IMG/VR virus record: IMGVR_UViG_3300000547_000002
Coordinates: 1 to 64,000 of that record
Origin: a virus
Direction: 5' to 3' (one strand)
DNA length: 64,000 bases
The position numbers and the translations under genes were made by a program. Every line of letters begins with the position of its first letter. Within the stretch, counting starts at the first letter, position 1. The notes under the pieces are model-generated. The model saw nothing but the letters and a program-made list of their open reading frames with translations. It had not been told where the DNA came from and made no database searches. Below are positions 1 to 64,000 of the stretch, piece after piece.

Positions 1-132
1 TCACAGGTAGGTTTAAGACTTATGAAGTTCTGTGCTAAATGGGACATGCAGCGTATAGCAGATCAAGCAGCTTCTTATGCTAAACCGCTGTCAGCGAGGT
101 ATCCAAATGAACAAAAAGAAATGTCCGTTTGA
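1..132 (+). CDS. C-terminal fragment of an unidentified protein (cut by window edge)
   Basis: An open frame runs from base 1 to a TGA at 130-132 and would encode the last 43 residues of a protein whose start lies left of the window. The fragment is rich in Ala, Gln and Lys. It overlaps the next gene by 26 bases in another frame, and the next gene's ribosome-binding site lies inside it, which is usual spacing for this genome. I do not recognise the family from so short a piece, and the call rests on frame openness and context only. Confidence 0.5.
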   Translation, partial: SQVGLRLMKFCAKWDMQRIADQAASYAKPLSARYPNEQKEMSV

Positions 133-646
133 AGAAACGTGCGAACACAAAACAGACGACTGTTATGAGGAGACTATGAAAGATAGCATTACAGCAAAAG
201 AGATTCTTGAGAACAAGTTTTGGATTGTAGAAAACAAGGGCGTAAGAATAGGAACTCTTACTCTTGACGAAGAAAAATATATCTTAAGTGATAAGCAAGG
301 AACACACTTTTTTAACTCTGAGAGGCAGTTAAAGAAAACGCTGGGAGATATTTCTTGGGGTCATAAGCAGCTAGAAGACTCGATCTCCTACGAAGTTCAT
401 GGTTATCCTACTTCTTACAAGCCTTACAATCCTATGTATGATGTTCGCAAGCACATTCCGCTTTTTACAAAGTCTCCTAAAAGCAAGAGTGTGTATTGCG
501 CAGGTCATTATGTTATTCGTTTTGACAAAGGTTGGGTTAAGAGCTTTTGTCCTAAACTGATTACTGTAGAAGCTAACGACTTCAAAGGTCCTTTCAAAAC
601 AGACTTTGAAGCAAGACAGGAGTTGTCCCGTGTCAAATCGCAGTGA
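107..646 (+). CDS. Conserved phage protein of unknown function (179 aa)
   Basis: The start is placed at the ATG at 107 because GAGG at 96-99 lies seven bases upstream; the in-frame ATG at 77 has no ribosome-binding site. The N-terminal 25 residues are acidic and carry three cysteines. The C-terminal half (HGYPTS, LFTKS, KSKS-YCAGHY, RFDKGWVKSFCPKL, FKGPFKT) is the part I recognise as conserved in marine T4-like phages, where it has no known role. There is no membrane segment or signal peptide. It is followed by a small gene whose ribosome-binding site lies in this gene's last codons, so the two are probably co-translated. Confidence 0.8.
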   Translation: MNKKKCPFEETCEHKTDDCYEETMKDSITAKEILENKFWIVENKGVRIGTLTLDEEKYILSDKQGTHFFNSERQLKKTLGDISWGHKQLEDSISYEVHGYPTSYKPYNPMYDVRKHIPLFTKSPKSKSVYCAGHYVIRFDKGWVKSFCPKLITVEANDFKGPFKTDFEARQELSRVKSQ

Positions 647-875
647 GCCGCTTAACACAGCACCTATACAGCAGTTTTTGCAACAAGTGCGCTCTGCTGA
701 TGCAGGTAAGGCAAAAGAAGTAAAACTAGACCTACAAAATGCCAAGAGACTTGCTTTTTGTTTAGGGGAAGTGATGACTCGCCTAGAAGGCGATTTAGAG
801 AAAATCCTCTCAAACAAATCTGCAGGCACAGATGAAGTAATCGAAGTGAAAATGGACGGCGGCTCAAGCTGGTAA
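630..875 (+). CDS. Small conserved phage protein (81 aa)
   Basis: The start is chosen at the GTG at 630, seven bases after a clear AGGAG at 618-622. A TTG at 606 would give a longer product but has no ribosome-binding site. The protein is mainly helical, with a segment reading APIQQFLQQVRSAD followed by LGEVMTRLEGDLEKIL. This pattern is familiar from marine T4-like phage genomes, where the protein is unassigned. It overlaps the preceding gene by 17 bases. Function unknown. Confidence 0.8.
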   Translation: MSNRSEPLNTAPIQQFLQQVRSADAGKAKEVKLDLQNAKRLAFCLGEVMTRLEGDLEKILSNKSAGTDEVIEVKMDGGSSW

Positions 876-878
876 AGA

Positions 879-886
879 GATAAATA
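879..886 (+). promoter_or_regulatory. T4-late-like promoter box GATAAATA
   Basis: GATAAATA lies 33 bases before the ATG at 919, just after the stop of the preceding gene. It matches seven of eight bases of the T4 late -10 sequence TATAAATA. The following gene has AAAGGA at 903-908 as its ribosome-binding site. Assignment is by pattern and position only. Confidence 0.45.
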
Positions 887-918
887 AGTGCGTAGTTAAC
901 TTAAAGGATACACGCACT

Positions 919-1215
919 ATGAGTCGCCCTAAACCTGAAGTAATCTTGGAACATATTGACAAAAAAACCTATAAGACAGAGCAGGTTCTCAAAGCAGAAG
1001 CTATCTGGGCGGTATTCTATCAAGGTGCTCCTTTCAATCTAAAGTCGGCTAACATGCTGACAAACTATCCTGGTCCTAAGTATCCTAAGGTAAGTTTTTC
1101 AAACCCTGGACACGCAATTAATCTTGCAAAAAAGTTGAACTCTCTGTTTAATACGGATGAGTTTGAGGTTGTAAAACTCACACAGGGCGAAATCATACCT
1201 CTTGACGAAGAATGA
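919..1215 (+). CDS. Conserved phage protein of unknown function (98 aa)
   Basis: ATG at 919 with AAAGGA 10 bases upstream. A small basic N-terminus (MSRPKPEVILEH) is followed by a Tyr/Phe-rich core (AVFYQGAPFNLKS, YPGPKYPKVSFSNPGHA) and an acidic tail. I recognise the pattern from marine T4-like phages, always as a hypothetical protein next to the two genes that follow here. Its stop overlaps the next start as ATGA, so translation of the pair is probably coupled. No catalytic motif is visible. Confidence 0.8.
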   Translation: MSRPKPEVILEHIDKKTYKTEQVLKAEAIWAVFYQGAPFNLKSANMLTNYPGPKYPKVSFSNPGHAINLAKKLNSLFNTDEFEVVKLTQGEIIPLDEE

Positions 1216-1604
1216 CTTCAAAAGAAACATATACCAAAGTCTTTCTCAAACAGTTAGATCAACCTGTGAATAACCTTTCTGTTCGTTCTGCTCTTGCGGA
1301 ATGGTGGAGAAATCCTCGCACTAAAGAAAAAGGCGGCATGCGTCTCACTGAAGAAGGCTTCAGAATGATGACAGAAGATTTGGATATATCATTCTACGAA
1401 GTGCCATATGCTCCTGACATGAATTTTACCACTCAAATAATCATATGGCTTGACAACTTTATTGACTGCCCTTACTATCTTGACAAGAGAAGCATGTTTG
1501 TCACAGATGACAAAAAAGCACTTGAACTTCACATGTTTTCAGGAGATATCAAAAAATATGGTATCTCCAAAGCTTTAGCAAGACAGGATGCCAAAAACGA
1601 TTGA
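1212..1604 (+). CDS. Conserved phage protein of unknown function (130 aa)
   Basis: The start overlaps the upstream stop by four bases (ATGA at 1212-1215). The protein contains NPRTKEKGGMRLTEEGF near residue 35 and ALELHMFSGDIKKYG near the C-terminus, both familiar from marine T4-like phages. It has no signal peptide and no membrane segment. It closes a five-gene run of small conserved proteins. The next gene has its own sigma70-like promoter, whose -35 box overlaps this gene's stop codon. Confidence 0.8.
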   Translation: MTSKETYTKVFLKQLDQPVNNLSVRSALAEWWRNPRTKEKGGMRLTEEGFRMMTEDLDISFYEVPYAPDMNFTTQIIIWLDNFIDCPYYLDKRSMFVTDDKKALELHMFSGDIKKYGISKALARQDAKND

Positions 1605-1628
1605 CATATCACCTTATTCCTGTATAAT
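1601..1628 (+). promoter_or_regulatory. Sigma70-like promoter for the AAA+ ATPase gene
   Basis: TTGACA at 1601-1606 and TATAAT at 1623-1628 are both perfect consensus boxes, separated by 16 bases. The box pair lies 40 bases before the ATG at 1668, and the -35 overlaps the stop codon region of the previous gene. This looks like an early or middle promoter read by host sigma70. Confidence 0.75.
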
Positions 1629-1667
1629 AACACTTGTACTTAAACACAACTGCAACTAGAGGTACTT

Positions 1668-2750
1668 ATGGATACTGCAACTCGTCAGCTAACTCCTAAT
1701 TCTGCGAAAGCATCAATCAACCACGCTATTCGCCGCAAGCGTCCTATCTTTCTTTGGGGACCTCCCGGCATTGGCAAGTCAGACATTGTTCATCAGATTG
1801 GCGAATCTATGAACGCTAAGGTAATTGATGTTCGTCTTTCGCTTTGGGAGCCAACTGACATCAAGGGTATTCCTTACTTTGATTCCAATCTTTCAAAGAT
1901 GGTTTGGGCTCCGCCGCTTGAACTGCCTGACGAAGAGATGGCTGCACAGCATGAGAACATTGTGCTGTTTCTTGATGAGATGAACTCTGCGGCTCCTGCT
2001 GTGCAGGCTGCTGCTTATCAGCTTATTCTTAACCGCAAGGTTGGTACTTACACACTGCCTGACAATGTTTACATTGTTGCTGCTGGTAACCGTGAGGCAG
2101 ACAAGGGCGTAACCTATCGCATGCCTGCTCCGTTGGCTAATCGTTTTGTTCACTTAGAAATGACTGTGAACTTTGATGATTGGTTTGAGTGGGCTGTTGA
2201 AAACAACATTCATCAGGATGTTGTAGGTTACTTGACCTTCTCTAAGAAGGATCTCTACGACTTTGACCCTAAGTCTCCGTCGCGTTCATTTGCAACGCCT
2301 CGTTCTTGGTCGTTTGTGTCAGAGCTGCTTGAAGACGGCATTGACGAAAGCACTACTACTGATCTTGTGTCGGGTGCTGTTGGCGAAGGTCTTGCTGTTA
2401 AGTTTATGGCACATCGCAAGGTTGCTTCGCAGATGCCTAATCCTGCAGACATTCTTGAAGGCAAGGTATCAGAGCTCAATACCAAGGAGATTTCCGCGAT
2501 GTATTCGCTGACTGTGTCTCTCTGCTACGAGCTAAAAGAAGCAAACGATGCGAACGACAAGAAGTTCAACGACAAGGTTAATAACTTCCTTCGCTTTGCG
2601 ATGGATAACTTTGAGACTGAACTGGTTGTCATGGGCATCAAGCTGGCACTGACGCAGTATAGCCTGCCTATTGATCCTGACGAGATTGAGTGCTTTGACG
2701 AGTTCCACGAGCGCTTTGGCAAGTATATCACTGCTGCACAGCAGGCCTAA
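1668..2750 (+). CDS. MoxR/CbbQ-type AAA+ ATPase
   Basis: A cytoplasmic AAA+ ATPase of the MoxR/CbbQ/NorQ branch. Walker A is GPPGIGKS at residues 31-38 and Walker B is IVLFLDE at 98-104, followed by MNSA. The AAGNR stretch later is the sensor-1 type signature of this branch. At 360 residues it is a normal single-module length. Family members act as chaperone-like remodellers of a partner that carries a VWA domain, and exactly such a partner is encoded next (2837-4093). The pairing suggests the two act together on a phage or host complex; the client is unknown. It has its own sigma70-like promoter at 1601-1628 and a hairpin terminator at 2756-2777. Ribosome-binding site AGAGG lies upstream of the ATG. 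Confidence 0.88.
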   Translation: MDTATRQLTPNSAKASINHAIRRKRPIFLWGPPGIGKSDIVHQIGESMNAKVIDVRLSLWEPTDIKGIPYFDSNLSKMVWAPPLELPDEEMAAQHENIVLFLDEMNSAAPAVQAAAYQLILNRKVGTYTLPDNVYIVAAGNREADKGVTYRMPAPLANRFVHLEMTVNFDDWFEWAVENNIHQDVVGYLTFSKKDLYDFDPKSPSRSFATPRSWSFVSELLEDGIDESTTTDLVSGAVGEGLAVKFMAHRKVASQMPNPADILEGKVSELNTKEISAMYSLTVSLCYELKEANDANDKKFNDKVNNFLRFAMDNFETELVVMGIKLALTQYSLPIDPDEIECFDEFHERFGKYITAAQQA

Positions 2751-2755
2751 CATTT

Positions 2756-2777
2756 GGGGCGACAAGATCGCCCCTTT
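2756..2777 (+). terminator. Probable rho-independent terminator
   Basis: GGGGCGA (2756-2762) pairs with TCGCCCC (2768-2774) around the five-base loop CAAGA, followed by TTT. The seven-pair GC-rich stem stands out in this AT-rich DNA. The U-tract is short, so termination may be partial. It sits between the ATPase gene and the promoter of the VWA gene. Confidence 0.6.
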
Positions 2778-2779
2778 CC

Positions 2780-2808
2780 TTGACTTATTCACTAATCTAT
2801 CGTATTAT
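2780..2808 (+). promoter_or_regulatory. Sigma70-like promoter for the metallopeptidase/VWA gene
   Basis: TTGACT at 2780-2785 and TATTAT at 2803-2808 are separated by 17 bases. They lie directly after the terminator hairpin and 28 bases before the ATG at 2837, which has AAGGAG six bases upstream. The gene can therefore be transcribed independently of the ATPase. Confidence 0.6.
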
Positions 2809-2836
2809 ATACATACTGATAGAGAAGGAGCCGGAT

Positions 2837-4093
2837 ATGACCGTTGAACAGAATGTGTTGGAACACGAAGAGCTTTCTGAAGAGGCACTGAAAGAACTAC
2901 AGGAAGAAGTCAAAGAGAAGGTGATTACTGCTCGTGTTGGCTTGCTCCTTCGTCATCCCTGGTTTGGTAATATGGCAACTCGTCTGCGCGTTCAACCCTG
3001 CGACGGTTGGTGCCCTACTGCTGCTACAGATGGTAGAAATCTGTTTTACAACTCCCAGTTCTTTGACAAGCTCACTACCAAGCAGATTGAATTTGTAATC
3101 GCACACGAGATTCTCCATTGCGTGTTTGACCATATTATTCGCAGAGAAGACCGTGATCCTCAGTTGTATAATGTAGCCTGTGACTACAAGGTCAATAACA
3201 CTCTTGTTCGCGATCGTATTGGCGAAAAGCCTGACATTCAAATTTATCAAGACTACAAGTACGATGGCTGGACTTCTGAAGAGATCTATGACGAACTCTA
3301 CGAGCAGGCTGACAAAATTGATCTCGACGAACTTGGCAAGATGCTAGACGAACACGTTGACTGGGAGAAAGAAAACGGTTCCGGCGGCGGCGACAGCGAA
3401 GACGGTGAAGGCAAAGGTCGTCCTAGCTACACTCGCGAAGAACTTGAAAAGATTCGTGACGAGATCAAAGAGAACATGATCTCTGCTGCACAGAGTGCTG
3501 GTGCAGGTAATGTTCCTGGCGAAATAGAACGCATGGTAAAAGATCTTACCGAACCCAAGATGGACTGGCGTGAGATTCTTCAGCAGCAGATTCAGAGCAC
3601 AATCCGTAACGATTTTACTTTTGCTCGGCCGTCACGAAAGGGTTGGCATATGGGTGCTGTCCTGCCTGGACAGAACTTTGACGAGACAATTGATATCTGT
3701 ATTGCTCTTGATATGAGTGGTTCAATTGGAGATGAACAAGCTCGCGTATTCCTAAGCGAAGTCAAAGGAATCATGGACCAGTACGAAGACTACAATATCA
3801 AAGTTTGGTGCTTTGATACAGAAGTATATAACGAAGACTCCTTTACTGCTGACGACGGTAGAGAAATCACTGATTACGAAATCAAAGGCGGTGGCGGCAC
3901 TGACTTCATAGCGAACTGGAATTACATGAAAGAACAGGACATTGTTCCCAAGAAGTTCCTTGTTTTTACAGACGGTATGCCGTGGGGTGAGTGGGGCGAT
4001 CCTGACTATTGCGATACAGTATTTGTTATTCACTCTGTATATGGCAGAGCGCCCGAAGCACCATTTGGAGTGACTACATACTACGATGATTAA
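2837..4093 (+). CDS. Metallopeptidase-like (DUF2201-type) protein with C-terminal VWA domain
   Basis: The start is ATG 2837, six bases after AAGGAG (2825-2830); a longer TTG-initiated frame begins inside the promoter and is rejected. Two domains are seen. The N-terminal region (about residues 25-160) carries HEILH at 90-94, the HExxH zinc-site pattern. A low-complexity Gly/Asp/Glu linker lies near 180-197. The C-terminal VWA-like domain (about 280-418) has the MIDAS motif DMSGS at 292-296 and a later FTDGM. This is the expected partner of the MoxR-type ATPase encoded upstream, as in the bacterial MoxR-VWA pairs. Whether the peptidase site is active, and on what, is not shown. It overlaps the next gene by eight bases. 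Confidence 0.82.
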   Translation: MTVEQNVLEHEELSEEALKELQEEVKEKVITARVGLLLRHPWFGNMATRLRVQPCDGWCPTAATDGRNLFYNSQFFDKLTTKQIEFVIAHEILHCVFDHIIRREDRDPQLYNVACDYKVNNTLVRDRIGEKPDIQIYQDYKYDGWTSEEIYDELYEQADKIDLDELGKMLDEHVDWEKENGSGGGDSEDGEGKGRPSYTREELEKIRDEIKENMISAAQSAGAGNVPGEIERMVKDLTEPKMDWREILQQQIQSTIRNDFTFARPSRKGWHMGAVLPGQNFDETIDICIALDMSGSIGDEQARVFLSEVKGIMDQYEDYNIKVWCFDTEVYNEDSFTADDGREITDYEIKGGGGTDFIANWNYMKEQDIVPKKFLVFTDGMPWGEWGDPDYCDTVFVIHSVYGRAPEAPFGVTTYYDD

Positions 4094-4373
4094 TTCAGTG
4101 CCAGAGAAGATTAATCCACTAAACTTCTACGGTATTAGGCAGTTGAAGGTTCCACCTCCGCATTTTGAGTATGTTACTATCGAAATGCGGAGGTATAACC
4201 TTGAGCAGACAATCGTCAAGTGGATCGAAAAGAACACAAAAGGCCGTTTTTACGTGGGCACAATACACGAATTAGATAAAAACAACAAACAGGCTAAAGT
4301 GATCAAGATCGGTTTTGAAGACCCAAAGGAACTTTCTTTATTCACTTTGGGTTGTCCTTATTTGAAGTATTAG
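4086..4373 (+). CDS. Conserved phage protein of unknown function (95 aa)
   Basis: The ATG at 4086 overlaps the stop of the VWA gene, so it is probably translated from the same message. The protein has a PPPHFEYVTIEMRRYN stretch followed by a basic helix and a C-terminal YLKY. There are no membrane segments and no catalytic motif. I have seen comparable small proteins beside this gene pair in marine T4-like phages but know no function. Confidence 0.7.
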   Translation: MINSVPEKINPLNFYGIRQLKVPPPHFEYVTIEMRRYNLEQTIVKWIEKNTKGRFYVGTIHELDKNNKQAKVIKIGFEDPKELSLFTLGCPYLKY

Positions 4374-4379
4374 TAAATA
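4372..4379 (+). promoter_or_regulatory. T4-late-like promoter box AGTAAATA
   Basis: AGTAAATA overlaps the stop codon of the preceding gene and lies 30 bases before the ATG at 4409. It keeps the TAAATA core of the T4 late box but diverges at the first two positions, so support is moderate. Confidence 0.35.
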
Positions 4380-4408
4380 AACAGAGCATTTAATTTAGGA
4401 GGTTATTG

Positions 4409-4642
4409 ATGTCTGAAGAACAGAAGCAAGAAGAAGTTGCTGCATCTGAAGCAGAAGCACAGCAAAACAACGAAGCAGAACTTACGGTGCAAGACCTAAA
4501 CGCACTAAAGCAGATTATTGACGTAGCAAGTCAGCGAGGTGCATTTAGGCCAAACGAAATGATGACCGTAGGTCAAATCTACACCAAGCTGGAAACTTTC
4601 TTAAACGCAGTAAGTGCCCAGCAGTCCGCACAAGGAGAATAA
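4409..4642 (+). CDS. Small acidic conserved phage protein (77 aa)
   Basis: The ATG at 4409 has a strong AGGAGG at 4397-4402; the TTG three bases earlier is not needed. The first 30 residues are Glu/Gln/Ala-rich and probably disordered. The rest (DLNALKQIIDVASQRGAF-RPNE) matches a small protein common in marine T4-like phages. It is followed closely by a second conserved gene with its own AAGGAG, and by a third. The three probably form one late operon behind the box at 4372. Confidence 0.8.
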   Translation: MSEEQKQEEVAASEAEAQQNNEAELTVQDLNALKQIIDVASQRGAFRPNEMMTVGQIYTKLETFLNAVSAQQSAQGE

Positions 4643-4643
4643 A

Positions 4644-5240
4644 ATGGCATTGAAGCATGTAGGAAGAGTAAAAAAGAATCAAAGAAAGGTGGTTGTAGCT
4701 TATCGCACCGTTCCCAATGATCCGCAAAGCTGTGTAGTCGTTACCACAGAAAATCTAATGGCAGACGAACACGATGCTCTAATGAAGACTGTAGAAAGCG
4801 ACGCAGGACAAAGTGCATACGAGTTCGCTGAAGCAATGAGTAGAACTTCGCTACCAGATGGCCGTAACATGCTTGCAGGTCTTCATACCACAGGTAAAAT
4901 GGTTAAAATGCCTACTGCAGAAGTAGAAATGATTCCTGATAGAAACACTGCTATCTCTCTCGACGAGTTGAACAGACAAATAGCTGAACAGAAAGGTGTT
5001 TCTATTGAAGATCTTGCTCTTACAGACAGCAATCAAACTGCAAAAGCAGAAACACAATCTCGATCATTGCCGGAAGTCGAGTCTGAAACTCTTGCTACCG
5101 CAGAACCTGCACTTTCAGACGAAGAACTTGCTGCTAAATACAGAAGCGACGCAGATCGCCTGTATAAGGAAGCCAAGGCTCTTAGAGAAAAAGCCGAAGA
5201 GCTTTCTCCAACTAAGAAGTCAAAGGCAAAGAGTGCATAA
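4644..5240 (+). CDS. Conserved phage protein of unknown function (198 aa)
   Basis: The start at ATG 4644 is fixed by AAGGAG at 4632-4637. The N-terminal half (ALKHVGRVKKNQRKVVVAYR, then a segment around VVTTENLMAD) is a beta-rich conserved region known from marine T4-like phages. Residues about 145-198 are charged and helical, with Ala/Lys/Glu repeats resembling a coiled coil. No enzyme motif is present. In related phages this gene sits beside the same small acidic gene as here. It may be a virion or assembly protein, but that is inference from position. Confidence 0.8.
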   Translation: MALKHVGRVKKNQRKVVVAYRTVPNDPQSCVVVTTENLMADEHDALMKTVESDAGQSAYEFAEAMSRTSLPDGRNMLAGLHTTGKMVKMPTAEVEMIPDRNTAISLDELNRQIAEQKGVSIEDLALTDSNQTAKAETQSRSLPEVESETLATAEPALSDEELAAKYRSDADRLYKEAKALREKAEELSPTKKSKAKSA

Positions 5241-5535
5241 TAAAAAATTACCAAAAGAAGTAATTGATCATTGGCCCGAAGTATTCGAAGATGTCGAAGT
5301 TGAAGTTGTTCCGATTGAGTATCTTCACTCAATTAGAGTCAGCTTCGACGACGGCATTACTTGGGACATAGATGTAAAAAAAGATGCTGACGATTATGAT
5401 ATAGAATCATCAGTAGCCGATCTGTTCGAAACCTACCAAGACTCGATCACACACATAGACTTCCGCTTGGATACGGAAAAAGTAAAGCGAGATGTTTCTA
5501 AGCGTACTCATCTCTTTATGAAAAAGCGTAGATAA
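5233..5535 (+). CDS. Small conserved phage protein (100 aa)
   Basis: The start is taken at GTG 5233, eight bases inside the end of the preceding gene with AAAGG shortly upstream; the longer frame reaching back to 4996 lies wholly within the other gene and is rejected. The conserved core reads LPKEVIDHWPEVFEDV-EVEVVPIEYL followed by FDDG-WDID, which I recognise as a near-universal small protein of marine T4-like phages. The C-terminus is basic (FMKKRR). Function unknown. Confidence 0.8.
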   Translation: MHNKKLPKEVIDHWPEVFEDVEVEVVPIEYLHSIRVSFDDGITWDIDVKKDADDYDIESSVADLFETYQDSITHIDFRLDTEKVKRDVSKRTHLFMKKRR

Positions 5536-5538
5536 ATT

Positions 5539-5546
5539 GATAAATA
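5539..5546 (+). promoter_or_regulatory. T4-late-like promoter box GATAAATA
   Basis: GATAAATA lies immediately after the preceding stop and 26 bases before the ATG at 5572, which has TAGGAG at 5558-5563. Seven of eight bases match the T4 late box, which suits a late structural gene. Confidence 0.55.
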
Positions 5547-5571
5547 CTCTTAGTAGCTAGGAGCAAGATTA

Positions 5572-6690
5572 ATGTCGCTTAGAATAAGAAGAGGTTTAAG
5601 CACCGATATACCTACCCCTGTTGAAGGCGAGTTATTATATACCACCGACGAAGGTAAATTATATGTAGGATACAACGATCCTATAGAGGGAGAAGTAATA
5701 CCTAAATTAACGGGTGCTAGACTAACAGACGATGATACTCCTACACTATCGGCAGATCTAAATCTAGCAGGAAATAACATAGTTGGAACCGGTAATATTA
5801 ATATAGACGGTACTATAAATGCTACTGGTAATATTAATTTAGGCGACGAAGATAGCGACACAATTAATATAAACGGGCAAATCAATACATCATTAATTCC
5901 TACATCGACAAATTTGTATGACTTAGGTGATATTACAGCAAGATGGAGAAATGGATATTTTCAATCTCTTATAGCAAATAGTTACATAGAATCTTCCGAC
6001 TTTGTTGTAGGTAATTCTATTGTATCTAGTGATAGCACCGTTATCTATGATAATTTATCTAACAGTATCAACATAGAATCAATCACTGCAAATATCGTAG
6101 AAGGCAATTTGATAGGAAATGTCTATAATGAAAATTCTAGTTTAATTATAGATAACGAAGAGGGTTCATTTAATACTCCGTCTCTAAAGATTATCGATGA
6201 AAAAATCGAAAGTAAAATTTCTGAGCCGTTAAGAGTTTTTTCCGATAAAGGTTTAAGGAATTTTGGTTCTTCCTCTCAGTCTATAACAGACTCAAACGCA
6301 TTTGTGCTTAATTCAATAGGCGATAGTGATACTAGTCCTTTAGCAATTGGAGATATAGTAGGAGCATTTGCTTACAGCGGCTATGACGGCTCCGATTATA
6401 TACCAACAAATGTAATACTCTCTGAAGTTGATTCCGATGCAAGCGGTTCTATACTACCTGGAAAGTTAGTCGTTTATTCTGCAGATGTTACAGGCAGTTT
6501 GAATCCTACAATGACCATAGATTCTGCGGGAACAATAAGTGGAGGCATTTTCAAAACCGGCACCTATAACAACACAACAGAAAGAGATAATCAAATACCT
6601 AATCCAGAAGCAGGAATGATTATCTTTCTAAACGATGTATCTCCAAAATTTCAAGGGTATGACGGAACACAGTGGGTTGATTTTAATTAG
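5572..6690 (+). CDS. Fibre-like virion structural protein
   Basis: The N-terminus (SLRIRRGLSTDIPTPVEGEL followed by LYTTDEGKLYVG) is the attachment-type sequence found at the start of many phage fibre and tropism proteins. The middle is rich in Asn, Ile, Gly and Ser with repeating beta-strand patterns (GNINIDGTINATGNINLG; LIPTSTNLYDLGDITARWRNGYF), typical of trimeric fibre shafts. The C-terminus ends with MIIFLNDVSPKFQGYDGTQWVDFN, a common fibre tip motif. At 372 residues it is short for a fibre. It has a late-type promoter box and a good ribosome-binding site. It ends four bases into the minus-strand oxygenase-like gene and marks the left edge of the accessory island. Confidence 0.75.
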   Translation: MSLRIRRGLSTDIPTPVEGELLYTTDEGKLYVGYNDPIEGEVIPKLTGARLTDDDTPTLSADLNLAGNNIVGTGNINIDGTINATGNINLGDEDSDTININGQINTSLIPTSTNLYDLGDITARWRNGYFQSLIANSYIESSDFVVGNSIVSSDSTVIYDNLSNSINIESITANIVEGNLIGNVYNENSSLIIDNEEGSFNTPSLKIIDEKIESKISEPLRVFSDKGLRNFGSSSQSITDSNAFVLNSIGDSDTSPLAIGDIVGAFAYSGYDGSDYIPTNVILSEVDSDASGSILPGKLVVYSADVTGSLNPTMTIDSAGTISGGIFKTGTYNNTTERDNQIPNPEAGMIIFLNDVSPKFQGYDGTQWVDFN

Positions 6691-7502
6691 TAAGATTGTA
6701 GATTATCAATTCCTAGTGTCTTTCTAAAACTTTCTGTAAAAACACAATCTATACGAACACCATATTCCTGCTCTTTAGAAGATTCTCCGCCGTGCCAGTC
6801 TTGATCGTTCCAGAAGGCAGCATGACAATTTAGATAATACTTATTTTGTTCGTCAGGATCCCATATATAGAATCCTCTTTTGGTTCTAGGCCTAATATGT
6901 ATAAATTCATTTCTATGGTTAGAATAATAGTCATTTTCAAAAACACCATTTTTCGCATCTAAATCTCTATGTTCAAATGCCTTACCATTATGATCGCAAT
7001 GAAAGATAATGACACGACCGATCTGTTCTATAATATCATTTTCTATAAGATTATATACCCACTGAACTAGTCCAGGAAAATATTTGGATTCTTCAGTTGG
7101 CTTTCTTTTAGCATTTCGTTCATTCCAGTCGCCTTCTTCCCATATAAAATAATAAACATATGGATCGTTAGCACCTAATGTAGTTTTTAAATATCTTGTA
7201 AAGATATTTCTTTGTTTATAATCGCCAAAATCCTCAGGTAAAATTTTATCACCTTCAATCTTGATAGGATTATCATCTGGTAAATCTTGGTATTCTTCCC
7301 AAGCCTTATAGATAGGCTTCCAGTCTAAAATGTAACTCGCGTGTTTCCATTCAAATCCAGGTTTCATCCAAGTTCCTTCTTTTGCATAATCTCTAGCAAG
7401 AGCCATGCCTTTAGAAATTTCGGGATGTAAATTTTTAAAACCTTCGATGTCTAAAAAAGGATCTAAGTTTAGATATTTTTGTCCGCCTATTCCTCTTATC
7501 AT
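6687..7502 (-). CDS. 2OG-Fe(II) oxygenase-like protein (271 aa)
   Basis: The C-terminal half contains an HxD-type site (HRD at residues 178-180), a second histidine (H237 in WHGGE) and an arginine (R250 in GVRIDCVF). This is the order of the iron and 2-oxoglutarate ligands in the double-stranded beta-helix oxygenase fold. Such enzymes hydroxylate proteins, sugars or nucleobases; the substrate here is unknown. ATG 7502 has AGGAG six bases upstream (7509-7513) and a late-like AATAAATA box at 7525-7532. It is the only gene of its transcription unit and its tail overlaps the plus-strand fibre gene by four bases. Similar unassigned proteins occur in marine phages. The family call is by motif order only. 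Confidence 0.6.
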   Translation of the reverse strand: MIRGIGGQKYLNLDPFLDIEGFKNLHPEISKGMALARDYAKEGTWMKPGFEWKHASYILDWKPIYKAWEEYQDLPDDNPIKIEGDKILPEDFGDYKQRNIFTRYLKTTLGANDPYVYYFIWEEGDWNERNAKRKPTEESKYFPGLVQWVYNLIENDIIEQIGRVIIFHCDHNGKAFEHRDLDAKNGVFENDYYSNHRNEFIHIRPRTKRGFYIWDPDEQNKYYLNCHAAFWNDQDWHGGESSKEQEYGVRIDCVFTESFRKTLGIDNLQSY

Positions 7503-7524
7503 TCAAAACTCCTAATCTTAAAAA

Positions 7525-7532
7525 TATTTATT
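7525..7532 (-). promoter_or_regulatory. T4-late-like promoter box AATAAATA
   Basis: Read on the minus strand, 7532-7525 is AATAAATA, 23 bases from the ATG at 7502. It shares a 43-base divergent intergenic region with a plus-strand box. Confidence 0.5.
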
Positions 7533-7540
7533 AGTAAATA
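7533..7540 (+). promoter_or_regulatory. Late-like box AGTAAATA, very close to the start codon
   Basis: AGTAAATA ends five bases before the ATG at 7546. If used like a T4 late -10 element, transcription would begin at about the start codon, giving a leaderless message. No Shine-Dalgarno sequence precedes this ATG. Confidence 0.35.
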
Positions 7541-7545
7541 AAATT

Positions 7546-8241
7546 ATGTCTAATGGCTTTGAATATTATTATAATAATGTTCCCGGAAAGGGTCTGTGTA
7601 GAAACAATTTGATATACACAAGTTTGATTAGCAAAGACAGAAAAACATTTTGTCAATGGTATTACAATGACAAAACTTATCACAGTGGGATGAATAAGGT
7701 TGTTGACCCTACCCTTATGTTGGAAAAATGGCAGAGAGAAAAACATTATCTTTTGCTAATGCATGAAAACTTCCCCCAGCACATTCCTGAAATTTTAGAT
7801 ATCGATGATAAAAATCAAAAAATTTATTTAAGAATAGACGGAGATGATTTTTGGGAAAGAGCAAAAACAGACATAAACAGATACAACGACGTTCTTCCTA
7901 ATTGGGAAGAACAGATGCTAGAAATAATAGAAAGTCATAAAAAATTAAATTTCTATAAAATTTCTATGCACCCTTCTAGTTATTTTGTAGTAGACGGAAA
8001 ATTAAAAAGTATTAATTATTTTTTTTGTTATAATTTCAGTGAAGAGACGATAAGATTTTCAGATGTTTTTAGTCACATAAGCGACGACAGATTAGAAAAA
8101 CTTTATCCTCTCATGAAAAAAATGAATATTGATTATAATAACCAAGAACCCTTAGAAAAAATACAGAATTTAGCATTTGAGACATTTAAATTTAATTTTC
8201 CTCATAGCACTATGGAAAAAGCAAAGAGAATCTATGTTTAG
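7546..8241 (+). CDS. Kinase-fold-like protein, catalytic residues degenerate (231 aa)
   Basis: The protein shows the order of a small aminoglycoside-phosphotransferase or RIO-like kinase: a glutamate helix near residue 65, a hinge-like IYLRIDGD at 93-100, then a catalytic-loop-like KISMHPSSYFVVDGKLKS at 138-155 followed by INYFF. In active kinases the loop reads HxD and the last motif IDF; here the first Asp is missing and the second is Asn. A paralogue at 9913-10584 has IDFF. It may therefore bind nucleotide or substrate without phosphorylating. I recognise similar sequences from uncultured marine phages without known function. No ribosome-binding site is seen, so a leaderless start is possible. 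Confidence 0.6.
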   Translation: MSNGFEYYYNNVPGKGLCRNNLIYTSLISKDRKTFCQWYYNDKTYHSGMNKVVDPTLMLEKWQREKHYLLLMHENFPQHIPEILDIDDKNQKIYLRIDGDDFWERAKTDINRYNDVLPNWEEQMLEIIESHKKLNFYKISMHPSSYFVVDGKLKSINYFFCYNFSEETIRFSDVFSHISDDRLEKLYPLMKKMNIDYNNQEPLEKIQNLAFETFKFNFPHSTMEKAKRIYV

Positions 8242-8800
8242 TATTAAAGAATGGAATCCAGATTTGGATTTATCTTTTTTTTACAAAGAATGCAAAAAAA
8301 GAGGGCACATTAATAACTCCTCAAAAAAACAAATGATAGATTGTTTCAAAAATGAAAAACACTGGAATGTTTGGATTTTGTATCACTATAACACCCCTAT
8401 AGGCAGCGTAGCAGCACACTCATTCGACGATGTTATGGGAGAGAATTCATATAGAATTTTGACTAGAACGTGTGCTTTATCAAAATATGCGCCTATTACA
8501 GGCTTATTAACCAAAAATAAAATGATATTAGAACACCAACACTTTACGGCGCAATTTTTTTTAGAAACTTGCGTTAAATGGTGCAAATCAGACAGATTAT
8601 ATTCTACATCGAACTATAGCGATTGCGCAAGTCAAAAAATTGTGAATAGACTTTATTTTCCTACACTTGCAAAAAAAAATTTAGTAGAATTTGTTAAAAC
8701 ACAGAATTATAGAGGACTACCACAAAACATTTGGAAAATAAATCATGAAGCTTTTTTGGCAGATCTTAATCGTTATCCGCGATGGAAATTAAATAATTAA
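8234..8800 (+). CDS. GNAT-like acyltransferase candidate (188 aa)
   Basis: The start is the ATG at 8234, which overlaps the upstream stop by eight bases; the longer frame starting at 8177 lies within the kinase-like gene. The core reads WNVWILYHYNTPIGSVAAHSF followed by a conserved central block (YRILTRTCAL, LTKNKMILEHQHFTAQFFLE), and SNYSDCASQKIVNRLYF near the C-terminus. The strand-turn-strand beginning and the later helix resemble N-acyltransferase (GNAT) folds, but the acetyl-CoA loop is not clear. The 3-prime end overlaps the opposing SDR-like gene by 35 bases, the longest convergent overlap in the window. Confidence 0.5.
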   Translation: MFSIKEWNPDLDLSFFYKECKKRGHINNSSKKQMIDCFKNEKHWNVWILYHYNTPIGSVAAHSFDDVMGENSYRILTRTCALSKYAPITGLLTKNKMILEHQHFTAQFFLETCVKWCKSDRLYSTSNYSDCASQKIVNRLYFPTLAKKNLVEFVKTQNYRGLPQNIWKINHEAFLADLNRYPRWKLNN

Positions 8801-9380
8801 CTTTTTCGCATTTTTTGTCTAAATCTTTGTCTTTACCTCCTAAAGATTCAATAACAAACGAAGTAAGTTTTAAATTAAATTCTACATTCCAAAAATAAGG
8901 ATTAGATAACCAAATATCAATGATTGATACTATGGATTCTAAGGGTATTTCTTCGTCCGAATTATATCTATCGTCTCCTATTGTTGACTTAATAAAAGAA
9001 AAGTCAAGGTATAATATTTTTGCTACATTATATTGGGTAGGAATAGAAGATAGTAAATTGCAAAATTCATAAAGTTCTGATTTGATAAATGATAATTCAG
9101 GTTTTATATTTGTGTAATTCCGTATTACGCCTCCTGATACAATTATAAATGAAACATGTTTATAAATCTTCTCTAAAATTTCTTTCTGATATTCTTTATA
9201 ACATAGATTATTAAAAACAATATCAGCATCTTTGCAAATTGAAACTATCTCATCGAAATTGCGTTCTATATCATAACCACGAGTTCTAGAAATACCAATA
9301 ACTTCAAAATTTTGATTAACGAAATAATCTTTTACTGCCTTCCCTATACCGAAAGTGTCTCCTATAACCACTGCCTTCAT
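8766..9380 (-). CDS. SDR-like NAD(P)-binding protein (204 aa)
   Basis: The start is placed at ATG 9380, which overlaps the upstream stop as ATGA; a longer frame to 9428 is inside the neighbouring gene. The N-terminus MKAVVIGDTFGIGKAV (nucleotide loop GDTFGIGK at residues 7-14) followed by VIGISRTRGYDI is a Rossmann fold of the short-chain dehydrogenase type, with the Arg after the second strand suggesting NADP. A SGG motif at about residue 83 lies where SDRs carry the catalytic Ser, but the usual YxxxK is not evident, so it may be an atypical or inactive member. It is last in a four-gene minus-strand operon. Substrate unknown. Confidence 0.6.
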   Translation of the reverse strand: MKAVVIGDTFGIGKAVKDYFVNQNFEVIGISRTRGYDIERNFDEIVSICKDADIVFNNLCYKEYQKEILEKIYKHVSFIIVSGGVIRNYTNIKPELSFIKSELYEFCNLLSSIPTQYNVAKILYLDFSFIKSTIGDDRYNSDEEIPLESIVSIIDIWLSNPYFWNVEFNLKLTSFVIESLGGKDKDLDKKCEKVNYLISIADND

Positions 9381-9925
9381 AGCTTTACACCTAAGCAATG
9401 ATAAAGGAAAAAGGGCTGCAAACCACAATTTGCTGCAGAATGATAATTTCTATAATCTTTCCACTTAACGATTGTTCCTATGTCGCAAGCAGAGACATCT
9501 TTACCTTCTAACGCTAAAAAATGAGATAAATTTTTTTCGCCTAGAAAAATAGAATATCTCATTAATTTACCTTCTTGGAGCCATTGTTCATGCTTATCGT
9601 CAACGTCCCAATGCCAAGGTGCTGTTTTACCTGGCATAATTAAACTCACCCAGTCTCTTTTCGGATTTATATTTACATATTCGGCAAATTGATTTGTAAA
9701 TTGAGCATTATAATGTTCATTTGGGTAATAGTTATACCACTCTATGCTGGATAAAAAATATCCTGCGTTTATCCAATTATCGATCATTTCTTGATAGTAA
9801 TTTTTAATTTTGGTATTTTTAGATTTTGAAGCATCTAGTATAGAATTGAAATCTAAACGCTTAGGCTGAGTTTTTTGACATTCACCAACAAGATCTTTGC
9901 ATTTTTTTCTAATTATTTTATACAT
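9377..9925 (-). CDS. Aspartyl/asparaginyl beta-hydroxylase-like oxygenase (182 aa)
   Basis: The start is ATG 9925, 13 bases inside the preceding gene; a longer frame reaching 9970 overlaps further and is not preferred. HWD at residues 105-107 (in TAPWHWDVDD), R123, and H162 (in YRNYHSAANCG) have the spacing of the Fe(II) and 2-oxoglutarate ligands of the Asp/Asn hydroxylase branch of the oxygenase superfamily. The end of the protein is the terminal strand FFLYHCLG. It is one of four proteins with this type of motif in the island. Substrate unknown; the call rests on motifs rather than whole-domain similarity. Confidence 0.6.
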   Translation of the reverse strand: MYKIIRKKCKDLVGECQKTQPKRLDFNSILDASKSKNTKIKNYYQEMIDNWINAGYFLSSIEWYNYYPNEHYNAQFTNQFAEYVNINPKRDWVSLIMPGKTAPWHWDVDDKHEQWLQEGKLMRYSIFLGEKNLSHFLALEGKDVSACDIGTIVKWKDYRNYHSAANCGLQPFFLYHCLGVKL

Positions 9926-10584
9926 GATTCCAAATCGTCCAATTTCAAATTTAGTTTTTGGTTGTGCCATTTATCATTTAACAATAAAAATTTATAGATT
10001 TCAAAAAAGTTATAATTGTTGCGTTCACTAAAAGGTTCTGTACAAATCCATTTTTTACTATCTTGCGAAAGTATCTCATCTACTATTGTTTTGTTGACCA
10101 ATGGCGTATTAAGACCAAAACAACTAAAAAAGTCTATAGTTTTTATTACATTATTTCTGTTTTCAAAAAAACAATGTGAATGCATAGAAATTTTTCCTAA
10201 GCCAATTCGATATAAATCAGACAAGACATTTTGTGCTTTGTTCATGAAGTAAACCTGCTTTTCTGGTTGATGATATATAACATGATTGATTAAATCTCCA
10301 TCGTAGCGAATGAAAATCTTTTTTGATTTTTTATCGATTTCTAAAATATCTGGACACCACTGATAGTTTCTCAATTTGTCTAAGTAATACAATTCATTTT
10401 CAAAAAAATAATCAAGAGTTTTTTGACTTAAATTATTTTTTGAATAGGCATTCTTTTTACAAAAGTGATAACAAAATATTTTGTTATCCGGACTTATTAA
10501 TGGCTCGTAAGTGTGTTGCGATACGCAACTCCTTCCTTGATTATCCAGTTTGTATAGATATTTCCAATTTTTAACAGATATCAA
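9913..10584 (-). CDS. Kinase-fold-like protein, paralogue of the gene at 7546 (223 aa)
   Basis: The frame opens at a TTG at 10584 and no ATG or GTG is available nearby; the N-terminal residues align with those of the paralogue, so a TTG (or other non-ATG) start is likely. Shared landmarks are LISPDNKIFC near residue 30, a glutamate helix near 63, hinge-like IFIRYDGD at 90-97, and a loop KISMHSHCFF at 131-140 followed by IKTIDFF. The DFG-like aspartate is kept here, but the HxD catalytic aspartate is absent as in the paralogue. It sits between two oxygenase-like genes in a tight minus-strand operon, overlapping the upstream one by 14 bases. Activity uncertain. Confidence 0.6.
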   Translation of the reverse strand: MISVKNWKYLYKLDNQGRSCVSQHTYEPLISPDNKIFCYHFCKKNAYSKNNLSQKTLDYFFENELYYLDKLRNYQWCPDILEIDKKSKKIFIRYDGDLINHVIYHQPEKQVYFMNKAQNVLSDLYRIGLGKISMHSHCFFENRNNVIKTIDFFSCFGLNTPLVNKTIVDEILSQDSKKWICTEPFSERNNYNFFEIYKFLLLNDKWHNQKLNLKLDDLESCIK

Positions 10585-11233
10585 TTTTAAATTCTCTAGG
10601 TGTAATATACTCTAAATCAATCAAATTATTTTCTTCGAGTTCAAAACTACAACCTTTTTCTTCGATCTTGAAATTAGTTAATAGCCCTTTTTTGTTAGCA
10701 TAATTTAACCAAGAACTAAGGGTATTATCAAATTTATATCTAGGATTAGAACCAGCTAAACGTATTTTAACGGTTTTTGATTTGTTAAGTTGATTATTTT
10801 GTAAAAGTTTTCTTACGACTAGTTGATATCTAGAAGTTTCACCGCAAGAAATAGCTGTATGAACTTTACTCGTATCCATTTCATACCAGATAGCATCTGC
10901 ATAAGTAGGATATATTACATTATCATCTAGGTCTAATAAGTACCCTCCGTCGCCTGCAAGATTAATATGAAATCTATCATCTATGTCTGCATGTTGTGTG
11001 TAACAACGCATTGATTCAAGAATTATCAGTCGTGCTTCGCCTATCGGAAAATCTAATGTCGAAAGTATGTTACCTAACGGAGTATCTTTGACTTCTTCTT
11101 TTAAAGACCACTCGTCGTAAAAAAAATTTCCAGTAGGGAAATTGAGCACATTTTTCATTTGGTCGAAATGGTAAATTTGTGACTGAGAATCCTCTAGGAG
11201 TTTTTTATCTATAGAATGCAACGGTGCTAGCAT
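10571..11233 (-). CDS. Aspartyl/asparaginyl beta-hydroxylase-like oxygenase (220 aa)
   Basis: Residues 81-83 read HAD, followed by DDRFHINLAG with H89, then WYEMDTSKVHTAISCG with H125, and R135 in SRYQLVVR. This is the full ligand pattern of the Asp/Asn hydroxylase family, including the RxHxxL stretch and the H-T/V-x-x-N/S-C-G motif, so it is the clearest of the four oxygenase candidates. Residues 145-220 are an extra C-terminal part I cannot assign. It is first in the minus-strand block 11233-8766. A TAAATA box lies only five bases before its ATG and there is no clear Shine-Dalgarno site, so it may be leaderless. Confidence 0.7.
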   Translation of the reverse strand: MLAPLHSIDKKLLEDSQSQIYHFDQMKNVLNFPTGNFFYDEWSLKEEVKDTPLGNILSTLDFPIGEARLIILESMRCYTQHADIDDRFHINLAGDGGYLLDLDDNVIYPTYADAIWYEMDTSKVHTAISCGETSRYQLVVRKLLQNNQLNKSKTVKIRLAGSNPRYKFDNTLSSWLNYANKKGLLTNFKIEEKGCSFELEENNLIDLEYITPREFKIDIC

Positions 11234-11237
11234 CAGA

Positions 11238-11245
11238 TATTTACC
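11238..11245 (-). promoter_or_regulatory. Late-like box GGTAAATA close to the start codon
   Basis: On the minus strand 11245-11238 reads GGTAAATA, ending four bases before the ATG at 11233. It keeps the TAAATA core. The position would place the transcription start at or inside the start codon. Confidence 0.3.
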
Positions 11246-11286
11246 AAGATCTATAACTTACATATAATTTATTGGTAAGTAATTTT

Positions 11287-12024
11287 ATGCAACCTTATAA
11301 CCTACTTGAAGTAGATGGTGTAAAAATACCTTTTTCACATAATTGGACTAACATAGGAATAAGTTTAAGTGGCGGAGCAGATAGTGCATTACTGCTATAT
11401 ATCCTAAGTAATTATTTTACATGCAACATACACGTTATCACCCAAATAAGATGTTGGAAAACAAGACCCTGGCAAGAATACCATAGTTTACAAGTTTTTG
11501 AGTGGTTTCAAACTAATTTTCCAAAAAAAAATTTTACAAGGCATGAAGGTTTCATTCCGCCCGACTTAGAATGGGGGAGAATCGGACCTACAATAACGGA
11601 TGAGTACGGAAAACTAAAAAGCGGAAATCAAATTATATTGCGATCCCATAACGAGTATATCTGTCACAAAGAAAAAATCAACGCATGGTTTGCAGCAGTT
11701 AATCGTAACCCTAATATTAAATTAGACGGAGCCTTAAAAGACAGAGACGATGGACACATACTTCCCATTTTTAATCATATGAACACGGTTATTTGCCATC
11801 CGTTTATTAAAACACGAAAGGATTGGATTATACAACAATATTATAATTTTGATATTTTAGATCTGTTAGATCTAACAAGAAGTTGCGAAGGAGATAAAAT
11901 CGACTATCCTGAAATTTTTGGTGATTTAGACTTTACTACTTATATTCCAGGACAATATGTGCCTGAGTGCGGAAAATGTTTCTGGTGCAATGAACGTGAA
12001 TGGGCATTGAATCGTGTTAAATAA
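11287..12024 (+). CDS. QueC-like PP-loop ATP pyrophosphatase (245 aa)
   Basis: The start is ATG 11287; a TTG at 11272 is disregarded. The PP-loop signature SGGADS at residues 28-33 binds ATP pyrophosphate. The C-terminus carries C200 (in RSCEG), then C228, C231 and C234 (in CGKCFWCNERE), matching the four-cysteine zinc site of QueC, the 7-cyano-7-deazaguanine synthase, which converts a carboxylate to a nitrile through an amide. The middle is divergent from housekeeping QueC, so it could instead activate another carboxylate. No other queuosine or deazaguanine gene (QueD, QueE, GCH I) is recognised nearby. It starts a three-gene plus-strand operon with two radical SAM genes and overlaps the next by 11 bases. 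Confidence 0.7.
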   Translation: MQPYNLLEVDGVKIPFSHNWTNIGISLSGGADSALLLYILSNYFTCNIHVITQIRCWKTRPWQEYHSLQVFEWFQTNFPKKNFTRHEGFIPPDLEWGRIGPTITDEYGKLKSGNQIILRSHNEYICHKEKINAWFAAVNRNPNIKLDGALKDRDDGHILPIFNHMNTVICHPFIKTRKDWIIQQYYNFDILDLLDLTRSCEGDKIDYPEIFGDLDFTTYIPGQYVPECGKCFWCNEREWALNRVK

Positions 12025-13285
12025 TAAATCTTGCACATTTTGTATGCATCCCTTTACTGGTCTAGCAACTAGAGAAGATGGTGCTATTAAAATCTGTTGC
12101 AGAAGTCAACCAGTAGGATGGATACAAGAACAAAGTCTTGAAGAAGTCTGGAACTCCGACAAAATGAAGGAAGTTCGCAAGCAAGTTCTCAATGGTAAAC
12201 GTCCTGATGTTTGTATGCCCTGCTTTAATCTTGAAGATCAGGGTGTAGAGAGCTTACGACAGCGTCATATACGCGGTTTAATACCAGAAGCCAGGGTTAA
12301 CCTTTATCCTGATGCTTTAGACGCGCTAGAAGACGATTATTCCATGCCTTTTGAATTTCCAACTATGGAGATTAAGATTAACAATCTGTGTAATCTTAAA
12401 TGTCGCATGTGTAACCCTTTGGATTCTACTTCATGGACGGATTGGAAAGAAGTAGAAGAATTTTACGAAAGAGAAAACAACTACCTTGTTCCTACCGTTA
12501 GAAAACTTACAAAAAGACCAGGACAATATATCGGACCATTTGACAATTCCGATAATTGGTGGCAAGATTTTGAAAAACTTCTACCTCACTTTCGCAGAGT
12601 AGAGTTTGCAGGAGGGGAGCCCCTAATGGATCCTAACCACTACAAAATTCTAGACATGCTTAAACCACACGCAGATAAAATTGAAATCAAATATGCCACT
12701 AACGGAACAAAACTCGGCATATCAGATGGCAGGACTATATTTGACTATTGGCCTTACTTTAAGTCTGTTGCTGTAAATATAAGCATTGACGGTATACATG
12801 ATGTCTATGAATACATAAGAGGTAATGGCGATTTTTCACTAATAGAAGAAAATATAAAACAAATTAAAACTTTACCTAACATCTCAAGAATTGTAGGTGC
12901 TTTTACGGTCCAATCTAACAACATCATGCAAATTGATAAAGTAATAGAATACTTTTTAGAAGATATGGGTATAATCTTTTATAGTCATAGAGTAAACTAT
13001 CCTAGAGCTTTGTCTGCACAGGTTCTTCCTCAGAAACTAAAGGCAGATATCATAGGCAAATTAGAAAAAATGAACAACAAGATAGAAAAGTTTACTTTGA
13101 TTAAATCTAATCCTACAATTAAAAAAGTGACTTTACAGCAAATAAAAGACAATATAAACTTTTTACAAGCCGAAGATCTTAGCCAATACTGGAAAGAATG
13201 CCTAGAATTTAATCGAAAATTAGATTTCAGTCGAAAGCAAGGTCCTATAGAAAAAATTATTCCTGAATTTAAACCATATGTATAA
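12014..13285 (+). CDS. Radical SAM protein with N-terminal twitch domain
   Basis: An N-terminal cysteine cluster (C7, C10, C28, C29, C67, C70) precedes the radical SAM core, the N-terminal twitch arrangement in which auxiliary cysteines come before the CxxxCxxC. The core motif is C126-NLK-C130-RM-C133, binding the [4Fe-4S] cluster, and GGEPL lies at 200-204. NGT near 236 and SIDG near 260 are typical later core motifs. The start is GTG 12014, inside the end of the QueC-like gene. The enzyme presumably generates a 5-deoxyadenosyl radical; its substrate is unknown. It is 423 residues, a usual length for this group. The next gene, a second radical SAM protein, overlaps by eight bases. Confidence 0.88.
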   Translation: MLNNKSCTFCMHPFTGLATREDGAIKICCRSQPVGWIQEQSLEEVWNSDKMKEVRKQVLNGKRPDVCMPCFNLEDQGVESLRQRHIRGLIPEARVNLYPDALDALEDDYSMPFEFPTMEIKINNLCNLKCRMCNPLDSTSWTDWKEVEEFYERENNYLVPTVRKLTKRPGQYIGPFDNSDNWWQDFEKLLPHFRRVEFAGGEPLMDPNHYKILDMLKPHADKIEIKYATNGTKLGISDGRTIFDYWPYFKSVAVNISIDGIHDVYEYIRGNGDFSLIEENIKQIKTLPNISRIVGAFTVQSNNIMQIDKVIEYFLEDMGIIFYSHRVNYPRALSAQVLPQKLKADIIGKLEKMNNKIEKFTLIKSNPTIKKVTLQQIKDNINFLQAEDLSQYWKECLEFNRKLDFSRKQGPIEKIIPEFKPYV

Positions 13286-14162
13286 AATAACAAGTAGATG
13301 GCCGCATCAAAATTGTTTAAAAATAGAGTGGAACCTTGGAAAAAGATGTAATTTTGATTGTTCATATTGTCCTCCAGAAATACATGACAATTATTCACCG
13401 CACACCAATATAGCAGTGCTGAAGAGATGTGTTGATAAATTGTCTGAGATAGAAAAGCCTCTAAGAATAAGTTTTACAGGAGGAGAACCCTGCGTTCATC
13501 CTAAAATATCAAAACTATTCAACTATATAAGACCGTACGCTGATTGGATAAATGTTACCACTAACGGAACTAGAAAACCAGAATGGTATGCAGATCAACC
13601 TCTAGATCATATAGTTTTTTCTCTACATTTTGAAACAGAAGATTGGCATAGATGTCTATTAAACATTATAGATACTGATAAATTAGTTGATATTCCTATA
13701 CAGGTAAACATAATGGCACATCATCAACACATGGAAGATGTAAAAACTGCTACAATGCTATTAGCAAACGAAAAAATTAAATATGTTATACGTCGTATTC
13801 GTTGGACAGAAAAGCACGACTGGTTCAATGATATGCGTTACAAGGATGAAGACTTGGATTGGATTTTGAAAAATGAAGCAACTTCTTTACCTAACTGCGA
13901 TGTAGACGGAGAATATTACATTCATGCTAATGATATTATAAAAAAACATCAAAACCAATTTAAAGGTTGGCGATGTAATATCGGATTAGAAAGTTTAATG
14001 ATAAATTGGGACGGTGAAGTTCATAGAGCAACATGTAGAGTAGGCGGGAGTTTAGGTAATATTTACAAAGGAAATTTCAAGCTTCCTACAGACCCTGTAA
14101 CATGCACAAGAGATTGGTGTACATGTGCAGCAGACATTCCTATCACTAAATTTTCTGCTTAG
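13278..14162 (+). CDS. Radical SAM protein with C-terminal SPASM/twitch-like cysteines (294 aa)
   Basis: The cluster motif is C24-NFD-C28-SY-C31, with TGGEP at 67-71 and TTNGT following. The C-terminal region has FKGWRC with C233, C253 in a CRVGG stretch after a DGEV motif, and C276, C281, C283 near the end, consistent with an auxiliary iron-sulfur cluster as in SPASM/twitch enzymes that act on peptides or other large substrates. At 294 residues the core is compact. It is translated with the twitch-type partner upstream. Its last 17 bases overlap the tail of a homologous minus-strand gene. Confidence 0.85.
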   Translation: MYKITSRWPHQNCLKIEWNLGKRCNFDCSYCPPEIHDNYSPHTNIAVLKRCVDKLSEIEKPLRISFTGGEPCVHPKISKLFNYIRPYADWINVTTNGTRKPEWYADQPLDHIVFSLHFETEDWHRCLLNIIDTDKLVDIPIQVNIMAHHQHMEDVKTATMLLANEKIKYVIRRIRWTEKHDWFNDMRYKDEDLDWILKNEATSLPNCDVDGEYYIHANDIIKKHQNQFKGWRCNIGLESLMINWDGEVHRATCRVGGSLGNIYKGNFKLPTDPVTCTRDWCTCAADIPITKFSA

Positions 14163-15144
14163 ATACATGCGTGTCTGGCTGACAAGAACAGCAATTTCTC
14201 GGGCATATAATCGGTTTTAAATCTAACTTTGACCTGTTAAATTTTTCTTCAAAATCTTCAGCAAAAAGATTAAGATTTGCATCAGCAAAAATTTCTTCTT
14301 GGCACGATCCTGTAATTTTTCCATCGTGTGTAATTACTAAATTTTCAATTGCTACTGAACATTCCCATCCTTTAAAATGATTCAGATTATTAGAAATATA
14401 ATAATTTGGTGCCACAGGTTTAATTTCATCATTTTCAAACATTGCTACAGATTGATAATAATCAAACTCATTAAGATTACGTAATATCCATTCGCTCTCT
14501 GGTATTCTCTTTAGTGAATTATGGAAAAAATCTTTCTGCTCTTCAGTGTAGGAATTCCAGTCATGCCCGGGAGAATCTACCACTTCTTTTGCTTGAATTG
14601 GCCAATTATAAACGCTAGATTTCATTTTTTCAATATATTCTAAACAGGTATTCCAGGCAGAAGCATCCATAAGCATTAATGCACCAACATGCTTTCCTTT
14701 TTGCCATAAAAAATCACAATTTTTTACAAACAGATCTATGTCTACTTCTTTGTAATGACAACTCATTGTAAACTTGTCTATATCTACGCTATTTTCTTCA
14801 AACCATTTAGTTTTTCTTGAACCATTAGTTGTCAATTTTAATTGAACATGATGGTGTTTTTTAATTTCTTTACAAAATTGTGCTAGATAAGGCCATAATG
14901 ACGGTTCTCCTCCACCTGCGATATTAATACGAAAGAAATTTTTTCCGTGCGTTTTTTGATATTCATCTAACAGTATTCTAAAATTTTTAACAACCGTATC
15001 AATGTTTTTTGGAAATTTGTTTATATTTAAAACAGATCCAGGAAAACAATATTCGCAATTAAAATTACAAATATCAGTTGGCCAAAACCGTATGTCCAAT
15101 ACATTATTAGACGTTGTGCTAATTACCCTTGTTAATTCATTCAT
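14146..15144 (-). CDS. Radical SAM protein with C-terminal SPASM/twitch-like cysteines (332 aa)
   Basis: The cluster motif is C26-NFN-C30-EY-C33, with GGGEPS near residue 78 and LTTNGS after it. The C-terminal part repeats the arrangement seen in the plus-strand neighbour: FKGWEC, a DGKITGSC stretch and a final CPRNCCSCQPD. The two proteins are clearly related across their whole length. It overlaps the twitch-type gene upstream by four bases (ATGA). No precursor peptide is seen nearby, so the substrate may be a larger protein, a sugar or a host molecule. Confidence 0.85.
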   Translation of the reverse strand: MNELTRVISTTSNNVLDIRFWPTDICNFNCEYCFPGSVLNINKFPKNIDTVVKNFRILLDEYQKTHGKNFFRINIAGGGEPSLWPYLAQFCKEIKKHHHVQLKLTTNGSRKTKWFEENSVDIDKFTMSCHYKEVDIDLFVKNCDFLWQKGKHVGALMLMDASAWNTCLEYIEKMKSSVYNWPIQAKEVVDSPGHDWNSYTEEQKDFFHNSLKRIPESEWILRNLNEFDYYQSVAMFENDEIKPVAPNYYISNNLNHFKGWECSVAIENLVITHDGKITGSCQEEIFADANLNLFAEDFEEKFNRSKLDLKPIICPRNCCSCQPDTHVSKQKI

Positions 15145-16550
15145 AATAGATGTGCTAATTCAGGAAACACTTTTTGTGCTTGAATTCCTCTTATACTATC
15201 TAACTCGGTGATGTATTCTCGAAAACCCTTTAATTCGTTTGACTTATCTTCCGCTTCCATATGATTCATTACAGCTTCCCAGCGTTTCCAACCGTAAGGG
15301 TTATTCTTCCAAAAATCATCATCCTGTCTATAATTATTCCAAAGCCAGTCTTTAAATTCTCTATATCTTTCTCTTACTTCTTGTTTATCTTCTTTCGGAA
15401 GACACTGAATACTTAAAAATGTAGGTATGTATAACAGGTGCATATTAACTAGGCCGCCGCCCATTTGCACACCGCCCGGAACTTTTGAAAAATTAAGTTT
15501 TTTGAAGCCAGACTCTACTTTCCATTTCATAAAATCAGGCAAATGTTTTACATTCAAAATTTGTATTGCAGTAGCAAGACTGGTTGTAATATTATCAGGA
15601 GTGTTGTCTAACATGTGTAAATTACGTTCCACCGTTGCCCATTCTGTAGGATACCTAATGTATTCATCTCTCTCATAACAGGCATCCATAGATATGGCAA
15701 ATTTAACCTTTTTAAAACGCGACCACATTTCGATTAAATCGTCATCTACTAATAAGCCGTTAGAATTATATCGTAATAGAATCTGATCTTCATAACCTTG
15801 GCGAAGTATTTCTTCTATAAACTGCTTATGCTCTTTTATCATCAGAGGCTCGCCGCCTGCAAAGTACACCTGTTTTAAATTAGGAATTTGTGCATTCATT
15901 TCTTCCCAAAACGAAGATTTTTCATGCCATTTATTGTCAAAGGAGGCAGCGTCAAACTGCATTTGACGTTTTACGTTCGAATCTTTTAGTTTGTTCATCA
16001 ACTTTGAATGATCTTGCAACCAGCGAGACGAATCATGGGGAGAACACATAACACACTTGATATTGCAGGTATGTCCTAATCTTAAATCTAGATATTTCAG
16101 TTTTTCAGGAACTGATCCATCTTGTTCTGTCTGTCTGATTAATTCTGGTATATCTACATCATCGTAGTGCCAGGTGAGCGTTTCCCAAATTCTTTTAGAA
16201 ACTACACCTTTAGATTCTTCATGAAAGCATTTTGTACAAGATTTAGGCACTTCACCTCTCATCATGCTTCGGCGAACACTTTTCATATAATCGTTATTCC
16301 AGGCACTCATAGGAGTATCTTCGCCAAAGTTAGCAGGGCGGCCGCTTTCATTTTTTACCAAACCTACTTCATGATCATTTCCTGCACCGCTAGCATTTGC
16401 CGAACAACAAAGTCTCATATCGCCGTTTGGTCTAGTAGCAAAATGTATCCAAGGCAATACACAATAAGTAGAAGATCCAGATACCTGTTTTATCTTATCT
16501 TGTAAATCCACAATTTCTAAGTTTTTTAATTCTTCTGTTTTATCAGGCAT
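15141..16550 (-). CDS. Radical SAM protein with N-terminal twitch domain (469 aa)
   Basis: The N-terminal cluster is C30, C48, C49, C105 and C108, followed by the core CxxxCxxC at C162-C166-C169 (TCNIKCVMCSPHDSS) and an AGGEPL motif near residue 240. The order is the same as in the proteins at 12014-13285 and 27517-28893. It is the 5-prime partner of the C-terminal-SPASM type gene at 14146, mirroring the plus-strand pair at 12014-14162. It starts eight bases inside a methyltransferase-like gene. Substrate unknown. Confidence 0.88.
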   Translation of the reverse strand: MPDKTEELKNLEIVDLQDKIKQVSGSSTYCVLPWIHFATRPNGDMRLCCSANASGAGNDHEVGLVKNESGRPANFGEDTPMSAWNNDYMKSVRRSMMRGEVPKSCTKCFHEESKGVVSKRIWETLTWHYDDVDIPELIRQTEQDGSVPEKLKYLDLRLGHTCNIKCVMCSPHDSSRWLQDHSKLMNKLKDSNVKRQMQFDAASFDNKWHEKSSFWEEMNAQIPNLKQVYFAGGEPLMIKEHKQFIEEILRQGYEDQILLRYNSNGLLVDDDLIEMWSRFKKVKFAISMDACYERDEYIRYPTEWATVERNLHMLDNTPDNITTSLATAIQILNVKHLPDFMKWKVESGFKKLNFSKVPGGVQMGGGLVNMHLLYIPTFLSIQCLPKEDKQEVRERYREFKDWLWNNYRQDDDFWKNNPYGWKRWEAVMNHMEAEDKSNELKGFREYITELDSIRGIQAQKVFPELAHLL

Positions 16551-17139
16551 GTCCTATAACCATAAATCTTTTATATTTTGGTGTAGTAAAAACATATTCT
16601 TGAAAAGTATTTAATTGTAAAATATCTGACAATTCCTTTACCGAGTTAACACAATTTATATGTTCCTCTAAACTAAAGAAATCATTATTTTGTGCTGCAA
16701 CTAACGTTCCCTGAGGAATGTTCTCTTTCCATATTCTTAAATTTGATTTTTTTATATGCTCAGTGCTTGTATTAATTACAACATCTGCTTCCTTAGTATA
16801 TTCACACATATCTGCTGTGACTGCAGAAAACCTTCCTTCCATTTCATATCTCTTGTTTATAGTATTTGCAATTTCTTTACAAGTTGGGTCGATATCTACG
16901 CTGATGATATGCTCTACTTTTATTGAGCTATTAAAAAGAAGACTAGCTAAAACTCCGTTCCATCCTCCGTGAATCACAATTTTATTAGGATTGTCGGCAA
17001 CAAAGTGTTTTAACTTTTCTATCAGCCATAGTTTAGAATGGACTTGTCCTTTCCAAAAGCTTTCAAGGGTTCTGTATCTATCCTCGGAGTTGCGAATAGC
17101 GTCCATCCAAAAAAGAACGTCTTCTATATCAACTTTCAT
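16543..17139 (-). CDS. Class I methyltransferase-like protein (198 aa)
   Basis: The fold signature is VIHGGWNGVLASLLF (glycine-rich motif I at residues 56-62), then HIISVDIDP (acidic end of strand 2) and a VTADMCEY/ADVVINTSTEHI pair matching motifs II and IV of Rossmann-fold S-adenosylmethionine methyltransferases. The NTSTEH loop is where the catalytic or acceptor-binding residues usually lie. It lies between two radical SAM genes and overlaps both, which suggests a shared pathway. The motif I is less glycine-rich than usual, so another SAM- or NAD-binding role is possible. Confidence 0.6.
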   Translation of the reverse strand: MKVDIEDVLFWMDAIRNSEDRYRTLESFWKGQVHSKLWLIEKLKHFVADNPNKIVIHGGWNGVLASLLFNSSIKVEHIISVDIDPTCKEIANTINKRYEMEGRFSAVTADMCEYTKEADVVINTSTEHIKKSNLRIWKENIPQGTLVAAQNNDFFSLEEHINCVNSVKELSDILQLNTFQEYVFTTPKYKRFMVIGHA

Positions 17140-18139
17140 ACTTAGCCTTTGGTATTTTAGAATCTGCTGAACTTACGCAGGTAGATGTAATGCAAGGCAT
17201 AGGTTTTTGAAACAATTCAAACCCATTGTCTATCGTACCGAGAGGTTCATCATGACAGGAATATGATCTTTTGATCTCTCCTCCTGGTTCTCTTACTATA
17301 CAACTTTGATAACCTGCGCTACACTGCCAGCCATGAAATTTATTAAAATCGAATGCATTTAATCTCTCTGCTTGATCAACATCGTACCAATTTCCTTGAT
17401 CGTCCTGCATAGCCATTTGATTTTGATATTCGCCGTCAATGTGCTGCGGAAATCCTGTTTGCATTTTGTCTATCTGTGCCTGAGTATAGTCTCCCACAAT
17501 AAAACTTGCTGTAGGGTCGCTTTGAGGCTTTAGCGTGACGTTTATCCCCCGTTCTGCAAATCTAGAACACCTATCATAGTATGCATCAAAAAATTCTGGC
17601 ACCATTACTTGATTGATTGTTAGTAACACACCTCTCTTCATTAACTGCAGACACTTGTCACTGAATTCCTGTTCTTTTGCAAACTCTGCATGAAAACTTG
17701 CTGTGATACTTCTACGTTGAAGACACTCTGTAACATCTAACCACTCTGCCCACCATTTTGATCCCGGAGACAGATTTGTTGTCATGTGAATACTTTGGTA
17801 ATCTGGATTAGGATCATCGGCATAATGCTCTACAAGTTTAAGAAAATGCTTGTATGCTGTAGGTTCGCCTCCTGAAAACGAAAAGTGAAAATTTGTAAAA
17901 CCATTGTCTTCTGCTTGGGACTTAATTTCGTCCATTACTTCGCAATAGGTTTTCAAAGGACGATGATCAGGTTTTGACGATCTAGCATATGGCCAACAAT
18001 ATGAACAAGAGTAATTACAAAAACGGGCTAGGATCCAAGACACGCTAAAGAGGTCAGTGTTCAAAAGAGTTTTTTGTCCTAGTTTTACTATCCTATCAAA
18101 GGGAATATGCTGAAAATTATACATACTTCCCAACATCAT
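17129..18139 (-). CDS. Radical SAM protein with modified C-terminal cysteine cluster
   Basis: Two nearby starts are possible: ATG 18139 (336 residues) or ATG 18124 (331 residues); neither has a clear ribosome-binding site. Counting from 18124, the cluster motif is C36-NYS-C40-SY-C43, followed by SFSGGEPTAY and TTNLS. The C-terminal part has FHGWQC, a REPGGEIKRSYSC stretch and CITSTCVSSADS. This matches the proteins at 13278 and 14146, but the last cysteine of the CxC end is a serine. The auxiliary cluster may therefore be coordinated differently. It overlaps the upstream radical SAM gene by 8-23 bases. Confidence 0.83.
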   Translation of the reverse strand: MMLGSMYNFQHIPFDRIVKLGQKTLLNTDLFSVSWILARFCNYSCSYCWPYARSSKPDHRPLKTYCEVMDEIKSQAEDNGFTNFHFSFSGGEPTAYKHFLKLVEHYADDPNPDYQSIHMTTNLSPGSKWWAEWLDVTECLQRRSITASFHAEFAKEQEFSDKCLQLMKRGVLLTINQVMVPEFFDAYYDRCSRFAERGINVTLKPQSDPTASFIVGDYTQAQIDKMQTGFPQHIDGEYQNQMAMQDDQGNWYDVDQAERLNAFDFNKFHGWQCSAGYQSCIVREPGGEIKRSYSCHDEPLGTIDNGFELFQKPMPCITSTCVSSADSKIPKAKYES

Positions 18140-19184
18140 AAATCATTGTAGAACATTGTCTTGCGCATGTAAAACATTTATTTTCTCCTTGCCAGTAAGA
18201 AGGTAATTCATCCCATAAAACATCGTTATTATAAAAAATTTTATCTTTACAATTTGGTACACCTATATCATTTAGAATCTGCTTGGTTTGTTCCACCGTT
18301 ATATTACGTAGAAAATGTATAGGAAGTCTTTCTTCAATTGGACTTTCTAGATATTCTCCTGCAAGCCAACAGCACGGAAAAATATTACCATAAGGATCTA
18401 CATATATAGATTTATCTGTTTTACACTTAGGTTGAATTACAGAATCCTGTATTGCTTTTTTTCTGACATCTTTGTTAAGCAGAGTATTTAATTCGTAGTT
18501 AGGATTCATTTTATATTGATTTTGTTTAGCAGGCTTCAGATAATATTCGAAATTTCCTGCTTTATCAATTACTTCAAATTTTTTCATTTCGTAAAAACGA
18601 GTCGTTCGTACAAAATTAACCGAATGGACTCCTAAATCTAACAAGTATTCTTCTAATTCAAAGATGTCTTGCTCGTTATGTTCAAATACAAGACTATCAA
18701 CTCTTGCTTTCCCACCGGCCTCTATGAAAGCTGTCATATTTTCTATTACTTTATCGAAATCTGTATTTCTCCTATATAATTCGTGTTTACCTTTGAATCC
18801 ATCAACAGCGAAAATAACTTCAGAATTGGATTGCGTGCCTATAACTTTTGCAAACTTATCCCACCATTTTTTATTTCTCATCCCGCCGTTAGTATGTATA
18901 GCTAACCTAGTATTTGGATTGCATTGTCTAACGTAATCATATATTTCTAAACAATCTCTAGCAAAAGCTGGATCACCGTAGTTGCCACAACTATAAAAAT
19001 TTCTTATTTGGCTTAAGAAACTGCTGGGAAACCAATTTTTAAATTCTTCTAATGATATATCACCGCCTTTTATAAAAGGTCGTAAGGGACCACCATGAAA
19101 ATTCCTAGCACACATAGGACATTGCGCTTGACATTTGTCTGTTAATTCTATGTGGATTTCAGAAATTTCTTTTACGTTAATCAT
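18117..19184 (-). CDS. Radical SAM/SPASM-type protein (355 aa)
   Basis: The cluster motif is C18-QAQ-C22-PM-C25 in a context (ELTDKCQAQCPMCARN) common to radical SAM/SPASM proteins. The usual GGEP is replaced by YSCGNYGDP near residue 66, and THTNGG-like AIHTNGG follows. The C-terminal SPASM-like part contains PKCKTDKSIYVDPYGNIFPCCWL, a later cysteine (NCKDK) and CFTCARQC. It differs from the other six and is closest to the type that modifies peptides or activates sulfatases, but the substrate is not known. It overlaps the downstream radical SAM gene and a glycosyltransferase-like gene upstream. Confidence 0.85.
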   Translation of the reverse strand: MINVKEISEIHIELTDKCQAQCPMCARNFHGGPLRPFIKGGDISLEEFKNWFPSSFLSQIRNFYSCGNYGDPAFARDCLEIYDYVRQCNPNTRLAIHTNGGMRNKKWWDKFAKVIGTQSNSEVIFAVDGFKGKHELYRRNTDFDKVIENMTAFIEAGGKARVDSLVFEHNEQDIFELEEYLLDLGVHSVNFVRTTRFYEMKKFEVIDKAGNFEYYLKPAKQNQYKMNPNYELNTLLNKDVRKKAIQDSVIQPKCKTDKSIYVDPYGNIFPCCWLAGEYLESPIEERLPIHFLRNITVEQTKQILNDIGVPNCKDKIFYNNDVLWDELPSYWQGENKCFTCARQCSTMIYDVGKYV

Positions 19185-19851
19185 TGTAAATTGTTTTTAA
19201 CCAATCAAAATCATTTATTTTGAATAGTTCTTCTAAATTGTTTTTATTTTGTTCGCCGAACTTCTTCCCTGCCTTTGCACCCTTTATTGTGTCAATACCA
19301 AATGGTCTATTTGTTCCTTTGTTACACCAGATATCAAGTCTCTCTGCTGTTTCAATGTCCTGCTGCCTATCTATAATCCGACTTGCTAATTTAGCACACT
19401 CTCTAAATCCGCTTTTCCAGGCATTAAAAGAATCGGTGTTGAATGCTGTAATATTTGATACTTCTTTTATTGCTTTAAAATTAAAACTTATTGAAGTTGT
19501 CATGTCAGGTTTAGAAGTATCCATTTTTTTGGTTAATCGAGTAGGCAATAATTTTACGCCTCCGTAACCATAAATCAAATCATTTACAGGATTTTTAGAT
19601 CGCCAAACATGGACAGTTTCTAAATTATATTCGTCTACTTCATAATCAAAAGAAAAATCATCTAGAAGTTCAGCATCTGCGTCTACTACCCAGAACATTT
19701 TTGTGAAACACTTTTTTGCTGCTTGAATGTGGGCTTGATGTATTCCGTCTACACCGTCAATTCTTTTTGCAGAAGGGTATCTTGATTTCAATAAGTCCCA
19801 ATTTTTATCTGCGTTTGGTTCATTATACGAAATAAAAACAATATCATACAT
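19177..19851 (-). CDS. GT-A-like glycosyltransferase candidate (224 aa)
   Basis: The protein begins YDIVFISYNEPNADKNW and has a WVVDADAE motif with DAD at residues 57-59, the usual metal-binding DxD of GT-A enzymes. A second conserved block (FNAWKSGFRECAKL, ERLDIWCNKG, GIDTIKGAKAG) is shared with the longer protein at 28890-29792, which I take as a paralogue. Related sequences occur in T4-like phages. The donor and acceptor sugars are unknown. It lies immediately before a radical SAM gene, as does its paralogue. Confidence 0.6.
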   Translation of the reverse strand: MYDIVFISYNEPNADKNWDLLKSRYPSAKRIDGVDGIHQAHIQAAKKCFTKMFWVVDADAELLDDFSFDYEVDEYNLETVHVWRSKNPVNDLIYGYGGVKLLPTRLTKKMDTSKPDMTTSISFNFKAIKEVSNITAFNTDSFNAWKSGFRECAKLASRIIDRQQDIETAERLDIWCNKGTNRPFGIDTIKGAKAGKKFGEQNKNNLEELFKINDFDWLKTIYND

Positions 19852-19869
19852 TGTATTATGTTATATAAA

Positions 19870-20646
19870 TCATAGTAATTTGTCAACCAAAGGAGAAAGT
19901 TTGTCTGCGACTTGTCTATGTATATCAGGACCGTCGTGCATTAAATCTCTCGCACGCCCTGTGTCGATAGTATCTATAATATGTAGGTCTTGGTACTGCC
20001 TATCAAAATCGCCTTCCCAAGTCCAGTTTAATACAGGGACTCCCACATGTTGCCATAACATATTTGCAGAAAAATAACAATTATAGTTATTTGCTATCAT
20101 TTCTCCTTTTTCTATGCAATATCTTTTCAAAAACCAATCAGTATCTTTTTTTTGATATTTTGTAGTTACATTGTAATGTTTGAAAACGACTGAATTAGAT
20201 TTTTCATAAGCAAAACTTTTTCTAAAAGTTTGAGGCCATTGATAAATTACAAGCGAAGGAACAGGATATGCGTTTTTAATCCACTGCAAGCTATTAAAAT
20301 ACTGGATGTCAGGACCTGTGCCTGCTTTTCCTAGGTTTAAAAAATCTATACCTTTAGGATTTAGTAATTGAGAACACCAAATATGTTCTTCAAAATTTCC
20401 TACTCCTTCTGTGTGCGAGCATCCAAAAACTAAAACAAATTGTTTATCTAGATTCTTTATTTCTTTTGTTCTATATCCCTCTTGATTAAATTCATAAATT
20501 ATATCATCTTCTAGATATATAGGATTTACATTTTTTTTATGCCTTAAAAAAATATCATATTCTTCTGAATCCCAGCCTTTTAAACAAGCATTCTTTCTTT
20601 CTTTGTCTATTAATATTTCTTTCTCATTAAATTCAAGATCAGGCAT
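19870..20646 (-). CDS. SGNH/GDSL-family hydrolase (258 aa)
   Basis: The catalytic-serine block is FGCSHTEGVG with S77, then NLGKAGTGPD as the oxyanion Gly block, and the C-terminal block MHDGPDIHRQ with D238/D241 and H243. These are the Ser-Gly-Asp/His landmarks of SGNH esterases, which often remove acetyl or other acyl groups from glycans. The N-terminal 65 residues are an extension without recognised domain. It overlaps the nucleotide-sugar dehydrogenase gene by eight bases and is followed by a glycosyltransferase-like gene, so a carbohydrate substrate is likely but inferred. Confidence 0.7.
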   Translation of the reverse strand: MPDLEFNEKEILIDKERKNACLKGWDSEEYDIFLRHKKNVNPIYLEDDIIYEFNQEGYRTKEIKNLDKQFVLVFGCSHTEGVGNFEEHIWCSQLLNPKGIDFLNLGKAGTGPDIQYFNSLQWIKNAYPVPSLVIYQWPQTFRKSFAYEKSNSVVFKHYNVTTKYQKKDTDWFLKRYCIEKGEMIANNYNCYFSANMLWQHVGVPVLNWTWEGDFDRQYQDLHIIDTIDTGRARDLMHDGPDIHRQVADKLSPLVDKLL

Positions 20647-21862
20647 TTCTAGTATTTCCGTAATGAATTACCTTGCTTACAGAACTTGTAAATTTTCTCC
20701 ACGGATCGATTACAATGCTTTCAGGAGGTATAACGCAATAAATTTCATCTTGAGATTTATCTTTGGTATAATCATATGTAATACTAGCAGAATGTGCCAT
20801 TAAAAATACGCCAGGTTCTTGAGGTTGATACAAATCTCCTGTATAAGGATCAATGTAGGTAGGTGTAATTCCCATCTGTTGTAAATAGTATCCGATTAGA
20901 AGAGAATAGGAACCGTCTGTATAAGGCACTTTTGGTTTATAAGATTTGCCGTGAATATATACAGGCATGTCGTTTTCTTCTGCTAACCTGTGTAATTCTT
21001 TTGCAATATTTTCTGCCTGTACTTCTCTTGCTCGCATAATTGAGTCAAAAAGATCGTAGCCTAGGTCTAGTTCTTGGGCCATGTATCTTAGTGCAATATT
21101 ATCTCTTGGGTGACAGGATCCACCGTCCCCCATTCCTGCTGTCATATATTGTGGGCTCATTATTCTCTTAGAAGAATGTGCAAGTGCATTTGTTACAACA
21201 TCAACATTAATATTGCCCTGCTTTTGTGCGACGTCTTGAATCATGTTTACAAGAGAAATTTTTGCAGAAATAAATGTGTTATAGAAAACCTTAATACACT
21301 CGCACTCGTCATATGTGCCTACAACATAACGTGGGTTATTTTCCATTATAGTGTCATAAAAGTCTCGTAGCCGCTTTGCATCTCCTGTTTCGGTGCCGTC
21401 TTCTGTTCCTATCATTACCATTTCAGGATTTACCATATCCCATGCTACTGAACCCATTGCTATTAAATACGGATTATAAACAAATCTTGTGTTGTTGACA
21501 AGTGGTACAAATTCTCTTCTTGTAGTACCTGGCAGTACTGTAGAAATCAAAACCAAAAGCTGATTCTCGTTCATATGTTTATCGGCTTCTTGTAATACCT
21601 GTTTTACAACATCGTAAGAGAAGTCCTTTGGAGGTAAATGGCAAGTAGGATGTTTTCCGTCGTAGTCGGAATTATGAGGTGTGGGCACAGCTACAAACAC
21701 AATGTCGCAGTTTTGCACACAATCTTTAATAGATGTTTCAAATTCTACTAGATCACTAGGTAAAGGTTCTAAATCATATCCTTTTACAGTATGGCCTTTT
21801 TTAACAATTTCCTCAGCACAAGGCAAGCCTAACTTGCCTACTCCAATGTATCCAATCTGCAT
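20639..21862 (-). CDS. UDP-glucose/GDP-mannose-type nucleotide-sugar dehydrogenase
   Basis: The N-terminal Rossmann motif is GYIGVGKLG (residues 4-12) with acidic D30 after strand two. Active-site positions known from UDP-glucose 6-dehydrogenase are all present: K191 and N195 in CIKVFYNTF, the nucleophile C250 in GGSCHPRDN, and D254. The enzyme oxidises a nucleotide sugar twice with NAD to the uronate. C-terminal motifs GKSYKPKV (substrate-binding) are intact, and 407 residues is the expected length. ATG 21862 has AAAGGA eight bases upstream and a late-like TTTAAATA box further up. It is the first gene of the minus-strand block that runs to 14146. Whether the sugar is UDP-glucose or another cannot be read. 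Confidence 0.85.
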   Translation of the reverse strand: MQIGYIGVGKLGLPCAEEIVKKGHTVKGYDLEPLPSDLVEFETSIKDCVQNCDIVFVAVPTPHNSDYDGKHPTCHLPPKDFSYDVVKQVLQEADKHMNENQLLVLISTVLPGTTRREFVPLVNNTRFVYNPYLIAMGSVAWDMVNPEMVMIGTEDGTETGDAKRLRDFYDTIMENNPRYVVGTYDECECIKVFYNTFISAKISLVNMIQDVAQKQGNINVDVVTNALAHSSKRIMSPQYMTAGMGDGGSCHPRDNIALRYMAQELDLGYDLFDSIMRAREVQAENIAKELHRLAEENDMPVYIHGKSYKPKVPYTDGSYSLLIGYYLQQMGITPTYIDPYTGDLYQPQEPGVFLMAHSASITYDYTKDKSQDEIYCVIPPESIVIDPWRKFTSSVSKVIHYGNTRNA

Positions 21863-21889
21863 ACAGCGTCCTTTATAAGTTTATTAACG

Positions 21890-21897
21890 TATTTAAA
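21890..21897 (-). promoter_or_regulatory. T4-late-like promoter box TTTAAATA
   Basis: On the minus strand 21897-21890 reads TTTAAATA, 28 bases upstream of the ATG at 21862, with AAAGGA between. Seven of eight bases match the T4 late box. It would drive the block from the sugar dehydrogenase to 14146. Confidence 0.4.
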
Positions 21898-21992
21898 ATT
21901 CCAAGCTATTTCAGAGATGCCTTCTTGATTCCTTACAATTCCTAGGGCATATTTTTGTTGTATTTGAATTTAAGTTTTTTATTTTTTTGAGA

Positions 21993-22092
21993 CTATAGAT
22001 TGTATAGTTCTTGTCCTAATTTTTCTTCTGCCCATCCGTGATATATTTTCAAAGTCATAATTTTTTCTATATCTTTAGGATATATATTTACA
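21993..22092 (-). pseudogene. Possible C-terminal remnant of a minus-strand gene
   Basis: In the 230-base divergent gap at 21863-22092, a minus-strand frame encodes about 33 codons (with YPKDIEKIMTLKIYHGWAEE) before a stop at 21993. Further upstream the frame continues only inside the opposite-strand aminotransferase gene. The amino-acid composition looks like real protein and not random translation. It could be the tail of a gene whose front was replaced when the plus-strand block arrived. Weak, since it is short and has no known match. Confidence 0.25.
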
Positions 22093-22680
22093 ATGTCTTT
22101 TGAAAATATTGCTAAACTAGAAAGTAAGATTGCTGACTTTTTTAGATCTGAGTATGCGGTAGCAACAGATTGTTGCACACATGCTATAGAACTTTGTTTG
22201 CGGTATACAAATGCAAAAAAAGCAGTATCACCTTTTCATACTTATATTTCGATTCCTTTTACATTCGAAAAACTAGAAATAGAATGGAGTTTTGTCAGTC
22301 TGAAATGGAACGACTATTATTACATAACAGATAGAATTATTGATGCCGCTGTTTACTGGAAAGAAAATGGTTATATAAAAAATACTTTTATGTGTTTAAG
22401 CTTTCAATACAAAAAGCATTTTAGTTTAGGTCGGGGCGGGGCTATATTAACAGATAATTATAATGATTATGTTGAACTTAAAAAAATGAGTTACGATGGT
22501 AGAATTCCTCAAATACCTTGGGCAGAACAAAATATAAAGTCTATAGGATACCACTATTACATGACACCCGAAACCGCAGAATTGGGTCTACAAAAAATAG
22601 ATGATGCTTGTCAGATACCGCCAAATCTTTGGAGTTATAAAGATTATCCTGATCTTTCCACTATGGATGTATTTAAATGA
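22093..22680 (+). CDS. Short DegT/DnrJ/EryC1/StrS-type aminotransferase-like protein (195 aa)
   Basis: The N-terminus (FENIAKLESKIADFFRSEYA-VATDCCTHAIELCLRY) matches the start of PLP-dependent sugar aminotransferases of the DegT family, and SFQYKKHFSLGRGGAIL contains the lysine-before-GxGG pattern that holds PLP. PETAELGLQKIDD matches the motif after the large domain. At 195 residues it is half the usual 370-400: part of the middle and the whole small domain are missing, so it may be inactive alone or act with another protein. Related compact versions occur in phages. It starts a seven-gene plus-strand operon and overlaps the next gene as ATGA. Confidence 0.65.
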   Translation: MSFENIAKLESKIADFFRSEYAVATDCCTHAIELCLRYTNAKKAVSPFHTYISIPFTFEKLEIEWSFVSLKWNDYYYITDRIIDAAVYWKENGYIKNTFMCLSFQYKKHFSLGRGGAILTDNYNDYVELKKMSYDGRIPQIPWAEQNIKSIGYHYYMTPETAELGLQKIDDACQIPPNLWSYKDYPDLSTMDVFK

Positions 22681-22907
22681 AAATTATAACCTTCGGAGAC
22701 AGTTGGGCAGTCGGACATGGATTAGGAATAGGCGAAAACAACTTTACAGATTTTTTAAGCTCTGCTCTAAATTGCGATAATAAAAATTTTGGAGTAAGTG
22801 GCGCTAGCTTGGGTCATATTTTTCGCGATTTTACTAGAGAGATAAAACTAATTAACGGACACAAACTTATAGCTAACCTGTTATTGGAAAAATATGAGAA
22901 ATTGTAA
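22677..22907 (+). CDS. Internally deleted SGNH hydrolase remnant (76 aa)
   Basis: The first 50 residues are the front of an SGNH hydrolase: MKIITFGDSWAVGHGLG with the catalytic Ser in GDSW, then NFGVSGASLGHIFRDF as the Gly block. The last 20 (NGHKLIANLLLEKYEKL) resemble the end of such enzymes, where GHxLIAxxL follows the catalytic His. The roughly 100 residues normally between, including the Asn block and the catalytic Asp, are absent, with the frame kept. It is probably non-functional, yet both ends still overlap their neighbours by 4 and 14 bases. Confidence 0.55.
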   Translation: MKIITFGDSWAVGHGLGIGENNFTDFLSSALNCDNKNFGVSGASLGHIFRDFTREIKLINGHKLIANLLLEKYEKL

Positions 22908-23862
22908 CGAATGGGGATCACTTAAAAAAGTTATTGTAGGTATATCGGACAATGCAAAAATGCCGTCTGTAGATATTTCAGTAAGGACTGTAAATCATGC
23001 AGATAAATCGGATAAAAAATCTATTATAAAAGGAAATTACCCCCAAAAAGTATTAGAAGAAGCAGCCGAAGACCTTGAAATTTTTTGTGATTTTTTAAAA
23101 TCTCAAAATATTGAAGTTTGCAGGCCTAGTGATAATAATCCAAAATATTATAATTATTGTCCTAGAGATAGTGTATTTGTATACAATGACAAATCATATG
23201 CCACACCTATGCCTATGATATGCAGACAAAAAGAATACACTGCATTTCAAAAATACTGCAAAAATTTAACAGTGTTAGATTGTTATGTAGATAACGACTT
23301 ATACAATCTAAATTGTATAGGTAATCCTAATATTCTGGCATTAAATGAAATAGCACCGTCCTTTGATGCTGCAAACATTATAAGGGCAAACAAAGATATA
23401 TTATATCTAGTTAGTAATAGTGGAAATAAAAAAGGTGCAGAATTATTACAAGATTTATTAGGCGCAGAAGTCGAAGTACATACACTAGAAAATGTTTACT
23501 CGTACATGCATATTGATTCAACAATTGCTTTTCTCAGAGAAGGTTTACTATTAGCAAATCCAGAAAGAATTAAGGATAAAAGCTTTTTGCCAAAACCTTT
23601 TTGCAATTGGGATATAATTTGGTGTCCAGAACCTTATGATATAGGACATTATCCTAATATCTGCAATGCGAGTACTTGGATAAATATGAATCTATTTTCC
23701 ATAAATGCTAAACTTGTTGTTTTGGAAGAACATCAACATAGTTTAAGAAAAGAATTAGAAAAAAAAGGGATTGACTGTGCAATGCTGCCGATGAGACATC
23801 AAAGGACACTAGGCGGCGGCTTTCACTGTGTAACATTAGACATTGAGAGAGAAAAAGAATGA
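22894..23862 (+). CDS. Glycine amidinotransferase-like enzyme (AGAT family, 322 aa)
   Basis: The protein follows the amidinotransferase pattern along its length: NEWGSLKKVIVG at the N-terminus, CPRDSVFV near residue 90, FDAANIIR with D158, YMHIDSTIAF with H206, and GGGFHCVTLD with the nucleophile C312. These match the Asp, His and Cys of human glycine amidinotransferase (D254, H303, C407) in sequence context. Family members move an amidino group from arginine to an amine, as in creatine or streptomycin precursor synthesis. All catalytic residues are intact, so activity is likely. The acceptor is unknown. The DegT-like aminotransferase two genes upstream could make an amine for it. It overlaps the next gene as ATGA. 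Confidence 0.88.
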   Translation: MRNCNEWGSLKKVIVGISDNAKMPSVDISVRTVNHADKSDKKSIIKGNYPQKVLEEAAEDLEIFCDFLKSQNIEVCRPSDNNPKYYNYCPRDSVFVYNDKSYATPMPMICRQKEYTAFQKYCKNLTVLDCYVDNDLYNLNCIGNPNILALNEIAPSFDAANIIRANKDILYLVSNSGNKKGAELLQDLLGAEVEVHTLENVYSYMHIDSTIAFLREGLLLANPERIKDKSFLPKPFCNWDIIWCPEPYDIGHYPNICNASTWINMNLFSINAKLVVLEEHQHSLRKELEKKGIDCAMLPMRHQRTLGGGFHCVTLDIEREKE

Positions 23863-24356
23863 CTATAAAAACCGGAAAGCTAGAAAATATATACTGGAAC
23901 GACAGTTTTAAAAGTTTCGATTACATAAAGCAACCTGTAAGTGAAGAAGAAATCACAAAGTGGAGAGAAGCAGGATATAATCATAAAAGCTTCACCGGAG
24001 AAATGTATGATAGTAAAAACCCAATGCCGGACTACGCTGATAAAATTGCTAAGGACTTGGGATTAAAAAATTGCGGTTTTGTTTTTTACAGAATGAATAC
24101 TAATGACATAATGCCTACGCATGTAGATCACTTTTCTCGTTACTGTGAAATTTTTAACGTTGACAGATATGATGTATTTAGAGCGGTAGTTTTTTTAGAA
24201 GATTGGAAAATAGGACATTATTTTGACATAGGAAATAGGGCAATAATGAATTATACCGCAGGTGAATGGATCATGTGGAGCTGTGACGAACCTCACTTTG
24301 CAGCTAACATAGGAACAGAGCCTAGATATACTCTGCAAATTACAGGAATTTTGTAA
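23859..24356 (+). CDS. 2OG-Fe(II) oxygenase-like protein (165 aa)
   Basis: HVD at residues 88-90 (in IMPTHVDHFSRY), H146 in CDEPHFAANIG and R156 in TEPRYTLQITG follow the order of iron and 2-oxoglutarate ligands in Asp/Asn hydroxylase-like enzymes. The short length and the DxxFRAVVFLEDW stretch resemble small phage oxygenases. It follows the amidinotransferase (ATGA overlap) and precedes two glycosyltransferase-like genes in one operon, so it may hydroxylate the product made there; that link is inference. Confidence 0.65.
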   Translation: MTIKTGKLENIYWNDSFKSFDYIKQPVSEEEITKWREAGYNHKSFTGEMYDSKNPMPDYADKIAKDLGLKNCGFVFYRMNTNDIMPTHVDHFSRYCEIFNVDRYDVFRAVVFLEDWKIGHYFDIGNRAIMNYTAGEWIMWSCDEPHFAANIGTEPRYTLQITGIL

Positions 24357-25537
24357 TGGATTTTGTTCAAGACATATACTGGAACAATCTTCCCTCTAAA
24401 ATATTAAAAAGTAAGAAAAAAAGTCATATTCTTAATAATTTAATAAAAAACACGTTCCTAAATTCAATCAAAGAACCGTTTTTTTTGTTTACAGGAACCA
24501 ATGATATAGATTTTTCTTTTTTGTCTAAGGATACAAAAATATTAAAAAAACTTTCTAAAAGAAAAATAAAATTTTTTTTATACGAACCGGTATCATATTA
24601 TTTTGAAGGTTATAATTTTAATTTAGGCTACTATTCTGAATTTCATTCAGCTCATAATAATTCAAAGAAATTAAGAGCAGAAGAATTAGATTACCTTAAC
24701 GAATTAGGAAAAAAAATAAACGGAATTGTAGTTAATCATGGGGATTATGGTTTACAAAAGTTTTTAGGAGAGAAGTACCCTTATATCACTTTTAAATGCA
24801 GAGACATTTTTATCAGGCAAGCTGCCTTAAGCTATATGCCTTTAGATACAGAATTTATTCCAAAAATAACCAAAAGATTTTGGTGCGGCAACGGAAGATA
24901 CACCATCCATAGGCACATTATAATGTGCTACTTAGCAGATAAATTAGGAAATTATAGCTGGTGGTTTAAGGGAAACACTGATTGGGAATCTGTCATTGAT
25001 TGGATAGAAGATTTACCTAGAGAATACCTTAAAAAAAATAATAAAATACTTAACGATAACAATTGGGAGTTAGATTTTTGCTCAGATAAAATCAATATAG
25101 ATGAAAAACACTCTTTATATCTGCCCGAAGGACCATTTTCTCAGCCTAACATAAAATACAAAAAAACTTTTGACGAATGTTTTGTGTGTATTATAAATGA
25201 AACTCGCTTTGCTCAACCTACTGCTAACTTTTCAGAAAAAGTAATAGATGCTATTAACTATAGAAAACCTTTTATTGTAGTGGCACCGCCTAAAACTTTA
25301 GAATACATAAGAAAACTAGGTTTCAAAACTTTTTCTAACTATTGGGATGAGTCATATGACCAAATTGAAAATCATAACGATCGAATGTTAGCTATTTTTA
25401 AACTAATAGACGAAATAAATTCTAAAAGTTTGAATGAACTTAATGACCTAAATGTAAACATGCAAGAATTATTAGAGCATAATAGGAATCTAGTAAAAAA
25501 ACTACCAAAAAATAATACAGTCATAAATGATAATTAA
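24356..25537 (+). CDS. Glycosyltransferase-like protein (GT-B/exostosin-type C-terminus, 393 aa)
   Basis: The C-terminal part (ETRFAQPTANFSEKVIDAI, KPFIVVAPPKTLEYIRKLGF, then FSNYWDESYD) resembles the nucleotide-sugar binding half of exostosin and fucosyltransferase-like GT-B enzymes and of phage proteins of this type, where a SEK and a PF-I-V block precede a WDESY segment. The N-terminal 250 residues are not recognised and are unusually Lys- and Asn-rich. The gene overlaps its neighbours by one and 11 bases. The sister gene at 25527-26681 has the same C-terminal landmarks. Confidence 0.55.
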   Translation: MDFVQDIYWNNLPSKILKSKKKSHILNNLIKNTFLNSIKEPFFLFTGTNDIDFSFLSKDTKILKKLSKRKIKFFLYEPVSYYFEGYNFNLGYYSEFHSAHNNSKKLRAEELDYLNELGKKINGIVVNHGDYGLQKFLGEKYPYITFKCRDIFIRQAALSYMPLDTEFIPKITKRFWCGNGRYTIHRHIIMCYLADKLGNYSWWFKGNTDWESVIDWIEDLPREYLKKNNKILNDNNWELDFCSDKINIDEKHSLYLPEGPFSQPNIKYKKTFDECFVCIINETRFAQPTANFSEKVIDAINYRKPFIVVAPPKTLEYIRKLGFKTFSNYWDESYDQIENHNDRMLAIFKLIDEINSKSLNELNDLNVNMQELLEHNRNLVKKLPKNNTVINDN

Positions 25538-26681
25538 AAATCCATACATCGACTCGTGCGAAAGTTCTACATTTTCAGTATTATTTGATTACTTTAATTG
25601 GCGCGACGATATACAATTAATACATGGGCTAATGAAATATCCTGAATGGAAGCCTAATGTAAATATCCTTAATTTTATAAAAAATCTAGAAGAGCTAAGA
25701 TACAATGCCAATTGTTATTTTGTTTTTGATGCTTCTACAGAAGGATTTTCACCTTTCAAAAACTTCTTCTTTCATAACCTATACGAATCATGTAGATTAC
25801 ATAATATTAAGCCTAACAAGATTATATTTGTTTCAACAAATATGAAAGATTTAACCAATATTGAAAGATATAATAAAGAAAATAGAATACAAGAAAGTAT
25901 AAGAGTTTTTCCTTTCTTAAGTTTCAAAAAAATGATTCAAGATTTGATAGAGGACAATTACGGCTTTAATTTTAACAGCAATTCTGCATTTGAATATTTC
26001 AAATCTGAATGTGACAGAAAATTTAGCGGAGATTTTGGATTAAGTTTAAGCAGAGTAAATCGATCACATAGAACTCTTGCTCATTATCTTCTACACTCTA
26101 CCAACCTAGACAGACATTTTAAATTAAGTCAAGATAGAATTTCTGAAGATGACATAAGATACACTGCACAACATTATTTGCTTGATAAAAATTTTTTAAA
26201 ATGGTGTTCTACTCTACCAAAGGTTGTCGACACAGAAGATTTTGAAACTAATCATGCTTTATCTATTAATAGTCATCTTCACAATTCAACTCTATTTCAG
26301 ATTGTAAATGAAACTCACGTAAAAAACTGGCAAAATACGAGTTTATTTTATTCAGAAAAAACATTTAGATCCATGGCTCACATGCAACCGTTCCTGATAT
26401 TTGGACAGCCAGGCTGTAATAGAAAATTAGAACAATTAGGTTTTAGACTTTTTAGAGAAGATTTTGATTACTCCTTTGATGATATTCAAGACACAAAAAA
26501 ACGTTACCTTGCAATAATAGATACTATTAGACAGGTAGTTAAACAACTGAACGAGATGAATAGAGACGAACAAATAAAATGGAGATTTAGGAGAGAAGAA
26601 ACACTCAAACACAATTTTGATTTAGTAATGGACATTAACTATTTTAGACAGGATTTTGAAAAACTGATAGAGGCATTATGA
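25527..26681 (+). CDS. Glycosyltransferase-like protein, related to the preceding gene (384 aa)
   Basis: The C-terminal part carries FQIVNETHV, FYSEKTFRSMAHMQPFLIFGQPG and LEQLGFRLFREDFDYSFDD, the same order of landmarks (E-T, SEK, PF-I, LGF, D-S-DD) as the protein upstream, though the sequences are divergent. The N-terminal 250 residues are not recognised. A GT-B-like or exostosin-like transferase is the best guess. It overlaps the next gene by four bases (ATGA) and lies in the seven-gene plus operon. Confidence 0.5.
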   Translation: MIIKNPYIDSCESSTFSVLFDYFNWRDDIQLIHGLMKYPEWKPNVNILNFIKNLEELRYNANCYFVFDASTEGFSPFKNFFFHNLYESCRLHNIKPNKIIFVSTNMKDLTNIERYNKENRIQESIRVFPFLSFKKMIQDLIEDNYGFNFNSNSAFEYFKSECDRKFSGDFGLSLSRVNRSHRTLAHYLLHSTNLDRHFKLSQDRISEDDIRYTAQHYLLDKNFLKWCSTLPKVVDTEDFETNHALSINSHLHNSTLFQIVNETHVKNWQNTSLFYSEKTFRSMAHMQPFLIFGQPGCNRKLEQLGFRLFREDFDYSFDDIQDTKKRYLAIIDTIRQVVKQLNEMNRDEQIKWRFRREETLKHNFDLVMDINYFRQDFEKLIEAL

Positions 26682-27523
26682 AAAGATACAAAAGATTTTT
26701 TGCTTTCGGATGTTCTTTTACTCATTATAAATGGGCGACATGGGCGAATATTCTAGCATACGAATTAGATTGCGAATTTTTTAATTTGGGGAAAAGCGGT
26801 GCAGGGAACAGTTTTATCGCTAATCAAATTTCTCAAGCGGATGCATATTTCAATTTTACACAAGAAGATTTAGTTGTAGTAAGTTGGACTAATATCTCAC
26901 GCGAGGATAGATATAGAGACACAGGATGGATCACGCCAGGTAATATTTACTCGCAACATGATTATGATGAAAACTTTGTCTCTAATTACGCAAACGATAC
27001 CCATTTTGCATTGCGAGATTTTTCTTACATTCATTTTGTAAAAAACCTGTTAGAAAGTAAAACCAACTGGCATTTTTTACAAATGTGTAACATAGTTAAT
27101 GTAATTAATCAATGGGAATCAAACAGAAGATCGAACTCTGACATCAAAAATATTTCAGACTTATATACTGATTCTTTACAACACATTGTTCCGAGTTTTT
27201 ATGATGTTTTATGGAGAGGAAACATTGATAATAAATGGAAAAGTGATTGGAGAGAAATACACCCGAACTATTCTGACGGACATCCTACACCATTAGAGCA
27301 TTTGCAATATCTAGAAAGAACAATCATGCCCAACATATCAGAAAAAACAAAACAAGCTGTATATTCTTTACAAGAACAATGGCGAGATTATATTCGAGAA
27401 GGATATAAAAACACTTCTATAGATTGCGGGCTACACGACATGCCAAACAATTGGGTAGATAAAATGCATAATTTATTTAGACTGAGGGAAGAAAAGCCTA
27501 TTCCCAGTGTGCTGTATCATTGA
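26678..27523 (+). CDS. SGNH-family hydrolase (281 aa)
   Basis: The N-terminal block is FFAFGCSFTHYKWATW with S13, then NLGKSGAGNSFIAN as the Gly block, VVSWTNISREDRY (Asn block) and YSDGHPTPLEHL with the C-terminal Asp/His pair. All four SGNH landmarks are present, so it is likely active. An additional 60-residue C-terminal tail (from about residue 220) has no recognised motif. It closes the plus-strand operon and its last seven bases overlap the end of the opposing radical SAM gene. Substrate unknown. Confidence 0.72.
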   Translation: MKRYKRFFAFGCSFTHYKWATWANILAYELDCEFFNLGKSGAGNSFIANQISQADAYFNFTQEDLVVVSWTNISREDRYRDTGWITPGNIYSQHDYDENFVSNYANDTHFALRDFSYIHFVKNLLESKTNWHFLQMCNIVNVINQWESNRRSNSDIKNISDLYTDSLQHIVPSFYDVLWRGNIDNKWKSDWREIHPNYSDGHPTPLEHLQYLERTIMPNISEKTKQAVYSLQEQWRDYIREGYKNTSIDCGLHDMPNNWVDKMHNLFRLREEKPIPSVLYH

Positions 27524-28893
27524 CTCTGGCACAAGTCCCAAAAACTTTGCATTTCTGGAAATGTGTCAGTAAAATTTGAATTTCTTCTTCTATCGTGCTC
27601 GGAAAACCAAGCATAAAAGTTTTTTCTTGCTACTATTAACTTATCTTCTTCATAAAAAGTAGATGCCATGTAATCAACTACTCTTTTGAACTTTTCATAC
27701 TCTAGATCTGTGAATTTAGTTCTATCACTATTGTCTTGATTGCGTTTTATAAAATCTAAATGAGAATACATATAGAGCATGTATTCTTCTTTCGGTAGAA
27801 TATTCATGTCAAATATAGTAGGTTCTTTCAAATGAGGTGTATCAAAACGAATTCTTTGCCATTGTGTTTCGTTTTTGTTCGAATTGTATCTTTCGCGCCA
27901 TTCTAGTATCTTTTCTAGCAATAAATTAAAACTTGTAACGCAAAATATATTGAACGTAATCATAAATGTTACAGGCAATCCTGTATTTGAGAGATAATAG
28001 TCTAGATTACGCTCCCATAATTTGATATCTAGACCGTGACGAGCGTATTCTGCTCTTTCCCCCCAGGTATCAATTGAAGTATATAATTTAAAACTTTTAA
28101 TTGCGTTTATAGAACGCAGATAACTGATCCTTTCTACTAGACGTTCTACGAGTTTGGGTTTGACCCCAAGATTTGAGTTAATTTCTATCTGTATATGCGG
28201 TTTCGGATCTTCCTCCAGTTTATCAAACAAATCCCATGTACTTTTATGCATCAAAGGCTCGCCGCCTGTTATTCGCAGTATGTTAAGAGTCTTTGAAACT
28301 TCGGGCCACCATTCCCACCATGCTTTTACATATGGATTTTCTTCTTCTCTGTGATAGACTTTGAACCAATCTATGTCCTGTCTATGATCTGTAGCAGTAT
28401 CATAAGGTCCATGTTCGTCAATTTCTTTCCAATACCTAGAACTTGCTTTAGGATGACAATAGCCACACTTGAAGTTACACTCATTTGAGAAAGAAATTTC
28501 AATATACTCCGGATTTACGTTGTATTCTGCACCGCCTTGTTTTATTTCTTCCAATCTTTCTGGTGTATATATTGAAGCAGTTTTGATATGACGATCGGAA
28601 ACATAGTCTTTGCCCATTGCTTCTATTTTCCAGCAGTAGGAACATCCTGCAGGCTGCTGTCCTTTCATCATAAATTCTCGTTCCTGCTTTTTTTGACGAG
28701 TATTATGAAGTGCAGATGGGTTGTTTTCAAGTTCTTCCAACGGAATAGGATGCGGAGCAGGATGATAGCAAGAGTGAGTTTCGCCTGTTTGTAGATAAAT
28801 CGTGGTATGATGCCACTTTGCCATACAGAAAGTAGGAGAAATTTCTCTATCTGTATGAGGAATAATCTGTTTTATCTCTTCAAGTTCGCTCAT
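27517..28893 (-). CDS. Radical SAM protein with N-terminal twitch domain (458 aa)
   Basis: The N-terminal cysteines are C23 (FCMAKW), C42 (SCYHP), C84 and C87 (GCSYCW). The core motif is C139-NFK-C143-GY-C146, with ITGGEPLM near residue 208. It is therefore the third member of the N-terminal-twitch group in the island, and the only one without a C-terminal-SPASM partner beside it. It is last in the minus-strand operon 32406-27517. It overlaps the upstream GT-like gene as ATGA. Confidence 0.87.
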   Translation of the reverse strand: MSELEEIKQIIPHTDREISPTFCMAKWHHTTIYLQTGETHSCYHPAPHPIPLEELENNPSALHNTRQKKQEREFMMKGQQPAGCSYCWKIEAMGKDYVSDRHIKTASIYTPERLEEIKQGGAEYNVNPEYIEISFSNECNFKCGYCHPKASSRYWKEIDEHGPYDTATDHRQDIDWFKVYHREEENPYVKAWWEWWPEVSKTLNILRITGGEPLMHKSTWDLFDKLEEDPKPHIQIEINSNLGVKPKLVERLVERISYLRSINAIKSFKLYTSIDTWGERAEYARHGLDIKLWERNLDYYLSNTGLPVTFMITFNIFCVTSFNLLLEKILEWRERYNSNKNETQWQRIRFDTPHLKEPTIFDMNILPKEEYMLYMYSHLDFIKRNQDNSDRTKFTDLEYEKFKRVVDYMASTFYEEDKLIVARKNFYAWFSEHDRRRNSNFTDTFPEMQSFWDLCQSQ

Positions 28894-29792
28894 TTCTGCC
28901 TTTTAATAATTCTTGGCGTGTTTCTATAGGTTGATTTGAAGAATCTACTTCCTGCTTCGTCTAATAGTGCAATCTCAATACCTAATTTGCTTGTAAGACC
29001 GTGTTCTAATTCGTTAACTTCTTCTATTACAGCATTTTCGTCTTTGGTTTTGTGATTGTCGTTCCAATATTCTGTAAGATACTCAAAATCTCTAACTTGT
29101 TTATATTCCCAGTCTGTGCAGTTTGTAAGATAACAGCCTTCTCTTGCTCCGTATATGCTCCATAAACCATTTTCTACGTCTGCTCCTACAGAACACCATA
29201 TTTTAAGACGTTCTAGATTTTGCCACCATACTGTTTTAATGTCATTGACAGGGGATCCTTGGTCAAGACTCATTTTTACACCTTCTCTAAATCCTGCTCT
29301 CCAGGCTTGAAAAGGAGATCCGTTCGTGTATGATGTGGAATAGTTGTCATTAAATTGATAATACTTGTCATCGAAACAGAATTCTACGAGAGATCGTTCG
29401 TCTGCGTCATTTGCTGCTTCGTGAGTTTTCATATTTTGAACAAAATCTTTGTTCCATAGTTTTAAACCGCCATTTCCATACATTAACCCATTTACATAGA
29501 CTCGTCCGCACCAAGAAAAAACGTGATCGCGTGTTAATCCAAGCTCGTCAATGTCAATAACTACGTTTAGAAATGATTGATCTACAATATTGTCCGCATC
29601 TACGGTTACAAAATAGTCTGTGTCCGAAATATCAGCACAGGCTTTGTGAGCAGCGTCAGATCCCTTTACACCGTGAACTCTTTTTGCCCACGGAATTTTT
29701 TGACATAGGTCAGCATAATTCTTTTCTGCGTTAGGTTCGTCAAAAGAAAGAAATATCACATCCTGTTCTGCTACAACTATTTTGTTTGACAC
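28890..29792 (-). CDS. GT-A-like glycosyltransferase candidate (300 aa)
   Basis: The start is GTG 29792, seven bases after AAAGGA. DVIFLSFDEPNAEKNY near the N-terminus, a TVDADNIV segment with DAD at 65-67, and the block FQAWRAGFREGVKM ... ERLKIWCSVG ... GLWSIYGAREG match the paralogue at 19177-19851. This type is widespread in T4-like marine phages and carries a GT-A-like fold. Donor and acceptor unknown. It sits upstream of a twitch-type radical SAM gene, as its paralogue sits upstream of another radical SAM gene. Confidence 0.6.
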   Translation of the reverse strand: MSNKIVVAEQDVIFLSFDEPNAEKNYADLCQKIPWAKRVHGVKGSDAAHKACADISDTDYFVTVDADNIVDQSFLNVVIDIDELGLTRDHVFSWCGRVYVNGLMYGNGGLKLWNKDFVQNMKTHEAANDADERSLVEFCFDDKYYQFNDNYSTSYTNGSPFQAWRAGFREGVKMSLDQGSPVNDIKTVWWQNLERLKIWCSVGADVENGLWSIYGAREGCYLTNCTDWEYKQVRDFEYLTEYWNDNHKTKDENAVIEEVNELEHGLTSKLGIEIALLDEAGSRFFKSTYRNTPRIIKRQK

Positions 29793-30364
29793 TGGGTTAT
29801 CCTTTGAAAGCTATATTTTTCGAACATTTTTGCTGTAAAAACGGAAATGTCCTGTATTTCTTCTTCAAATTTCATATCGAAAGGTACTACAGCATAGTTA
29901 TCTCTTACTACTCGTGAAAAATCAACAGAAAGAGTTTTGTAAAGCACATTAGGATCGTGTTTTGCTGTGACGGAAAATGTAATTTCTCTGTTTAGTCGAA
30001 CTCCCTGCTGTTTTAGGTTTTGATTAAGAGACTTTCCTAATAGAATCTTCCAACAGGAATTTGGTATGTCCTGTAAAACCGTTATGTCAGCGTTGTCGTC
30101 GTTGTTTTCTGGTAATTCGTATATAAAGTCATTTACAGAAGCACCATCAAACTGCATTTCATGAACATTTACAAGTGCCAGCTGTTTCTTTTTAGGATCA
30201 TACTCTACTCTGTAGTTTCTTCGTCTTTCTTTTCCTTGTAGAATGCCTACAACTTCTTCTAAATCAACAGCTATATCGTGATGATTCGCACTTGGTTTAG
30301 GAGATATTCCTATGATTTTGCCTGTGTCTTCTTCAAATCTCACATACATTATGTCTGAAGACAT
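29777..30364 (-). CDS. Phage protein of unknown function (195 aa)
   Basis: I do not recognise a family. The protein begins MYVRFEEDTGKIIGISP after a short leader (residues 1-6), and is rich in beta-strand-like segments with no cysteine cluster, membrane segment or metal site. The start at 30364 has AAGGAAG about 11 bases upstream. It overlaps both neighbours by 16 bases inside a glycosyltransferase operon, so it may be an accessory or scaffolding part of that pathway, or an unrelated virion-type protein. Confidence 0.6.
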   Translation of the reverse strand: MSSDIMYVRFEEDTGKIIGISPKPSANHHDIAVDLEEVVGILQGKERRRNYRVEYDPKKKQLALVNVHEMQFDGASVNDFIYELPENNDDNADITVLQDIPNSCWKILLGKSLNQNLKQQGVRLNREITFSVTAKHDPNVLYKTLSVDFSRVVRDNYAVVPFDMKFEEEIQDISVFTAKMFEKYSFQRITQCQTK

Positions 30365-31179
30365 TTTTCAAACTTCCTTATCTTGTCTTCTGTTACAAAA
30401 TCGTTTTCTGTATAATGAAATACACCGTTTTGATGAAAATTTCCAATTTTTAGCGTTGCTTGTTCTGTAAGATACACACCTACTTTATCCTGCCAGCGGG
30501 AAGTTGGCATTTTCCAGTTCTGTATTTGTGATTTCATATGAATAACGGAAACAATGTCGCTTGTTTGGTTGGATATTTCTGTGTCGCAATCCGTAATTTT
30601 AGCAGCAATTGCTGTAGTGATGTCCATTGACGGTTCTTTAGGGTAGAAATTCGAACAGAAATGCCCGTAAAACAATTCCCAGTTGTTAGATATTAATTCT
30701 ACCCATTCAAAAAACTGTTTTGCTTTGTTGGATTTTTTAAAATAGTGCAAGCAGTTGTAGAAGTTTGGTAAATCATTAGCAGTAAATGCTTTTCTGTAAT
30801 AATCAGACTCTACAAGTTCTTGTCTATACGTAAAAACTCTTGTAGGAAAATATACTTCGTAATTTTTTAATAGATTCCAAGCATAATTTAAATTTTGTAA
30901 CACAAGAACATCAGAATCTATAACGATAGTTTCATCATAGGGCGTTGCGTGATAGATTTTCCATCTATTTTGAGTTTTTAATCTGGTTTCGTCCGATTTA
31001 TACCACGGAATTTCTACGATCTTATCAAAAACGTGTGTGTATTGCTGGGGGATAGTGTTATTTGTTATTATACTAACGGGTAAATCGTTGCCAGATGCCT
31101 TCAAACTTAAAGCAGCAAGGTAAGATTGCTGTATATATTCTTCTCCGTCGGCAAAAACGCAGTATCCTTTGCTATTCAT
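30349..31179 (-). CDS. GT8-like glycosyltransferase (276 aa)
   Basis: The start is ATG 31179, which overlaps the previous stop as ATGA; an in-frame GTG at 31188 is less likely. The motif TPYDETIVIDSDVLVL contains DSD at residues 88-90, the metal-binding DxD of GT8 or related GT-A enzymes. FYNCLHYFKKSNKAKQFF later is the acceptor-side segment typical of this group. The next gene upstream is a close paralogue with the same SPYDETxxxDSD motif. Sugar donor unknown. Confidence 0.68.
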   Translation of the reverse strand: MNSKGYCVFADGEEYIQQSYLAALSLKASGNDLPVSIITNNTIPQQYTHVFDKIVEIPWYKSDETRLKTQNRWKIYHATPYDETIVIDSDVLVLQNLNYAWNLLKNYEVYFPTRVFTYRQELVESDYYRKAFTANDLPNFYNCLHYFKKSNKAKQFFEWVELISNNWELFYGHFCSNFYPKEPSMDITTAIAAKITDCDTEISNQTSDIVSVIHMKSQIQNWKMPTSRWQDKVGVYLTEQATLKIGNFHQNGVFHYTENDFVTEDKIRKFEKCLQT

Positions 31180-32060
31180 ACAATACACCTATTTAAACTA
31201 AACTTGTTCATACAGTGTAAATTAGAATTTTTTAGAGATAATAGTGTGTATTCGCCTGTATATTTGGGCTTTTCAAGCAAAATTGTTAATTTTTCTCTGT
31301 CAATATCCCATAAAATGCTTTTATCTGTGATGTAATAGAGTTTTCCAGGCATTGATTTTGCAAAATCTCCTTGTTCATAGCCGTTCATAATGTGAATTGC
31401 TATAGAAAATGCATAATCATTGCGAAAATACGGGGTGTTAATCTGAAAAATTGAGCAATAATGATTCCAATTTTCCTGTATGTGCGCTACTAAATCAAAA
31501 AATATGCGGTTTTGCTCCGTTTTTCTAAAGAAAACAGCGGTTGCCCAGTAAAAATCTACGGAAGTTTCCGAAACTCTTTCAAAAACATCGCCTCTATCCA
31601 AGTCTAAAAGATCTACACAGTCTTTATAAACAAGAAAATCGTGCGATTGCTCAAAACATTTCTTCCAAAATCCATTAGAAATTACAACATCACTGTCTAA
31701 TAGCAGTGTTTCGTCATAAGGAGATGCTCGAAAAGCAGTTGATCGTAGGTTGTTTTTCCAATCCAACTTTTTTTCTACTAGAGTTCCGTCGTAAAATTTC
31801 TTAACAGCGTGATTTTCTGACGGAGAATATACTGTGTTTTCTTTTAGATCTTTTTCTTTCCATACAACAGAAATTACTTGATCAAAAACAGATTCGTAAT
31901 CAGGATATTCGTGTTCGAGATAAGATAGGCTATCTGTAACTATTGACGTAGGAAGATCAAGATATTTGCGCACTCTCTTAGCAAGAAAATAGGCCTGTTT
32001 GATGTAATCAATCTGAGAATTATTTCTAGCATAAACAAGTATGCCTTGAGTTTTATTCAT
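31176..32060 (-). CDS. GT8-like glycosyltransferase (294 aa)
   Basis: The start is ATG 32060, eight bases inside the preceding gene; a TTG at 32066 is not needed. SPYDETLLLDSDVVIS with DSD at residues 122-124 is the catalytic metal motif, followed by FYWATAVFFRKTEQNRIFF. Together with the paralogue downstream it forms a tandem pair, suggesting two successive or alternative glycosyl transfers. No membrane segment. Confidence 0.68.
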   Translation of the reverse strand: MNKTQGILVYARNNSQIDYIKQAYFLAKRVRKYLDLPTSIVTDSLSYLEHEYPDYESVFDQVISVVWKEKDLKENTVYSPSENHAVKKFYDGTLVEKKLDWKNNLRSTAFRASPYDETLLLDSDVVISNGFWKKCFEQSHDFLVYKDCVDLLDLDRGDVFERVSETSVDFYWATAVFFRKTEQNRIFFDLVAHIQENWNHYCSIFQINTPYFRNDYAFSIAIHIMNGYEQGDFAKSMPGKLYYITDKSILWDIDREKLTILLEKPKYTGEYTLLSLKNSNLHCMNKFSLNRCIV

Positions 32061-32406
32061 AATCAACTAATTTTGACACTGAACGTTTTTTTAGTAGCTC
32101 TTTGTATTCTGCATGATAGGTATTAGCAGCAGAAAAATATCTATCTGTTATATCAGAAAGAAACTCATCAAGATCAGATACCATTACGGGTGTTTCGTTG
32201 TCGTCAATTAACACAATGTCTTCGTCATTGCCTTTTTCTACAAGCATATTAACGAAAGTTAGTAACTGCTTATTGACCGTAAATTGCCCGCCGTTAAAAT
32301 AATGAACAATGTTTTCTTTAAATTGCTCTCTTAACATTCTTTTTTGATTGTTCAGAGTGACCATGTAATTAGAAAATTCAAGTGCTTTTTCCAATCTTTC
32401 GTCCAT
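32053..32406 (-). CDS. Small conserved phage protein (117 aa)
   Basis: The start is ATG 32406, six bases after AGGAG; a TTG at 32457 belongs to the promoter. The protein is helical and acidic, with LEFSNYMVTLNNQKRMLREQF near the N-terminus and FLSDITDRYFSAANTYH in the middle. The pattern is familiar from marine T4-like phages. Function unknown. It is the first gene of the minus-strand operon that carries the two GT8-like genes and the third twitch radical SAM gene, and it has the best promoter of the island. Confidence 0.7.
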   Translation of the reverse strand: MDERLEKALEFSNYMVTLNNQKRMLREQFKENIVHYFNGGQFTVNKQLLTFVNMLVEKGNDEDIVLIDDNETPVMVSDLDEFLSDITDRYFSAANTYHAEYKELLKKRSVSKLVDYE

Positions 32407-32429
32407 AGAGAATCTCCTGTTATTAAAGT

Positions 32430-32457
32430 AGTTTAACAGAATAATTTCATATGTCAA
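32430..32457 (-). promoter_or_regulatory. Sigma70-like promoter of the 32406-27517 operon
   Basis: On the minus strand TTGACA (32457-32452) is perfect and TAAACT (32435-32430) is a weak -10 after a 16-base spacer. It begins TTGACATAT, like the promoter at 1601. It lies in the short gap after the adhesin gene's stop, so the operon could be early or middle while the adhesin gene is late. Confidence 0.45.
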
Positions 32458-32460
32458 GAA

Positions 32461-34632
32461 TTATTGTGCAATTGGACCTTGAACGTTGGCTTGACCACCT
32501 TGCCAGTTTATATTTGCTTCGCCTATAATAGCAAAACCCGGTTGGCCGGGATTGTTAACATCATCATTAATACTGGACGGCGTTTTGGCATCTAGAGTTG
32601 TAGTTCCTATCTGTCCTGGCTGTCCAAAACCGCCGCCGTTTCCGCCTTGGGCACTGCCTGATGCTGTGTAAGTGTCTCCAGTTCCAGCTGGTGGATTCGC
32701 AGCTGAACCACCTTCACCGTCAGCGCCGCCTCCAGCCGGATCTACAGTAAATGTACCACTTTGAGATCCGCCTGCTCCTGGAGTAGATAGATTTGAATCA
32801 CCACCGTTGTCGCCTTCTGGGGCAACACCACCGGAGGCATTCCCGACACCAGCGCCGCCGCCAGCGGAAAATATTTCTGTAGCGAAACGATTTGACAAAA
32901 TAGCAGGGCCGCCGCCGCCACCGCCGCCGGAAATATTACCAAAATTAGTTACATTTGTAGGCGACAATACTTCGAATGCTAGCCCACCGTCTTGTCCGGG
33001 GCGTGTATTACTAGGTGATATAATAAATCCGCCGTCGCCGCCTCGTCCTAAAATACGTCCTGAATTGCTTAAAGATACTTGAGAACCAGACGGTAGATTG
33101 GGTATTCGAAAAGCAGGAATTGATGTGTTAGTAGAAAATATAGTTACACCGCTTGGTATAGTTACGGTACCTTGTACCCTCTGTACGGTATCCCAACCCC
33201 AATTGTCTCTAAGTTCTTCTTCTAAATCAAACTCTGCTCTAGTATTTGAAAGAAGAACATTGAAACCGGCATATTCAGACGTTACAAATGTTGTAGGATC
33301 ACTCCAAGGAGTCCAGCCTAGATTTTGTCCTTCATATCGCACTTGCCATCTATATGCTTCATTTGTTCCTCTTACGTCATCAAACAGGTTGCTTCCAACT
33401 GTATAGGAAGTAGATGCACCAGTTTGATCTAAAAGAATAGTAGATCCGTCGCTTATCTTCTGAACGAACCATTGAGTAGCTACATGAGTATCTGATCCAT
33501 TTAATACCGCAAACTCTGAACCTTGTAAAACTACGCCTGTGTTAGTATATACAATTTGGTTATTAGATGGTGATGTGTTGTTAGGTATTGCAATAAACGT
33601 TTCTGAAGCAGTTTGTATGTCAAAAGGATCTACCGTGGTAAATGAAGGTGTATCTACAACAAGAGCTCCTCCTGCTTTCATATACGAATATGTAAAGGTA
33701 ATATTGCCTTCAACAGGCTCTTGTATTCCGCCTGCAACACTTCCTGTTCCGCCTGGATCTTCTTCAGGTCCATTATCTATCAGTGTAATTCTAAAACGCA
33801 GCGTTGATGAATTGTCTTCTCTTGCTTCTATAGTCCAAAAACTATTGCTGTAATCACCTGAATTAGCATCTTTTCTAAATATTGTTTGATAAGATGTTGT
33901 TAAATCATAATTTCCTAACACACCATCCGGAAAAGAAGTGCCTGCAGCGCCGCCAGTATCAACTGTACTATTATGATCAAATCTGACAGTTCCTACATTT
34001 TCTAGCATGTCTTTCCAATTATTGTCTCTTTGTAGACTTAAATTGGTTGAGGTTGTTAGATCTAAAGAAGCATCAAAACGTATTTCTCCGCCTGCGTTAA
34101 AAAAATATCTTCTTCGATTAAAGTCTGCGAAAGAAACAGTAAATTCTGTAAAGATCTGATCGTTCCAATCTCGCTGTCTAGTGTCTGATAAAACCGTATC
34201 AATCTGCTGTTGGTTTGCGGCTATATTAAACCTATTTGTTTCTAAGGCATCAATTTCAGCATAAAAATCATTTATACCTTTAGTATTATCTTGACTTAAT
34301 ATTGTAACATTGCCGCTAGAATCATAAGTAATATCTGTACCAGACACGTCTGCGCCTATTATATCACCGGTAGAATAATTGTTTATTCCAATTCCTTCTC
34401 CGTTTTGGTGCGTATAAACAGCATCAAAATCGTTTAAAAGATTTTGTATCTGGTCTCGAGTTACACTACTTCCATTAGGTATTGAAGCGTCTGTCAATGC
34501 ACTTACTTGAGAACTATTAACTGCTTGTCCGTATCCTTCGTCACCAGAACCGGTTCCTAGTAATTGAGATATTCTAGATTGAAGAGTGTTGTAATCTGAT
34601 GCGCTTATGGATTGGCCGGCACTTACAGTCAT
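32461..34632 (-). CDS. Tail-fibre adhesin with Gly-rich gp38-like C-terminus (723 aa)
   Basis: The N-terminus (SASDYNTLQSRISQLLGTG) is an attachment domain seen in marine T4-like fibre proteins. Residues about 1-330 are related to the next gene. Around 410-480 there is a FNIII-like segment (WFVQKISDGS ... YRWQVRYEGQNLGWTPWSD). From about residue 520 to the end, blocks of poly-Gly separated by variable segments (GGDGG, GGGGGGG, GGGAGVG, GGGADGEGG, GGNGGG) resemble the polyglycine sandwich of T-even gp38 receptor-recognition adhesins. This tip probably binds the host receptor. A perfect late box TATAAATA lies at 34654-34661. Confidence 0.78.
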   Translation of the reverse strand: MTVSAGQSISASDYNTLQSRISQLLGTGSGDEGYGQAVNSSQVSALTDASIPNGSSVTRDQIQNLLNDFDAVYTHQNGEGIGINNYSTGDIIGADVSGTDITYDSSGNVTILSQDNTKGINDFYAEIDALETNRFNIAANQQQIDTVLSDTRQRDWNDQIFTEFTVSFADFNRRRYFFNAGGEIRFDASLDLTTSTNLSLQRDNNWKDMLENVGTVRFDHNSTVDTGGAAGTSFPDGVLGNYDLTTSYQTIFRKDANSGDYSNSFWTIEAREDNSSTLRFRITLIDNGPEEDPGGTGSVAGGIQEPVEGNITFTYSYMKAGGALVVDTPSFTTVDPFDIQTASETFIAIPNNTSPSNNQIVYTNTGVVLQGSEFAVLNGSDTHVATQWFVQKISDGSTILLDQTGASTSYTVGSNLFDDVRGTNEAYRWQVRYEGQNLGWTPWSDPTTFVTSEYAGFNVLLSNTRAEFDLEEELRDNWGWDTVQRVQGTVTIPSGVTIFSTNTSIPAFRIPNLPSGSQVSLSNSGRILGRGGDGGFIISPSNTRPGQDGGLAFEVLSPTNVTNFGNISGGGGGGGPAILSNRFATEIFSAGGGAGVGNASGGVAPEGDNGGDSNLSTPGAGGSQSGTFTVDPAGGGADGEGGSAANPPAGTGDTYTASGSAQGGNGGGFGQPGQIGTTTLDAKTPSSINDDVNNPGQPGFAIIGEANINWQGGQANVQGPIAQ

Positions 34633-34653
34633 ACTTAGAGTCCATGTTTGGAA

Positions 34654-34661
34654 TATTTATA
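34654..34661 (-). promoter_or_regulatory. T4 late promoter box TATAAATA (perfect match)
   Basis: Minus-strand 34661-34654 reads TATAAATA exactly, 22 bases before the ATG at 34632. It is the best late-type signal in the window and supports T4-like late transcription. Confidence 0.7.
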
Positions 34662-34679
34662 AAAAATTTATTACAAACT

Positions 34680-35684
34680 TTATTCAAATGAGTTTATAAT
34701 CGAAAAGGCAGGTATTGGGGCTATTATTTCGCCGTTTGCTCTTCTGTAACTATACTCAAATTGTAAATCTGCTGTTACAGCTTCAACAACATTTTCATCA
34801 GTAAAATCATATAGCGATACTTTAAAGTCTATTTGGTTGTTGGATCTTTCTTTAGCTTCGATTTGCCAATAGTTATCAGAATAATCACCTGAACTTGCAT
34901 TCTTCCTAAAAATTATTTTGTAGGTTGTAGTTAAATCATAATTCCCTATAATACCATCAGGAAATGTAACGCCTGTAGTTGTCGATCCTGGTTCCTGCAG
35001 TGTAGAATTATAAGAAAATCTTACTTCTCCTACATTTTCCAGCATATCTTGCCAGCCTAGATCTCTCTGTAAACTATCACCTTCCGACGTATTAATATCT
35101 ACAGAACCTTCGAATCTGATTTCTCCGCCTGTGTTAAAAAAATAACGTCTTTCATTTTCATTATTGAAAGACACTGTAAACTCTGAAACAATCAAATTAT
35201 TCCAGTTTGTATTCCTAAAATCTGTTACTGCTATATTAACTTCTTCTTGATTTGATGCTATAAGAAATCTATCTACTTCGGCAGTTGACACAAAAGAAAT
35301 TAAATCATTGATACCTTTAGCGGTATCTTCATTTGTATATGAATATAAAAAATCACCAGGACTTGCAGGATTATCTGTAACCGTTACTCCGGTTGCACTT
35401 CTGTCTGCACCAATTAAATCGTCAGATGTAAACTCGCTTATAGGAAGATTTGTGCCATTTTGATGACGATAGATTTTTTCTAGATCATTTCTTAAATTGT
35501 TAACAAATTCAACTGTAATGTTGTCCGCATCAGATTCATTAGGTTCAGAAGGTGGCTGAACTAAACTTGAACTTACAGGCTGGCCATAACCAAAATCATC
35601 AAATCCGGTTCCTAATAATTGTGCTATGCGATTTTGTAGAGTGTTAAATTGCGAGGCAAGTATAGTATTACTTCGATTTACCAT
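34680..35684 (-). CDS. Shortened paralogue of the adhesin N-terminal region (334 aa)
   Basis: Residues follow the adhesin gene downstream almost segment for segment (TILASQFNTLQNRIAQLLGTG, FTVSFNNENERRYFFNTGGEIRF, NYDLTTTYKIIFRKNASSGDYSDNYW). It ends at FEYSYRRANGEIIAPIPAFSI, just where the adhesin continues into its receptor-binding part. It may bring the same attachment scaffold without a tip, or a tip supplied by another protein. It is separated from the adhesin gene by a late-promoter gap of 47 bases. Confidence 0.75.
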   Translation of the reverse strand: MVNRSNTILASQFNTLQNRIAQLLGTGFDDFGYGQPVSSSLVQPPSEPNESDADNITVEFVNNLRNDLEKIYRHQNGTNLPISEFTSDDLIGADRSATGVTVTDNPASPGDFLYSYTNEDTAKGINDLISFVSTAEVDRFLIASNQEEVNIAVTDFRNTNWNNLIVSEFTVSFNNENERRYFFNTGGEIRFEGSVDINTSEGDSLQRDLGWQDMLENVGEVRFSYNSTLQEPGSTTTGVTFPDGIIGNYDLTTTYKIIFRKNASSGDYSDNYWQIEAKERSNNQIDFKVSLYDFTDENVVEAVTADLQFEYSYRRANGEIIAPIPAFSIINSFE

Positions 35685-35685
35685 A

Positions 35686-37176
35686 TTAATCCTTTAAAAA
35701 TACCTCAATTAACTTTTCTTCGATGCTATCAGAACTTTCTAGTGCAATACCAACCATTCCGCCTTTTCCTGTCTGTGATGCTACACCATTTCCGTCTAAG
35801 TAAAGAGGCTTTCCTTTATCACACTCGCCTATAACTCTAACTGGCAATCTACCTTTCAAACCTATTGCTTGGCCAGAGCTATCTTCATTCATTAGATAGG
35901 CAGGTTTTTCTGACACTACACCTATAACAATATTATCTATATCCGCTGCACAGGTTTCGTGTTCGATGTGGCTACATATTGTCATTACAGTGCCAATAGG
36001 GTATTCTTCAGCGGTTGTATATTTTTCTGCTAAGTCCGCGTACTTTGCTGTTAAGGCAGTTCCTCTTAGTAAATTAACACGAAGATCTCCTGAATTGTCT
36101 CTTAAGGCAACCGTGTTAGGTTCAGCGTTAATATTTCCAGGATAATTAGTAGAATTAAAAACAACATTAATAGATTTTTGCGATGTCCCAATGATATTAT
36201 TAGCGTAAACATTATCAAAAGGTTCAGAAGAACTACCTATATCAATAGATCTAAGATTATCTGTTGAGTCTAATCCTGGTAAAACATTATCAGACTGAAT
36301 TCTGAGGCATTCATCTATAAATCCGCCCTGATCTTTAGCTTTGAATTTTATAACATTACCTATGTCATTTTGTACAACGCCTTCATTTGCGTTTTCTATG
36401 AAGATTTTAAGATCGTTATCTTCACCGATTGCTAAACCCGGATCACCAAAAGAAACAAGTTGAGTAAATTCTGCATTACCGACTTGGATATATTCTGAAG
36501 CTGCTACGCCTCCTAGTTTTTCTGAGTCAGACGCAGTCCCCCAATATACAAAATTAGTTCCTATATTAGTGCGAATAGTTTGTCCACCTGTGCTCGCAGT
36601 TGTGTTAACAAGTGTTAGTCCTGGCTTTATTACATCAAAGCCTGGTATTGCATCGCTTATTGACAGAGTAAATTCTTCGTTAGAAACTGCATATACTACT
36701 TCTCCGTCTATTAAAGAAACAATTATAGAATGAGAGTTTCCTTGAGCATCTCTAACCGTGCGACTCTGCATTTGAGTAATATTTTCACCCGCATCTTGTG
36801 GTCCTATTAGTACAAAATTTGATCCGTTGTATGCAAATAATTGTTCGTTATCTGTGTCCCACCAAAAATCGCCTTCGGTCAATCCTGCCGGTTCTGTGCC
36901 TGTGGTTTCTGCGCCGCCAGTAGTTCTCCATTTTGTTCCGTCATAGAATTTTAATTTTCTTGCCGCAGAATCAAACCATACTTGGCCACTTATTGCCCTA
37001 GGGGGAGGATTTGAACCAGCAAAATTTTCAAGGAGAAAAAGGAAATTTTCATTGTGTATTTCGCCATAACCAGCAAAATTTCTACCAACAAACCTTATAT
37101 CGGTAGTATTGTCAATTGTTCCATCTTCAACTATAGTTAAAGGTGTCTGATTATAGCGATCTATCTGGTAAGCCAT
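35686..37176 (-). CDS. Tail-fibre-like protein, tandem paralogue 4 (496 aa)
   Basis: The N-terminal about 100 residues (TTDIRFVGRNFAGYGE, NENFLFLLENFAG, ISGQVWFDSAARKLKFYDG) are shared with the three genes that follow on the strand. A second copy of the LWWDT/QLF-Y-G-NFVLIGP pattern lies near residue 110-135. The C-terminal 130 residues begin AKYADLAEKYTTAEEYPIGTV, a domain found at the ends of phage fibres and similar to chaperone- or autoprocessing-type endings. The domain name is uncertain. Late box AATAAATA at 37199-37206. Confidence 0.75.
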   Translation of the reverse strand: MAYQIDRYNQTPLTIVEDGTIDNTTDIRFVGRNFAGYGEIHNENFLFLLENFAGSNPPPRAISGQVWFDSAARKLKFYDGTKWRTTGGAETTGTEPAGLTEGDFWWDTDNEQLFAYNGSNFVLIGPQDAGENITQMQSRTVRDAQGNSHSIIVSLIDGEVVYAVSNEEFTLSISDAIPGFDVIKPGLTLVNTTASTGGQTIRTNIGTNFVYWGTASDSEKLGGVAASEYIQVGNAEFTQLVSFGDPGLAIGEDNDLKIFIENANEGVVQNDIGNVIKFKAKDQGGFIDECLRIQSDNVLPGLDSTDNLRSIDIGSSSEPFDNVYANNIIGTSQKSINVVFNSTNYPGNINAEPNTVALRDNSGDLRVNLLRGTALTAKYADLAEKYTTAEEYPIGTVMTICSHIEHETCAADIDNIVIGVVSEKPAYLMNEDSSGQAIGLKGRLPVRVIGECDKGKPLYLDGNGVASQTGKGGMVGIALESSDSIEEKLIEVFLKD

Positions 37177-37198
37177 TTTAAAAATTTCCTCTTTAGCA

Positions 37199-37206
37199 TA
37201 TTTATT
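37199..37206 (-). promoter_or_regulatory. T4-late-like promoter box AATAAATA
   Basis: On the minus strand 37206-37199 reads AATAAATA, 23 bases before the ATG at 37176 and overlapping the stop codon of the preceding gene. Confidence 0.5.
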
Positions 37207-39253
37207 CGAATATTGTAATCATTACATCACCGCCAGTGGTGCTAGGATGATTGTTTCCAGAAGCATTATCTACTGTGTAAATTTCTACATACGAAATATT
37301 TGATCTCCTAAACGACACAAAATGATCGACATCTGATGCTATTCCGTGAACTATATAATTATCATTGTCAAAATCTTCTTGAAAATTAATTCTGTATAAT
37401 CCGTTTCCTAACCTATTAACGCTTTGTACATTAAAACTATTACGAATTACGTGACTATTACCGTCAAATCTAACGTATGCTTTTACCTTGCCGAAATCAT
37501 CTAACTTTTGATCTAATAAATTCTGAACATAATCTTCTACATACCGTTTTGTAGCAGCATGTAAATCATTTACCGGATCATCGTGAAGGGTGATATAATC
37601 TGTAACTTCGCCGCCTGTTTTCCTAAAAAATACTGATTGGTTAAAACCTCCAACAGTGTCAGAGTTATCTGCTTGAATTGCTCTATCTGCTAAAGGTGTC
37701 CTGTCTGCTCGCTCTGCATCTACTGCTTTTCCGTCGATAGGTAAAAAACCAGTGGCTTCGATTCCGTCAAGCGTGTCTGCATCTAATCCTGATAAAGGTC
37801 CTTGGTTACCTTCATGCCAGACTTTGTTAGATCTAAAAGTAAGGCCGTTTGTTTGATCTTCAGGATCTAATTTCATAATTTCTACACTGCTAGTGTAGGT
37901 TGAATTTACAGTTGCCCAAGAAAAGTATTCAGAATTATCGTCTGTAATTTGAAACTCTAAACGCGAATTAGGATTTGTATTATCGTAAAATCTTACAGCA
38001 GCAGAATTGAATGCAGAGTTGTCCCATTGAAACGCAAGATCGGAACCTACTAATGTAAGACTACCGCTTACTTCGTCTCCGTTGCTTCTAACAAAGTCTG
38101 TGCTATCTAAACCGTCTAATTTATCTGAATCTACTGCTTGTGAAGCGGCAGGTAAGAAATAACTAGAATCAAAACCGTCAAGTGTGTCTGCATCAAGACC
38201 CGATCCTGAACCGTCGTTATTACTATGCCAAATCGTGCTGTTCCTAAATGACAAACCGTTAACACCATCTGCAGTATCAATTTTTAACAATTCATTAACG
38301 GAGCCATTATCGTTATTATAAAATAAAAAATTGCCTGTACTATCAACCTCGAACTGTAGCGAATTGTCTACATTTTTAATAGATAGTTTCGAATTGTTCC
38401 AGGTAATTCCTGTTTGATTTTCTGTAAAAGAGAGTGTTCCTGTTAGCGCAGTATTTTCATCGCTTCTTAAAAATTGATTGCTGTTTAAACCATCTACTAA
38501 GTTTGCATTAGATGCTGTGCCCCAAAACCAATAATCTGCAGGATCTGTAACTCCGTTTTCGCTTTGTGAATTTTTTAACGTAATTCCTTTTTTAATAGTT
38601 TCGAAACCGTCAATAGGAGTAGTATTACTAAGAGTAAATTCTTGATTAGAAATTATTTGGACGGTTTCTCCGTTAACGTATCCTCTTATAACTGCTCTAT
38701 CAGTGAAGGCATCGTCTTTAACTATTTCGCTTTGATATCTTGTTGTCAATGAGCCTGCTTTTTGAGGCCCGACAAGTTCGAAATCTGATCCTGTATGTGT
38801 ATAAAGCTGACCTGTTGAAGTGTTCCACCAAAGATCACCTTCTCTTAGATTGTCTGGTTGGTCATCTTGTGATTCGATTACGCCCAGAGTGCTATATTTT
38901 TCTCCATCATTATATCTTAATCTATTATCAGAAGTGCTTTTCCAAAGACTGCCTTCTGTTTGATCGGGCATTTGATCTGTTACAGCAATAACAGAGAGTG
39001 CTTCCCAGTCTTCGCCGTTATAAACTTTGATTCTGTTTTCTCTAGTATCGTGCCATAACTGTCCACTTAAAGGTCTAGGCGGCTCGTTGAGGCCAGAAAA
39101 ATTCTCTAAGAGAAAAAGAAAGTTTTCGTTTTGAACCTCACCGTAACTAACATAATTTTTACCCACTAACTTCAGATCAGTAGTTCTATCGATCGTGCCA
39201 TCAATAACTGTAGTTAATATCGATCTGTTATATCTGTTAATTGTGTATGGCAT
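37202..39253 (-). CDS. Tail-fibre-like protein, tandem paralogue 3 (683 aa)
   Basis: The N-terminal attachment part (TTDLKLVGKNYVSYGE, NENFLFLLENFSG, LSGQLWHDTRENRIKVYNG) matches the neighbours, and a second and third copy of the LW-x-x-T/LR-Y-x-G pattern follow. The shaft has a repeated D-x-LDG-x-DS/x-FL motif (three copies: LDADTLDGFDSSYFLPA, DSDKLDGLDSTDFVRS, LDADTLDGIEATGFLPI), a beta-helix-like repeat typical of fibres. The C-terminus (ATKRYVEDYVQNLLDQKLDDFG) contains a coiled coil. ATG 39253 has AGGA nearby. No obvious catalytic domain. Confidence 0.75.
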   Translation of the reverse strand: MPYTINRYNRSILTTVIDGTIDRTTDLKLVGKNYVSYGEVQNENFLFLLENFSGLNEPPRPLSGQLWHDTRENRIKVYNGEDWEALSVIAVTDQMPDQTEGSLWKSTSDNRLRYNDGEKYSTLGVIESQDDQPDNLREGDLWWNTSTGQLYTHTGSDFELVGPQKAGSLTTRYQSEIVKDDAFTDRAVIRGYVNGETVQIISNQEFTLSNTTPIDGFETIKKGITLKNSQSENGVTDPADYWFWGTASNANLVDGLNSNQFLRSDENTALTGTLSFTENQTGITWNNSKLSIKNVDNSLQFEVDSTGNFLFYNNDNGSVNELLKIDTADGVNGLSFRNSTIWHSNNDGSGSGLDADTLDGFDSSYFLPAASQAVDSDKLDGLDSTDFVRSNGDEVSGSLTLVGSDLAFQWDNSAFNSAAVRFYDNTNPNSRLEFQITDDNSEYFSWATVNSTYTSSVEIMKLDPEDQTNGLTFRSNKVWHEGNQGPLSGLDADTLDGIEATGFLPIDGKAVDAERADRTPLADRAIQADNSDTVGGFNQSVFFRKTGGEVTDYITLHDDPVNDLHAATKRYVEDYVQNLLDQKLDDFGKVKAYVRFDGNSHVIRNSFNVQSVNRLGNGLYRINFQEDFDNDNYIVHGIASDVDHFVSFRRSNISYVEIYTVDNASGNNHPSTTGGDVMITIFE

Positions 39254-39274
39254 TTTGTATTCCTAAAATTATTA

Positions 39275-41146
39275 CTAGCTTGTAGATATCCATGACCAAG
39301 CTCCGCTTACTACTTGGAAAATCATAGTTTGCCTGTTCGGAGTAAGATTTACATCGCCAGACGCTGGGTCGAAATCAATATCTTCTACAACAGATACAGC
39401 ACTACTGTCGTCACTTATTACGCTAATTCTTGAAATATCTGCTGCTGCTTTGACGTTTACATCAGAGACAGTTGCACTATTGTAATTTAAACAATGAATT
39501 CTAGCAAAGACTCCATTTTCTTTTTCGACTGCCGGAGAAATAGTTTCTAGAATATCTTTTACATCGTCATACGGATTAGACACACTTGGTGCAGATAAAG
39601 CAGTAGTGTCCAAAGAAAGAGACACTGCTGTAGATGCTACTGTTTCGTCTACGTATTTTTTAGTTGCGGCGTCTTGAGAATCTGTAGGATCGATGAGATG
39701 TGTAATTTTAGTATTACTTACAGACACATTGTCGAAAGAATCTAATATTAATGCAGAAGATTGAGTACTGATTGTGTTTCCGTCTATTTTAACGTTGTCT
39801 ACGTCTAGATAATCTAGCTGGCCAATTTCGGTTAGTCCTGGAGCCGTTGTTACTCCTGCTCCGAGCTGTGTCTTAGATAATACAATAGAGTCGTCAATTT
39901 TGTAATTTTTGTTTATATCTAAATTAAAATCTAAATTAGACGTCCAGGCTTTTATAGAATCATTGTACGTAATATTTTTATTGCCTTCTGACGATCCTAC
40001 AATAATACCTGCGCCGTCTACGTTAGAATCGTTTCCTACAGTACCATCACCTAATAAACCTAATTCTATATTTTTATCTTCTACCCTTAATGTGTTTACA
40101 TTGATATAAGTTGTGTTACCGTTTACAGTTAAATTGCCATCTACCGTTAGGTTTTGTGATACAGCAAGATCTCCTTCTACATCTAATTCTGTTTGAGGAT
40201 TTTCTTTGTATATACCTACACGGCCATTTTGGCCGTCGATGTATACCGCATTTCTATAACTGCTTCCTACAATAGTTTGCAGAGCGATGTCGCTATTTTG
40301 CTGAACCGTTCTTAAAACTGTTGTATTAGTATTATCCAGTCTTAATTGAGAATATATTGTCGAACCGTTTCCTAACAGAAGACCAAAAGAATTTTGCAAA
40401 GTAAGGCTGCCGTCTATTTGTGCATTTCCAGAAGACGCAACAAAGTCACTAGCAGATCTATTGTTACCTTGATCGTCAGTTAAAGTTAAAGCACTGCGAG
40501 CTACACCTCCGAATCCAATAGAAGAATCAACAAGATTAAATCCCTTTTCAAAAAGTTGACGTCTTGGAAAAATTGTATCGTTAGGATCGTCGGGATATCC
40601 TGCGATTTTTTGTCCAGCAGCTAATCTAAAAGTAGCGTCTGTAAAAGCAGCAAATAATCTTCCTCCTATATATAACAATAGAATTGTTTGGCTACGTTCT
40701 GTTGTATCGATAACAGAAACTGTTTCCCAACCAGATTTTCCTTGAAATCTAGTATATAAAGGTCCTACTAACGTGTATTCGCCTTCTACGTTACCATCAT
40801 AGAAATAAAGTTGTCTATTTTCGTTATCTATCCATAAATTACCAATTGTTAGTTCAGGGCGATTAGCCGAAACTACCGGAGCTCCGGCTGGCACAAATAT
40901 TTTTCCGTTATAGATTTTCAATCTTTCTTCATTAGTATCATACCATAACTGACCTGCAATAGGATTGTTTGGCTCAAGACTGTTAGCAAAATTTTCTACT
41001 AAACGTATAAAATTTTCATTAAAAACTTCACCATAGCCTTTGTAATTACGACCAACAAGAGTAACGTCAGAACTTGTAGTATCTATAACTCCGTCGGCAA
41101 GTTCTACTAATAAATCACCATTTGTCTTGTTTAGTCTATATGCCAT
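39275..41146 (-). CDS. Tail-fibre-like protein, tandem paralogue 2 (623 aa)
   Basis: The N-terminal block (TTSSDVTLVGRNYKGYGE, NENFIRLVENFAN, IAGQLWYDTNEERLKIYNG) is the shared attachment region. Residues about 320-400 carry ELDVEGDLAVSQNLTVDG, NLTVNGNTTYINVNTLRVE, a repeat pattern of trimeric beta-helix fibre shafts. A helix (DAATKKYVDETVASTAVSL) follows and the C-terminus is a beta-rich tip without recognisable name. The gene ends one base before the next start, so the four paralogues appear to be one operon. Confidence 0.75.
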   Translation of the reverse strand: MAYRLNKTNGDLLVELADGVIDTTSSDVTLVGRNYKGYGEVFNENFIRLVENFANSLEPNNPIAGQLWYDTNEERLKIYNGKIFVPAGAPVVSANRPELTIGNLWIDNENRQLYFYDGNVEGEYTLVGPLYTRFQGKSGWETVSVIDTTERSQTILLLYIGGRLFAAFTDATFRLAAGQKIAGYPDDPNDTIFPRRQLFEKGFNLVDSSIGFGGVARSALTLTDDQGNNRSASDFVASSGNAQIDGSLTLQNSFGLLLGNGSTIYSQLRLDNTNTTVLRTVQQNSDIALQTIVGSSYRNAVYIDGQNGRVGIYKENPQTELDVEGDLAVSQNLTVDGNLTVNGNTTYINVNTLRVEDKNIELGLLGDGTVGNDSNVDGAGIIVGSSEGNKNITYNDSIKAWTSNLDFNLDINKNYKIDDSIVLSKTQLGAGVTTAPGLTEIGQLDYLDVDNVKIDGNTISTQSSALILDSFDNVSVSNTKITHLIDPTDSQDAATKKYVDETVASTAVSLSLDTTALSAPSVSNPYDDVKDILETISPAVEKENGVFARIHCLNYNSATVSDVNVKAAADISRISVISDDSSAVSVVEDIDFDPASGDVNLTPNRQTMIFQVVSGAWSWISTS

Positions 41147-43201
41147 TTAGTTTCTTCCGGTGTATATAATATATGTTACTGTAAGTGTAGGATTCATTAC
41201 ATCCAATGGTTGTCCTAAATCGTCGTTAGTCAAAACACCGCCAGTTTGTGGAAATGCTTGACCTTGGCCATCGCCATATGGTAATGGAAAGTCCTCGACG
41301 TTAGGATCAGGTGTTAAATCTTCAATTTCTCTTACAGCATAAAACGTTTTACCTTCGCTATCGCGCAGATCGTGTTCGTGTTCAGGCAAATTATCAACAG
41401 ATATATTTTTGAATTCTGAACCGCCTTTCTGTCCAACAGCCTCTGCATTTTGTGCAGTTACAACATCAGCATCTACGCCTCCCATATTGTCTGCACCTAG
41501 CGGTAGTCTTCCTCTAAAGTCTGGAACTTTAAACAAACCAGCTTGTGCAAGACTTCTTCCTTGCGGATCTGTTTCTGATGTAAGATTTCTAGATCCAAAA
41601 CTATAACCGATAATGTTAAATAATTCCGCATATTCAGATTGGCTATATTCAGACCCGTCACATAGTAACCATCCAGCAGGAGCAGTAATACCGGCATAAG
41701 GCATAACTACACCCGGAGGATTGACAGGAATTCTTTCAAATAGGTTACTTACAGAAATCTTAAATAGTCCTGTATCCCCTGAGGTTCGATTTATAATAAC
41801 TTCGTCGTCAGACAGACCAACTTGTGTTCTTTCTTTAGAAGAAATAAAATCAGTGTTAATTGTAGTGTTAAACACCTTATTAGATCCGCCTGTCTGTCCA
41901 TCAAATACAACATTTTCAGAAGCAACGTCACCGGCTAGAGAAAATGTAGTTCCTGAAGTTAGCCTGTCTGCTGCTTCGGCATTGCCAATTACTGTTCCTG
42001 TTACATTACCAACTAACCTTCCTACAAATTGAGTAGCGTAAACATTCTGCCATTTTGAACTTGCTGACCCCAAATTACGAGTATTATTACCGTCTGGAAT
42101 GACATTGGCAAATGTTGCTAAATCTGAAAAGGTAGATTCTCCGCCTACATTAAGATTTTTAGCAATTCCTGCGCCGCCTTTTGTTACAATTGATCCGCTG
42201 TTTATGTTTACGCTTTGGTCTACTCCGTCTACTAATAGAGCAGAATCTGTTTTTATATTTCCTAATACATCTAACGACTCGTCTGGAGATTCATTGTTTA
42301 TACCTACATTTCTACTTGCATCAACCCGAATAACCGTTCTAGACGAACCTCCTGCTCTTACCCTGAGGTCAATATTTGACCCTTCGATTCTATTTTGTAT
42401 TATACTTGCTTGTCCTTCGACAGATAAACCGAAGTTAGCATCTGTTCCTATCAACATACCTCCGTCATTTTGCACATTAATAGGAAAAGAAGTATTTGAA
42501 GTAGTATCGCCTCTTAAAAAGTTAGATCCATCTACAGGAACATTGTCGACAATCAGTGACTCTGCTTTTTCGGAAACTCCGTAAATTTTATTTGTGCCGT
42601 CACCGGTAATGTTTAGGTCTGCTAGATTAAATCCCGGACGTATAATATCAAATCCTGGAATGTTGGGATTAGGATTGATTTCAAAATCTGAGTATACAGC
42701 AACTATTCTTGCTCTAATTTCAACTACTACTACGGTGTATTCTACATTATCAGAGCCTGTTATAGTTCTTGGTGATACTCCTGTTGATAAACCATCAGCA
42801 AAACTAGGACCTACTAGAACCCAGCCAGAACCTGAATTTAGGTATAATTGCTGATTGTCAACATCTGCCCATAAGTCGCCCGGTTGTGCTCTAGTAACGT
42901 CAGGAGCATTGTTTGCTTTGTTAAGTCCTCCGGCAGGTACCCAACCTGTTCCGTCATAGACTTTGAGTTGTTCGCTTCCTGGAGAAGTATCGTACCATAA
43001 TTGTCCTTCTATTGCTCGAGGCGGTTCGAGTGGTCCTGAGAAATTTTCAAGTAGATGTAAAAAGTTTTCCGCAATAACGCCGCCGTAGCCAGTATAATTC
43101 CTGCCGGGCAGTTTTAGAGTTGTTTCTGTGTTAAGAGTGCCATCTACAACAACTATACTTCCGTTTGTTGGTTCATCTGTGTATGGTATTGTATAAGCCA
43201 T
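41147..43201 (-). CDS. Tail-fibre-like protein with C-terminal tail-collar domain, tandem paralogue 1 (684 aa)
   Basis: N-terminal shared region (TTLKLPGRNYTGYGG, AENFLHLLENFSG, IEGQLWYDTS, WVPAGG) is followed by a beta-helix shaft and a C-terminal phage tail-collar-type domain: GVVMPYAGITAPAGWLLCDGSEYSQ, then FKVPDFRGRLPLGADN, the usual ending of distal fibres that contact the host. It is probably the fibre with the receptor-facing tip in this set. Confidence 0.82.
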   Translation of the reverse strand: MAYTIPYTDEPTNGSIVVVDGTLNTETTLKLPGRNYTGYGGVIAENFLHLLENFSGPLEPPRAIEGQLWYDTSPGSEQLKVYDGTGWVPAGGLNKANNAPDVTRAQPGDLWADVDNQQLYLNSGSGWVLVGPSFADGLSTGVSPRTITGSDNVEYTVVVVEIRARIVAVYSDFEINPNPNIPGFDIIRPGFNLADLNITGDGTNKIYGVSEKAESLIVDNVPVDGSNFLRGDTTSNTSFPINVQNDGGMLIGTDANFGLSVEGQASIIQNRIEGSNIDLRVRAGGSSRTVIRVDASRNVGINNESPDESLDVLGNIKTDSALLVDGVDQSVNINSGSIVTKGGAGIAKNLNVGGESTFSDLATFANVIPDGNNTRNLGSASSKWQNVYATQFVGRLVGNVTGTVIGNAEAADRLTSGTTFSLAGDVASENVVFDGQTGGSNKVFNTTINTDFISSKERTQVGLSDDEVIINRTSGDTGLFKISVSNLFERIPVNPPGVVMPYAGITAPAGWLLCDGSEYSQSEYAELFNIIGYSFGSRNLTSETDPQGRSLAQAGLFKVPDFRGRLPLGADNMGGVDADVVTAQNAEAVGQKGGSEFKNISVDNLPEHEHDLRDSEGKTFYAVREIEDLTPDPNVEDFPLPYGDGQGQAFPQTGGVLTNDDLGQPLDVMNPTLTVTYIIYTGRN

Positions 43202-43204
43202 TCA

Positions 43205-43816
43205 TTAAACCTCATTAAATCCTGATAGACTCTGCACTCTTACGGTATAATCTATCTGTATTAATCTATTCAAACTTTTCTGAACAGGATGAAATATTAC
43301 ATGTGTCAACAAACGCCCTTCGCCTGACGGTGTATATGCTCTTAGACCTAATTCGTCAAAGATAAAATCATCTTCTGTGCTAGAAGCAGTATCGAATGCA
43401 GATTGTCCTGCAGGCTCACCGTAATCTAACAAACAGGTTACTAGTATATCTGTGTAGTTTGTTCCTGATACGTGTCTTGTTTCTATTCGATTTCTAACAG
43501 GGTCAAGATTATTGACGGATCTGTCGTCTACTATCTTGGAAAATGTTTCGTTATACAAACCGGCGTTTGTTCCTGTAGAATTAGGTGTTAGATAGGTTAT
43601 AATACCAGTTTCGTTTACATTTGTTCCGCCGTTACCAAATGCCATATCCTGTATCCAACCTGTGCCTTGGTTGGCAAGACTTTCTGCTAAAGATATTGAT
43701 ATATTTTCATAATGTATGGCATTTCTTTTATCTACGTAAACTTCTTCATTTTCAGGGTCATATATTTTTATATGGCCTTGAAGTAAAACGCCGTTGTAAT
43801 CACTAAGTTCTGTCAT
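43205..43816 (-). CDS. Conserved phage structural protein (203 aa)
   Basis: The protein has beta-rich segments (LLQGHIKIYDPENEEVYVDKRNAIHYENIS, then WIQDMAFGNGG) and ends FHPVQKSLNRLIQIDYTVRVQSLSGF. It is known from marine T4-like phages between the large structural gene and the fibre genes, and has no named function; a baseplate or fibre-connector role is inferred. ATG 43816 has AGGAACG upstream and a late box GATAAATA at 43834-43841. Confidence 0.7.
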   Translation of the reverse strand: MTELSDYNGVLLQGHIKIYDPENEEVYVDKRNAIHYENISISLAESLANQGTGWIQDMAFGNGGTNVNETGIITYLTPNSTGTNAGLYNETFSKIVDDRSVNNLDPVRNRIETRHVSGTNYTDILVTCLLDYGEPAGQSAFDTASSTEDDFIFDELGLRAYTPSGEGRLLTHVIFHPVQKSLNRLIQIDYTVRVQSLSGFNEV

Positions 43817-43833
43817 AATTCGTTCCTATAGTG

Positions 43834-43841
43834 TATTTATC
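43834..43841 (-). promoter_or_regulatory. T4-late-like promoter box GATAAATA
   Basis: Minus-strand 43841-43834 reads GATAAATA, overlapping the stop codon of the giant gene and 18 bases before the ATG at 43816. It probably drives the fibre operon. Confidence 0.5.
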
Positions 43842-46800
43842 GAGGCAATTCAGTTGTCTGTGATAGCAAAAATTCTGCTACGTCACTATTGCTTTGTGCT
43901 AGCGGTGTTCCTATGTCGCTCCATAGAGAGCCTGTTTTCCTTACGATGCTTATTTTGATTCCCGGAGGCGGTGTTTCTGTAAGCCTTACATATTGTCCGA
44001 TATTTTTGTTTACAGCAAATTCTGCTTCACGGATTATGTCCCCTTCAGGAGAATCAAGTTCTTCATAGTTATAAACTCTGTAAGGAGTTTTTCGCAGTCT
44101 CTTTCCGCCTACAAAAACTTCTATATCTTGTGCTTCCCAGTACTCATATGGAATACTTGTATAGTTAATTACTCTTCCTGTACCGCTACCCACTCCGGTT
44201 GCGATAAATTCTGTGCCAGGAGAATTGTTTGCTGCTCCTATTGCGACAAAGTCTGTATCGCCCGACTCTTGAATAACATAACCTCTGCCTGGTGTAATAT
44301 CAGCTACAGATATTACTTCTGTCTCCTTATACCAATTGGTTTCTGACGCAGGATTAGGCTGTGGAGCATAAGGTAGTAGTATCTGTAGATATTCAACAAG
44401 CGCCGGTGCTACTGCGCTTGTTTGAGCAATGTTAAGCGGTGTTGTTGTAGCAGGATTTAATACAATCAAATCATATGCTCCTACAGGCAGTTCTGGTGTT
44501 ACAAATTGAAGAGTTTCTGAGTTGATATATGTAGTTTCGCATTCAGTTTCACCTACATGAACTACAACATTTTCTCTAAATCCTGTGCCTGTAACTGTTG
44601 CTGTCTGTCCTCCTAAAGGGAAAGCAGAATTATTGTTAAAGTCATATGTTATGCCTGTTATAGACACACCAGGCGAATTTTCAAATTCTACGAGACCTCT
44701 GCTATATCCGCTTGACTCTACAATAATAGTTTGTGTTTCGTCTTGATAAGGTAAATTGTTGGCGCTTCCTTGTTCAACAATTACGGTGCCTGCTTCATAT
44801 CTATCTTTCACGCCTGTTCCCAGTGTGCCTCTACGTAATTGAGTAAGTGTATTGCCTTGTTTAACAAAATATTCTATTCTTTCACCTTCAATGAATACAA
44901 TACCCGGCATTCTTGAATTGTAATTTGGGTCTGGCAATTCTGAAGCATCTATAACTTCAATGCGCTTATCGAACCAGTTTAGATCCTCCGCAAGTTGCTG
45001 TTTCTTACCAATACGCTTATAGTGTGTTCTGTTAAGAATATCTTTGAACTGCCTCCAAGCAAATATAGGTTTGACATCATTTGCTGCGAAGTGTATTATT
45101 TCTAGTTCGTCGCCGTCTTGAGGTATTTCAGCAAGTTTAACGGTTTCTCCGCCATTTTGAACAGAATAATCTACATTGTGATTAAGCAGATTGCCGTTTT
45201 TGACTACCCATACAGAATTTTTTTTCTGAGCGGGTTTAGTAAGGTTTATCACACCTTTTGACAATTGTTGATTTTCAAACCATTGAGGTGTGCCTTCTGC
45301 GATATTAGGATTAAGATTTACCGTTAAAACCTGTCTTTCTATGTTTTGAATGTCGTGATTAGAGAAGGAATAAACCTTGATTGAATCACCTTCGCTGTAT
45401 GGGGAATCTATATTAAGAGTTGGTTTGGTGCTGTCTTCACCTCTCTGTGGTATAAATTCGCCCGATTCGTCTATAAATCCGAAACGATATTCGCCTGTAT
45501 TCATTACAAACACTTCAAGAATATCGCCAGGCTGAGCTGTTCCTGTTACAAGGTTTATTACATTACCATTGACTACACCCGGTATATCAGTAGGATCGAA
45601 CGTAAAGTCTCCTGGATAGTTTAGAAGATTACCGTTTAGATAGACTTCTAGATATCTAGGATCTGTTGTGTCTGACGGAATTTGAGCTACGTCTAGCTGA
45701 TATGATAATACGCCTTCTTGTATTTCAAATTGTTTGTTATAAACAGAACGTAATAGTTTGTCATTAATAAACACAAGAACATTATTAACAGCAGGTTGTT
45801 GCGCAAATATATCATTTTCTAGCGTAAATTGCGTGGTAGAACCGTCTGCTACAAATTCATCTAATCTTACAATGCTGAGATTTGAATTTTCTATTCCACT
45901 TTCTGCTACCATTATATTAACAAAACTGTTCGCAGCAGGAGGAGAAGCAAATTTTACTATGGTATCTCCTGGACGATCGTAAGTTTCGTCTGCTTCTTGT
46001 AATTCAAAGGCTTTATCTACACCGTTTACGGTCACATATGCTTCCAAATCTTCGGAATACGCTGCTGGAATTAAGAATTCGCCAGTTTCTCCGTCGCCCT
46101 GGAACTGCTGAATATCAAATATTCTAGAACCGCTGTTTCCAAGATTAACAATGCTAACAACAGCGTTCGCAGCAGGAGCTGAATTGAAAATCACTGCGCC
46201 GTTTTGATAATCAACCACATAGTCTTGGCTGTCTTTGAGATCATGATCAACTTTTACAAACAGCGCGTCTCTATTTACAGGCGTTTCTCCTATGGAAAAC
46301 TCTGTTCTCGCACCGTCGGCTACAAAGTTTCTTACTTCAATGGAACTGCCGCCTGCGGCTGGTGATTCATATACCTGTATATCTAATGTATCCTGTAGCT
46401 GTCCAGGAACAATTTCTTCCGGTCCTCGAGATGTTGTTTCTGTGACAAATCCGTCACCGTCTATTTCTATTTCTTCTGCTAGAACACCGCGAGCATTTGT
46501 ATAGTTTAAACTACCGCCCGACAACGAAACATCATAAGAGTCTGGATCTGGTATGAACGAACCATCGCTTGTAATTTTTCTTACAATAATTGTAATAGAA
46601 TCTTCTGTGCTATCTTCGGGCGTAGTTGGTATATTCAACTCATCCAACTCAATTTGGGTAGTAGAACCGTCGCCTATTAAACTGACACAAGTTGCGTTTT
46701 CGTTTGTTTGATCCGCAGTCCCAAAATTTGGATCGTCCATCCTTTCGTTGCTTACGATGTTTCCGTTTGAGTCTCTCGCAACTCTATAGATGTTATAAAC

Positions 46801-49800
46801 TACATTTGCTTCTAGAGGTTGTGAAAGCTCAACGGTAATTGTGCTTCCGTCTAGGTTGATAATTTCATCTTCAAAGTCTGTGTCAAACACATCCCACGGT
46901 TGAGCAAACCAACCCTGACTATCCCAACCAGTCTGTCCTGAAAAATCAAAACCAGTGATTTCTACACCACCGTAATCCACACCGTACATTAATTGGCCGA
47001 GATATTTTCCTAGATCGCCTTCCTTGGGATCGTATTCAAAGTTTATTCTGTCTGCGGCTTTGAGAATATCCAGTGCCTTTCTGTATTCTATGCGAATTTC
47101 TGTGCCCGCAGCAGGGGCAGGATCTATAACAACTCTGCCCAATGATCTTTCATAGGTTTTAGAATTATCTACGACATTTTCGTATGAATATGTGCCTCTT
47201 GGAACTGGAGCATTGTCAATGAACACAGATACTCTGTCGCTTCTTAAATCCATTGGCCACTTGAGATCGAACTCCTGTCTAAATCCACTACCTGTAAATG
47301 TTTCTGTGGTGTCTAGTGACACAAATTCGAAGTTGCCGCTTGTTCTGTCGAACTTGATTTTCACAGAAGCAGTTCTTACAGGATTATCGCCTATTCTAGC
47401 AACTGCTCTTGCTGGTGTTCCGCCTTCTTCTATTGATCCTATAATATTGACCTGAGGACTTGACAGATAGCCTGATCCCTGTGTTACAATAGAAATTTGA
47501 CTTACGGTGCCGCCTGCGCCGAGAGACGCTTGAGCCGTTGCTCCTGTGCCCCCGCCGCCGGTGATTTCTACGACTGGTCTATTCGTGTATCCCTGTCCAG
47601 AATCTACTACGTCTATTTCTATAACACGATGTGTGAAATTTTCGATCCAGTTAGAATAAGGATCCTGGACAATATCACCGTCGCTTGTTACAACTTCGTT
47701 GTTTCTAACAACGGTTTTGAATGGAAGAATTTTCTGTTCGCTTTCTACGAAACGCGGAGGTAAATCAAAGTCTGTGACAACGGTTTCCGTGTTATCTCTG
47801 TTGTCATAAGTAGAAAGATACTCTCTTACCTTTGTCTTATAAGGTTTTACTTCTTTCACATACTCTTCATATGACGCTAGATTATCATTGGAGAATGTAA
47901 GTTTCTGTTCTAGTTCTCCTACATTGTGCTGTGCTTTTACAAAACTGGTCTTGAACGCCCAATCTACAAAATTCTGTTCCGCAAACACATATCTAAGGCT
48001 AGCAAAGAATAAGCCATTGTATTCACCTGCTAGGTCATCTACCAAAATGTCGTCTCTAACTGTTTCGAGAATTTTTCTAGTTTCTGTTGTAGGTAGAGCA
48101 TCAAAATTAACACCGTCAAACGCAGTAACGTCATAGCCTGTTAGGTTTCTCGCTGTGTCATATAGCCTTGGCAGAATTTGTATGGTTCCATTTTCTCTAC
48201 CAATAGTCTTATAATTTTGAGTATAGTCTATAAAGTCATTGTCTGCGATTTTTTCTAACAGCAACCAGCCGCCGCTGTTAATATTCTTGATTTTTACAAT
48301 GTCGCCAATTACATCATTTAGACCAAACAGCTCGTAGGAAGAATCTATAAGGAAGCTAATGCCTGTGTTAGCATTATATCCTGCAGCATACCAATCTTGA
48401 TATTCCCAATACTTTGTTACGTCATAGGCTTGGCTTGATATACGTATCCAGTCAGTGTTATCTCGATTTCTCTGATAGATTGCCCATTTTCCGTCAATCG
48501 TAGAATCGTTTTCTACCAGCACAGCAAAAGGTCTCACAAGAATTGTAGTAGCATCATTGTAGTATTCGCCTTCTGATACAATTTCTACAGATACTATTCT
48601 ACCTTGTGTGTCTATTTCTAATTCTAATTCTGCGCCAGTGCCTGTGCCTATGATTTCGATTGTAGGAGGTCTCTGATAGGATCTGCCAGCATCAACTATA
48701 TCTACATCTACGATTCTGCCGTTATCGATTACAGGTTTAAGAACGGCAGGTCTTGCTCTTGTAATGCCAATAAATTCTAGATCTATTTCAGTTTCTACTG
48801 TTCTGTCGTATCTGTTTGACACAATTGACGGTTTAGGATCCGTATCTAATAAACCAGAAATGTCCTTTTCGTCTATTATGAGATTGTCAATTAGCACTCT
48901 GTTGAGTCTTTCGACAAATTGTTTTAGTGCTTCTATTCTATTCACAAACCAACTCTGTCTTGGTCTGTTTAGAATACCGTATTTCTGTTTTGGATTTAGA
49001 GCAGGGTCAGGAACAGGGCGTCTTGCTTGATCAAATCCTACCAAACTATCGAACCACTTTGCTTCTACGTCTTGGTTTGGCCTGCTGGATTCAAGATTTT
49101 CTGTTAGTATCTGATATTGATTATGAACATTAGCATCTTGATTTTCAATAGTGTAGTATTGAACGCCAAGAGCAACATCTTGATTTTTGAATAGAGAATT
49201 GCTGTTATAGATTGCGAATTCATCCTTGCTTATAAACGCAGCAAATCTGTAGCCTTGACCTGCTGGATCTGAAATTAATTGAGCAATATCTCTTGCGGAG
49301 AGGTTGCGATTTTCTACGACAGGAACCGTGCTCTTGTTTCTTACCCAATAGTAGTATCTGTTACTGAAAGTGTTTGTAACTTCGTTATACACTCTCTTTG
49401 TGACATATCCGTTATCACCATATCGTGTGGTGCCTGTGATCCCTTGTGTGAATCCCTGTTCTGTTCCTGATCTTGAATCCCATTCTGACGGAAGCAGTGC
49501 GGATTCTACCCATTCATAGACATCAATGGAGTTAGAATCGGAGAATAACGTGTTCCAATTATTTGCAGAGTAAGTTACGGTTCCTTGATATGGATTTAGG
49601 AATCTCGCATTGGAGAGATCCCACCATACTTTTCCTACCTGTCTTGCTCCCCAGCTATTTGTTTTATTAATGTTGCCTTGAGTGCCGTCTGTGTAAGTAG
49701 CAGGATCTTGATACATTTTGAAATCTATTTCTTGATCTGCTACTCCGGCAACTTTTCCTTGTAGAGGATCAATGTAATCAAGGTATTCTATTAGTTGATT

Positions 49801-52800
49801 GGTTTTTGTATTGTAAAGAATTACCTGTTTGATTTTATCGACATCTATCGTAGGTTTAATCTGTTTCTTAATGCTCCAGAAATTGTCTTCGCTGTCTTTT
49901 TTATATTCAATCAAAACGCCTTCTGCGCGATCTGTTGATAGTTTTGGCAGAGACGCATATAAAACTTCATTGGCAAGTAAAATATTTTCACCGAAGAATC
50001 TTACGCCTCTGTCGTAATCAACGGTTTGGAAATATAGCGCAGTGTTATCCTCAATCTGATAAAGTCTTACGGTTCCTGTGTTTTCGGTTTGATCCACAAA
50101 CATTGTAAATTGCTTATCGAAAGTAGTAGTTTGATTGTCAAAGGTAGTAACAGCAGAAGCATTTGAATTTTTAGAAGTTATTGCGAGAATTGTGTCTGAA
50201 AATTCTACACGTGTTCCAAACTGCTCTCCGATCGCCTCTGTAGGTCCTACAAGTGTTTGAATAAGTTCGAAAACGCCGGATATCTGTTGATACACATACA
50301 CCTTGCCTTGATCGATATTGCCTTCACTATTCCTTGGAGCACCAACAGCAATAAATCTGCCGTCTGGCGTTATCGAAACTGAAATTCCATAGTCTTGATC
50401 TGCTAGGTCAGGCTGAATTGTTTGATCGAGAATGTAGAATTCGTTTAGATTTCTATAAACTAGAACGGTGTCTTTGTCGTCGTATCTTGCGGACAACGCA
50501 ATAATTTCTCCATTACGAGATACAGCATAATCTCTCGCAAATTCTACAAGGCCGGCGGCATCAAGAACGGAGATATCTGCGTTGTCTAACACCAATCCCG
50601 AATCATTTGGTATGTAGCCTAGATAGTCTACGGGCGTTGTAATTAATTCCCATTCTGTTTCGTCAAATGGTTTAGGAATCACATTGGTGACTGCTCGATA
50701 GAGTTTGTCATTGCGAAATACAACATCGCCTTCTGAATAAATTATATCGTCAGTTGCGGCAGTTTCTACATATTCTCCTGCGTAGTTTTTATCTATACAG
50801 AGTTCCCAATCATAGAAGAATCCATTAGAATCGCCTCGTTTAAAGGAGTAAATTTTTCCGTATTCTTGGTTTTGTGACGCTACGGATTCGTCTGCTTTTA
50901 CAAATATTTTTTCTAAACCGTTTATTGTGGCAGATTCTATTTGACTACCTAGCTGGTTGTCGGTCTTTCTATCTGGTACGATTAGGTTTTTGTAGTTTGT
51001 CCATTCTACCTTGCCCGTTCTTTCAAACACAGACACAACGCCTTCGTTTGATAAACCACTTGGATCACCGCCCGCACTGGCTTCTACTGAAAATACCTTG
51101 TCCCAGTCCGCATTTATAACACTGGGAACATTCGCAGGACGAGTAGATCCTAGTACGGTTTCTTCTCTATAAAACCAATATTCTGCTTCTAGCAGTCTTG
51201 GGTTTTGAATGTCTTCTAGTAGAACAGGTGTTTGTTTTTTAAACACTAGCATCTTGCCTATTCCGAAATCGTCGTTAGGGAATGATCTTCTGTCTAGCTG
51301 GCCTATTGTTCTAAAGCCAGAGTCGGGATCATAGAAATCGTCACCTGATCCGTCTGCGAGGAAGTTTATTGTTCTATTTTCACCGAAATCTCTGCCAAGA
51401 CCCCAGTCGCCTTGTATGTTTCGAATGTATATTCTAGCATCGTCGTTGTTGAATTTCTGATAGAATAGAACTTCTGCTGTTCCTAGTCCTTCCGCATCTT
51501 GAATTATTTGCGGGATTGGCTGTTCTGTGACCGGGTCTAACTGAACAAATTCGGAAAAGATGTCATAGGGCTCTACTACTCTGCCGGATTCAAAGCCGAG
51601 AATTGTAATGTCAATGTAGCCATCCCATACATATTCTATTGTGTGTCTCTTATTGACATCGGCAACTGAAAGACCTGTGTCTGTGATATCTTTGATTACA
51701 CCATTTTCGTAGCTGGGAACAGGATTGTAAAATAGATCAATTTCGTCACCTGGGGCAACACGATCTGATATAGATTTCGGTGCCCTAACTACAAATAAGT
51801 CACTTTCCAGTTGAAAGTTTGCCTGATCGTATGGTCCAGGAAGGCCTTCATAACTTAATGTCGTAATTTCGCTGTATCTATCATCGGGCCCTGAATTCGC
51901 AGGCGGTTCAAAATTTAATACGTTTTCGTAGAATCTGTTTTGATTGGTTTCTCCTTGAGGGACAAAATCATAGATTACTAATCCTCTGCCTGTGTCGCTG
52001 TTTTTTCCATTTACTTCGTAGTTTTGCGCAACATCTATCTTCCAAAAGCCACCAAAGGCATCTGAAAAATCTGCGGTGTTTTCTACAGGCTCTACTTTTT
52101 CGTATTGACCAATAAATTCACCAATGCCTGTAATAGCAGTGCCTTCTATGTCAAAGTCACCGTTTTGATCTTTGATATAGATACTCAAGGCAGAACCAAT
52201 ATTATAAACATAGGCAATTGTTCCTACTGCGTTTGCTGTTTCAATTGTCTGTCCTGCTTCCGGAATTGCTGTGGCATTAGGAATAGAAAGAACGGTTTCT
52301 ATCTTATCGGAGATTGTAAGTAATCCTGTAAGATTAGAGTCATCGAAATTTGCTAAATCGCCGTTGAAAGGCTGACGTTCTGTTAATAGTGTTTGATCTT
52401 GATAGGCATATGATAGTGTGTTCCATTCTGCCTTTATTTGATCTCCCACAGAAGAGCCCTGATACTGGTCCAAAGGTGCTCTTATAAGGAAATGGTCTGC
52501 TATGTTTTGTTCGTCTGGGTCGGCGCCAACTGAAACAAGCGGATAATTACCAGCTAGAACGACTTCTACTTGCTCGTCGTTTTCACCTGTTAATCCTTTT
52601 TCAATGAGATTTTGTAGATAGGAATTCCATGATCCTAGAGGCACACTTTCCAAAAATCTCTGAATAGGTGCGGTAGCACGCCATAGGTTGTCTCGCAGCC
52701 TTACAACATCGCCTATAGCATAGTCTCTGTTTTCGTCGAAGTCTCCTTGATATAGACTGGCAACGTTAGAGGCACCCGGAGCACCCACAACGATCCATCT

Positions 52801-55800
52801 ACCGTCTTGCGATACTGCTACAGAAGATCCGAAACGAGATCCCGAGTCCGCTATACCTGTTTGAAGAACAAGTGTTTGTGCCAGTTTGTAATTGCCTGAA
52901 GCACTTGCTCTTACATATACAAAAACCTTGCCATCTTCGTCGTTGGGGCTGCCTACAACAAGAACGGTGTTTCTAGAATCTACAGCAAACGATGTGCCAA
53001 AAGACTCCGGAACAGAATTCGGGTTGTTTATTTCTTCTGATTCTACGAGAGAACTTGACCTTTCGAGAACCTTCCATCGGTTGTTCAAGTCTTTATCTAG
53101 GTAGAGTTCGGAAAGACCGTTTTCTATTTCGTTGATAGCACGATTAACGTCTCTTGCGGATTCAAACCTAGAAGAAATCAATTTGTTAATAGCAGCATAA
53201 TTTTCTTGAATTTCAAGATTGTTTGGTCCAGAAACGTAAACTTCGTTGGAAACTATGTCTTCTATCTTGTAAAAACCGTCCTGTGTTGTGTAGTCTAGAC
53301 TTATGATTTCACCTATTTCTAGATCAAAAATTCCTGTTGAAATTTCTAAAACAAATTGACTGCCTGATTCTATGATGGATTCAACCGTGATGTCCGAATT
53401 TAAGAGAGTGTATACATCCCAATCCTGTTCTAGGTTTCCTACCCATACGGTAGATCCTAGAGTTGCTTGATTGTAGTCAATGTCTAAAATATCATCGTAT
53501 GTGTCTACTCTAAAGTCAACATCTTCTTCTGCGACATAACCGCTGTCTTGAACATAGCCTTTCGTCACAAATTTCGACACAGGAATAGAGTGTGTGTAAT
53601 TTTCTGGTTTGAGATAGACTTCTCCGGGAAGCAGTTTGATTACCCTGCCTGTGTAATCTGCGTCAACTGAATCAACCAATTCAAATGTTTGAGGATCGGT
53701 AGAAACTTGAGTTTCGTCTACGACAAATTCTACTTCTTCAAAACCATCTACGGCACCATATTGGCCTACTTTGATTGCCCACTCTTCGAAAAACTCAAGG
53801 CTTTCTCGATCCTGCGAACCAAGCGGGTCAAAAAGTTTTGTTAGAGCATTACGTGTGCCTTTGTCTTGAATAAATCCTTGATAGAATTTGTATTGACTTA
53901 CGTCATCGTTTATAATATTAGCAAGATAGTCTCTATTTTGATAGCCTATTAGATGCTGCGCAAATTTTTGCTGTTCCGCATCAAAATTGTCTGTATCAAG
54001 ATCATAGAAATCCGCAAATTGATTTGTCTTGTAATCAAAATTTGGTAACAGTCTTGATTCTGGCCTTTCGTCCAGCAACTGCCAATCATCTGCATTAAAC
54101 ACTGCTGCGCCAGGAATTCTGTTTTTCGCAGCATAGAAAAATTCTTTGTATTTTACAAGGTCGCCTATCGCATAATCTCTCCAAGGCTGCCATTCTGTGA
54201 CTCTCGCATCATCAAACACAAATCCAGGTATGTTGAGAGAGCCGTTCCACTCTGTAGTTCTATAACCCAGAGCCTTGATTCTTTCTTGCCTAAAGCCCGG
54301 TCCTTGGTCGTATATTATATCGCCGAAGTCGGTTCTGTTGTCTATAATAACAGCGTGTTCTTTCTGTATAAGGCTGATTCTTACACCAAAAATACCATCT
54401 TCTGTTGCTCTAGTTCTTATTCTAAATTCGTTTTCGTTTTCTCGAGTAAGAGCAACGTATCGAGGCTCTAAAGGCTTACCATCTACCTTGAATAGGCTAT
54501 ACCCATAAAATGTATCATAGATATCACCTACCATGGCATTTTCTGGTCTAAATCTCAATTCGAAAGCGCCTGGTGATAGAGAAATTACAGAACCTTCACT
54601 CCAGTTTTGTAATGTCCAGAACGCAAATTCTTTCGCTGCTGTCTGCCAGTCTGCTACAAAACCGTTTTCTGCTTCATAGTAATCAAACACAAATCCCTTT
54701 GCTTCTAGCCAATCTCCGTAGCCTAGCAGAAAGTCTACTACTTCCTGTATGTTTTCTATTACCGTGCCGTATTTGATGGTTCGTTCTTGTGATCTGTCGA
54801 ACTGCGTGCGGATTACGATGTCTCTACCGCCTTCTCTAGGCACTTCTGGCAGTTGAACAAACTTGTCTGCGTCAAATTGTGTGGAAGTTGTATGTGATTC
54901 AAGTGTTCTATAGAATCTTGACTGAAATACTACAACCGCACCTTTGGAAATAAATTTTCTCTCATCCCACTCAATAGTTGCTTCGCTTACACCGCCTACA
55001 TTTATCGTAGAGTCTGATTGTTTTTCTATGTAGCTGTAGTAAGTGAATACAGGATTGTATTCATCGTAGCCTCTTATAATAAAGCCGCTTGGTATTTTTT
55101 CTATGTAAACACCGCTATAAAAAATATTCCGTATCGGTGTGCTTGTGTTAAGAAATATCTGATAGTTTTCCTCTGGAACAAAAACATTTCCCTGATTGAG
55201 AGGAGTTCTGCTGTCAAGCAAGAGTTTTAATTTTTCTTTGTTAGAAAATCCTGCCAGTTTGAATCCCAGTTGAACTTCTAGACTTTTTAGTTCCTGTTGA
55301 TATGTTTCATAGGCCTGATCTGAATCTATGTAATCTCTTATCCAATTTACCAGGCCAGAAGTTAAAACAATATCTTCGTCGGTTTGTCTATTTGGGAATT
55401 TAAGTGCGGATAGCGTCAATTGTCTATTAGCAGCTTCATAGGATAGTTCGTCTATACCTGTGCGGAACGTTCTACTTCTATCAAACGCAGTAGCAAAAAC
55501 TCTGTTTGGCTGATTTTGAATTAACGCAGATATAAGAGCAAAAGGATATTCTGAACTCCTTCTCCACGCAGTTTCTACAGGAGATTCGTCGCCAAATTGA
55601 AATCTATTGTCTAGTTCATAGCTGTTGTAGGTTTTTACATAGTTGGTTTTAAGCGGCGGAAGCAGTTGTCCCGCAGCATCTACAGGAACAAAAGCAGAAA
55701 GACCCGGTCTCGCATACTTGGGGGCAAATTCTATGTTTTCGTCAGGCTTTCTAATTATACCTCGTTCCAGATCTTCCCATAATATCAAATTGTTTCTTGT

Positions 55801-58800
55801 GTAAGGAGCAGGTCCGTAGGTCTGTTCCCACCACTCTGGTTTTTCTGAATAGCCGAGCATTTCCCAGGGATGCGTGTGAGGTCTGTCTGTGTCGTAGAGG
55901 TTCTTGTAAATCCTTCTCCAATAGCCCCTTATAACTTCGTCTCGAATTGATCCTGTGCCTGTATAATTGTAGGTGAACGAATTAGTTCTTTCGTAGAAGT
56001 TATTTTCGGTGTAATCTGCTTCTACGAGATTTGTCCAGGAAATAAAATCTGGCAGTATAGAATCGTCTATTTGGTCTTTGGTTAGTCCAGTAGATCTAAA
56101 TTCTGACGGCACATAATCGTTTATGTCAAATATATTAGGATCATAGGCGATTTTTATATTATTATAGATCCTTTTTTCTAATTCAAGTAGTAGATCGTCT
56201 CTGAAGTCGCCGTATGCTTTTGTAATACTGCCGTCGTGGCCTTGTATAACTTCTCTGGGCTCTAGATAGGTGTCATCTACAAACTTCTCTGGCTTAAACA
56301 GAGGATACAAACCCAGTTTTGTAGGCGTGGCAGGAACAAAACTGCCGTTTGTAGTTTCATATTCGTAGATCGTGATTGTGTCTCCTACTGATGGAGATTC
56401 TGTTAATTGGACAAAATTTTCCTCTGTAATTGTGTAATCATAGCCTATGAGCAGTTGTTGTTGATTTTTATAAACTAGAACGGATTTTGAACTTAGCACA
56501 TTAGGATCAAACGGTTGAGACAGCGCAAAAAATACTTCGCCATCAAACGTAATTCTTGATTCGCTTATTTCGGCAGCTCCGTATGCTAACATGTCTGTTT
56601 GGAAAAACTCGCTCTGCCTTGTTTTGTTAGCAGCGTATTCACGCATTACTTGATTAAAATGCTTAGTAGTAGGCCCTTCAAAGCCCAGTCTTGTAGCAAT
56701 TTCTACAAATTCTCTTTTAAACTTGCTGTATGCGTTTTTGGAATATCTAATTGCTTGGATAATGTTAGCAGGATTTCGATCCAAATGATATAACGCAAGA
56801 CTCAAAGGCGCAGAGTGTTTTACTATTCTTTTGCCAAATTGAGAAACCGTGCCTTGGTCTCGTAGATTGCTTACTCCAGGAAACGCTCCTTCGAATTCGT
56901 CTATTTCGCTTACTATCGTTTGAACATGATCATTTATTTCACCAAGGGTAATAAATTCGAAATTTTCGTTTTGAGGATTTCTTTCGAGATTTGAAGGTAT
57001 TTCATACAGGCCGTTTTGGTTTTTCGGCTGGCTTGATTTTGTTTTTATTAACACTACATCTTCGTTGTCCAAAGTTCTTTGAAATTGTATTTGAAGTGTG
57101 TTGTTAGAACCCGTGACAAATTCGTAATCTCTATTTTGAAATTGTAGAGCGTTATTAACAAAAACCTTTACATACAAATCGTCAATTAGCGCAGATTCGT
57201 CATAGACGTCGATAGGGAATGTGGTATTGGAATTCGCTACTACAAATTGTCTTACGACAGGCTGTGTGCTTAATTCAAAACCTTTCTTCCAACCGTTATA
57301 CCATACAAAATTCGTTCTTGAAACAAACTTTTTAAGAAAACCAAGGTCTGTCTGTTCCTCTAAAACTTGTAAATTGTCTGGACAAAAAGTTATGCTGTCT
57401 TGTAAAAGATCAAACCTAAACAGAATGTCACCGATATTTCTTATATTTCTATAGTTTAGGCGAATTCCCAGTTCTGGGTCTATAGGAGAATTGCCCATGC
57501 TATAGGAAAAAATTCTAGTTCCTTGAAAGTCGCTGGAAGGATATACTTCTCGGTCAGCAAGGCTGTCTCCGTCGCAGTTGAATACGTCAAATAGAGGAGG
57601 TTGATTTACACTTTCTTTCTGCTGTGATAGACTCCATGTGTCGCCGTCATAACTTAAAATTTTACCTCTGTAGGTTCTGCCCTGTAGGCAAAGCACGGTT
57701 TGATCTATCAAAGGCTCTGCGTCTTCTGCTTCTACGAGAGCTATCTGTCTTTCACCTTTGAACGTAATAAACGAAACTTGAAAAGTTTTATTAGATACAA
57801 ACGTGTCAGGATCGGCTGTGAATAACACTCTCATGCCTTCTACTAGATTTACACCATCTACAGAATAGCCGGTGCTTCCTTCTATAGTAGAAAACACGTC
57901 TTTGGTAAAATCATCTACAAGATCAACTGCCTGTTTTTTTGCTGTGCCAAAGTTAAAAAGTTTTAGACCTGCTTCAAATTCAATTATAGGTCTTGTTGCT
58001 CTTTGGTTTTGGTCTATAACCAATTCTGTGTTGTTGATTCGAGCGGCGGTTTCTATGATGTCTCTGTGAGTCCAGCGATTGTATTTGGACCAAAGGTTTC
58101 CGTCGCCGCTTGCTCTGTTAATTGTAAAGTAGTCTTTTTCTCTAGCAAAACCTATCGCTGTAGAATAGGGAGTTGTATCGTAGGCTTCTGTGTCGAATTC
58201 TATGATTTCATTCTGTAAAAAGTCTGTAGGCGTAGTCAGTTCTGCTTCGGGAACAAGAGCAATTTCTTCGCCTACACCTTCCACATAATAATAGCCTTCT
58301 TGATAGAATTCTGGCGAAGTCTTACCTTGGAAGAAGATTTTCATTCCATTTGAAAGATCAAAGTTTTGACCTGTTCTATAGGTCTTCTTTCCTATGATTT
58401 CTTTTTCTACGTCTATGAAACTTGCTTCTTCGAGATCGTATATTCTAATTAGGCCGCCAGCATTTATATCTACGTCACTTACATAGTAGATAAAATCAGG
58501 AGAATTTTCGTCCAGCGTAAATTCAACCGTGCCTTGTTCTACGCCTTGGACGGGTATTGTTCTAGAAAGATTGAGATCTTCGTTGTTATCCCATTTGTCT
58601 GCGTCTTTTTCGAATTCGTCGTCGGATCTATGATCTTGAGTAGCAATGTAGATTTTTGAATCTACAAGAACGGTTTCGCCAGTTGAGTATGATGTAAATG
58701 GCGTCCAGGCTCGAGCTGTTAAGCGCTCTGTTCTAAAGCTGATAGGAACACCAGGTGAATCTATTACAAAACGATATGCTACTCCTCTGTATAAAGTGAT

Positions 58801-59385
58801 GTCTGGATTCTGTGTTAAACCGTCTGGTGTAAAAACAAAAGCAAAGTTATCCCCATTATCTACAGATGTAACAGAATAGGTAGTTTCAACGTCAAACGAT
58901 TCGCCCGCAACAGGAATAGGATCTGGGCCATTAGGGAGCCAATAGTATTCTCTGAAATTTACAAACTTGTCCCAGTCTATGTGCGGATCCCACGCATAGT
59001 ATTCCTGTCTATTAAGCAGAGAATGATCGTCTGTGTTACCTCCTATATTTGAGATTTGATTTATATAATCATTGTAATCGCGATAGAAGGTAACATTGTC
59101 TATCGAATCTTTGGCAACGACAGCAGGTTCTAGCTGATAGTCTTCTCTCTGTTTAGACACATCACCAATATAGAAATCGTCTGGTCTAAACGCAGGCGAT
59201 GCTTTTCGGCCAAAATAACCGTTTATTTTTTCTACAACGCCGGGCTGCGTTAATTGATCAAACGTAGAAGAAAGAAATTTCTTGTTTGTTTCGGTCCTAA
59301 AATATCTAGGAAGGTGAAATGCGCTTTCTCTCTTGTCGTTATTACCGCCTGGCAATGGAAAATCATTTTGGTCATTAGTTGCCAT
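43837..59385 (-). CDS. Giant virion structural protein (5182 aa), probably baseplate-associated
   Basis: This 15.5 kb frame is uninterrupted. It directly follows gp6, where T4 has gp7, so a baseplate wedge-linked role is likely but not shown. Domains visible: five CBM5/12-like repeats (WxxxxxYxxGDxVxxxxxxYxA), at about 58720, 54975, 54195, 52750 and 50760; FG-GAP-like propeller repeats at about 53010-52790 and 50560-50170; two related Gly/Thr-rich repeats near 48700 and 47600; an IPT/TIG domain at about 44680-44450; and several beta-sandwich repeats of the form FVADGSTTQF ... VFVNN ... DY (about 57230 and 46330-45700). Many are binding or spacing modules of phage and adhesin proteins. The start ATG 59385 is 11 bases after GGAGG and overlaps gp6 by 11 bases. 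Confidence 0.85.
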   Translation of the reverse strand: MATNDQNDFPLPGGNNDKRESAFHLPRYFRTETNKKFLSSTFDQLTQPGVVEKINGYFGRKASPAFRPDDFYIGDVSKQREDYQLEPAVVAKDSIDNVTFYRDYNDYINQISNIGGNTDDHSLLNRQEYYAWDPHIDWDKFVNFREYYWLPNGPDPIPVAGESFDVETTYSVTSVDNGDNFAFVFTPDGLTQNPDITLYRGVAYRFVIDSPGVPISFRTERLTARAWTPFTSYSTGETVLVDSKIYIATQDHRSDDEFEKDADKWDNNEDLNLSRTIPVQGVEQGTVEFTLDENSPDFIYYVSDVDINAGGLIRIYDLEEASFIDVEKEIIGKKTYRTGQNFDLSNGMKIFFQGKTSPEFYQEGYYYVEGVGEEIALVPEAELTTPTDFLQNEIIEFDTEAYDTTPYSTAIGFAREKDYFTINRASGDGNLWSKYNRWTHRDIIETAARINNTELVIDQNQRATRPIIEFEAGLKLFNFGTAKKQAVDLVDDFTKDVFSTIEGSTGYSVDGVNLVEGMRVLFTADPDTFVSNKTFQVSFITFKGERQIALVEAEDAEPLIDQTVLCLQGRTYRGKILSYDGDTWSLSQQKESVNQPPLFDVFNCDGDSLADREVYPSSDFQGTRIFSYSMGNSPIDPELGIRLNYRNIRNIGDILFRFDLLQDSITFCPDNLQVLEEQTDLGFLKKFVSRTNFVWYNGWKKGFELSTQPVVRQFVVANSNTTFPIDVYDESALIDDLYVKVFVNNALQFQNRDYEFVTGSNNTLQIQFQRTLDNEDVVLIKTKSSQPKNQNGLYEIPSNLERNPQNENFEFITLGEINDHVQTIVSEIDEFEGAFPGVSNLRDQGTVSQFGKRIVKHSAPLSLALYHLDRNPANIIQAIRYSKNAYSKFKREFVEIATRLGFEGPTTKHFNQVMREYAANKTRQSEFFQTDMLAYGAAEISESRITFDGEVFFALSQPFDPNVLSSKSVLVYKNQQQLLIGYDYTITEENFVQLTESPSVGDTITIYEYETTNGSFVPATPTKLGLYPLFKPEKFVDDTYLEPREVIQGHDGSITKAYGDFRDDLLLELEKRIYNNIKIAYDPNIFDINDYVPSEFRSTGLTKDQIDDSILPDFISWTNLVEADYTENNFYERTNSFTYNYTGTGSIRDEVIRGYWRRIYKNLYDTDRPHTHPWEMLGYSEKPEWWEQTYGPAPYTRNNLILWEDLERGIIRKPDENIEFAPKYARPGLSAFVPVDAAGQLLPPLKTNYVKTYNSYELDNRFQFGDESPVETAWRRSSEYPFALISALIQNQPNRVFATAFDRSRTFRTGIDELSYEAANRQLTLSALKFPNRQTDEDIVLTSGLVNWIRDYIDSDQAYETYQQELKSLEVQLGFKLAGFSNKEKLKLLLDSRTPLNQGNVFVPEENYQIFLNTSTPIRNIFYSGVYIEKIPSGFIIRGYDEYNPVFTYYSYIEKQSDSTINVGGVSEATIEWDERKFISKGAVVVFQSRFYRTLESHTTSTQFDADKFVQLPEVPREGGRDIVIRTQFDRSQERTIKYGTVIENIQEVVDFLLGYGDWLEAKGFVFDYYEAENGFVADWQTAAKEFAFWTLQNWSEGSVISLSPGAFELRFRPENAMVGDIYDTFYGYSLFKVDGKPLEPRYVALTRENENEFRIRTRATEDGIFGVRISLIQKEHAVIIDNRTDFGDIIYDQGPGFRQERIKALGYRTTEWNGSLNIPGFVFDDARVTEWQPWRDYAIGDLVKYKEFFYAAKNRIPGAAVFNADDWQLLDERPESRLLPNFDYKTNQFADFYDLDTDNFDAEQQKFAQHLIGYQNRDYLANIINDDVSQYKFYQGFIQDKGTRNALTKLFDPLGSQDRESLEFFEEWAIKVGQYGAVDGFEEVEFVVDETQVSTDPQTFELVDSVDADYTGRVIKLLPGEVYLKPENYTHSIPVSKFVTKGYVQDSGYVAEEDVDFRVDTYDDILDIDYNQATLGSTVWVGNLEQDWDVYTLLNSDITVESIIESGSQFVLEISTGIFDLEIGEIISLDYTTQDGFYKIEDIVSNEVYVSGPNNLEIQENYAAINKLISSRFESARDVNRAINEIENGLSELYLDKDLNNRWKVLERSSSLVESEEINNPNSVPESFGTSFAVDSRNTVLVVGSPNDEDGKVFVYVRASASGNYKLAQTLVLQTGIADSGSRFGSSVAVSQDGRWIVVGAPGASNVASLYQGDFDENRDYAIGDVVRLRDNLWRATAPIQRFLESVPLGSWNSYLQNLIEKGLTGENDEQVEVVLAGNYPLVSVGADPDEQNIADHFLIRAPLDQYQGSSVGDQIKAEWNTLSYAYQDQTLLTERQPFNGDLANFDDSNLTGLLTISDKIETVLSIPNATAIPEAGQTIETANAVGTIAYVYNIGSALSIYIKDQNGDFDIEGTAITGIGEFIGQYEKVEPVENTADFSDAFGGFWKIDVAQNYEVNGKNSDTGRGLVIYDFVPQGETNQNRFYENVLNFEPPANSGPDDRYSEITTLSYEGLPGPYDQANFQLESDLFVVRAPKSISDRVAPGDEIDLFYNPVPSYENGVIKDITDTGLSVADVNKRHTIEYVWDGYIDITILGFESGRVVEPYDIFSEFVQLDPVTEQPIPQIIQDAEGLGTAEVLFYQKFNNDDARIYIRNIQGDWGLGRDFGENRTINFLADGSGDDFYDPDSGFRTIGQLDRRSFPNDDFGIGKMLVFKKQTPVLLEDIQNPRLLEAEYWFYREETVLGSTRPANVPSVINADWDKVFSVEASAGGDPSGLSNEGVVSVFERTGKVEWTNYKNLIVPDRKTDNQLGSQIESATINGLEKIFVKADESVASQNQEYGKIYSFKRGDSNGFFYDWELCIDKNYAGEYVETAATDDIIYSEGDVVFRNDKLYRAVTNVIPKPFDETEWELITTPVDYLGYIPNDSGLVLDNADISVLDAAGLVEFARDYAVSRNGEIIALSARYDDKDTVLVYRNLNEFYILDQTIQPDLADQDYGISVSITPDGRFIAVGAPRNSEGNIDQGKVYVYQQISGVFELIQTLVGPTEAIGEQFGTRVEFSDTILAITSKNSNASAVTTFDNQTTTFDKQFTMFVDQTENTGTVRLYQIEDNTALYFQTVDYDRGVRFFGENILLANEVLYASLPKLSTDRAEGVLIEYKKDSEDNFWSIKKQIKPTIDVDKIKQVILYNTKTNQLIEYLDYIDPLQGKVAGVADQEIDFKMYQDPATYTDGTQGNINKTNSWGARQVGKVWWDLSNARFLNPYQGTVTYSANNWNTLFSDSNSIDVYEWVESALLPSEWDSRSGTEQGFTQGITGTTRYGDNGYVTKRVYNEVTNTFSNRYYYWVRNKSTVPVVENRNLSARDIAQLISDPAGQGYRFAAFISKDEFAIYNSNSLFKNQDVALGVQYYTIENQDANVHNQYQILTENLESSRPNQDVEAKWFDSLVGFDQARRPVPDPALNPKQKYGILNRPRQSWFVNRIEALKQFVERLNRVLIDNLIIDEKDISGLLDTDPKPSIVSNRYDRTVETEIDLEFIGITRARPAVLKPVIDNGRIVDVDIVDAGRSYQRPPTIEIIGTGTGAELELEIDTQGRIVSVEIVSEGEYYNDATTILVRPFAVLVENDSTIDGKWAIYQRNRDNTDWIRISSQAYDVTKYWEYQDWYAAGYNANTGISFLIDSSYELFGLNDVIGDIVKIKNINSGGWLLLEKIADNDFIDYTQNYKTIGRENGTIQILPRLYDTARNLTGYDVTAFDGVNFDALPTTETRKILETVRDDILVDDLAGEYNGLFFASLRYVFAEQNFVDWAFKTSFVKAQHNVGELEQKLTFSNDNLASYEEYVKEVKPYKTKVREYLSTYDNRDNTETVVTDFDLPPRFVESEQKILPFKTVVRNNEVVTSDGDIVQDPYSNWIENFTHRVIEIDVVDSGQGYTNRPVVEITGGGGTGATAQASLGAGGTVSQISIVTQGSGYLSSPQVNIIGSIEEGGTPARAVARIGDNPVRTASVKIKFDRTSGNFEFVSLDTTETFTGSGFRQEFDLKWPMDLRSDRVSVFIDNAPVPRGTYSYENVVDNSKTYERSLGRVVIDPAPAAGTEIRIEYRKALDILKAADRINFEYDPKEGDLGKYLGQLMYGVDYGGVEITGFDFSGQTGWDSQGWFAQPWDVFDTDFEDEIINLDGSTITVELSQPLEANVVYNIYRVARDSNGNIVSNERMDDPNFGTADQTNENATCVSLIGDGSTTQIELDELNIPTTPEDSTEDSITIIVRKITSDGSFIPDPDSYDVSLSGGSLNYTNARGVLAEEIEIDGDGFVTETTSRGPEEIVPGQLQDTLDIQVYESPAAGGSSIEVRNFVADGARTEFSIGETPVNRDALFVKVDHDLKDSQDYVVDYQNGAVIFNSAPAANAVVSIVNLGNSGSRIFDIQQFQGDGETGEFLIPAAYSEDLEAYVTVNGVDKAFELQEADETYDRPGDTIVKFASPPAANSFVNIMVAESGIENSNLSIVRLDEFVADGSTTQFTLENDIFAQQPAVNNVLVFINDKLLRSVYNKQFEIQEGVLSYQLDVAQIPSDTTDPRYLEVYLNGNLLNYPGDFTFDPTDIPGVVNGNVINLVTGTAQPGDILEVFVMNTGEYRFGFIDESGEFIPQRGEDSTKPTLNIDSPYSEGDSIKVYSFSNHDIQNIERQVLTVNLNPNIAEGTPQWFENQQLSKGVINLTKPAQKKNSVWVVKNGNLLNHNVDYSVQNGGETVKLAEIPQDGDELEIIHFAANDVKPIFAWRQFKDILNRTHYKRIGKKQQLAEDLNWFDKRIEVIDASELPDPNYNSRMPGIVFIEGERIEYFVKQGNTLTQLRRGTLGTGVKDRYEAGTVIVEQGSANNLPYQDETQTIIVESSGYSRGLVEFENSPGVSITGITYDFNNNSAFPLGGQTATVTGTGFRENVVVHVGETECETTYINSETLQFVTPELPVGAYDLIVLNPATTTPLNIAQTSAVAPALVEYLQILLPYAPQPNPASETNWYKETEVISVADITPGRGYVIQESGDTDFVAIGAANNSPGTEFIATGVGSGTGRVINYTSIPYEYWEAQDIEVFVGGKRLRKTPYRVYNYEELDSPEGDIIREAEFAVNKNIGQYVRLTETPPPGIKISIVRKTGSLWSDIGTPLAQSNSDVAEFLLSQTTELPR

Positions 59386-62300
59386 TAGTGTTAAATCCTC
59401 CGATATTGGAGCTTGTTAAGCTTGAACTCTGTATGCCTGTGTTAGCCATTGAAGATTCTGTGATAATAGACGAACTTGCTCTTAATTCAGTTGCGGTTAT
59501 TTCGTCTATGATTTCTATATCTGCTACCGTTGCGCCCGATATAAAAATTTCATTTGATTCAGATTTTATTTCGTATAGTGATCCAAATGATGCTGTGCCT
59601 TCTACTGGCACTATTACAAAACTTGCTAAGTCTGGAGCGTTTTCATTGATAACATATGCTGCTAATTCTGAAAAATAAAATACATCTCCAAAATCCCAAT
59701 TGTCAAGAGCAAAATATCTATTGATGCTTCGTATTACTCGCGATTTTAATTCGTTGTCGTTTATTACAAGATCCGGATTCTTTACAATCTTGAAACTGGC
59801 CTGTAATTCTGGATCTGCCTTGTCTCCGAACAGAATCTTGTATTTCACAGGATGATAGATGATTTCGTCACTTATGCTTTTTATGCTGTTCAATTCTTGT
59901 CCAAAGTTAATAAACAGGCTGTCGTTGCTCGGAGGCAGAGGCTTGGTTTCTATATCTCCGCTTAACCATTGTCTAAACTCTTGATCGTAGGATCTTGTCA
60001 ATAAGAATGTGTCTATAATATTAGAAGCACCTGGATCTATTCTTACGTTTTGATCAGCAGAGTGAAAATACTGAAATCTTAGTTTGTCTCTACCAACTCT
60101 TGCTCTATAATTCGAATTGAGAGAAGTGGTGTTTGTTTCTGTGTTTAGATTTTCAAATATATCTTCTTGAACATAGTAGAGCAGTTGATTGTTTTCAAAT
60201 TCGCTCTTTGGAACTCTTTCGAATTCTGTTTTCTGATTGAATACTCTTATGCCAAGATCTTCTTTTGACACATATACAAAATCATTAACACCGTCGTTCG
60301 TTCTTACAGATTCAAGGAAAACCAATTTGTCTGCGGGATTTGTATTCTCCGCGACTACGTCTTCAAATGTGTCCGGAGAATCTACAACACCGTCGTTGTC
60401 AGAATCAAAGAAACTAACTTCAATTTTTTTAGAATCTACATAACCTAGTTCGTCTCTGAATTCTTTTACAATTTCCCAATCAAAATTTCTGTTGAACGGT
60501 TCTACGGAATCTGGCTGTGTGTTAATGTCAAGCACGGAAATTCTGTCTTTAATGGTTTTGCCAGTGGTAACGTCATATACCGTGTCTGAACTATCATAGT
60601 AAAATCTTACTTCTTGGTCAGACTCGAAAATATATCGTAGTGTTCTGTAGGTTACTGTATAGTTTTCACCGTTAGTTTCGAACACAATAAACCAACTTGC
60701 GTCAAGTTCGTTATCTGTCGTGTCGCCTGTTTTTCCGATAGAAAAATCAGCGTTTGTGTTAAGATTGTTTTGAGTAATAATCTGCCATTCACCTAATGTT
60801 CTGTCGTAGCGAATGCCAAACGTGTTGAATGAAAATATTTGATCTATTGCTTGATTTCTTACTTCGTCTGTTAGGCTGTTAGGCAAATCTGTTACAATTT
60901 CTGCTACTATTGCGCCTGTTGGCACAGAATCTGCGAGAACAACAGCACCAACACCTGCGTCTGAATCTTCTGTGCCGTCGCCTGTGACAGAGATTACCTT
61001 CGTCCATATCTGAGTGGATCCGCCTTGTGGGCCTGGCATGCCTTGTGCCAAGGCGCCGTTTAGAAAATATTGTCCAGCCGGTGCTTCGAATTTTACAAGT
61101 GAATTTGTTCTTATAAATCTAAGATTAGACGAAGCAAATTCTCCTACTTTTGCTCTCAATCCACCCGCATTAACAAAAGACCCAGAAGAAGAATTTGTTT
61201 GATCAAGCACTCTTTGCCAGGTATTTTCTAGGTCTCTTACTATAATTCTAGGATATTGGTCTAGATAGAAATTGTATAAATTTCTTTCTTCGAACAGCGG
61301 TTCTATTCTATTAACAATTATGCCTTCTATTTCTGTTAGACCGTTGAAATCAAATTCTATCTTTTCGTCTATGTATTCTTTGTATAGAGCTCCGTCTGAC
61401 GCAAAAATGTTTGTGGCACTATATTTGCCACTGGGGTCGATTAAATCAAAATATCTAGACACGCCAGAGGATGATCTATTCACTGATTTTGTTTTGATGA
61501 TTTCTTGGCTTAAGCCGAGAGGTGCTATCTGATAGTCTTCTCCTGTGATCATCCTATTTTGAGTGTAATAGGTAGAAGGAGCATTGGTCTTGATGCTTTC
61601 GTTTGTTTCTGATACACTGGCATTGTCTATTGTGTATTTTAAAGAACAGATAAGAGTAATAGTTTCCGCTCTACCCGTTTGGGAAATATAAGGAATTCTT
61701 ATCGCTATATTCCTCATATCCTGCGGCTTGATTAGAATTCTAGAATTAGCACTGGTTCTATAATAAACTCTGAATCCGCCCTGCGGTAGATTGCCAAATG
61801 TGCCGTCTGCGAATATTAGAGAAATTCTGTCTTCTACTCTTGTAAGCACAGAATAAATGTTTCTTTGATCTTTTTCCAAGCTGTTGTAAATTACGTTATT
61901 TCCTTCTACAGCATCAACTCTTGTCCAAAGTTCTTGTTCTAAACCGTTTTCGTCTGTAGAATATAACCATACATCTGTTTCATTGACATTAATAGCATCA
62001 ATAGCAGCAACTTGATTTGTGCTTGGATTGGTAATTGAAAAATCACCAAGGTCGAGCGAGCCCTGTCTAAAGTGACAGAAGTAACCTGTGTTTGTGCTTG
62101 CTGGTCCTTGACCGTCGTTTCTGTGTAGAAAGCCGAAGTCATTGCCAGGCAGTGGTGCTTCTTCCTGAATTCTATCCCCTGCAATGTCTGTTGAGACTAA
62201 CTCGAACGTGAGAGATCTTCCATCTACTGCTTTCGTAAAACTAAAGGTAGGGACAGCGTTAGATGCTCCATTCAGTTTATATTGTTCTGTTGGAACACCA

Positions 62301-62839
62301 TTGATGTTTGCTGATTTAGCAGGATTGCCTATTTTATTATTATTAGGAAGTGCTGCGTTTAACACTCTTTGAAACTGCTCGTTCCAGTTAGAATTAGAAG
62401 GATCATTCCATACAACGGTTTGATTCGCAAGATTAACGTTGTTGGAATCTCTTACTGCTTCTGTAGTCGATACAGAGTCTATCTTTAGTAGGCCGTTTGC
62501 TGCTTGGTTTCTTTTAGGGTTGTACGAAAGCAGTCTTGCTAATCGTAAAACACTTTCTCTTCTTTCTGCTAATTCTAGGTAGTTTTCTCTAGCATTAAGA
62601 TCTATTCTAAACGCAATGTTTTGGCCTAGGAAAGCCATCATGTCTATTAGAGCAAGATATTCGGATGACTCTATGTAGTCGTTAAAATCTTCGGGATAGT
62701 TCTCTCGAAGATAATTGATCATTGTTCTGCGAATATTGTCAAAGTCGTAACTTTGGAATTCCGCATTTCTAAATGATTGATAAACTCTTTTCCAATCTTC
62801 AGATACTAATAATCTATTTTGTCTGTTAGTAATAGACAT
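59375..62839 (-). CDS. 6: Baseplate wedge protein gp6
   Basis: The N-terminus (TNRQNRLLVSEDWKRVYQSF, then NYLRENYPEDFNDYIESSEYL and NIAFRIDLNARENYLELAERRESV) is diagnostic for T4-like gp6, which forms the inner ring of the baseplate with gp25 and gp53. At 1154 residues it is longer than T4 gp6 (660), as in other marine T4-like phages; the extra length is in the middle and C-terminal parts. It lies after gp25 and before the giant protein. ATG 62839 has AGGAAA upstream and a late box at 62861-62868. Its end overlaps the next start by 11 bases. Confidence 0.9.
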   Translation of the reverse strand: MSITNRQNRLLVSEDWKRVYQSFRNAEFQSYDFDNIRRTMINYLRENYPEDFNDYIESSEYLALIDMMAFLGQNIAFRIDLNARENYLELAERRESVLRLARLLSYNPKRNQAANGLLKIDSVSTTEAVRDSNNVNLANQTVVWNDPSNSNWNEQFQRVLNAALPNNNKIGNPAKSANINGVPTEQYKLNGASNAVPTFSFTKAVDGRSLTFELVSTDIAGDRIQEEAPLPGNDFGFLHRNDGQGPASTNTGYFCHFRQGSLDLGDFSITNPSTNQVAAIDAINVNETDVWLYSTDENGLEQELWTRVDAVEGNNVIYNSLEKDQRNIYSVLTRVEDRISLIFADGTFGNLPQGGFRVYYRTSANSRILIKPQDMRNIAIRIPYISQTGRAETITLICSLKYTIDNASVSETNESIKTNAPSTYYTQNRMITGEDYQIAPLGLSQEIIKTKSVNRSSSGVSRYFDLIDPSGKYSATNIFASDGALYKEYIDEKIEFDFNGLTEIEGIIVNRIEPLFEERNLYNFYLDQYPRIIVRDLENTWQRVLDQTNSSSGSFVNAGGLRAKVGEFASSNLRFIRTNSLVKFEAPAGQYFLNGALAQGMPGPQGGSTQIWTKVISVTGDGTEDSDAGVGAVVLADSVPTGAIVAEIVTDLPNSLTDEVRNQAIDQIFSFNTFGIRYDRTLGEWQIITQNNLNTNADFSIGKTGDTTDNELDASWFIVFETNGENYTVTYRTLRYIFESDQEVRFYYDSSDTVYDVTTGKTIKDRISVLDINTQPDSVEPFNRNFDWEIVKEFRDELGYVDSKKIEVSFFDSDNDGVVDSPDTFEDVVAENTNPADKLVFLESVRTNDGVNDFVYVSKEDLGIRVFNQKTEFERVPKSEFENNQLLYYVQEDIFENLNTETNTTSLNSNYRARVGRDKLRFQYFHSADQNVRIDPGASNIIDTFLLTRSYDQEFRQWLSGDIETKPLPPSNDSLFINFGQELNSIKSISDEIIYHPVKYKILFGDKADPELQASFKIVKNPDLVINDNELKSRVIRSINRYFALDNWDFGDVFYFSELAAYVINENAPDLASFVIVPVEGTASFGSLYEIKSESNEIFISGATVADIEIIDEITATELRASSSIITESSMANTGIQSSSLTSSNIGGFNTNGN

Positions 62840-62860
62840 GCATGTTTCCTATTATACAAG

Positions 62861-62868
62861 TATTTATT
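62861..62868 (-). promoter_or_regulatory. T4-late-like promoter box AATAAATA
   Basis: Minus-strand 62868-62861 reads AATAAATA, 22 bases before the gp6 ATG, in the 53-base gap after gp25. Confidence 0.5.
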
Positions 62869-62892
62869 TTAGACAATTATCTGGTATGTTAA

Positions 62893-63336
62893 CTAGAGAA
62901 TACCTGCGTTTTCGTCAAATTCAATACGCAGTGTCTCTGAGATATTGTAGGTTAGATAGGTAAGAGTGCATTCTACTTGAATACCATTGTCGTATTCATC
63001 TATCACGATACTATCGACAGAAACTCTAGGATCATAATTTACAATTCTTGTTACGTCGTCTGCTATAGCGTCTTTGATTGGATCAGTTAGTGGCTCGTAG
63101 ATTGCGCTCCAGATAATTGTGCCAAACTCTGGGTCAGAAAGCTTTTCGCCTTTCTGGATGTTAAAATGATTGAGTAGATCCTGTTTTATAAGTGAAATGT
63201 CATATAAAACAAAATTTGTAGCATCAGGATCAACGGTAGATATACCTCTGTAAGCCCTGCTTGTAACTGGAGGCTGGGCTTTTTTGTTAGAAGGTATATT
63301 AACCTGTTTATAGATATTCTTTTCTGTTGAAGCCAT
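62893..63336 (-). CDS. 25: Baseplate wedge protein gp25
   Basis: GEKLSDPEFGTIIWSAIYEPLTDPIKDAI and RIVNYDPRVSVDSIVIDEYDNG are the signature of the gp25/lysozyme-like baseplate wedge family (GPW_gp25), which joins the wedge to the hub and controls sheath initiation. The length is 147 residues against 132 in T4, the extra residues being an N-terminal extension. The ATG at 63336 follows an AGGAG by about 11 bases. Order gp5-gp25-gp6 is as expected for a marine T4-like phage. Confidence 0.92.
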   Translation of the reverse strand: MASTEKNIYKQVNIPSNKKAQPPVTSRAYRGISTVDPDATNFVLYDISLIKQDLLNHFNIQKGEKLSDPEFGTIIWSAIYEPLTDPIKDAIADDVTRIVNYDPRVSVDSIVIDEYDNGIQVECTLTYLTYNISETLRIEFDENAGIL

Positions 63337-63350
63337 AACGTATTTAACTC

Positions 63351-64000
63351 CTAGCTGCCTTTCCTAAAAGTATCAGCAGTAGACTTATACTCTGCTGTCT
63401 CCGGCGGATTAATAGTGATAGCACCGTCTTCTTGTTTTTTTACATCTGTTTCTGTAGGAGTGTAAAATGCTGGATTTAAATTCTCGTGATGTGGCCAAGG
63501 TTCGTGTTGAGGAACACGTCTTAATATGCTAACAATGTCTATTGTTTCTCTAGGATCTCCTGGCAATGTCCAGGTTGCAAAACCTGTTTGTATACTTGCT
63601 TCTACAGCATCTGGTCCGTTCATGTATACTTTACCGTTTGGCGTTTGTTCTGTATGGTTTCCGTTAATCGAAAGTATATCTGTGTTTTGTCCTGCTGTAA
63701 TTCTATTTGACAATTCAGTGTTAATATCTAGATTACCAACAGTAGTAATCAGTCCATTGTTTTTTACAGTAATTTTTAAATCATTAGCAGTTTCTATCTG
63801 TAGATTTCTACCTGACTTAACATTAAAATCTCTTCCTGCTTCAAAATTTATATCTCTATCAGCTTTAAAATTTATATCTGCTTGAGTATGCACAGATATA
63901 GAATCTTCTGCGTAAATGTCTATTTTGCCATTTGAAGTTAGTTCAATCCAAGAAGTTCCTTGTGCATTACCAATATAAATGAGATCTTCTGCATTATGTA
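63351..64000 (-). CDS. 5: gp5 baseplate central spike, C-terminal part (cut by window edge)
   Basis: The frame is open from 63351 to the window edge, so the start is outside. The visible 216 residues have short repeats of the form D-IN-FKADRDINFEAGRDFNVKSGRNLQI, the triple-stranded beta-helix of the T4 gp5 spike (VgrG-like), then TILSINGNHTEQTPNGKVYMNGP and a cap region VPQHEPWPHHENLNP that is conserved in marine T4-like gp5. The cap suggests that the lysozyme domain, if present, is in the missing part. Position before gp25 supports the call. Confidence 0.85.
   Translation of the reverse strand, partial: HNAEDLIYIGNAQGTSWIELTSNGKIDIYAEDSISVHTQADINFKADRDINFEAGRDFNVKSGRNLQIETANDLKITVKNNGLITTVGNLDINTELSNRITAGQNTDILSINGNHTEQTPNGKVYMNGPDAVEASIQTGFATWTLPGDPRETIDIVSILRRVPQHEPWPHHENLNPAFYTPTETDVKKQEDGAITINPPETAEYKSTADTFRKGS

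What the first reader, a model, noticed from the sequence alone, without database searches (positions are those of the whole stretch)
6687..32406. Accessory island dominated by radical SAM, oxygenase and glycosyl-transfer enzymes between fibre-like genes
Seen directly: seven genes with CxxxCxxC (12014, 13278, 14146, 15141, 17129, 18117, 27517), four with HxD...H...R patterns, at least six with DxD or GT-B-like signatures, three SGNH, a nucleotide-sugar dehydrogenase, a DegT-like, an amidinotransferase-like and a QueC-like gene, in 25.7 kb flanked by a fibre-like gene and the gp38-like adhesin. Radical SAM/twitch proteins are known in phages, but seven together with sugar and amidino chemistry would form a pathway. 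Inference: it builds or modifies a surface glycan or peptide, or the fibres themselves. No short precursor peptide gene is visible, which argues against a plain RiPP locus.
Basis: partly seen in the sequence, partly recalled or inferred. Interest (0 to 1): 0.85.

Follow-up and report, generated by a model that had tools for sequence, protein, structure and literature searches.

The report
Sugar-building gene island beside phage fibres
A large uncultured aquatic phage carries, next to its tail-fibre genes, a block of about thirty enzyme genes (seven of them radical-SAM enzymes) that most likely makes an unusual sugar for glycosyltransferases that travel with the fibres, a job not yet shown for such enzymes in a phage.

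Summary
In detail: all seven CxxxCxxC genes pass Pfam's radical-SAM cut-off and the island is intact. Where present it is a unit: in dereplicated relatives g01, g02, g07, g10 and g12 accompany g09 in 25 of 25. Backbone-anchored searches, which do not presuppose the island, refine this. After fibre gene fF, genes g31, g30, g29 and g27 follow in 26 of 27, radical SAM genes in 21 of 27; five distinct phages have fibres, g31-g27 and the GT-A gene g16 joined almost directly to the left border with no radical SAM gene. So a small glycosyltransferase-like set is the fibre's steady partner, and the radical-SAM core with swappable cassettes is an accessory insertion. Here the cassette holds a half-size DegT aminotransferase and a StrB1-like amidinotransferase, as used for guanidino-sugars. 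A T4-type late promoter precedes the fibre gene whose strand continues into g31-g26; two flippase families are absent from 15 long relatives. Best reading: the island supplies unusual sugars to fibre-linked glycosyltransferases (0.55); host-surface modification is the main rival. Radical-SAM clusters in phages are known; this architecture is a new variant. No product or acceptor has been shown.

The parts
5572..6690 (+). fC, fibre-like gene at the left border
6687..7502 (-). g01, HxD...H...R protein, putative 2OG oxygenase
   Evidence: Within 9 kb of g09 in 25 of 25 dereplicated loci; no Pfam/PHROG match
7546..8241 (+). g02, conserved protein, kinase-like by eye
   Evidence: 25 of 25 dereplicated g09 loci; alignment A9; no family match over cut-off
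8177..8800 (+). g03, GNAT-like by eye
   Evidence: Homologues in several loci; no family match over cut-off
8766..9428 (-). g04, short-chain dehydrogenase-like
   Evidence: Below-cut-off match to adh_short
9377..9970 (-). g05, HxD protein, possible 2OG oxygenase
   Evidence: HxD but no fitting later H...R; homologues at low identity
9913..10584 (-). g06, relative by eye of g02
   Evidence: Homologues; no family match
10571..11233 (-). g07, aspartyl/asparaginyl beta-hydroxylase-type 2OG oxygenase
   Evidence: Profile hit to beta-hydroxylase 7v4f E 1.1e-17; H81, D83, H125, R135 invariant; 25 of 25 loci
11272..12024 (+). g08, PP-loop ATPase, QueC-like
   Evidence: SGGADSA and C-terminal CxxCxxC invariant; phrog_1550 E 2e-6; 20 of 25 loci
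12014..13285 (+). g09, N-terminal-twitch radical SAM (NF033640)
   Evidence: Pfam; NCBIfam 327.7 bits; motif 55 of 55
13278..14162 (+). g10, radical SAM
   Evidence: Pfam; motif 83 of 84; next hit after g09 in 77 of 80 loci
14146..15144 (-). g11, radical SAM
   Evidence: Pfam; motif 80 of 80
15141..16550 (-). g12, N-terminal-twitch radical SAM (NF033640), a highly conserved core gene
   Evidence: 384.6 bits; 76% mean column identity in A1; on the opposite strand to g09 in 77 of 77 loci holding both
16543..17139 (-). g13, class I SAM methyltransferase fold
   Evidence: AF2 pLDDT 90; Foldseek top hit nicotianamine synthase 3fpg E 1.5e-10, then methyltransferases
17129..18139 (-). g14, radical SAM
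   Evidence: Pfam; motif 67 of 67; no match in 50,697 phage records
18117..19184 (-). g15, radical SAM with weak C-terminal SPASM match
   Evidence: Pfam (SPASM below cut-off); motif 76 of 76
19177..19851 (-). g16, GT-A fold protein, probable glycosyltransferase
   Evidence: AF2 pLDDT 93; VIA-align Z 11.3, rmsd 2.8 over 135 residues to B4GALNT1; kept beside the fibre block in relatives without radical SAM genes
19870..20646 (-). g17, SGNH-like (GCS motif)
   Evidence: Motif; slot or border gene
20639..21862 (-). g18, UDP-glucose/GDP-mannose dehydrogenase family
   Evidence: Pfam; phrog_9148 E 3.3e-93
22093..22680 (+). g19, half-size DegT/StrS aminotransferase with Lys108 and Asp84
   Evidence: Pfam 46.4 bits; residues invariant in 13 rows
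22677..22907 (+). g20, 76-aa SGNH fragment
   Evidence: GDS motif; homologues in L217, L218
22894..23862 (+). g21, StrB1-type amidinotransferase
   Evidence: Profile to 1bwd E 8.7e-83; H206, D208 and C312 invariant in 16 rows
23859..24356 (+). g22, HxD...H...R protein, putative 2OG oxygenase
   Evidence: Motif; in the g19-g21 cassette
24356..25537 (+). g23, GT-B-like by eye
   Evidence: No family match over cut-off; cassette gene
25527..26681 (+). g24, GT-B-like by eye
   Evidence: No family match; cassette gene
26678..27523 (+). g25, SGNH-like (GCS motif)
   Evidence: Motif; cassette gene
27517..28893 (-). g26, N-terminal-twitch radical SAM (NF033640)
   Evidence: 316 bits; motif 44 of 44; after fF within 10 kb in 18 of 27 dereplicated backbone-anchored loci
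28890..29792 (-). g27, GT-like with DxD
   Evidence: 26 of 27 fF-anchored loci; DxD; no family match
29777..30364 (-). g28, fast-evolving protein of unknown fold
   Evidence: 21 of 27 fF-anchored loci; alignment A7, 25-69% to the window; no PDB match
30349..31188 (-). g29, glycosyltransferase (Mannosyl_trans3)
   Evidence: 23.6 bits against cut-off 22; 26 of 27
31176..32066 (-). g30, GT-like with DxD
   Evidence: 26 of 27; no match in the cultured-phage records
32053..32457 (-). g31, small protein between the GT-like genes and the fibre gene
   Evidence: 26 of 27
32461..34632 (-). fD, tail fibre / adhesin
   Evidence: phrog_11439, phrog_2056; directly upstream of g31 on the same strand
34654..34661 (-). 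TATAAATA, T4-type late promoter of fD, strand reading on into g31-g26
   Evidence: 29 bp before fD; present before the fD homologue in 12 of 47 relatives
34680..37176 (-). fE and fF, fibre genes upstream of fD
   Evidence: phrog_19602 for fF; AATAAATA 30 bp before fF; fE has no PHROG match

Best explanation
The island makes an unusual activated sugar (or sugar-amino acid) that fibre-linked glycosyltransferases attach to the phage's own tail fibres. Shown by sequence: a small block (g31, g30, g29, g27, with g16) that stays with the fibre genes, alone or with more; an accessory core (g07-g15) with up to six radical SAM enzymes, a PP-loop ATPase, a methyltransferase fold and a beta-hydroxylase-type oxygenase; and a slot with exchangeable cassettes. 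Inferred: the core builds or tailors the building block from a nucleotide sugar by radical C-H chemistry; the slot decides the final decoration, here transamination (g19) then amidino transfer (g21) giving a guanidino group; the fibre-linked transferases attach it as fibres are made. Whether radical SAM enzymes act on the free sugar (more likely) or on the fibre polypeptide is open. The benefit would be a chemically variable fibre surface for adhesion or protection.
For: Fibre link from a search that does not presuppose the island: after fF, in 27 dereplicated loci with 9.5 kb or more downstream, g31, g30, g29 and g27 follow in 26, g28 in 21, g26 in 18, any radical SAM in 21. Five distinct phages carry fibres, g31, g30, g29, g27 and g16 joined through about 1 kb to the left border genes, with no CxxxCxxC ORF of 100 aa or more in the locus. 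Island as a unit where present: 25 of 25 for g01, g02, g07, g10, g12 near g09; a further rSAM hit in 80 of 80 g09 loci; g09/g12 on opposite strands in 77 of 77. Fibre and g27-g31 hits on g26's strand in 481 of 481. Late expression: 9 of 12 ATAAATA sites in the 79,180-bp record lie 15-60 bp before a listed start against 0.2 expected, one before fD. Sugar chemistry: UGD, GT-A fold, DegT residues, StrB1-type amidinotransferase; g19 in 30 of 32 g21 loci. Export: no PF04138 or PF01943 match in any of 15 long records while controls ring in 7 and 13 of 14; no convincing TM segment in the 31 proteins. Variable cassettes. Precedent: megavirus glycogene clusters decorate fibrils in a clade-specific way (PMC10117803, passages); mycobacteriophages glycosylate capsid and tail tube (PMC12363180, passages).
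Against: No virion glycan or modified fibre has been seen. The radical-SAM core is not kept across the lineage: downstream of the left-border ATPase, within 10 kb, g01 and g02 were found in only 3 of 15 dereplicated loci and none of the listed island genes in 11, so the fibre function cannot depend on it. Genes g02-g25 lack the late-promoter motif before their starts in the window. In 35 of 47 relatives no motif lies within 70 bp of the fD homologue. Related record G002 has a different arrangement, with g14-side genes towards the ATPase and no g26-g31 in the part read. In cyanophage S-SCSM2R a DegT-rSAM-GT-2OG-amidinotransferase cassette lies among genes not annotated as structural. Two fF loci (L421, L422) have no island gene downstream. 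g23, g24, g27 and g30 are not proven glycosyltransferases. The host could supply flippase and polymerase.
Confidence: 0.55

Rival explanations
1. Host-surface modification: the enzymes change the LPS or capsule of the infected cell to exclude competing phages or to stop progeny sticking to debris.
For: This is the published reading of GT-rich islands in pelagimyophages (PMC7029224, passages). UGD, GT and DegT genes are typical of O-antigen loci (recalled). The related cassette in S-SCSM2R is away from annotated fibres. The accessory, swappable nature of the core and slot would suit host-specific antigens too.
Against: No match to GtrA or Polysacc_synt in any of 15 long relatives (other flippase and polymerase families not searched); island proteins look soluble. 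g12 is far more conserved than one would expect of a host-specific antigen gene (A1, 76% mean identity). The GT-like block stays with the fibres even without the core and shares their strand.
Confidence: 0.2
2. Peptide or protein post-translational modification: the SPASM/twitch enzymes modify the fibre polypeptide directly (cross-links, epimerisation, hydroxylation), with sugars added to the modified residues.
For: Twitch/SPASM architecture in g09, g12 and g26; beta-hydroxylase-type g07; fibre adjacency of g26. Many of the weaker NCBIfam relatives are peptide maturases, all far below cut-off.
Against: No precursor peptide gene in the island; weak relatives also include small-molecule enzymes (BlsE, MoaA). 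The number of radical SAM genes ranges from 6 to 16 between records and is zero in five compact relatives with similar fibres.
Confidence: 0.13
3. A secreted small molecule (for example a guanidino-aminocyclitol or glycopeptide) acting on competitors or on the host.
For: Aminotransferase plus StrB1-type amidinotransferase as in streptomycin (pathway recalled); 2OG oxygenase-like and methyltransferase-fold proteins.
Against: g21 is near g26 in only 4 of 21 representatives; no exporter or resistance gene was noticed in the island (not searched for specifically); several GT-like genes and the fibre linkage fit badly.
Confidence: 0.06
4. DNA hypermodification: the sugars and amidino groups go on phage DNA bases.
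For: QueC-like g08 and radical SAM enzymes recall deazaguanine pathways; Campylobacter phages with a similar module have altered DNA (recalled, not from a call).
Against: Location among fibres; the thymidylate-synthase family, which includes base hydroxymethylases (recalled), was found in only 2 of 15 long records. DpdA and T4-type DNA glucosyltransferase families were not searched.
Confidence: 0.05

Closest known systems
Radical SAM / amidinotransferase module of Campylobacter phages CP220 and CPt10 (Timms et al. 2010, PMC2853527, passages read)
   Same: An interchangeable cluster with five radical SAM genes and a putative glycine amidinotransferase, in CP220 followed by two nucleotide-diphospho-sugar transferase-like genes, about 3 kb from a baseplate-lysozyme gene; H206, D208 and C312 of g21 are shared.
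   Different: Amidinotransferases 24-28% identical; tblastn of g12, g14 and g26 gave no Campylobacter hits; no fibre-linked GT block described in the passages read.
Host recognition cluster of pelagimyophages (PMC7029224, passages read)
   Same: Island with tail fibres, glycosyltransferases, UGD and radical SAM cassettes.
   Different: Described as non-syntenic; here the fibre-side block and, where present, the core keep their order. The baseplate and ATPase of this lineage are closest, among the rows listed, to large phages such as SCTP-2, Phosso, Atu_ph07 and PA5oct. The VrlC/gp14 borders were not tested.
TARA_ERS488813_N000010, T4-like marine genome with 12 radical SAM genes (PMC5332604, one section and passages read)
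   Same: Many radical SAM genes in one marine T4-like virus.
   Different: Counted there; arrangement and function not described in the section read. Not compared by sequence here.
Glycosylation gene clusters of megaviruses (PMC10117803, passages read)
   Same: Viral cluster of nucleotide-sugar enzymes, class I methyltransferase candidate and GTs decorating virion fibrils, sugars differing by clade.
   Different: Eukaryotic viruses; no radical SAM enzymes mentioned in the passages read; no homology claimed.
Streptomycin StsC/StrB1 (recalled) and StrB1 structure 1bwd
   Same: DegT-family aminotransferase plus amidinotransferase; 1bwd is the best PDB match of the g21 profile.
   Different: g19 is half-size; substrate unknown; no other streptomycin genes looked for.

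Membership tests
N_Twi_rSAM, NF033640 | Score above curated cut-off (170 bits) over nearly the full profile (g09, g12, g26) | tested here: met
   g09 327.7, g12 384.6, g26 316.0 bits
N_Twi_rSAM, NF033640 | Same for g10, g11, g14, g15 | tested here: not met
   g10 23.9, g14 37.0, g15 40.8 bits; g11 not listed; these are radical SAM proteins outside this family
Radical SAM superfamily PF04055 | Score above gathering and CxxxCxxC | tested here: met
   7 of 7 genes
StrB1/AGAT amidinotransferases | Full-length profile similarity with conserved Cys, His, Asp (triad assignment recalled) | tested here: met
   Profile to 1bwd E 9e-83 over 3-320; H206, D208, C312 invariant in 16 rows. Pfam gave no match for the single sequence; fold not predicted
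DegT/DnrJ/EryC1/StrS aminotransferases | Family match, PLP lysine and aspartate (roles recalled) | tested here: met
   46.4 bits against 19.8; K108, D84 invariant in 13 rows
DegT/DnrJ/EryC1/StrS aminotransferases | Full-length fold (profile 360 positions) | tested here: not met
   195 aa; 30 of 30 homologues counted are of similar length; activity of so short a form is unproven
RiPP locus | Short precursor peptide gene in the locus | tested here: not met
   Three gaps over 20 bp; only ORFs of 18 and 21 codons, both in one gap. A precursor elsewhere in the genome is not excluded
gtr-type O-antigen conversion module | GtrA flippase | tested here: not met
   0 of 15 long records, 7 of 14 controls; records may be fragments
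Wzx-dependent surface glycan locus | Flippase PF01943 encoded by the phage | tested here: not met
   0 of 15, 13 of 14 controls; host supply and other flippase families not excluded
Pelagimyophage host recognition cluster | Tail fibres plus GTs and rSAM cassettes in one island in the structural region | tested here: met
Pelagimyophage host recognition cluster | Bordered by VrlC and gp14 | not tested
   Neither gene was looked for
GT-A glycosyltransferases (g16) | GT-A fold with DxD | tested here: met
   D57, D59 invariant in 18 rows. IspD-type cytidylyltransferases score similarly, so transfer activity is not proven

The most novel reading that the evidence does not exclude
A viral counterpart of bacterial O-antigen loci acting on the virion: in a mostly uncultivated lineage of large aquatic phages, a glycosyltransferase set locked to the tail fibres, into which an accessory radical-SAM glycan factory with an exchangeable decoration cassette has been inserted, dressing the phage's own fibres with sugars unlike those of the host (here guanidino-sugars), with new radical SAM sugar chemistry in the apparently virus-restricted g12, g09 and g26 families.
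Probability: 0.35. Interest if true: 0.88.

Novelty: new variant of a known kind. Interest (0 to 1): 0.66.

Why it matters
It would explain why some phages carry clusters of radical SAM genes, noted in print in 2010 with the function left open in the passages read. It offers conserved enzyme families, with at most distant matches in cultured phages, as sources of new radical chemistry, and a concrete, testable case of phages decorating their own fibres, which bears on receptor recognition. Nature supplies the comparison: relatives with and without the radical-SAM core around the same fibre and glycosyltransferase genes. The slot content should predict the sugar.

Tried and rejected
Rejected: chance motif clustering (all 7 are radical SAM by Pfam); decayed or truncated genes (motif in 540 of 541 full-length homologues; dN/dS about 0.03-0.11 in the rSAM pairs where the correction could be computed, synonymous sites near saturation); a RiPP locus with its precursor inside; a gtr or PF01943-type host conversion module encoded by the phage. 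Recent transfer to or from cells: the one hit for g12 in the genome collection is a 3.5-kb MAG contig carrying g15-g12-g10 in island order, most likely a misbinned virus piece. That scan used two peptide patterns and only g12, so distant cellular relatives and the other families are not excluded.

The loci behind that were found with island genes, so phages without the island could not appear. Searches with the backbone genes fA and fF show that the core is accessory and the fibre-side GT-like block is the steady part. That fact moved the best reading from 0.50 to 0.55 and the host-surface and protein-modification rivals from 0.22 to 0.20 and 0.15 to 0.13.

Led nowhere: g13 and g16 by sequence against the PDB (placed only by predicted fold); g08 and g28 against the PDB; Pfam on homologues of ten unnamed genes, which placed only g07 and that just below cut-off; g14 as a viral-contig query returned one locus, although tblastn finds it in many loci. 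The 'moraphage' lineage (PMC12619734, abstract and passages) was considered; nothing read links it to radical SAM clusters and it was not compared by sequence. Host of the lineage: not determined.

Limits: hits were ranked, so the 80 kept of 286, 247, 375, at least 592 and 191 confirmed relatives are those closest to the window. Loci without enough flank were left out: 36 and 29 of 80 kept at 9 kb on both sides (25 and 21 after dereplication), 20 and 37 of 80 kept at 9.5 kb downstream (15 and 27 after dereplication). Several contigs recur between the searches. Island genes further than 10 kb from the ATPase would be missed. The promoter motif was chosen after viewing upstream sequences and from the recalled T4 consensus; of 21 permutations of the 7-mer, the overlapping AATAAAT had 10 of 39 sites in the same place. 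In relatives the motif also occurs inside islands (3, 3, 1 and 6 sites in four records). 'Kinase-like', 'GNAT-like', 'GT-B-like' and the 'sigma factor' label of a gene in L114 are by eye or recalled.

Literature: ten searches, in a library that lacks most subscription journals, listed no paper that I recognised as describing this island or a function for phage radical SAM clusters; most listed papers were seen only as listings.

Full report
What the window is. The window is bases 1-64000 of a 79,180-bp virus record. It has T4-like tail structure genes; the baseplate-wedge protein (59375-62839) is closest, among the 15 rows listed of 68 matching cultured-phage records, to large phages such as SCTP-2, Phosso, Atu_ph07 and PA5oct at 34-38% identity, and the ATPase at 1668-2750 to PA5oct-type phages at 50%. 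One relative with the same island lies on a contig of 357,559 bp. So this is a lineage of large aquatic phages without a close cultured member in the collection searched; its host was not determined.

The observation. The island from 6687 to 32457 has 31 genes (called g01-g31 here), 98.8% coding, at 33.2% G+C against 41.7% and 38.8% on its two sides. All seven CxxxCxxC genes pass Pfam's radical SAM cut-off. Three (g09, g12, g26) belong to NF033640, with the twitch domain at the N-terminus.

Searches anchored on island genes. Viral contigs searched with g12 gave 286 confirmed relatives (80 kept, 74-88% identity for the best segment), with g09 247 (80 kept), with g26 375 (80 kept) and with g21 32; some contigs recur between sets. 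The commonest order is: fibres, g31, g30, g29, g28, g27, g26, a slot, g18/g17, g16, g15, g14, g13, g12, g11, then on the other strand g10, g09, g08, and then g07 to g01. Counting only loci with at least 9 kb on both sides and dereplicating at about 95% nucleotide identity, g01, g02, g07, g10 and g12 are within 9 kb of g09 in 25 of 25, g15 in 22, g08 in 20, g13 and g14 in 18; g27, g29, g30, g31, fD and fF are near g26 in 21 of 21, g28 and g16 in 20, g14 in 17, g24 in 15, g18 in 14, g25 in 13 and g21 in 4. g09 and g12 are on opposite strands in 77 of 77 loci that hold both, g10 is the next hit after g09 in 77 of 80, and all 481 fibre and g27-g31 hits in the g26 loci lie on g26's strand. Some loci (such as L040, L071-L076) have the order rearranged but keep most of the set.

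Searches anchored on backbone genes. Because those loci were found with island genes, I repeated the test with two neighbours. From fibre gene fF (191 relatives, 80 kept, 37 with at least 9.5 kb downstream, 27 dereplicated) g31, g30, g29 and g27 follow in 26 of 27, fD in 25, g28 in 21, g26 in 18, g16 in 10 and any radical SAM in 21. From the left-border ATPase (at least 592 relatives, 80 kept, 20 with 9.5 kb downstream, 15 dereplicated) w4614 follows in 15 of 15, but g01 and g02 in only 3, g09 in 1, and none of the listed island genes in 11; some of these loci hold other CxxxCxxC ORFs. Five loci, distinct by their ATPase gene, show the compact state: fibres, g31, g30, g29, g27, g16, then two ORFs in about 1 kb, then w4614, the HNH gene and the ATPase, with no CxxxCxxC ORF of 100 aa or more in the locus. 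So the GT-like block is the fibre's steady partner and the radical-SAM core with its slot is an accessory insertion between g16 and the left border.

Long relatives. The island lies between the ATPase/HNH side and the fibre/baseplate side in G001, G004 and G027. In G005 the fibre side is the same and the other border was not in the part read; G002 has a different arrangement. Radical SAM genes number 10, 7, 6 and 16 in G001, G002, G004 and G005, against 7 here (a 17th ORF in the last is nested in another and lacks the motif).

Are the enzymes maintained? The CxxxCxxC motif is present in 540 of 541 full-length homologues of the seven families. In the pairs where the correction could be computed dN/dS is 0.03-0.11 for the radical SAM genes, with synonymous sites near saturation. 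g12 has 76% mean column identity over 12 rows down to 60% identity.

Where else does it occur? In cultured phages g12 finds only 22-23% matches in four Vibrio phages, g26 28% in two, g14 and g30 none. In the 84,980-species genome collection g12 found one 3.5-kb MAG contig which carries island genes in island order. The amidinotransferase reaches further: 60% identity in Synechococcus phage S-SCSM2R, in a row with a DegT protein, a radical SAM, GTs and a 2OG oxygenase but among genes not annotated as structural, and 24-28% in Campylobacter phages, where it sits among radical SAM genes followed by two sugar-transferase-like genes.

The slot. Between g26 and g16, in 67 loci where both ends are visible, the contents differ: 32 carry a g12-like radical SAM with g25, g24 and g18; 7 carry g24 and g17; smaller sets carry others, including the g19-g21-g22-g23 cassette of the window. 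g19 accompanies g21 in 30 of 32 g21 loci. g19 is only 195 aa but keeps the DegT lysine and aspartate in 13 of 13 rows, the cyanophage included. g21's best PDB match is StrB1, inosamine-phosphate amidinotransferase (E 9e-83), ahead of HsvA, AGAT and SxtG, with H206, D208 and C312 invariant in 16 rows including Campylobacter phage CP220. An aminotransferase followed by an amidinotransferase of these kinds makes the guanidino groups of streptomycin (recalled); the inference here is a guanidino-sugar.

Folds. g16 was predicted at pLDDT 93 and is GT-A (Foldseek, low TM-scores; VIA-align Z 11.3, rmsd 2.8, 135 residues, to B4GALNT1, with IspD-type cytidylyltransferases close behind). g13 was predicted at pLDDT 90 and is a class I SAM methyltransferase fold, best match nicotianamine synthase. 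g07 is a beta-hydroxylase-type 2OG oxygenase. g28 stays unknown.

Expression. The record holds 12 ATAAATA sites; 9 lie 15-60 bp before a listed gene start on the same strand where 0.2 would be expected, all nine with A, G or T in front, and TATAAATA occurs once in the window against 7.35 expected. That single window site is 29 bp before fD. From there fD, g31, g30, g29, g28, g27 and g26 follow on one strand with a 3-bp gap or overlaps. The motif stands before the fD homologue in 12 of 47 relatives examined and not within 70 bp in 35, mostly more distant ones, which may be driven from an upstream fibre gene such as fF (inference). Within the island only g01 has the exact motif before its start. 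In the 357-kb relative fibres and g31-g11 all lie on one strand.

Export. GtrA and Polysacc_synt families were absent from all 15 long relatives searched while the same searches rang in 7 and 13 of 14 control genomes. None of the 31 proteins has a convincing transmembrane segment; one window in g26 exceeds the usual threshold (1.82 at residue 308) but lies in the middle of a soluble-type enzyme (inference). The records may be fragments and the host may supply export functions.

Interpretation. That the island genes work together is very likely (my estimate 0.85). That they make and transfer a sugar-like group is likely (0.75). That the acceptor is the phage's own fibre is the best single reading (0.55), from the steady GT-fibre link, strand, late promoter and lack of the two flippase families; the published reading for similar islands in pelagimyophages is host O-chain modification (PMC7029224), which I rank second (0.20). 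Direct radical modification of the fibre polypeptide is third (0.13). The strongest results against the fibre reading are S-SCSM2R, where a related cassette is not beside annotated fibres, and the loci that do without the core, which show that whatever it does is optional.

Novelty. Clusters of phage radical SAM genes with an amidinotransferase were described in 2010 (PMC2853527), many radical SAM genes in a marine T4-like virus in 2017 (PMC5332604) and radical SAM cassettes in fibre islands in 2020 (PMC7029224). New here, within the searches named under Tried and rejected: the syntenic core, the steady GT-fibre block with and without it, the slot, the compact aminotransferase/amidinotransferase pair, and the late-promoter link of g31-g26 to the fibre. 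I file it as a new variant of a known kind.

Noticed in passing
window 43837-59385: An ORF of 5182 aa on the minus strand directly beside the baseplate-wedge gene; its N-terminal 1100 residues are conserved in long relatives (43-48% identity). Function not pursued.
   Followed up: partly
window and L114: ATAAATA-type late-promoter motif: TATAAATA depleted in the window (1 against 7.35 expected) yet the sites of the record concentrate just before structural and border genes.
   Followed up: yes
L415, L449, L458, L459, L461: Compact relatives in which fibres, g31, g30, g29, g27 and g16 run almost directly into the left-border genes, with one conserved ORF of about 222 codons and one of about 106 between.
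   Followed up: partly
L117 (PUNK01000001.1): A 3.5-kb contig in a Thermoplasmata MAG carries g15-g12-rSAM-g10 in island order, g12 at 88% and g10 at 81% identity: most likely a virus fragment binned with an archaeon.
   Followed up: partly
window 22677-22907: A 76-aa SGNH fragment (g20) that keeps the GDS motif and has homologues in L217 and L218, so it is not obviously a decaying remnant.
   Followed up: no
G005 (L130-L133), 47.6-86 kb: A related record with 16 radical SAM genes in and beside its island, more than the 12 reported for a T4-like marine genome in PMC5332604.
   Followed up: partly
window 29777-30364: g28 lies between the GT-like genes g27 and g29 in most relatives but evolves faster than they do (25-36% identity in 11 of 13 rows); unknown fold, possibly an acceptor or adaptor.
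   Followed up: partly
L134 (Vibrio phage K566, 155-180 kb): A Vibrio phage has a run of several radical SAM genes, partly annotated, among the nearest listed relatives of g12 and g26 at 22-28% identity: a possible laboratory model.
   Followed up: no
L301 16545-16863: Three tRNA genes (Met, Leu, Arg) near the left end of the 357-kb relative; none in the window.
   Followed up: no
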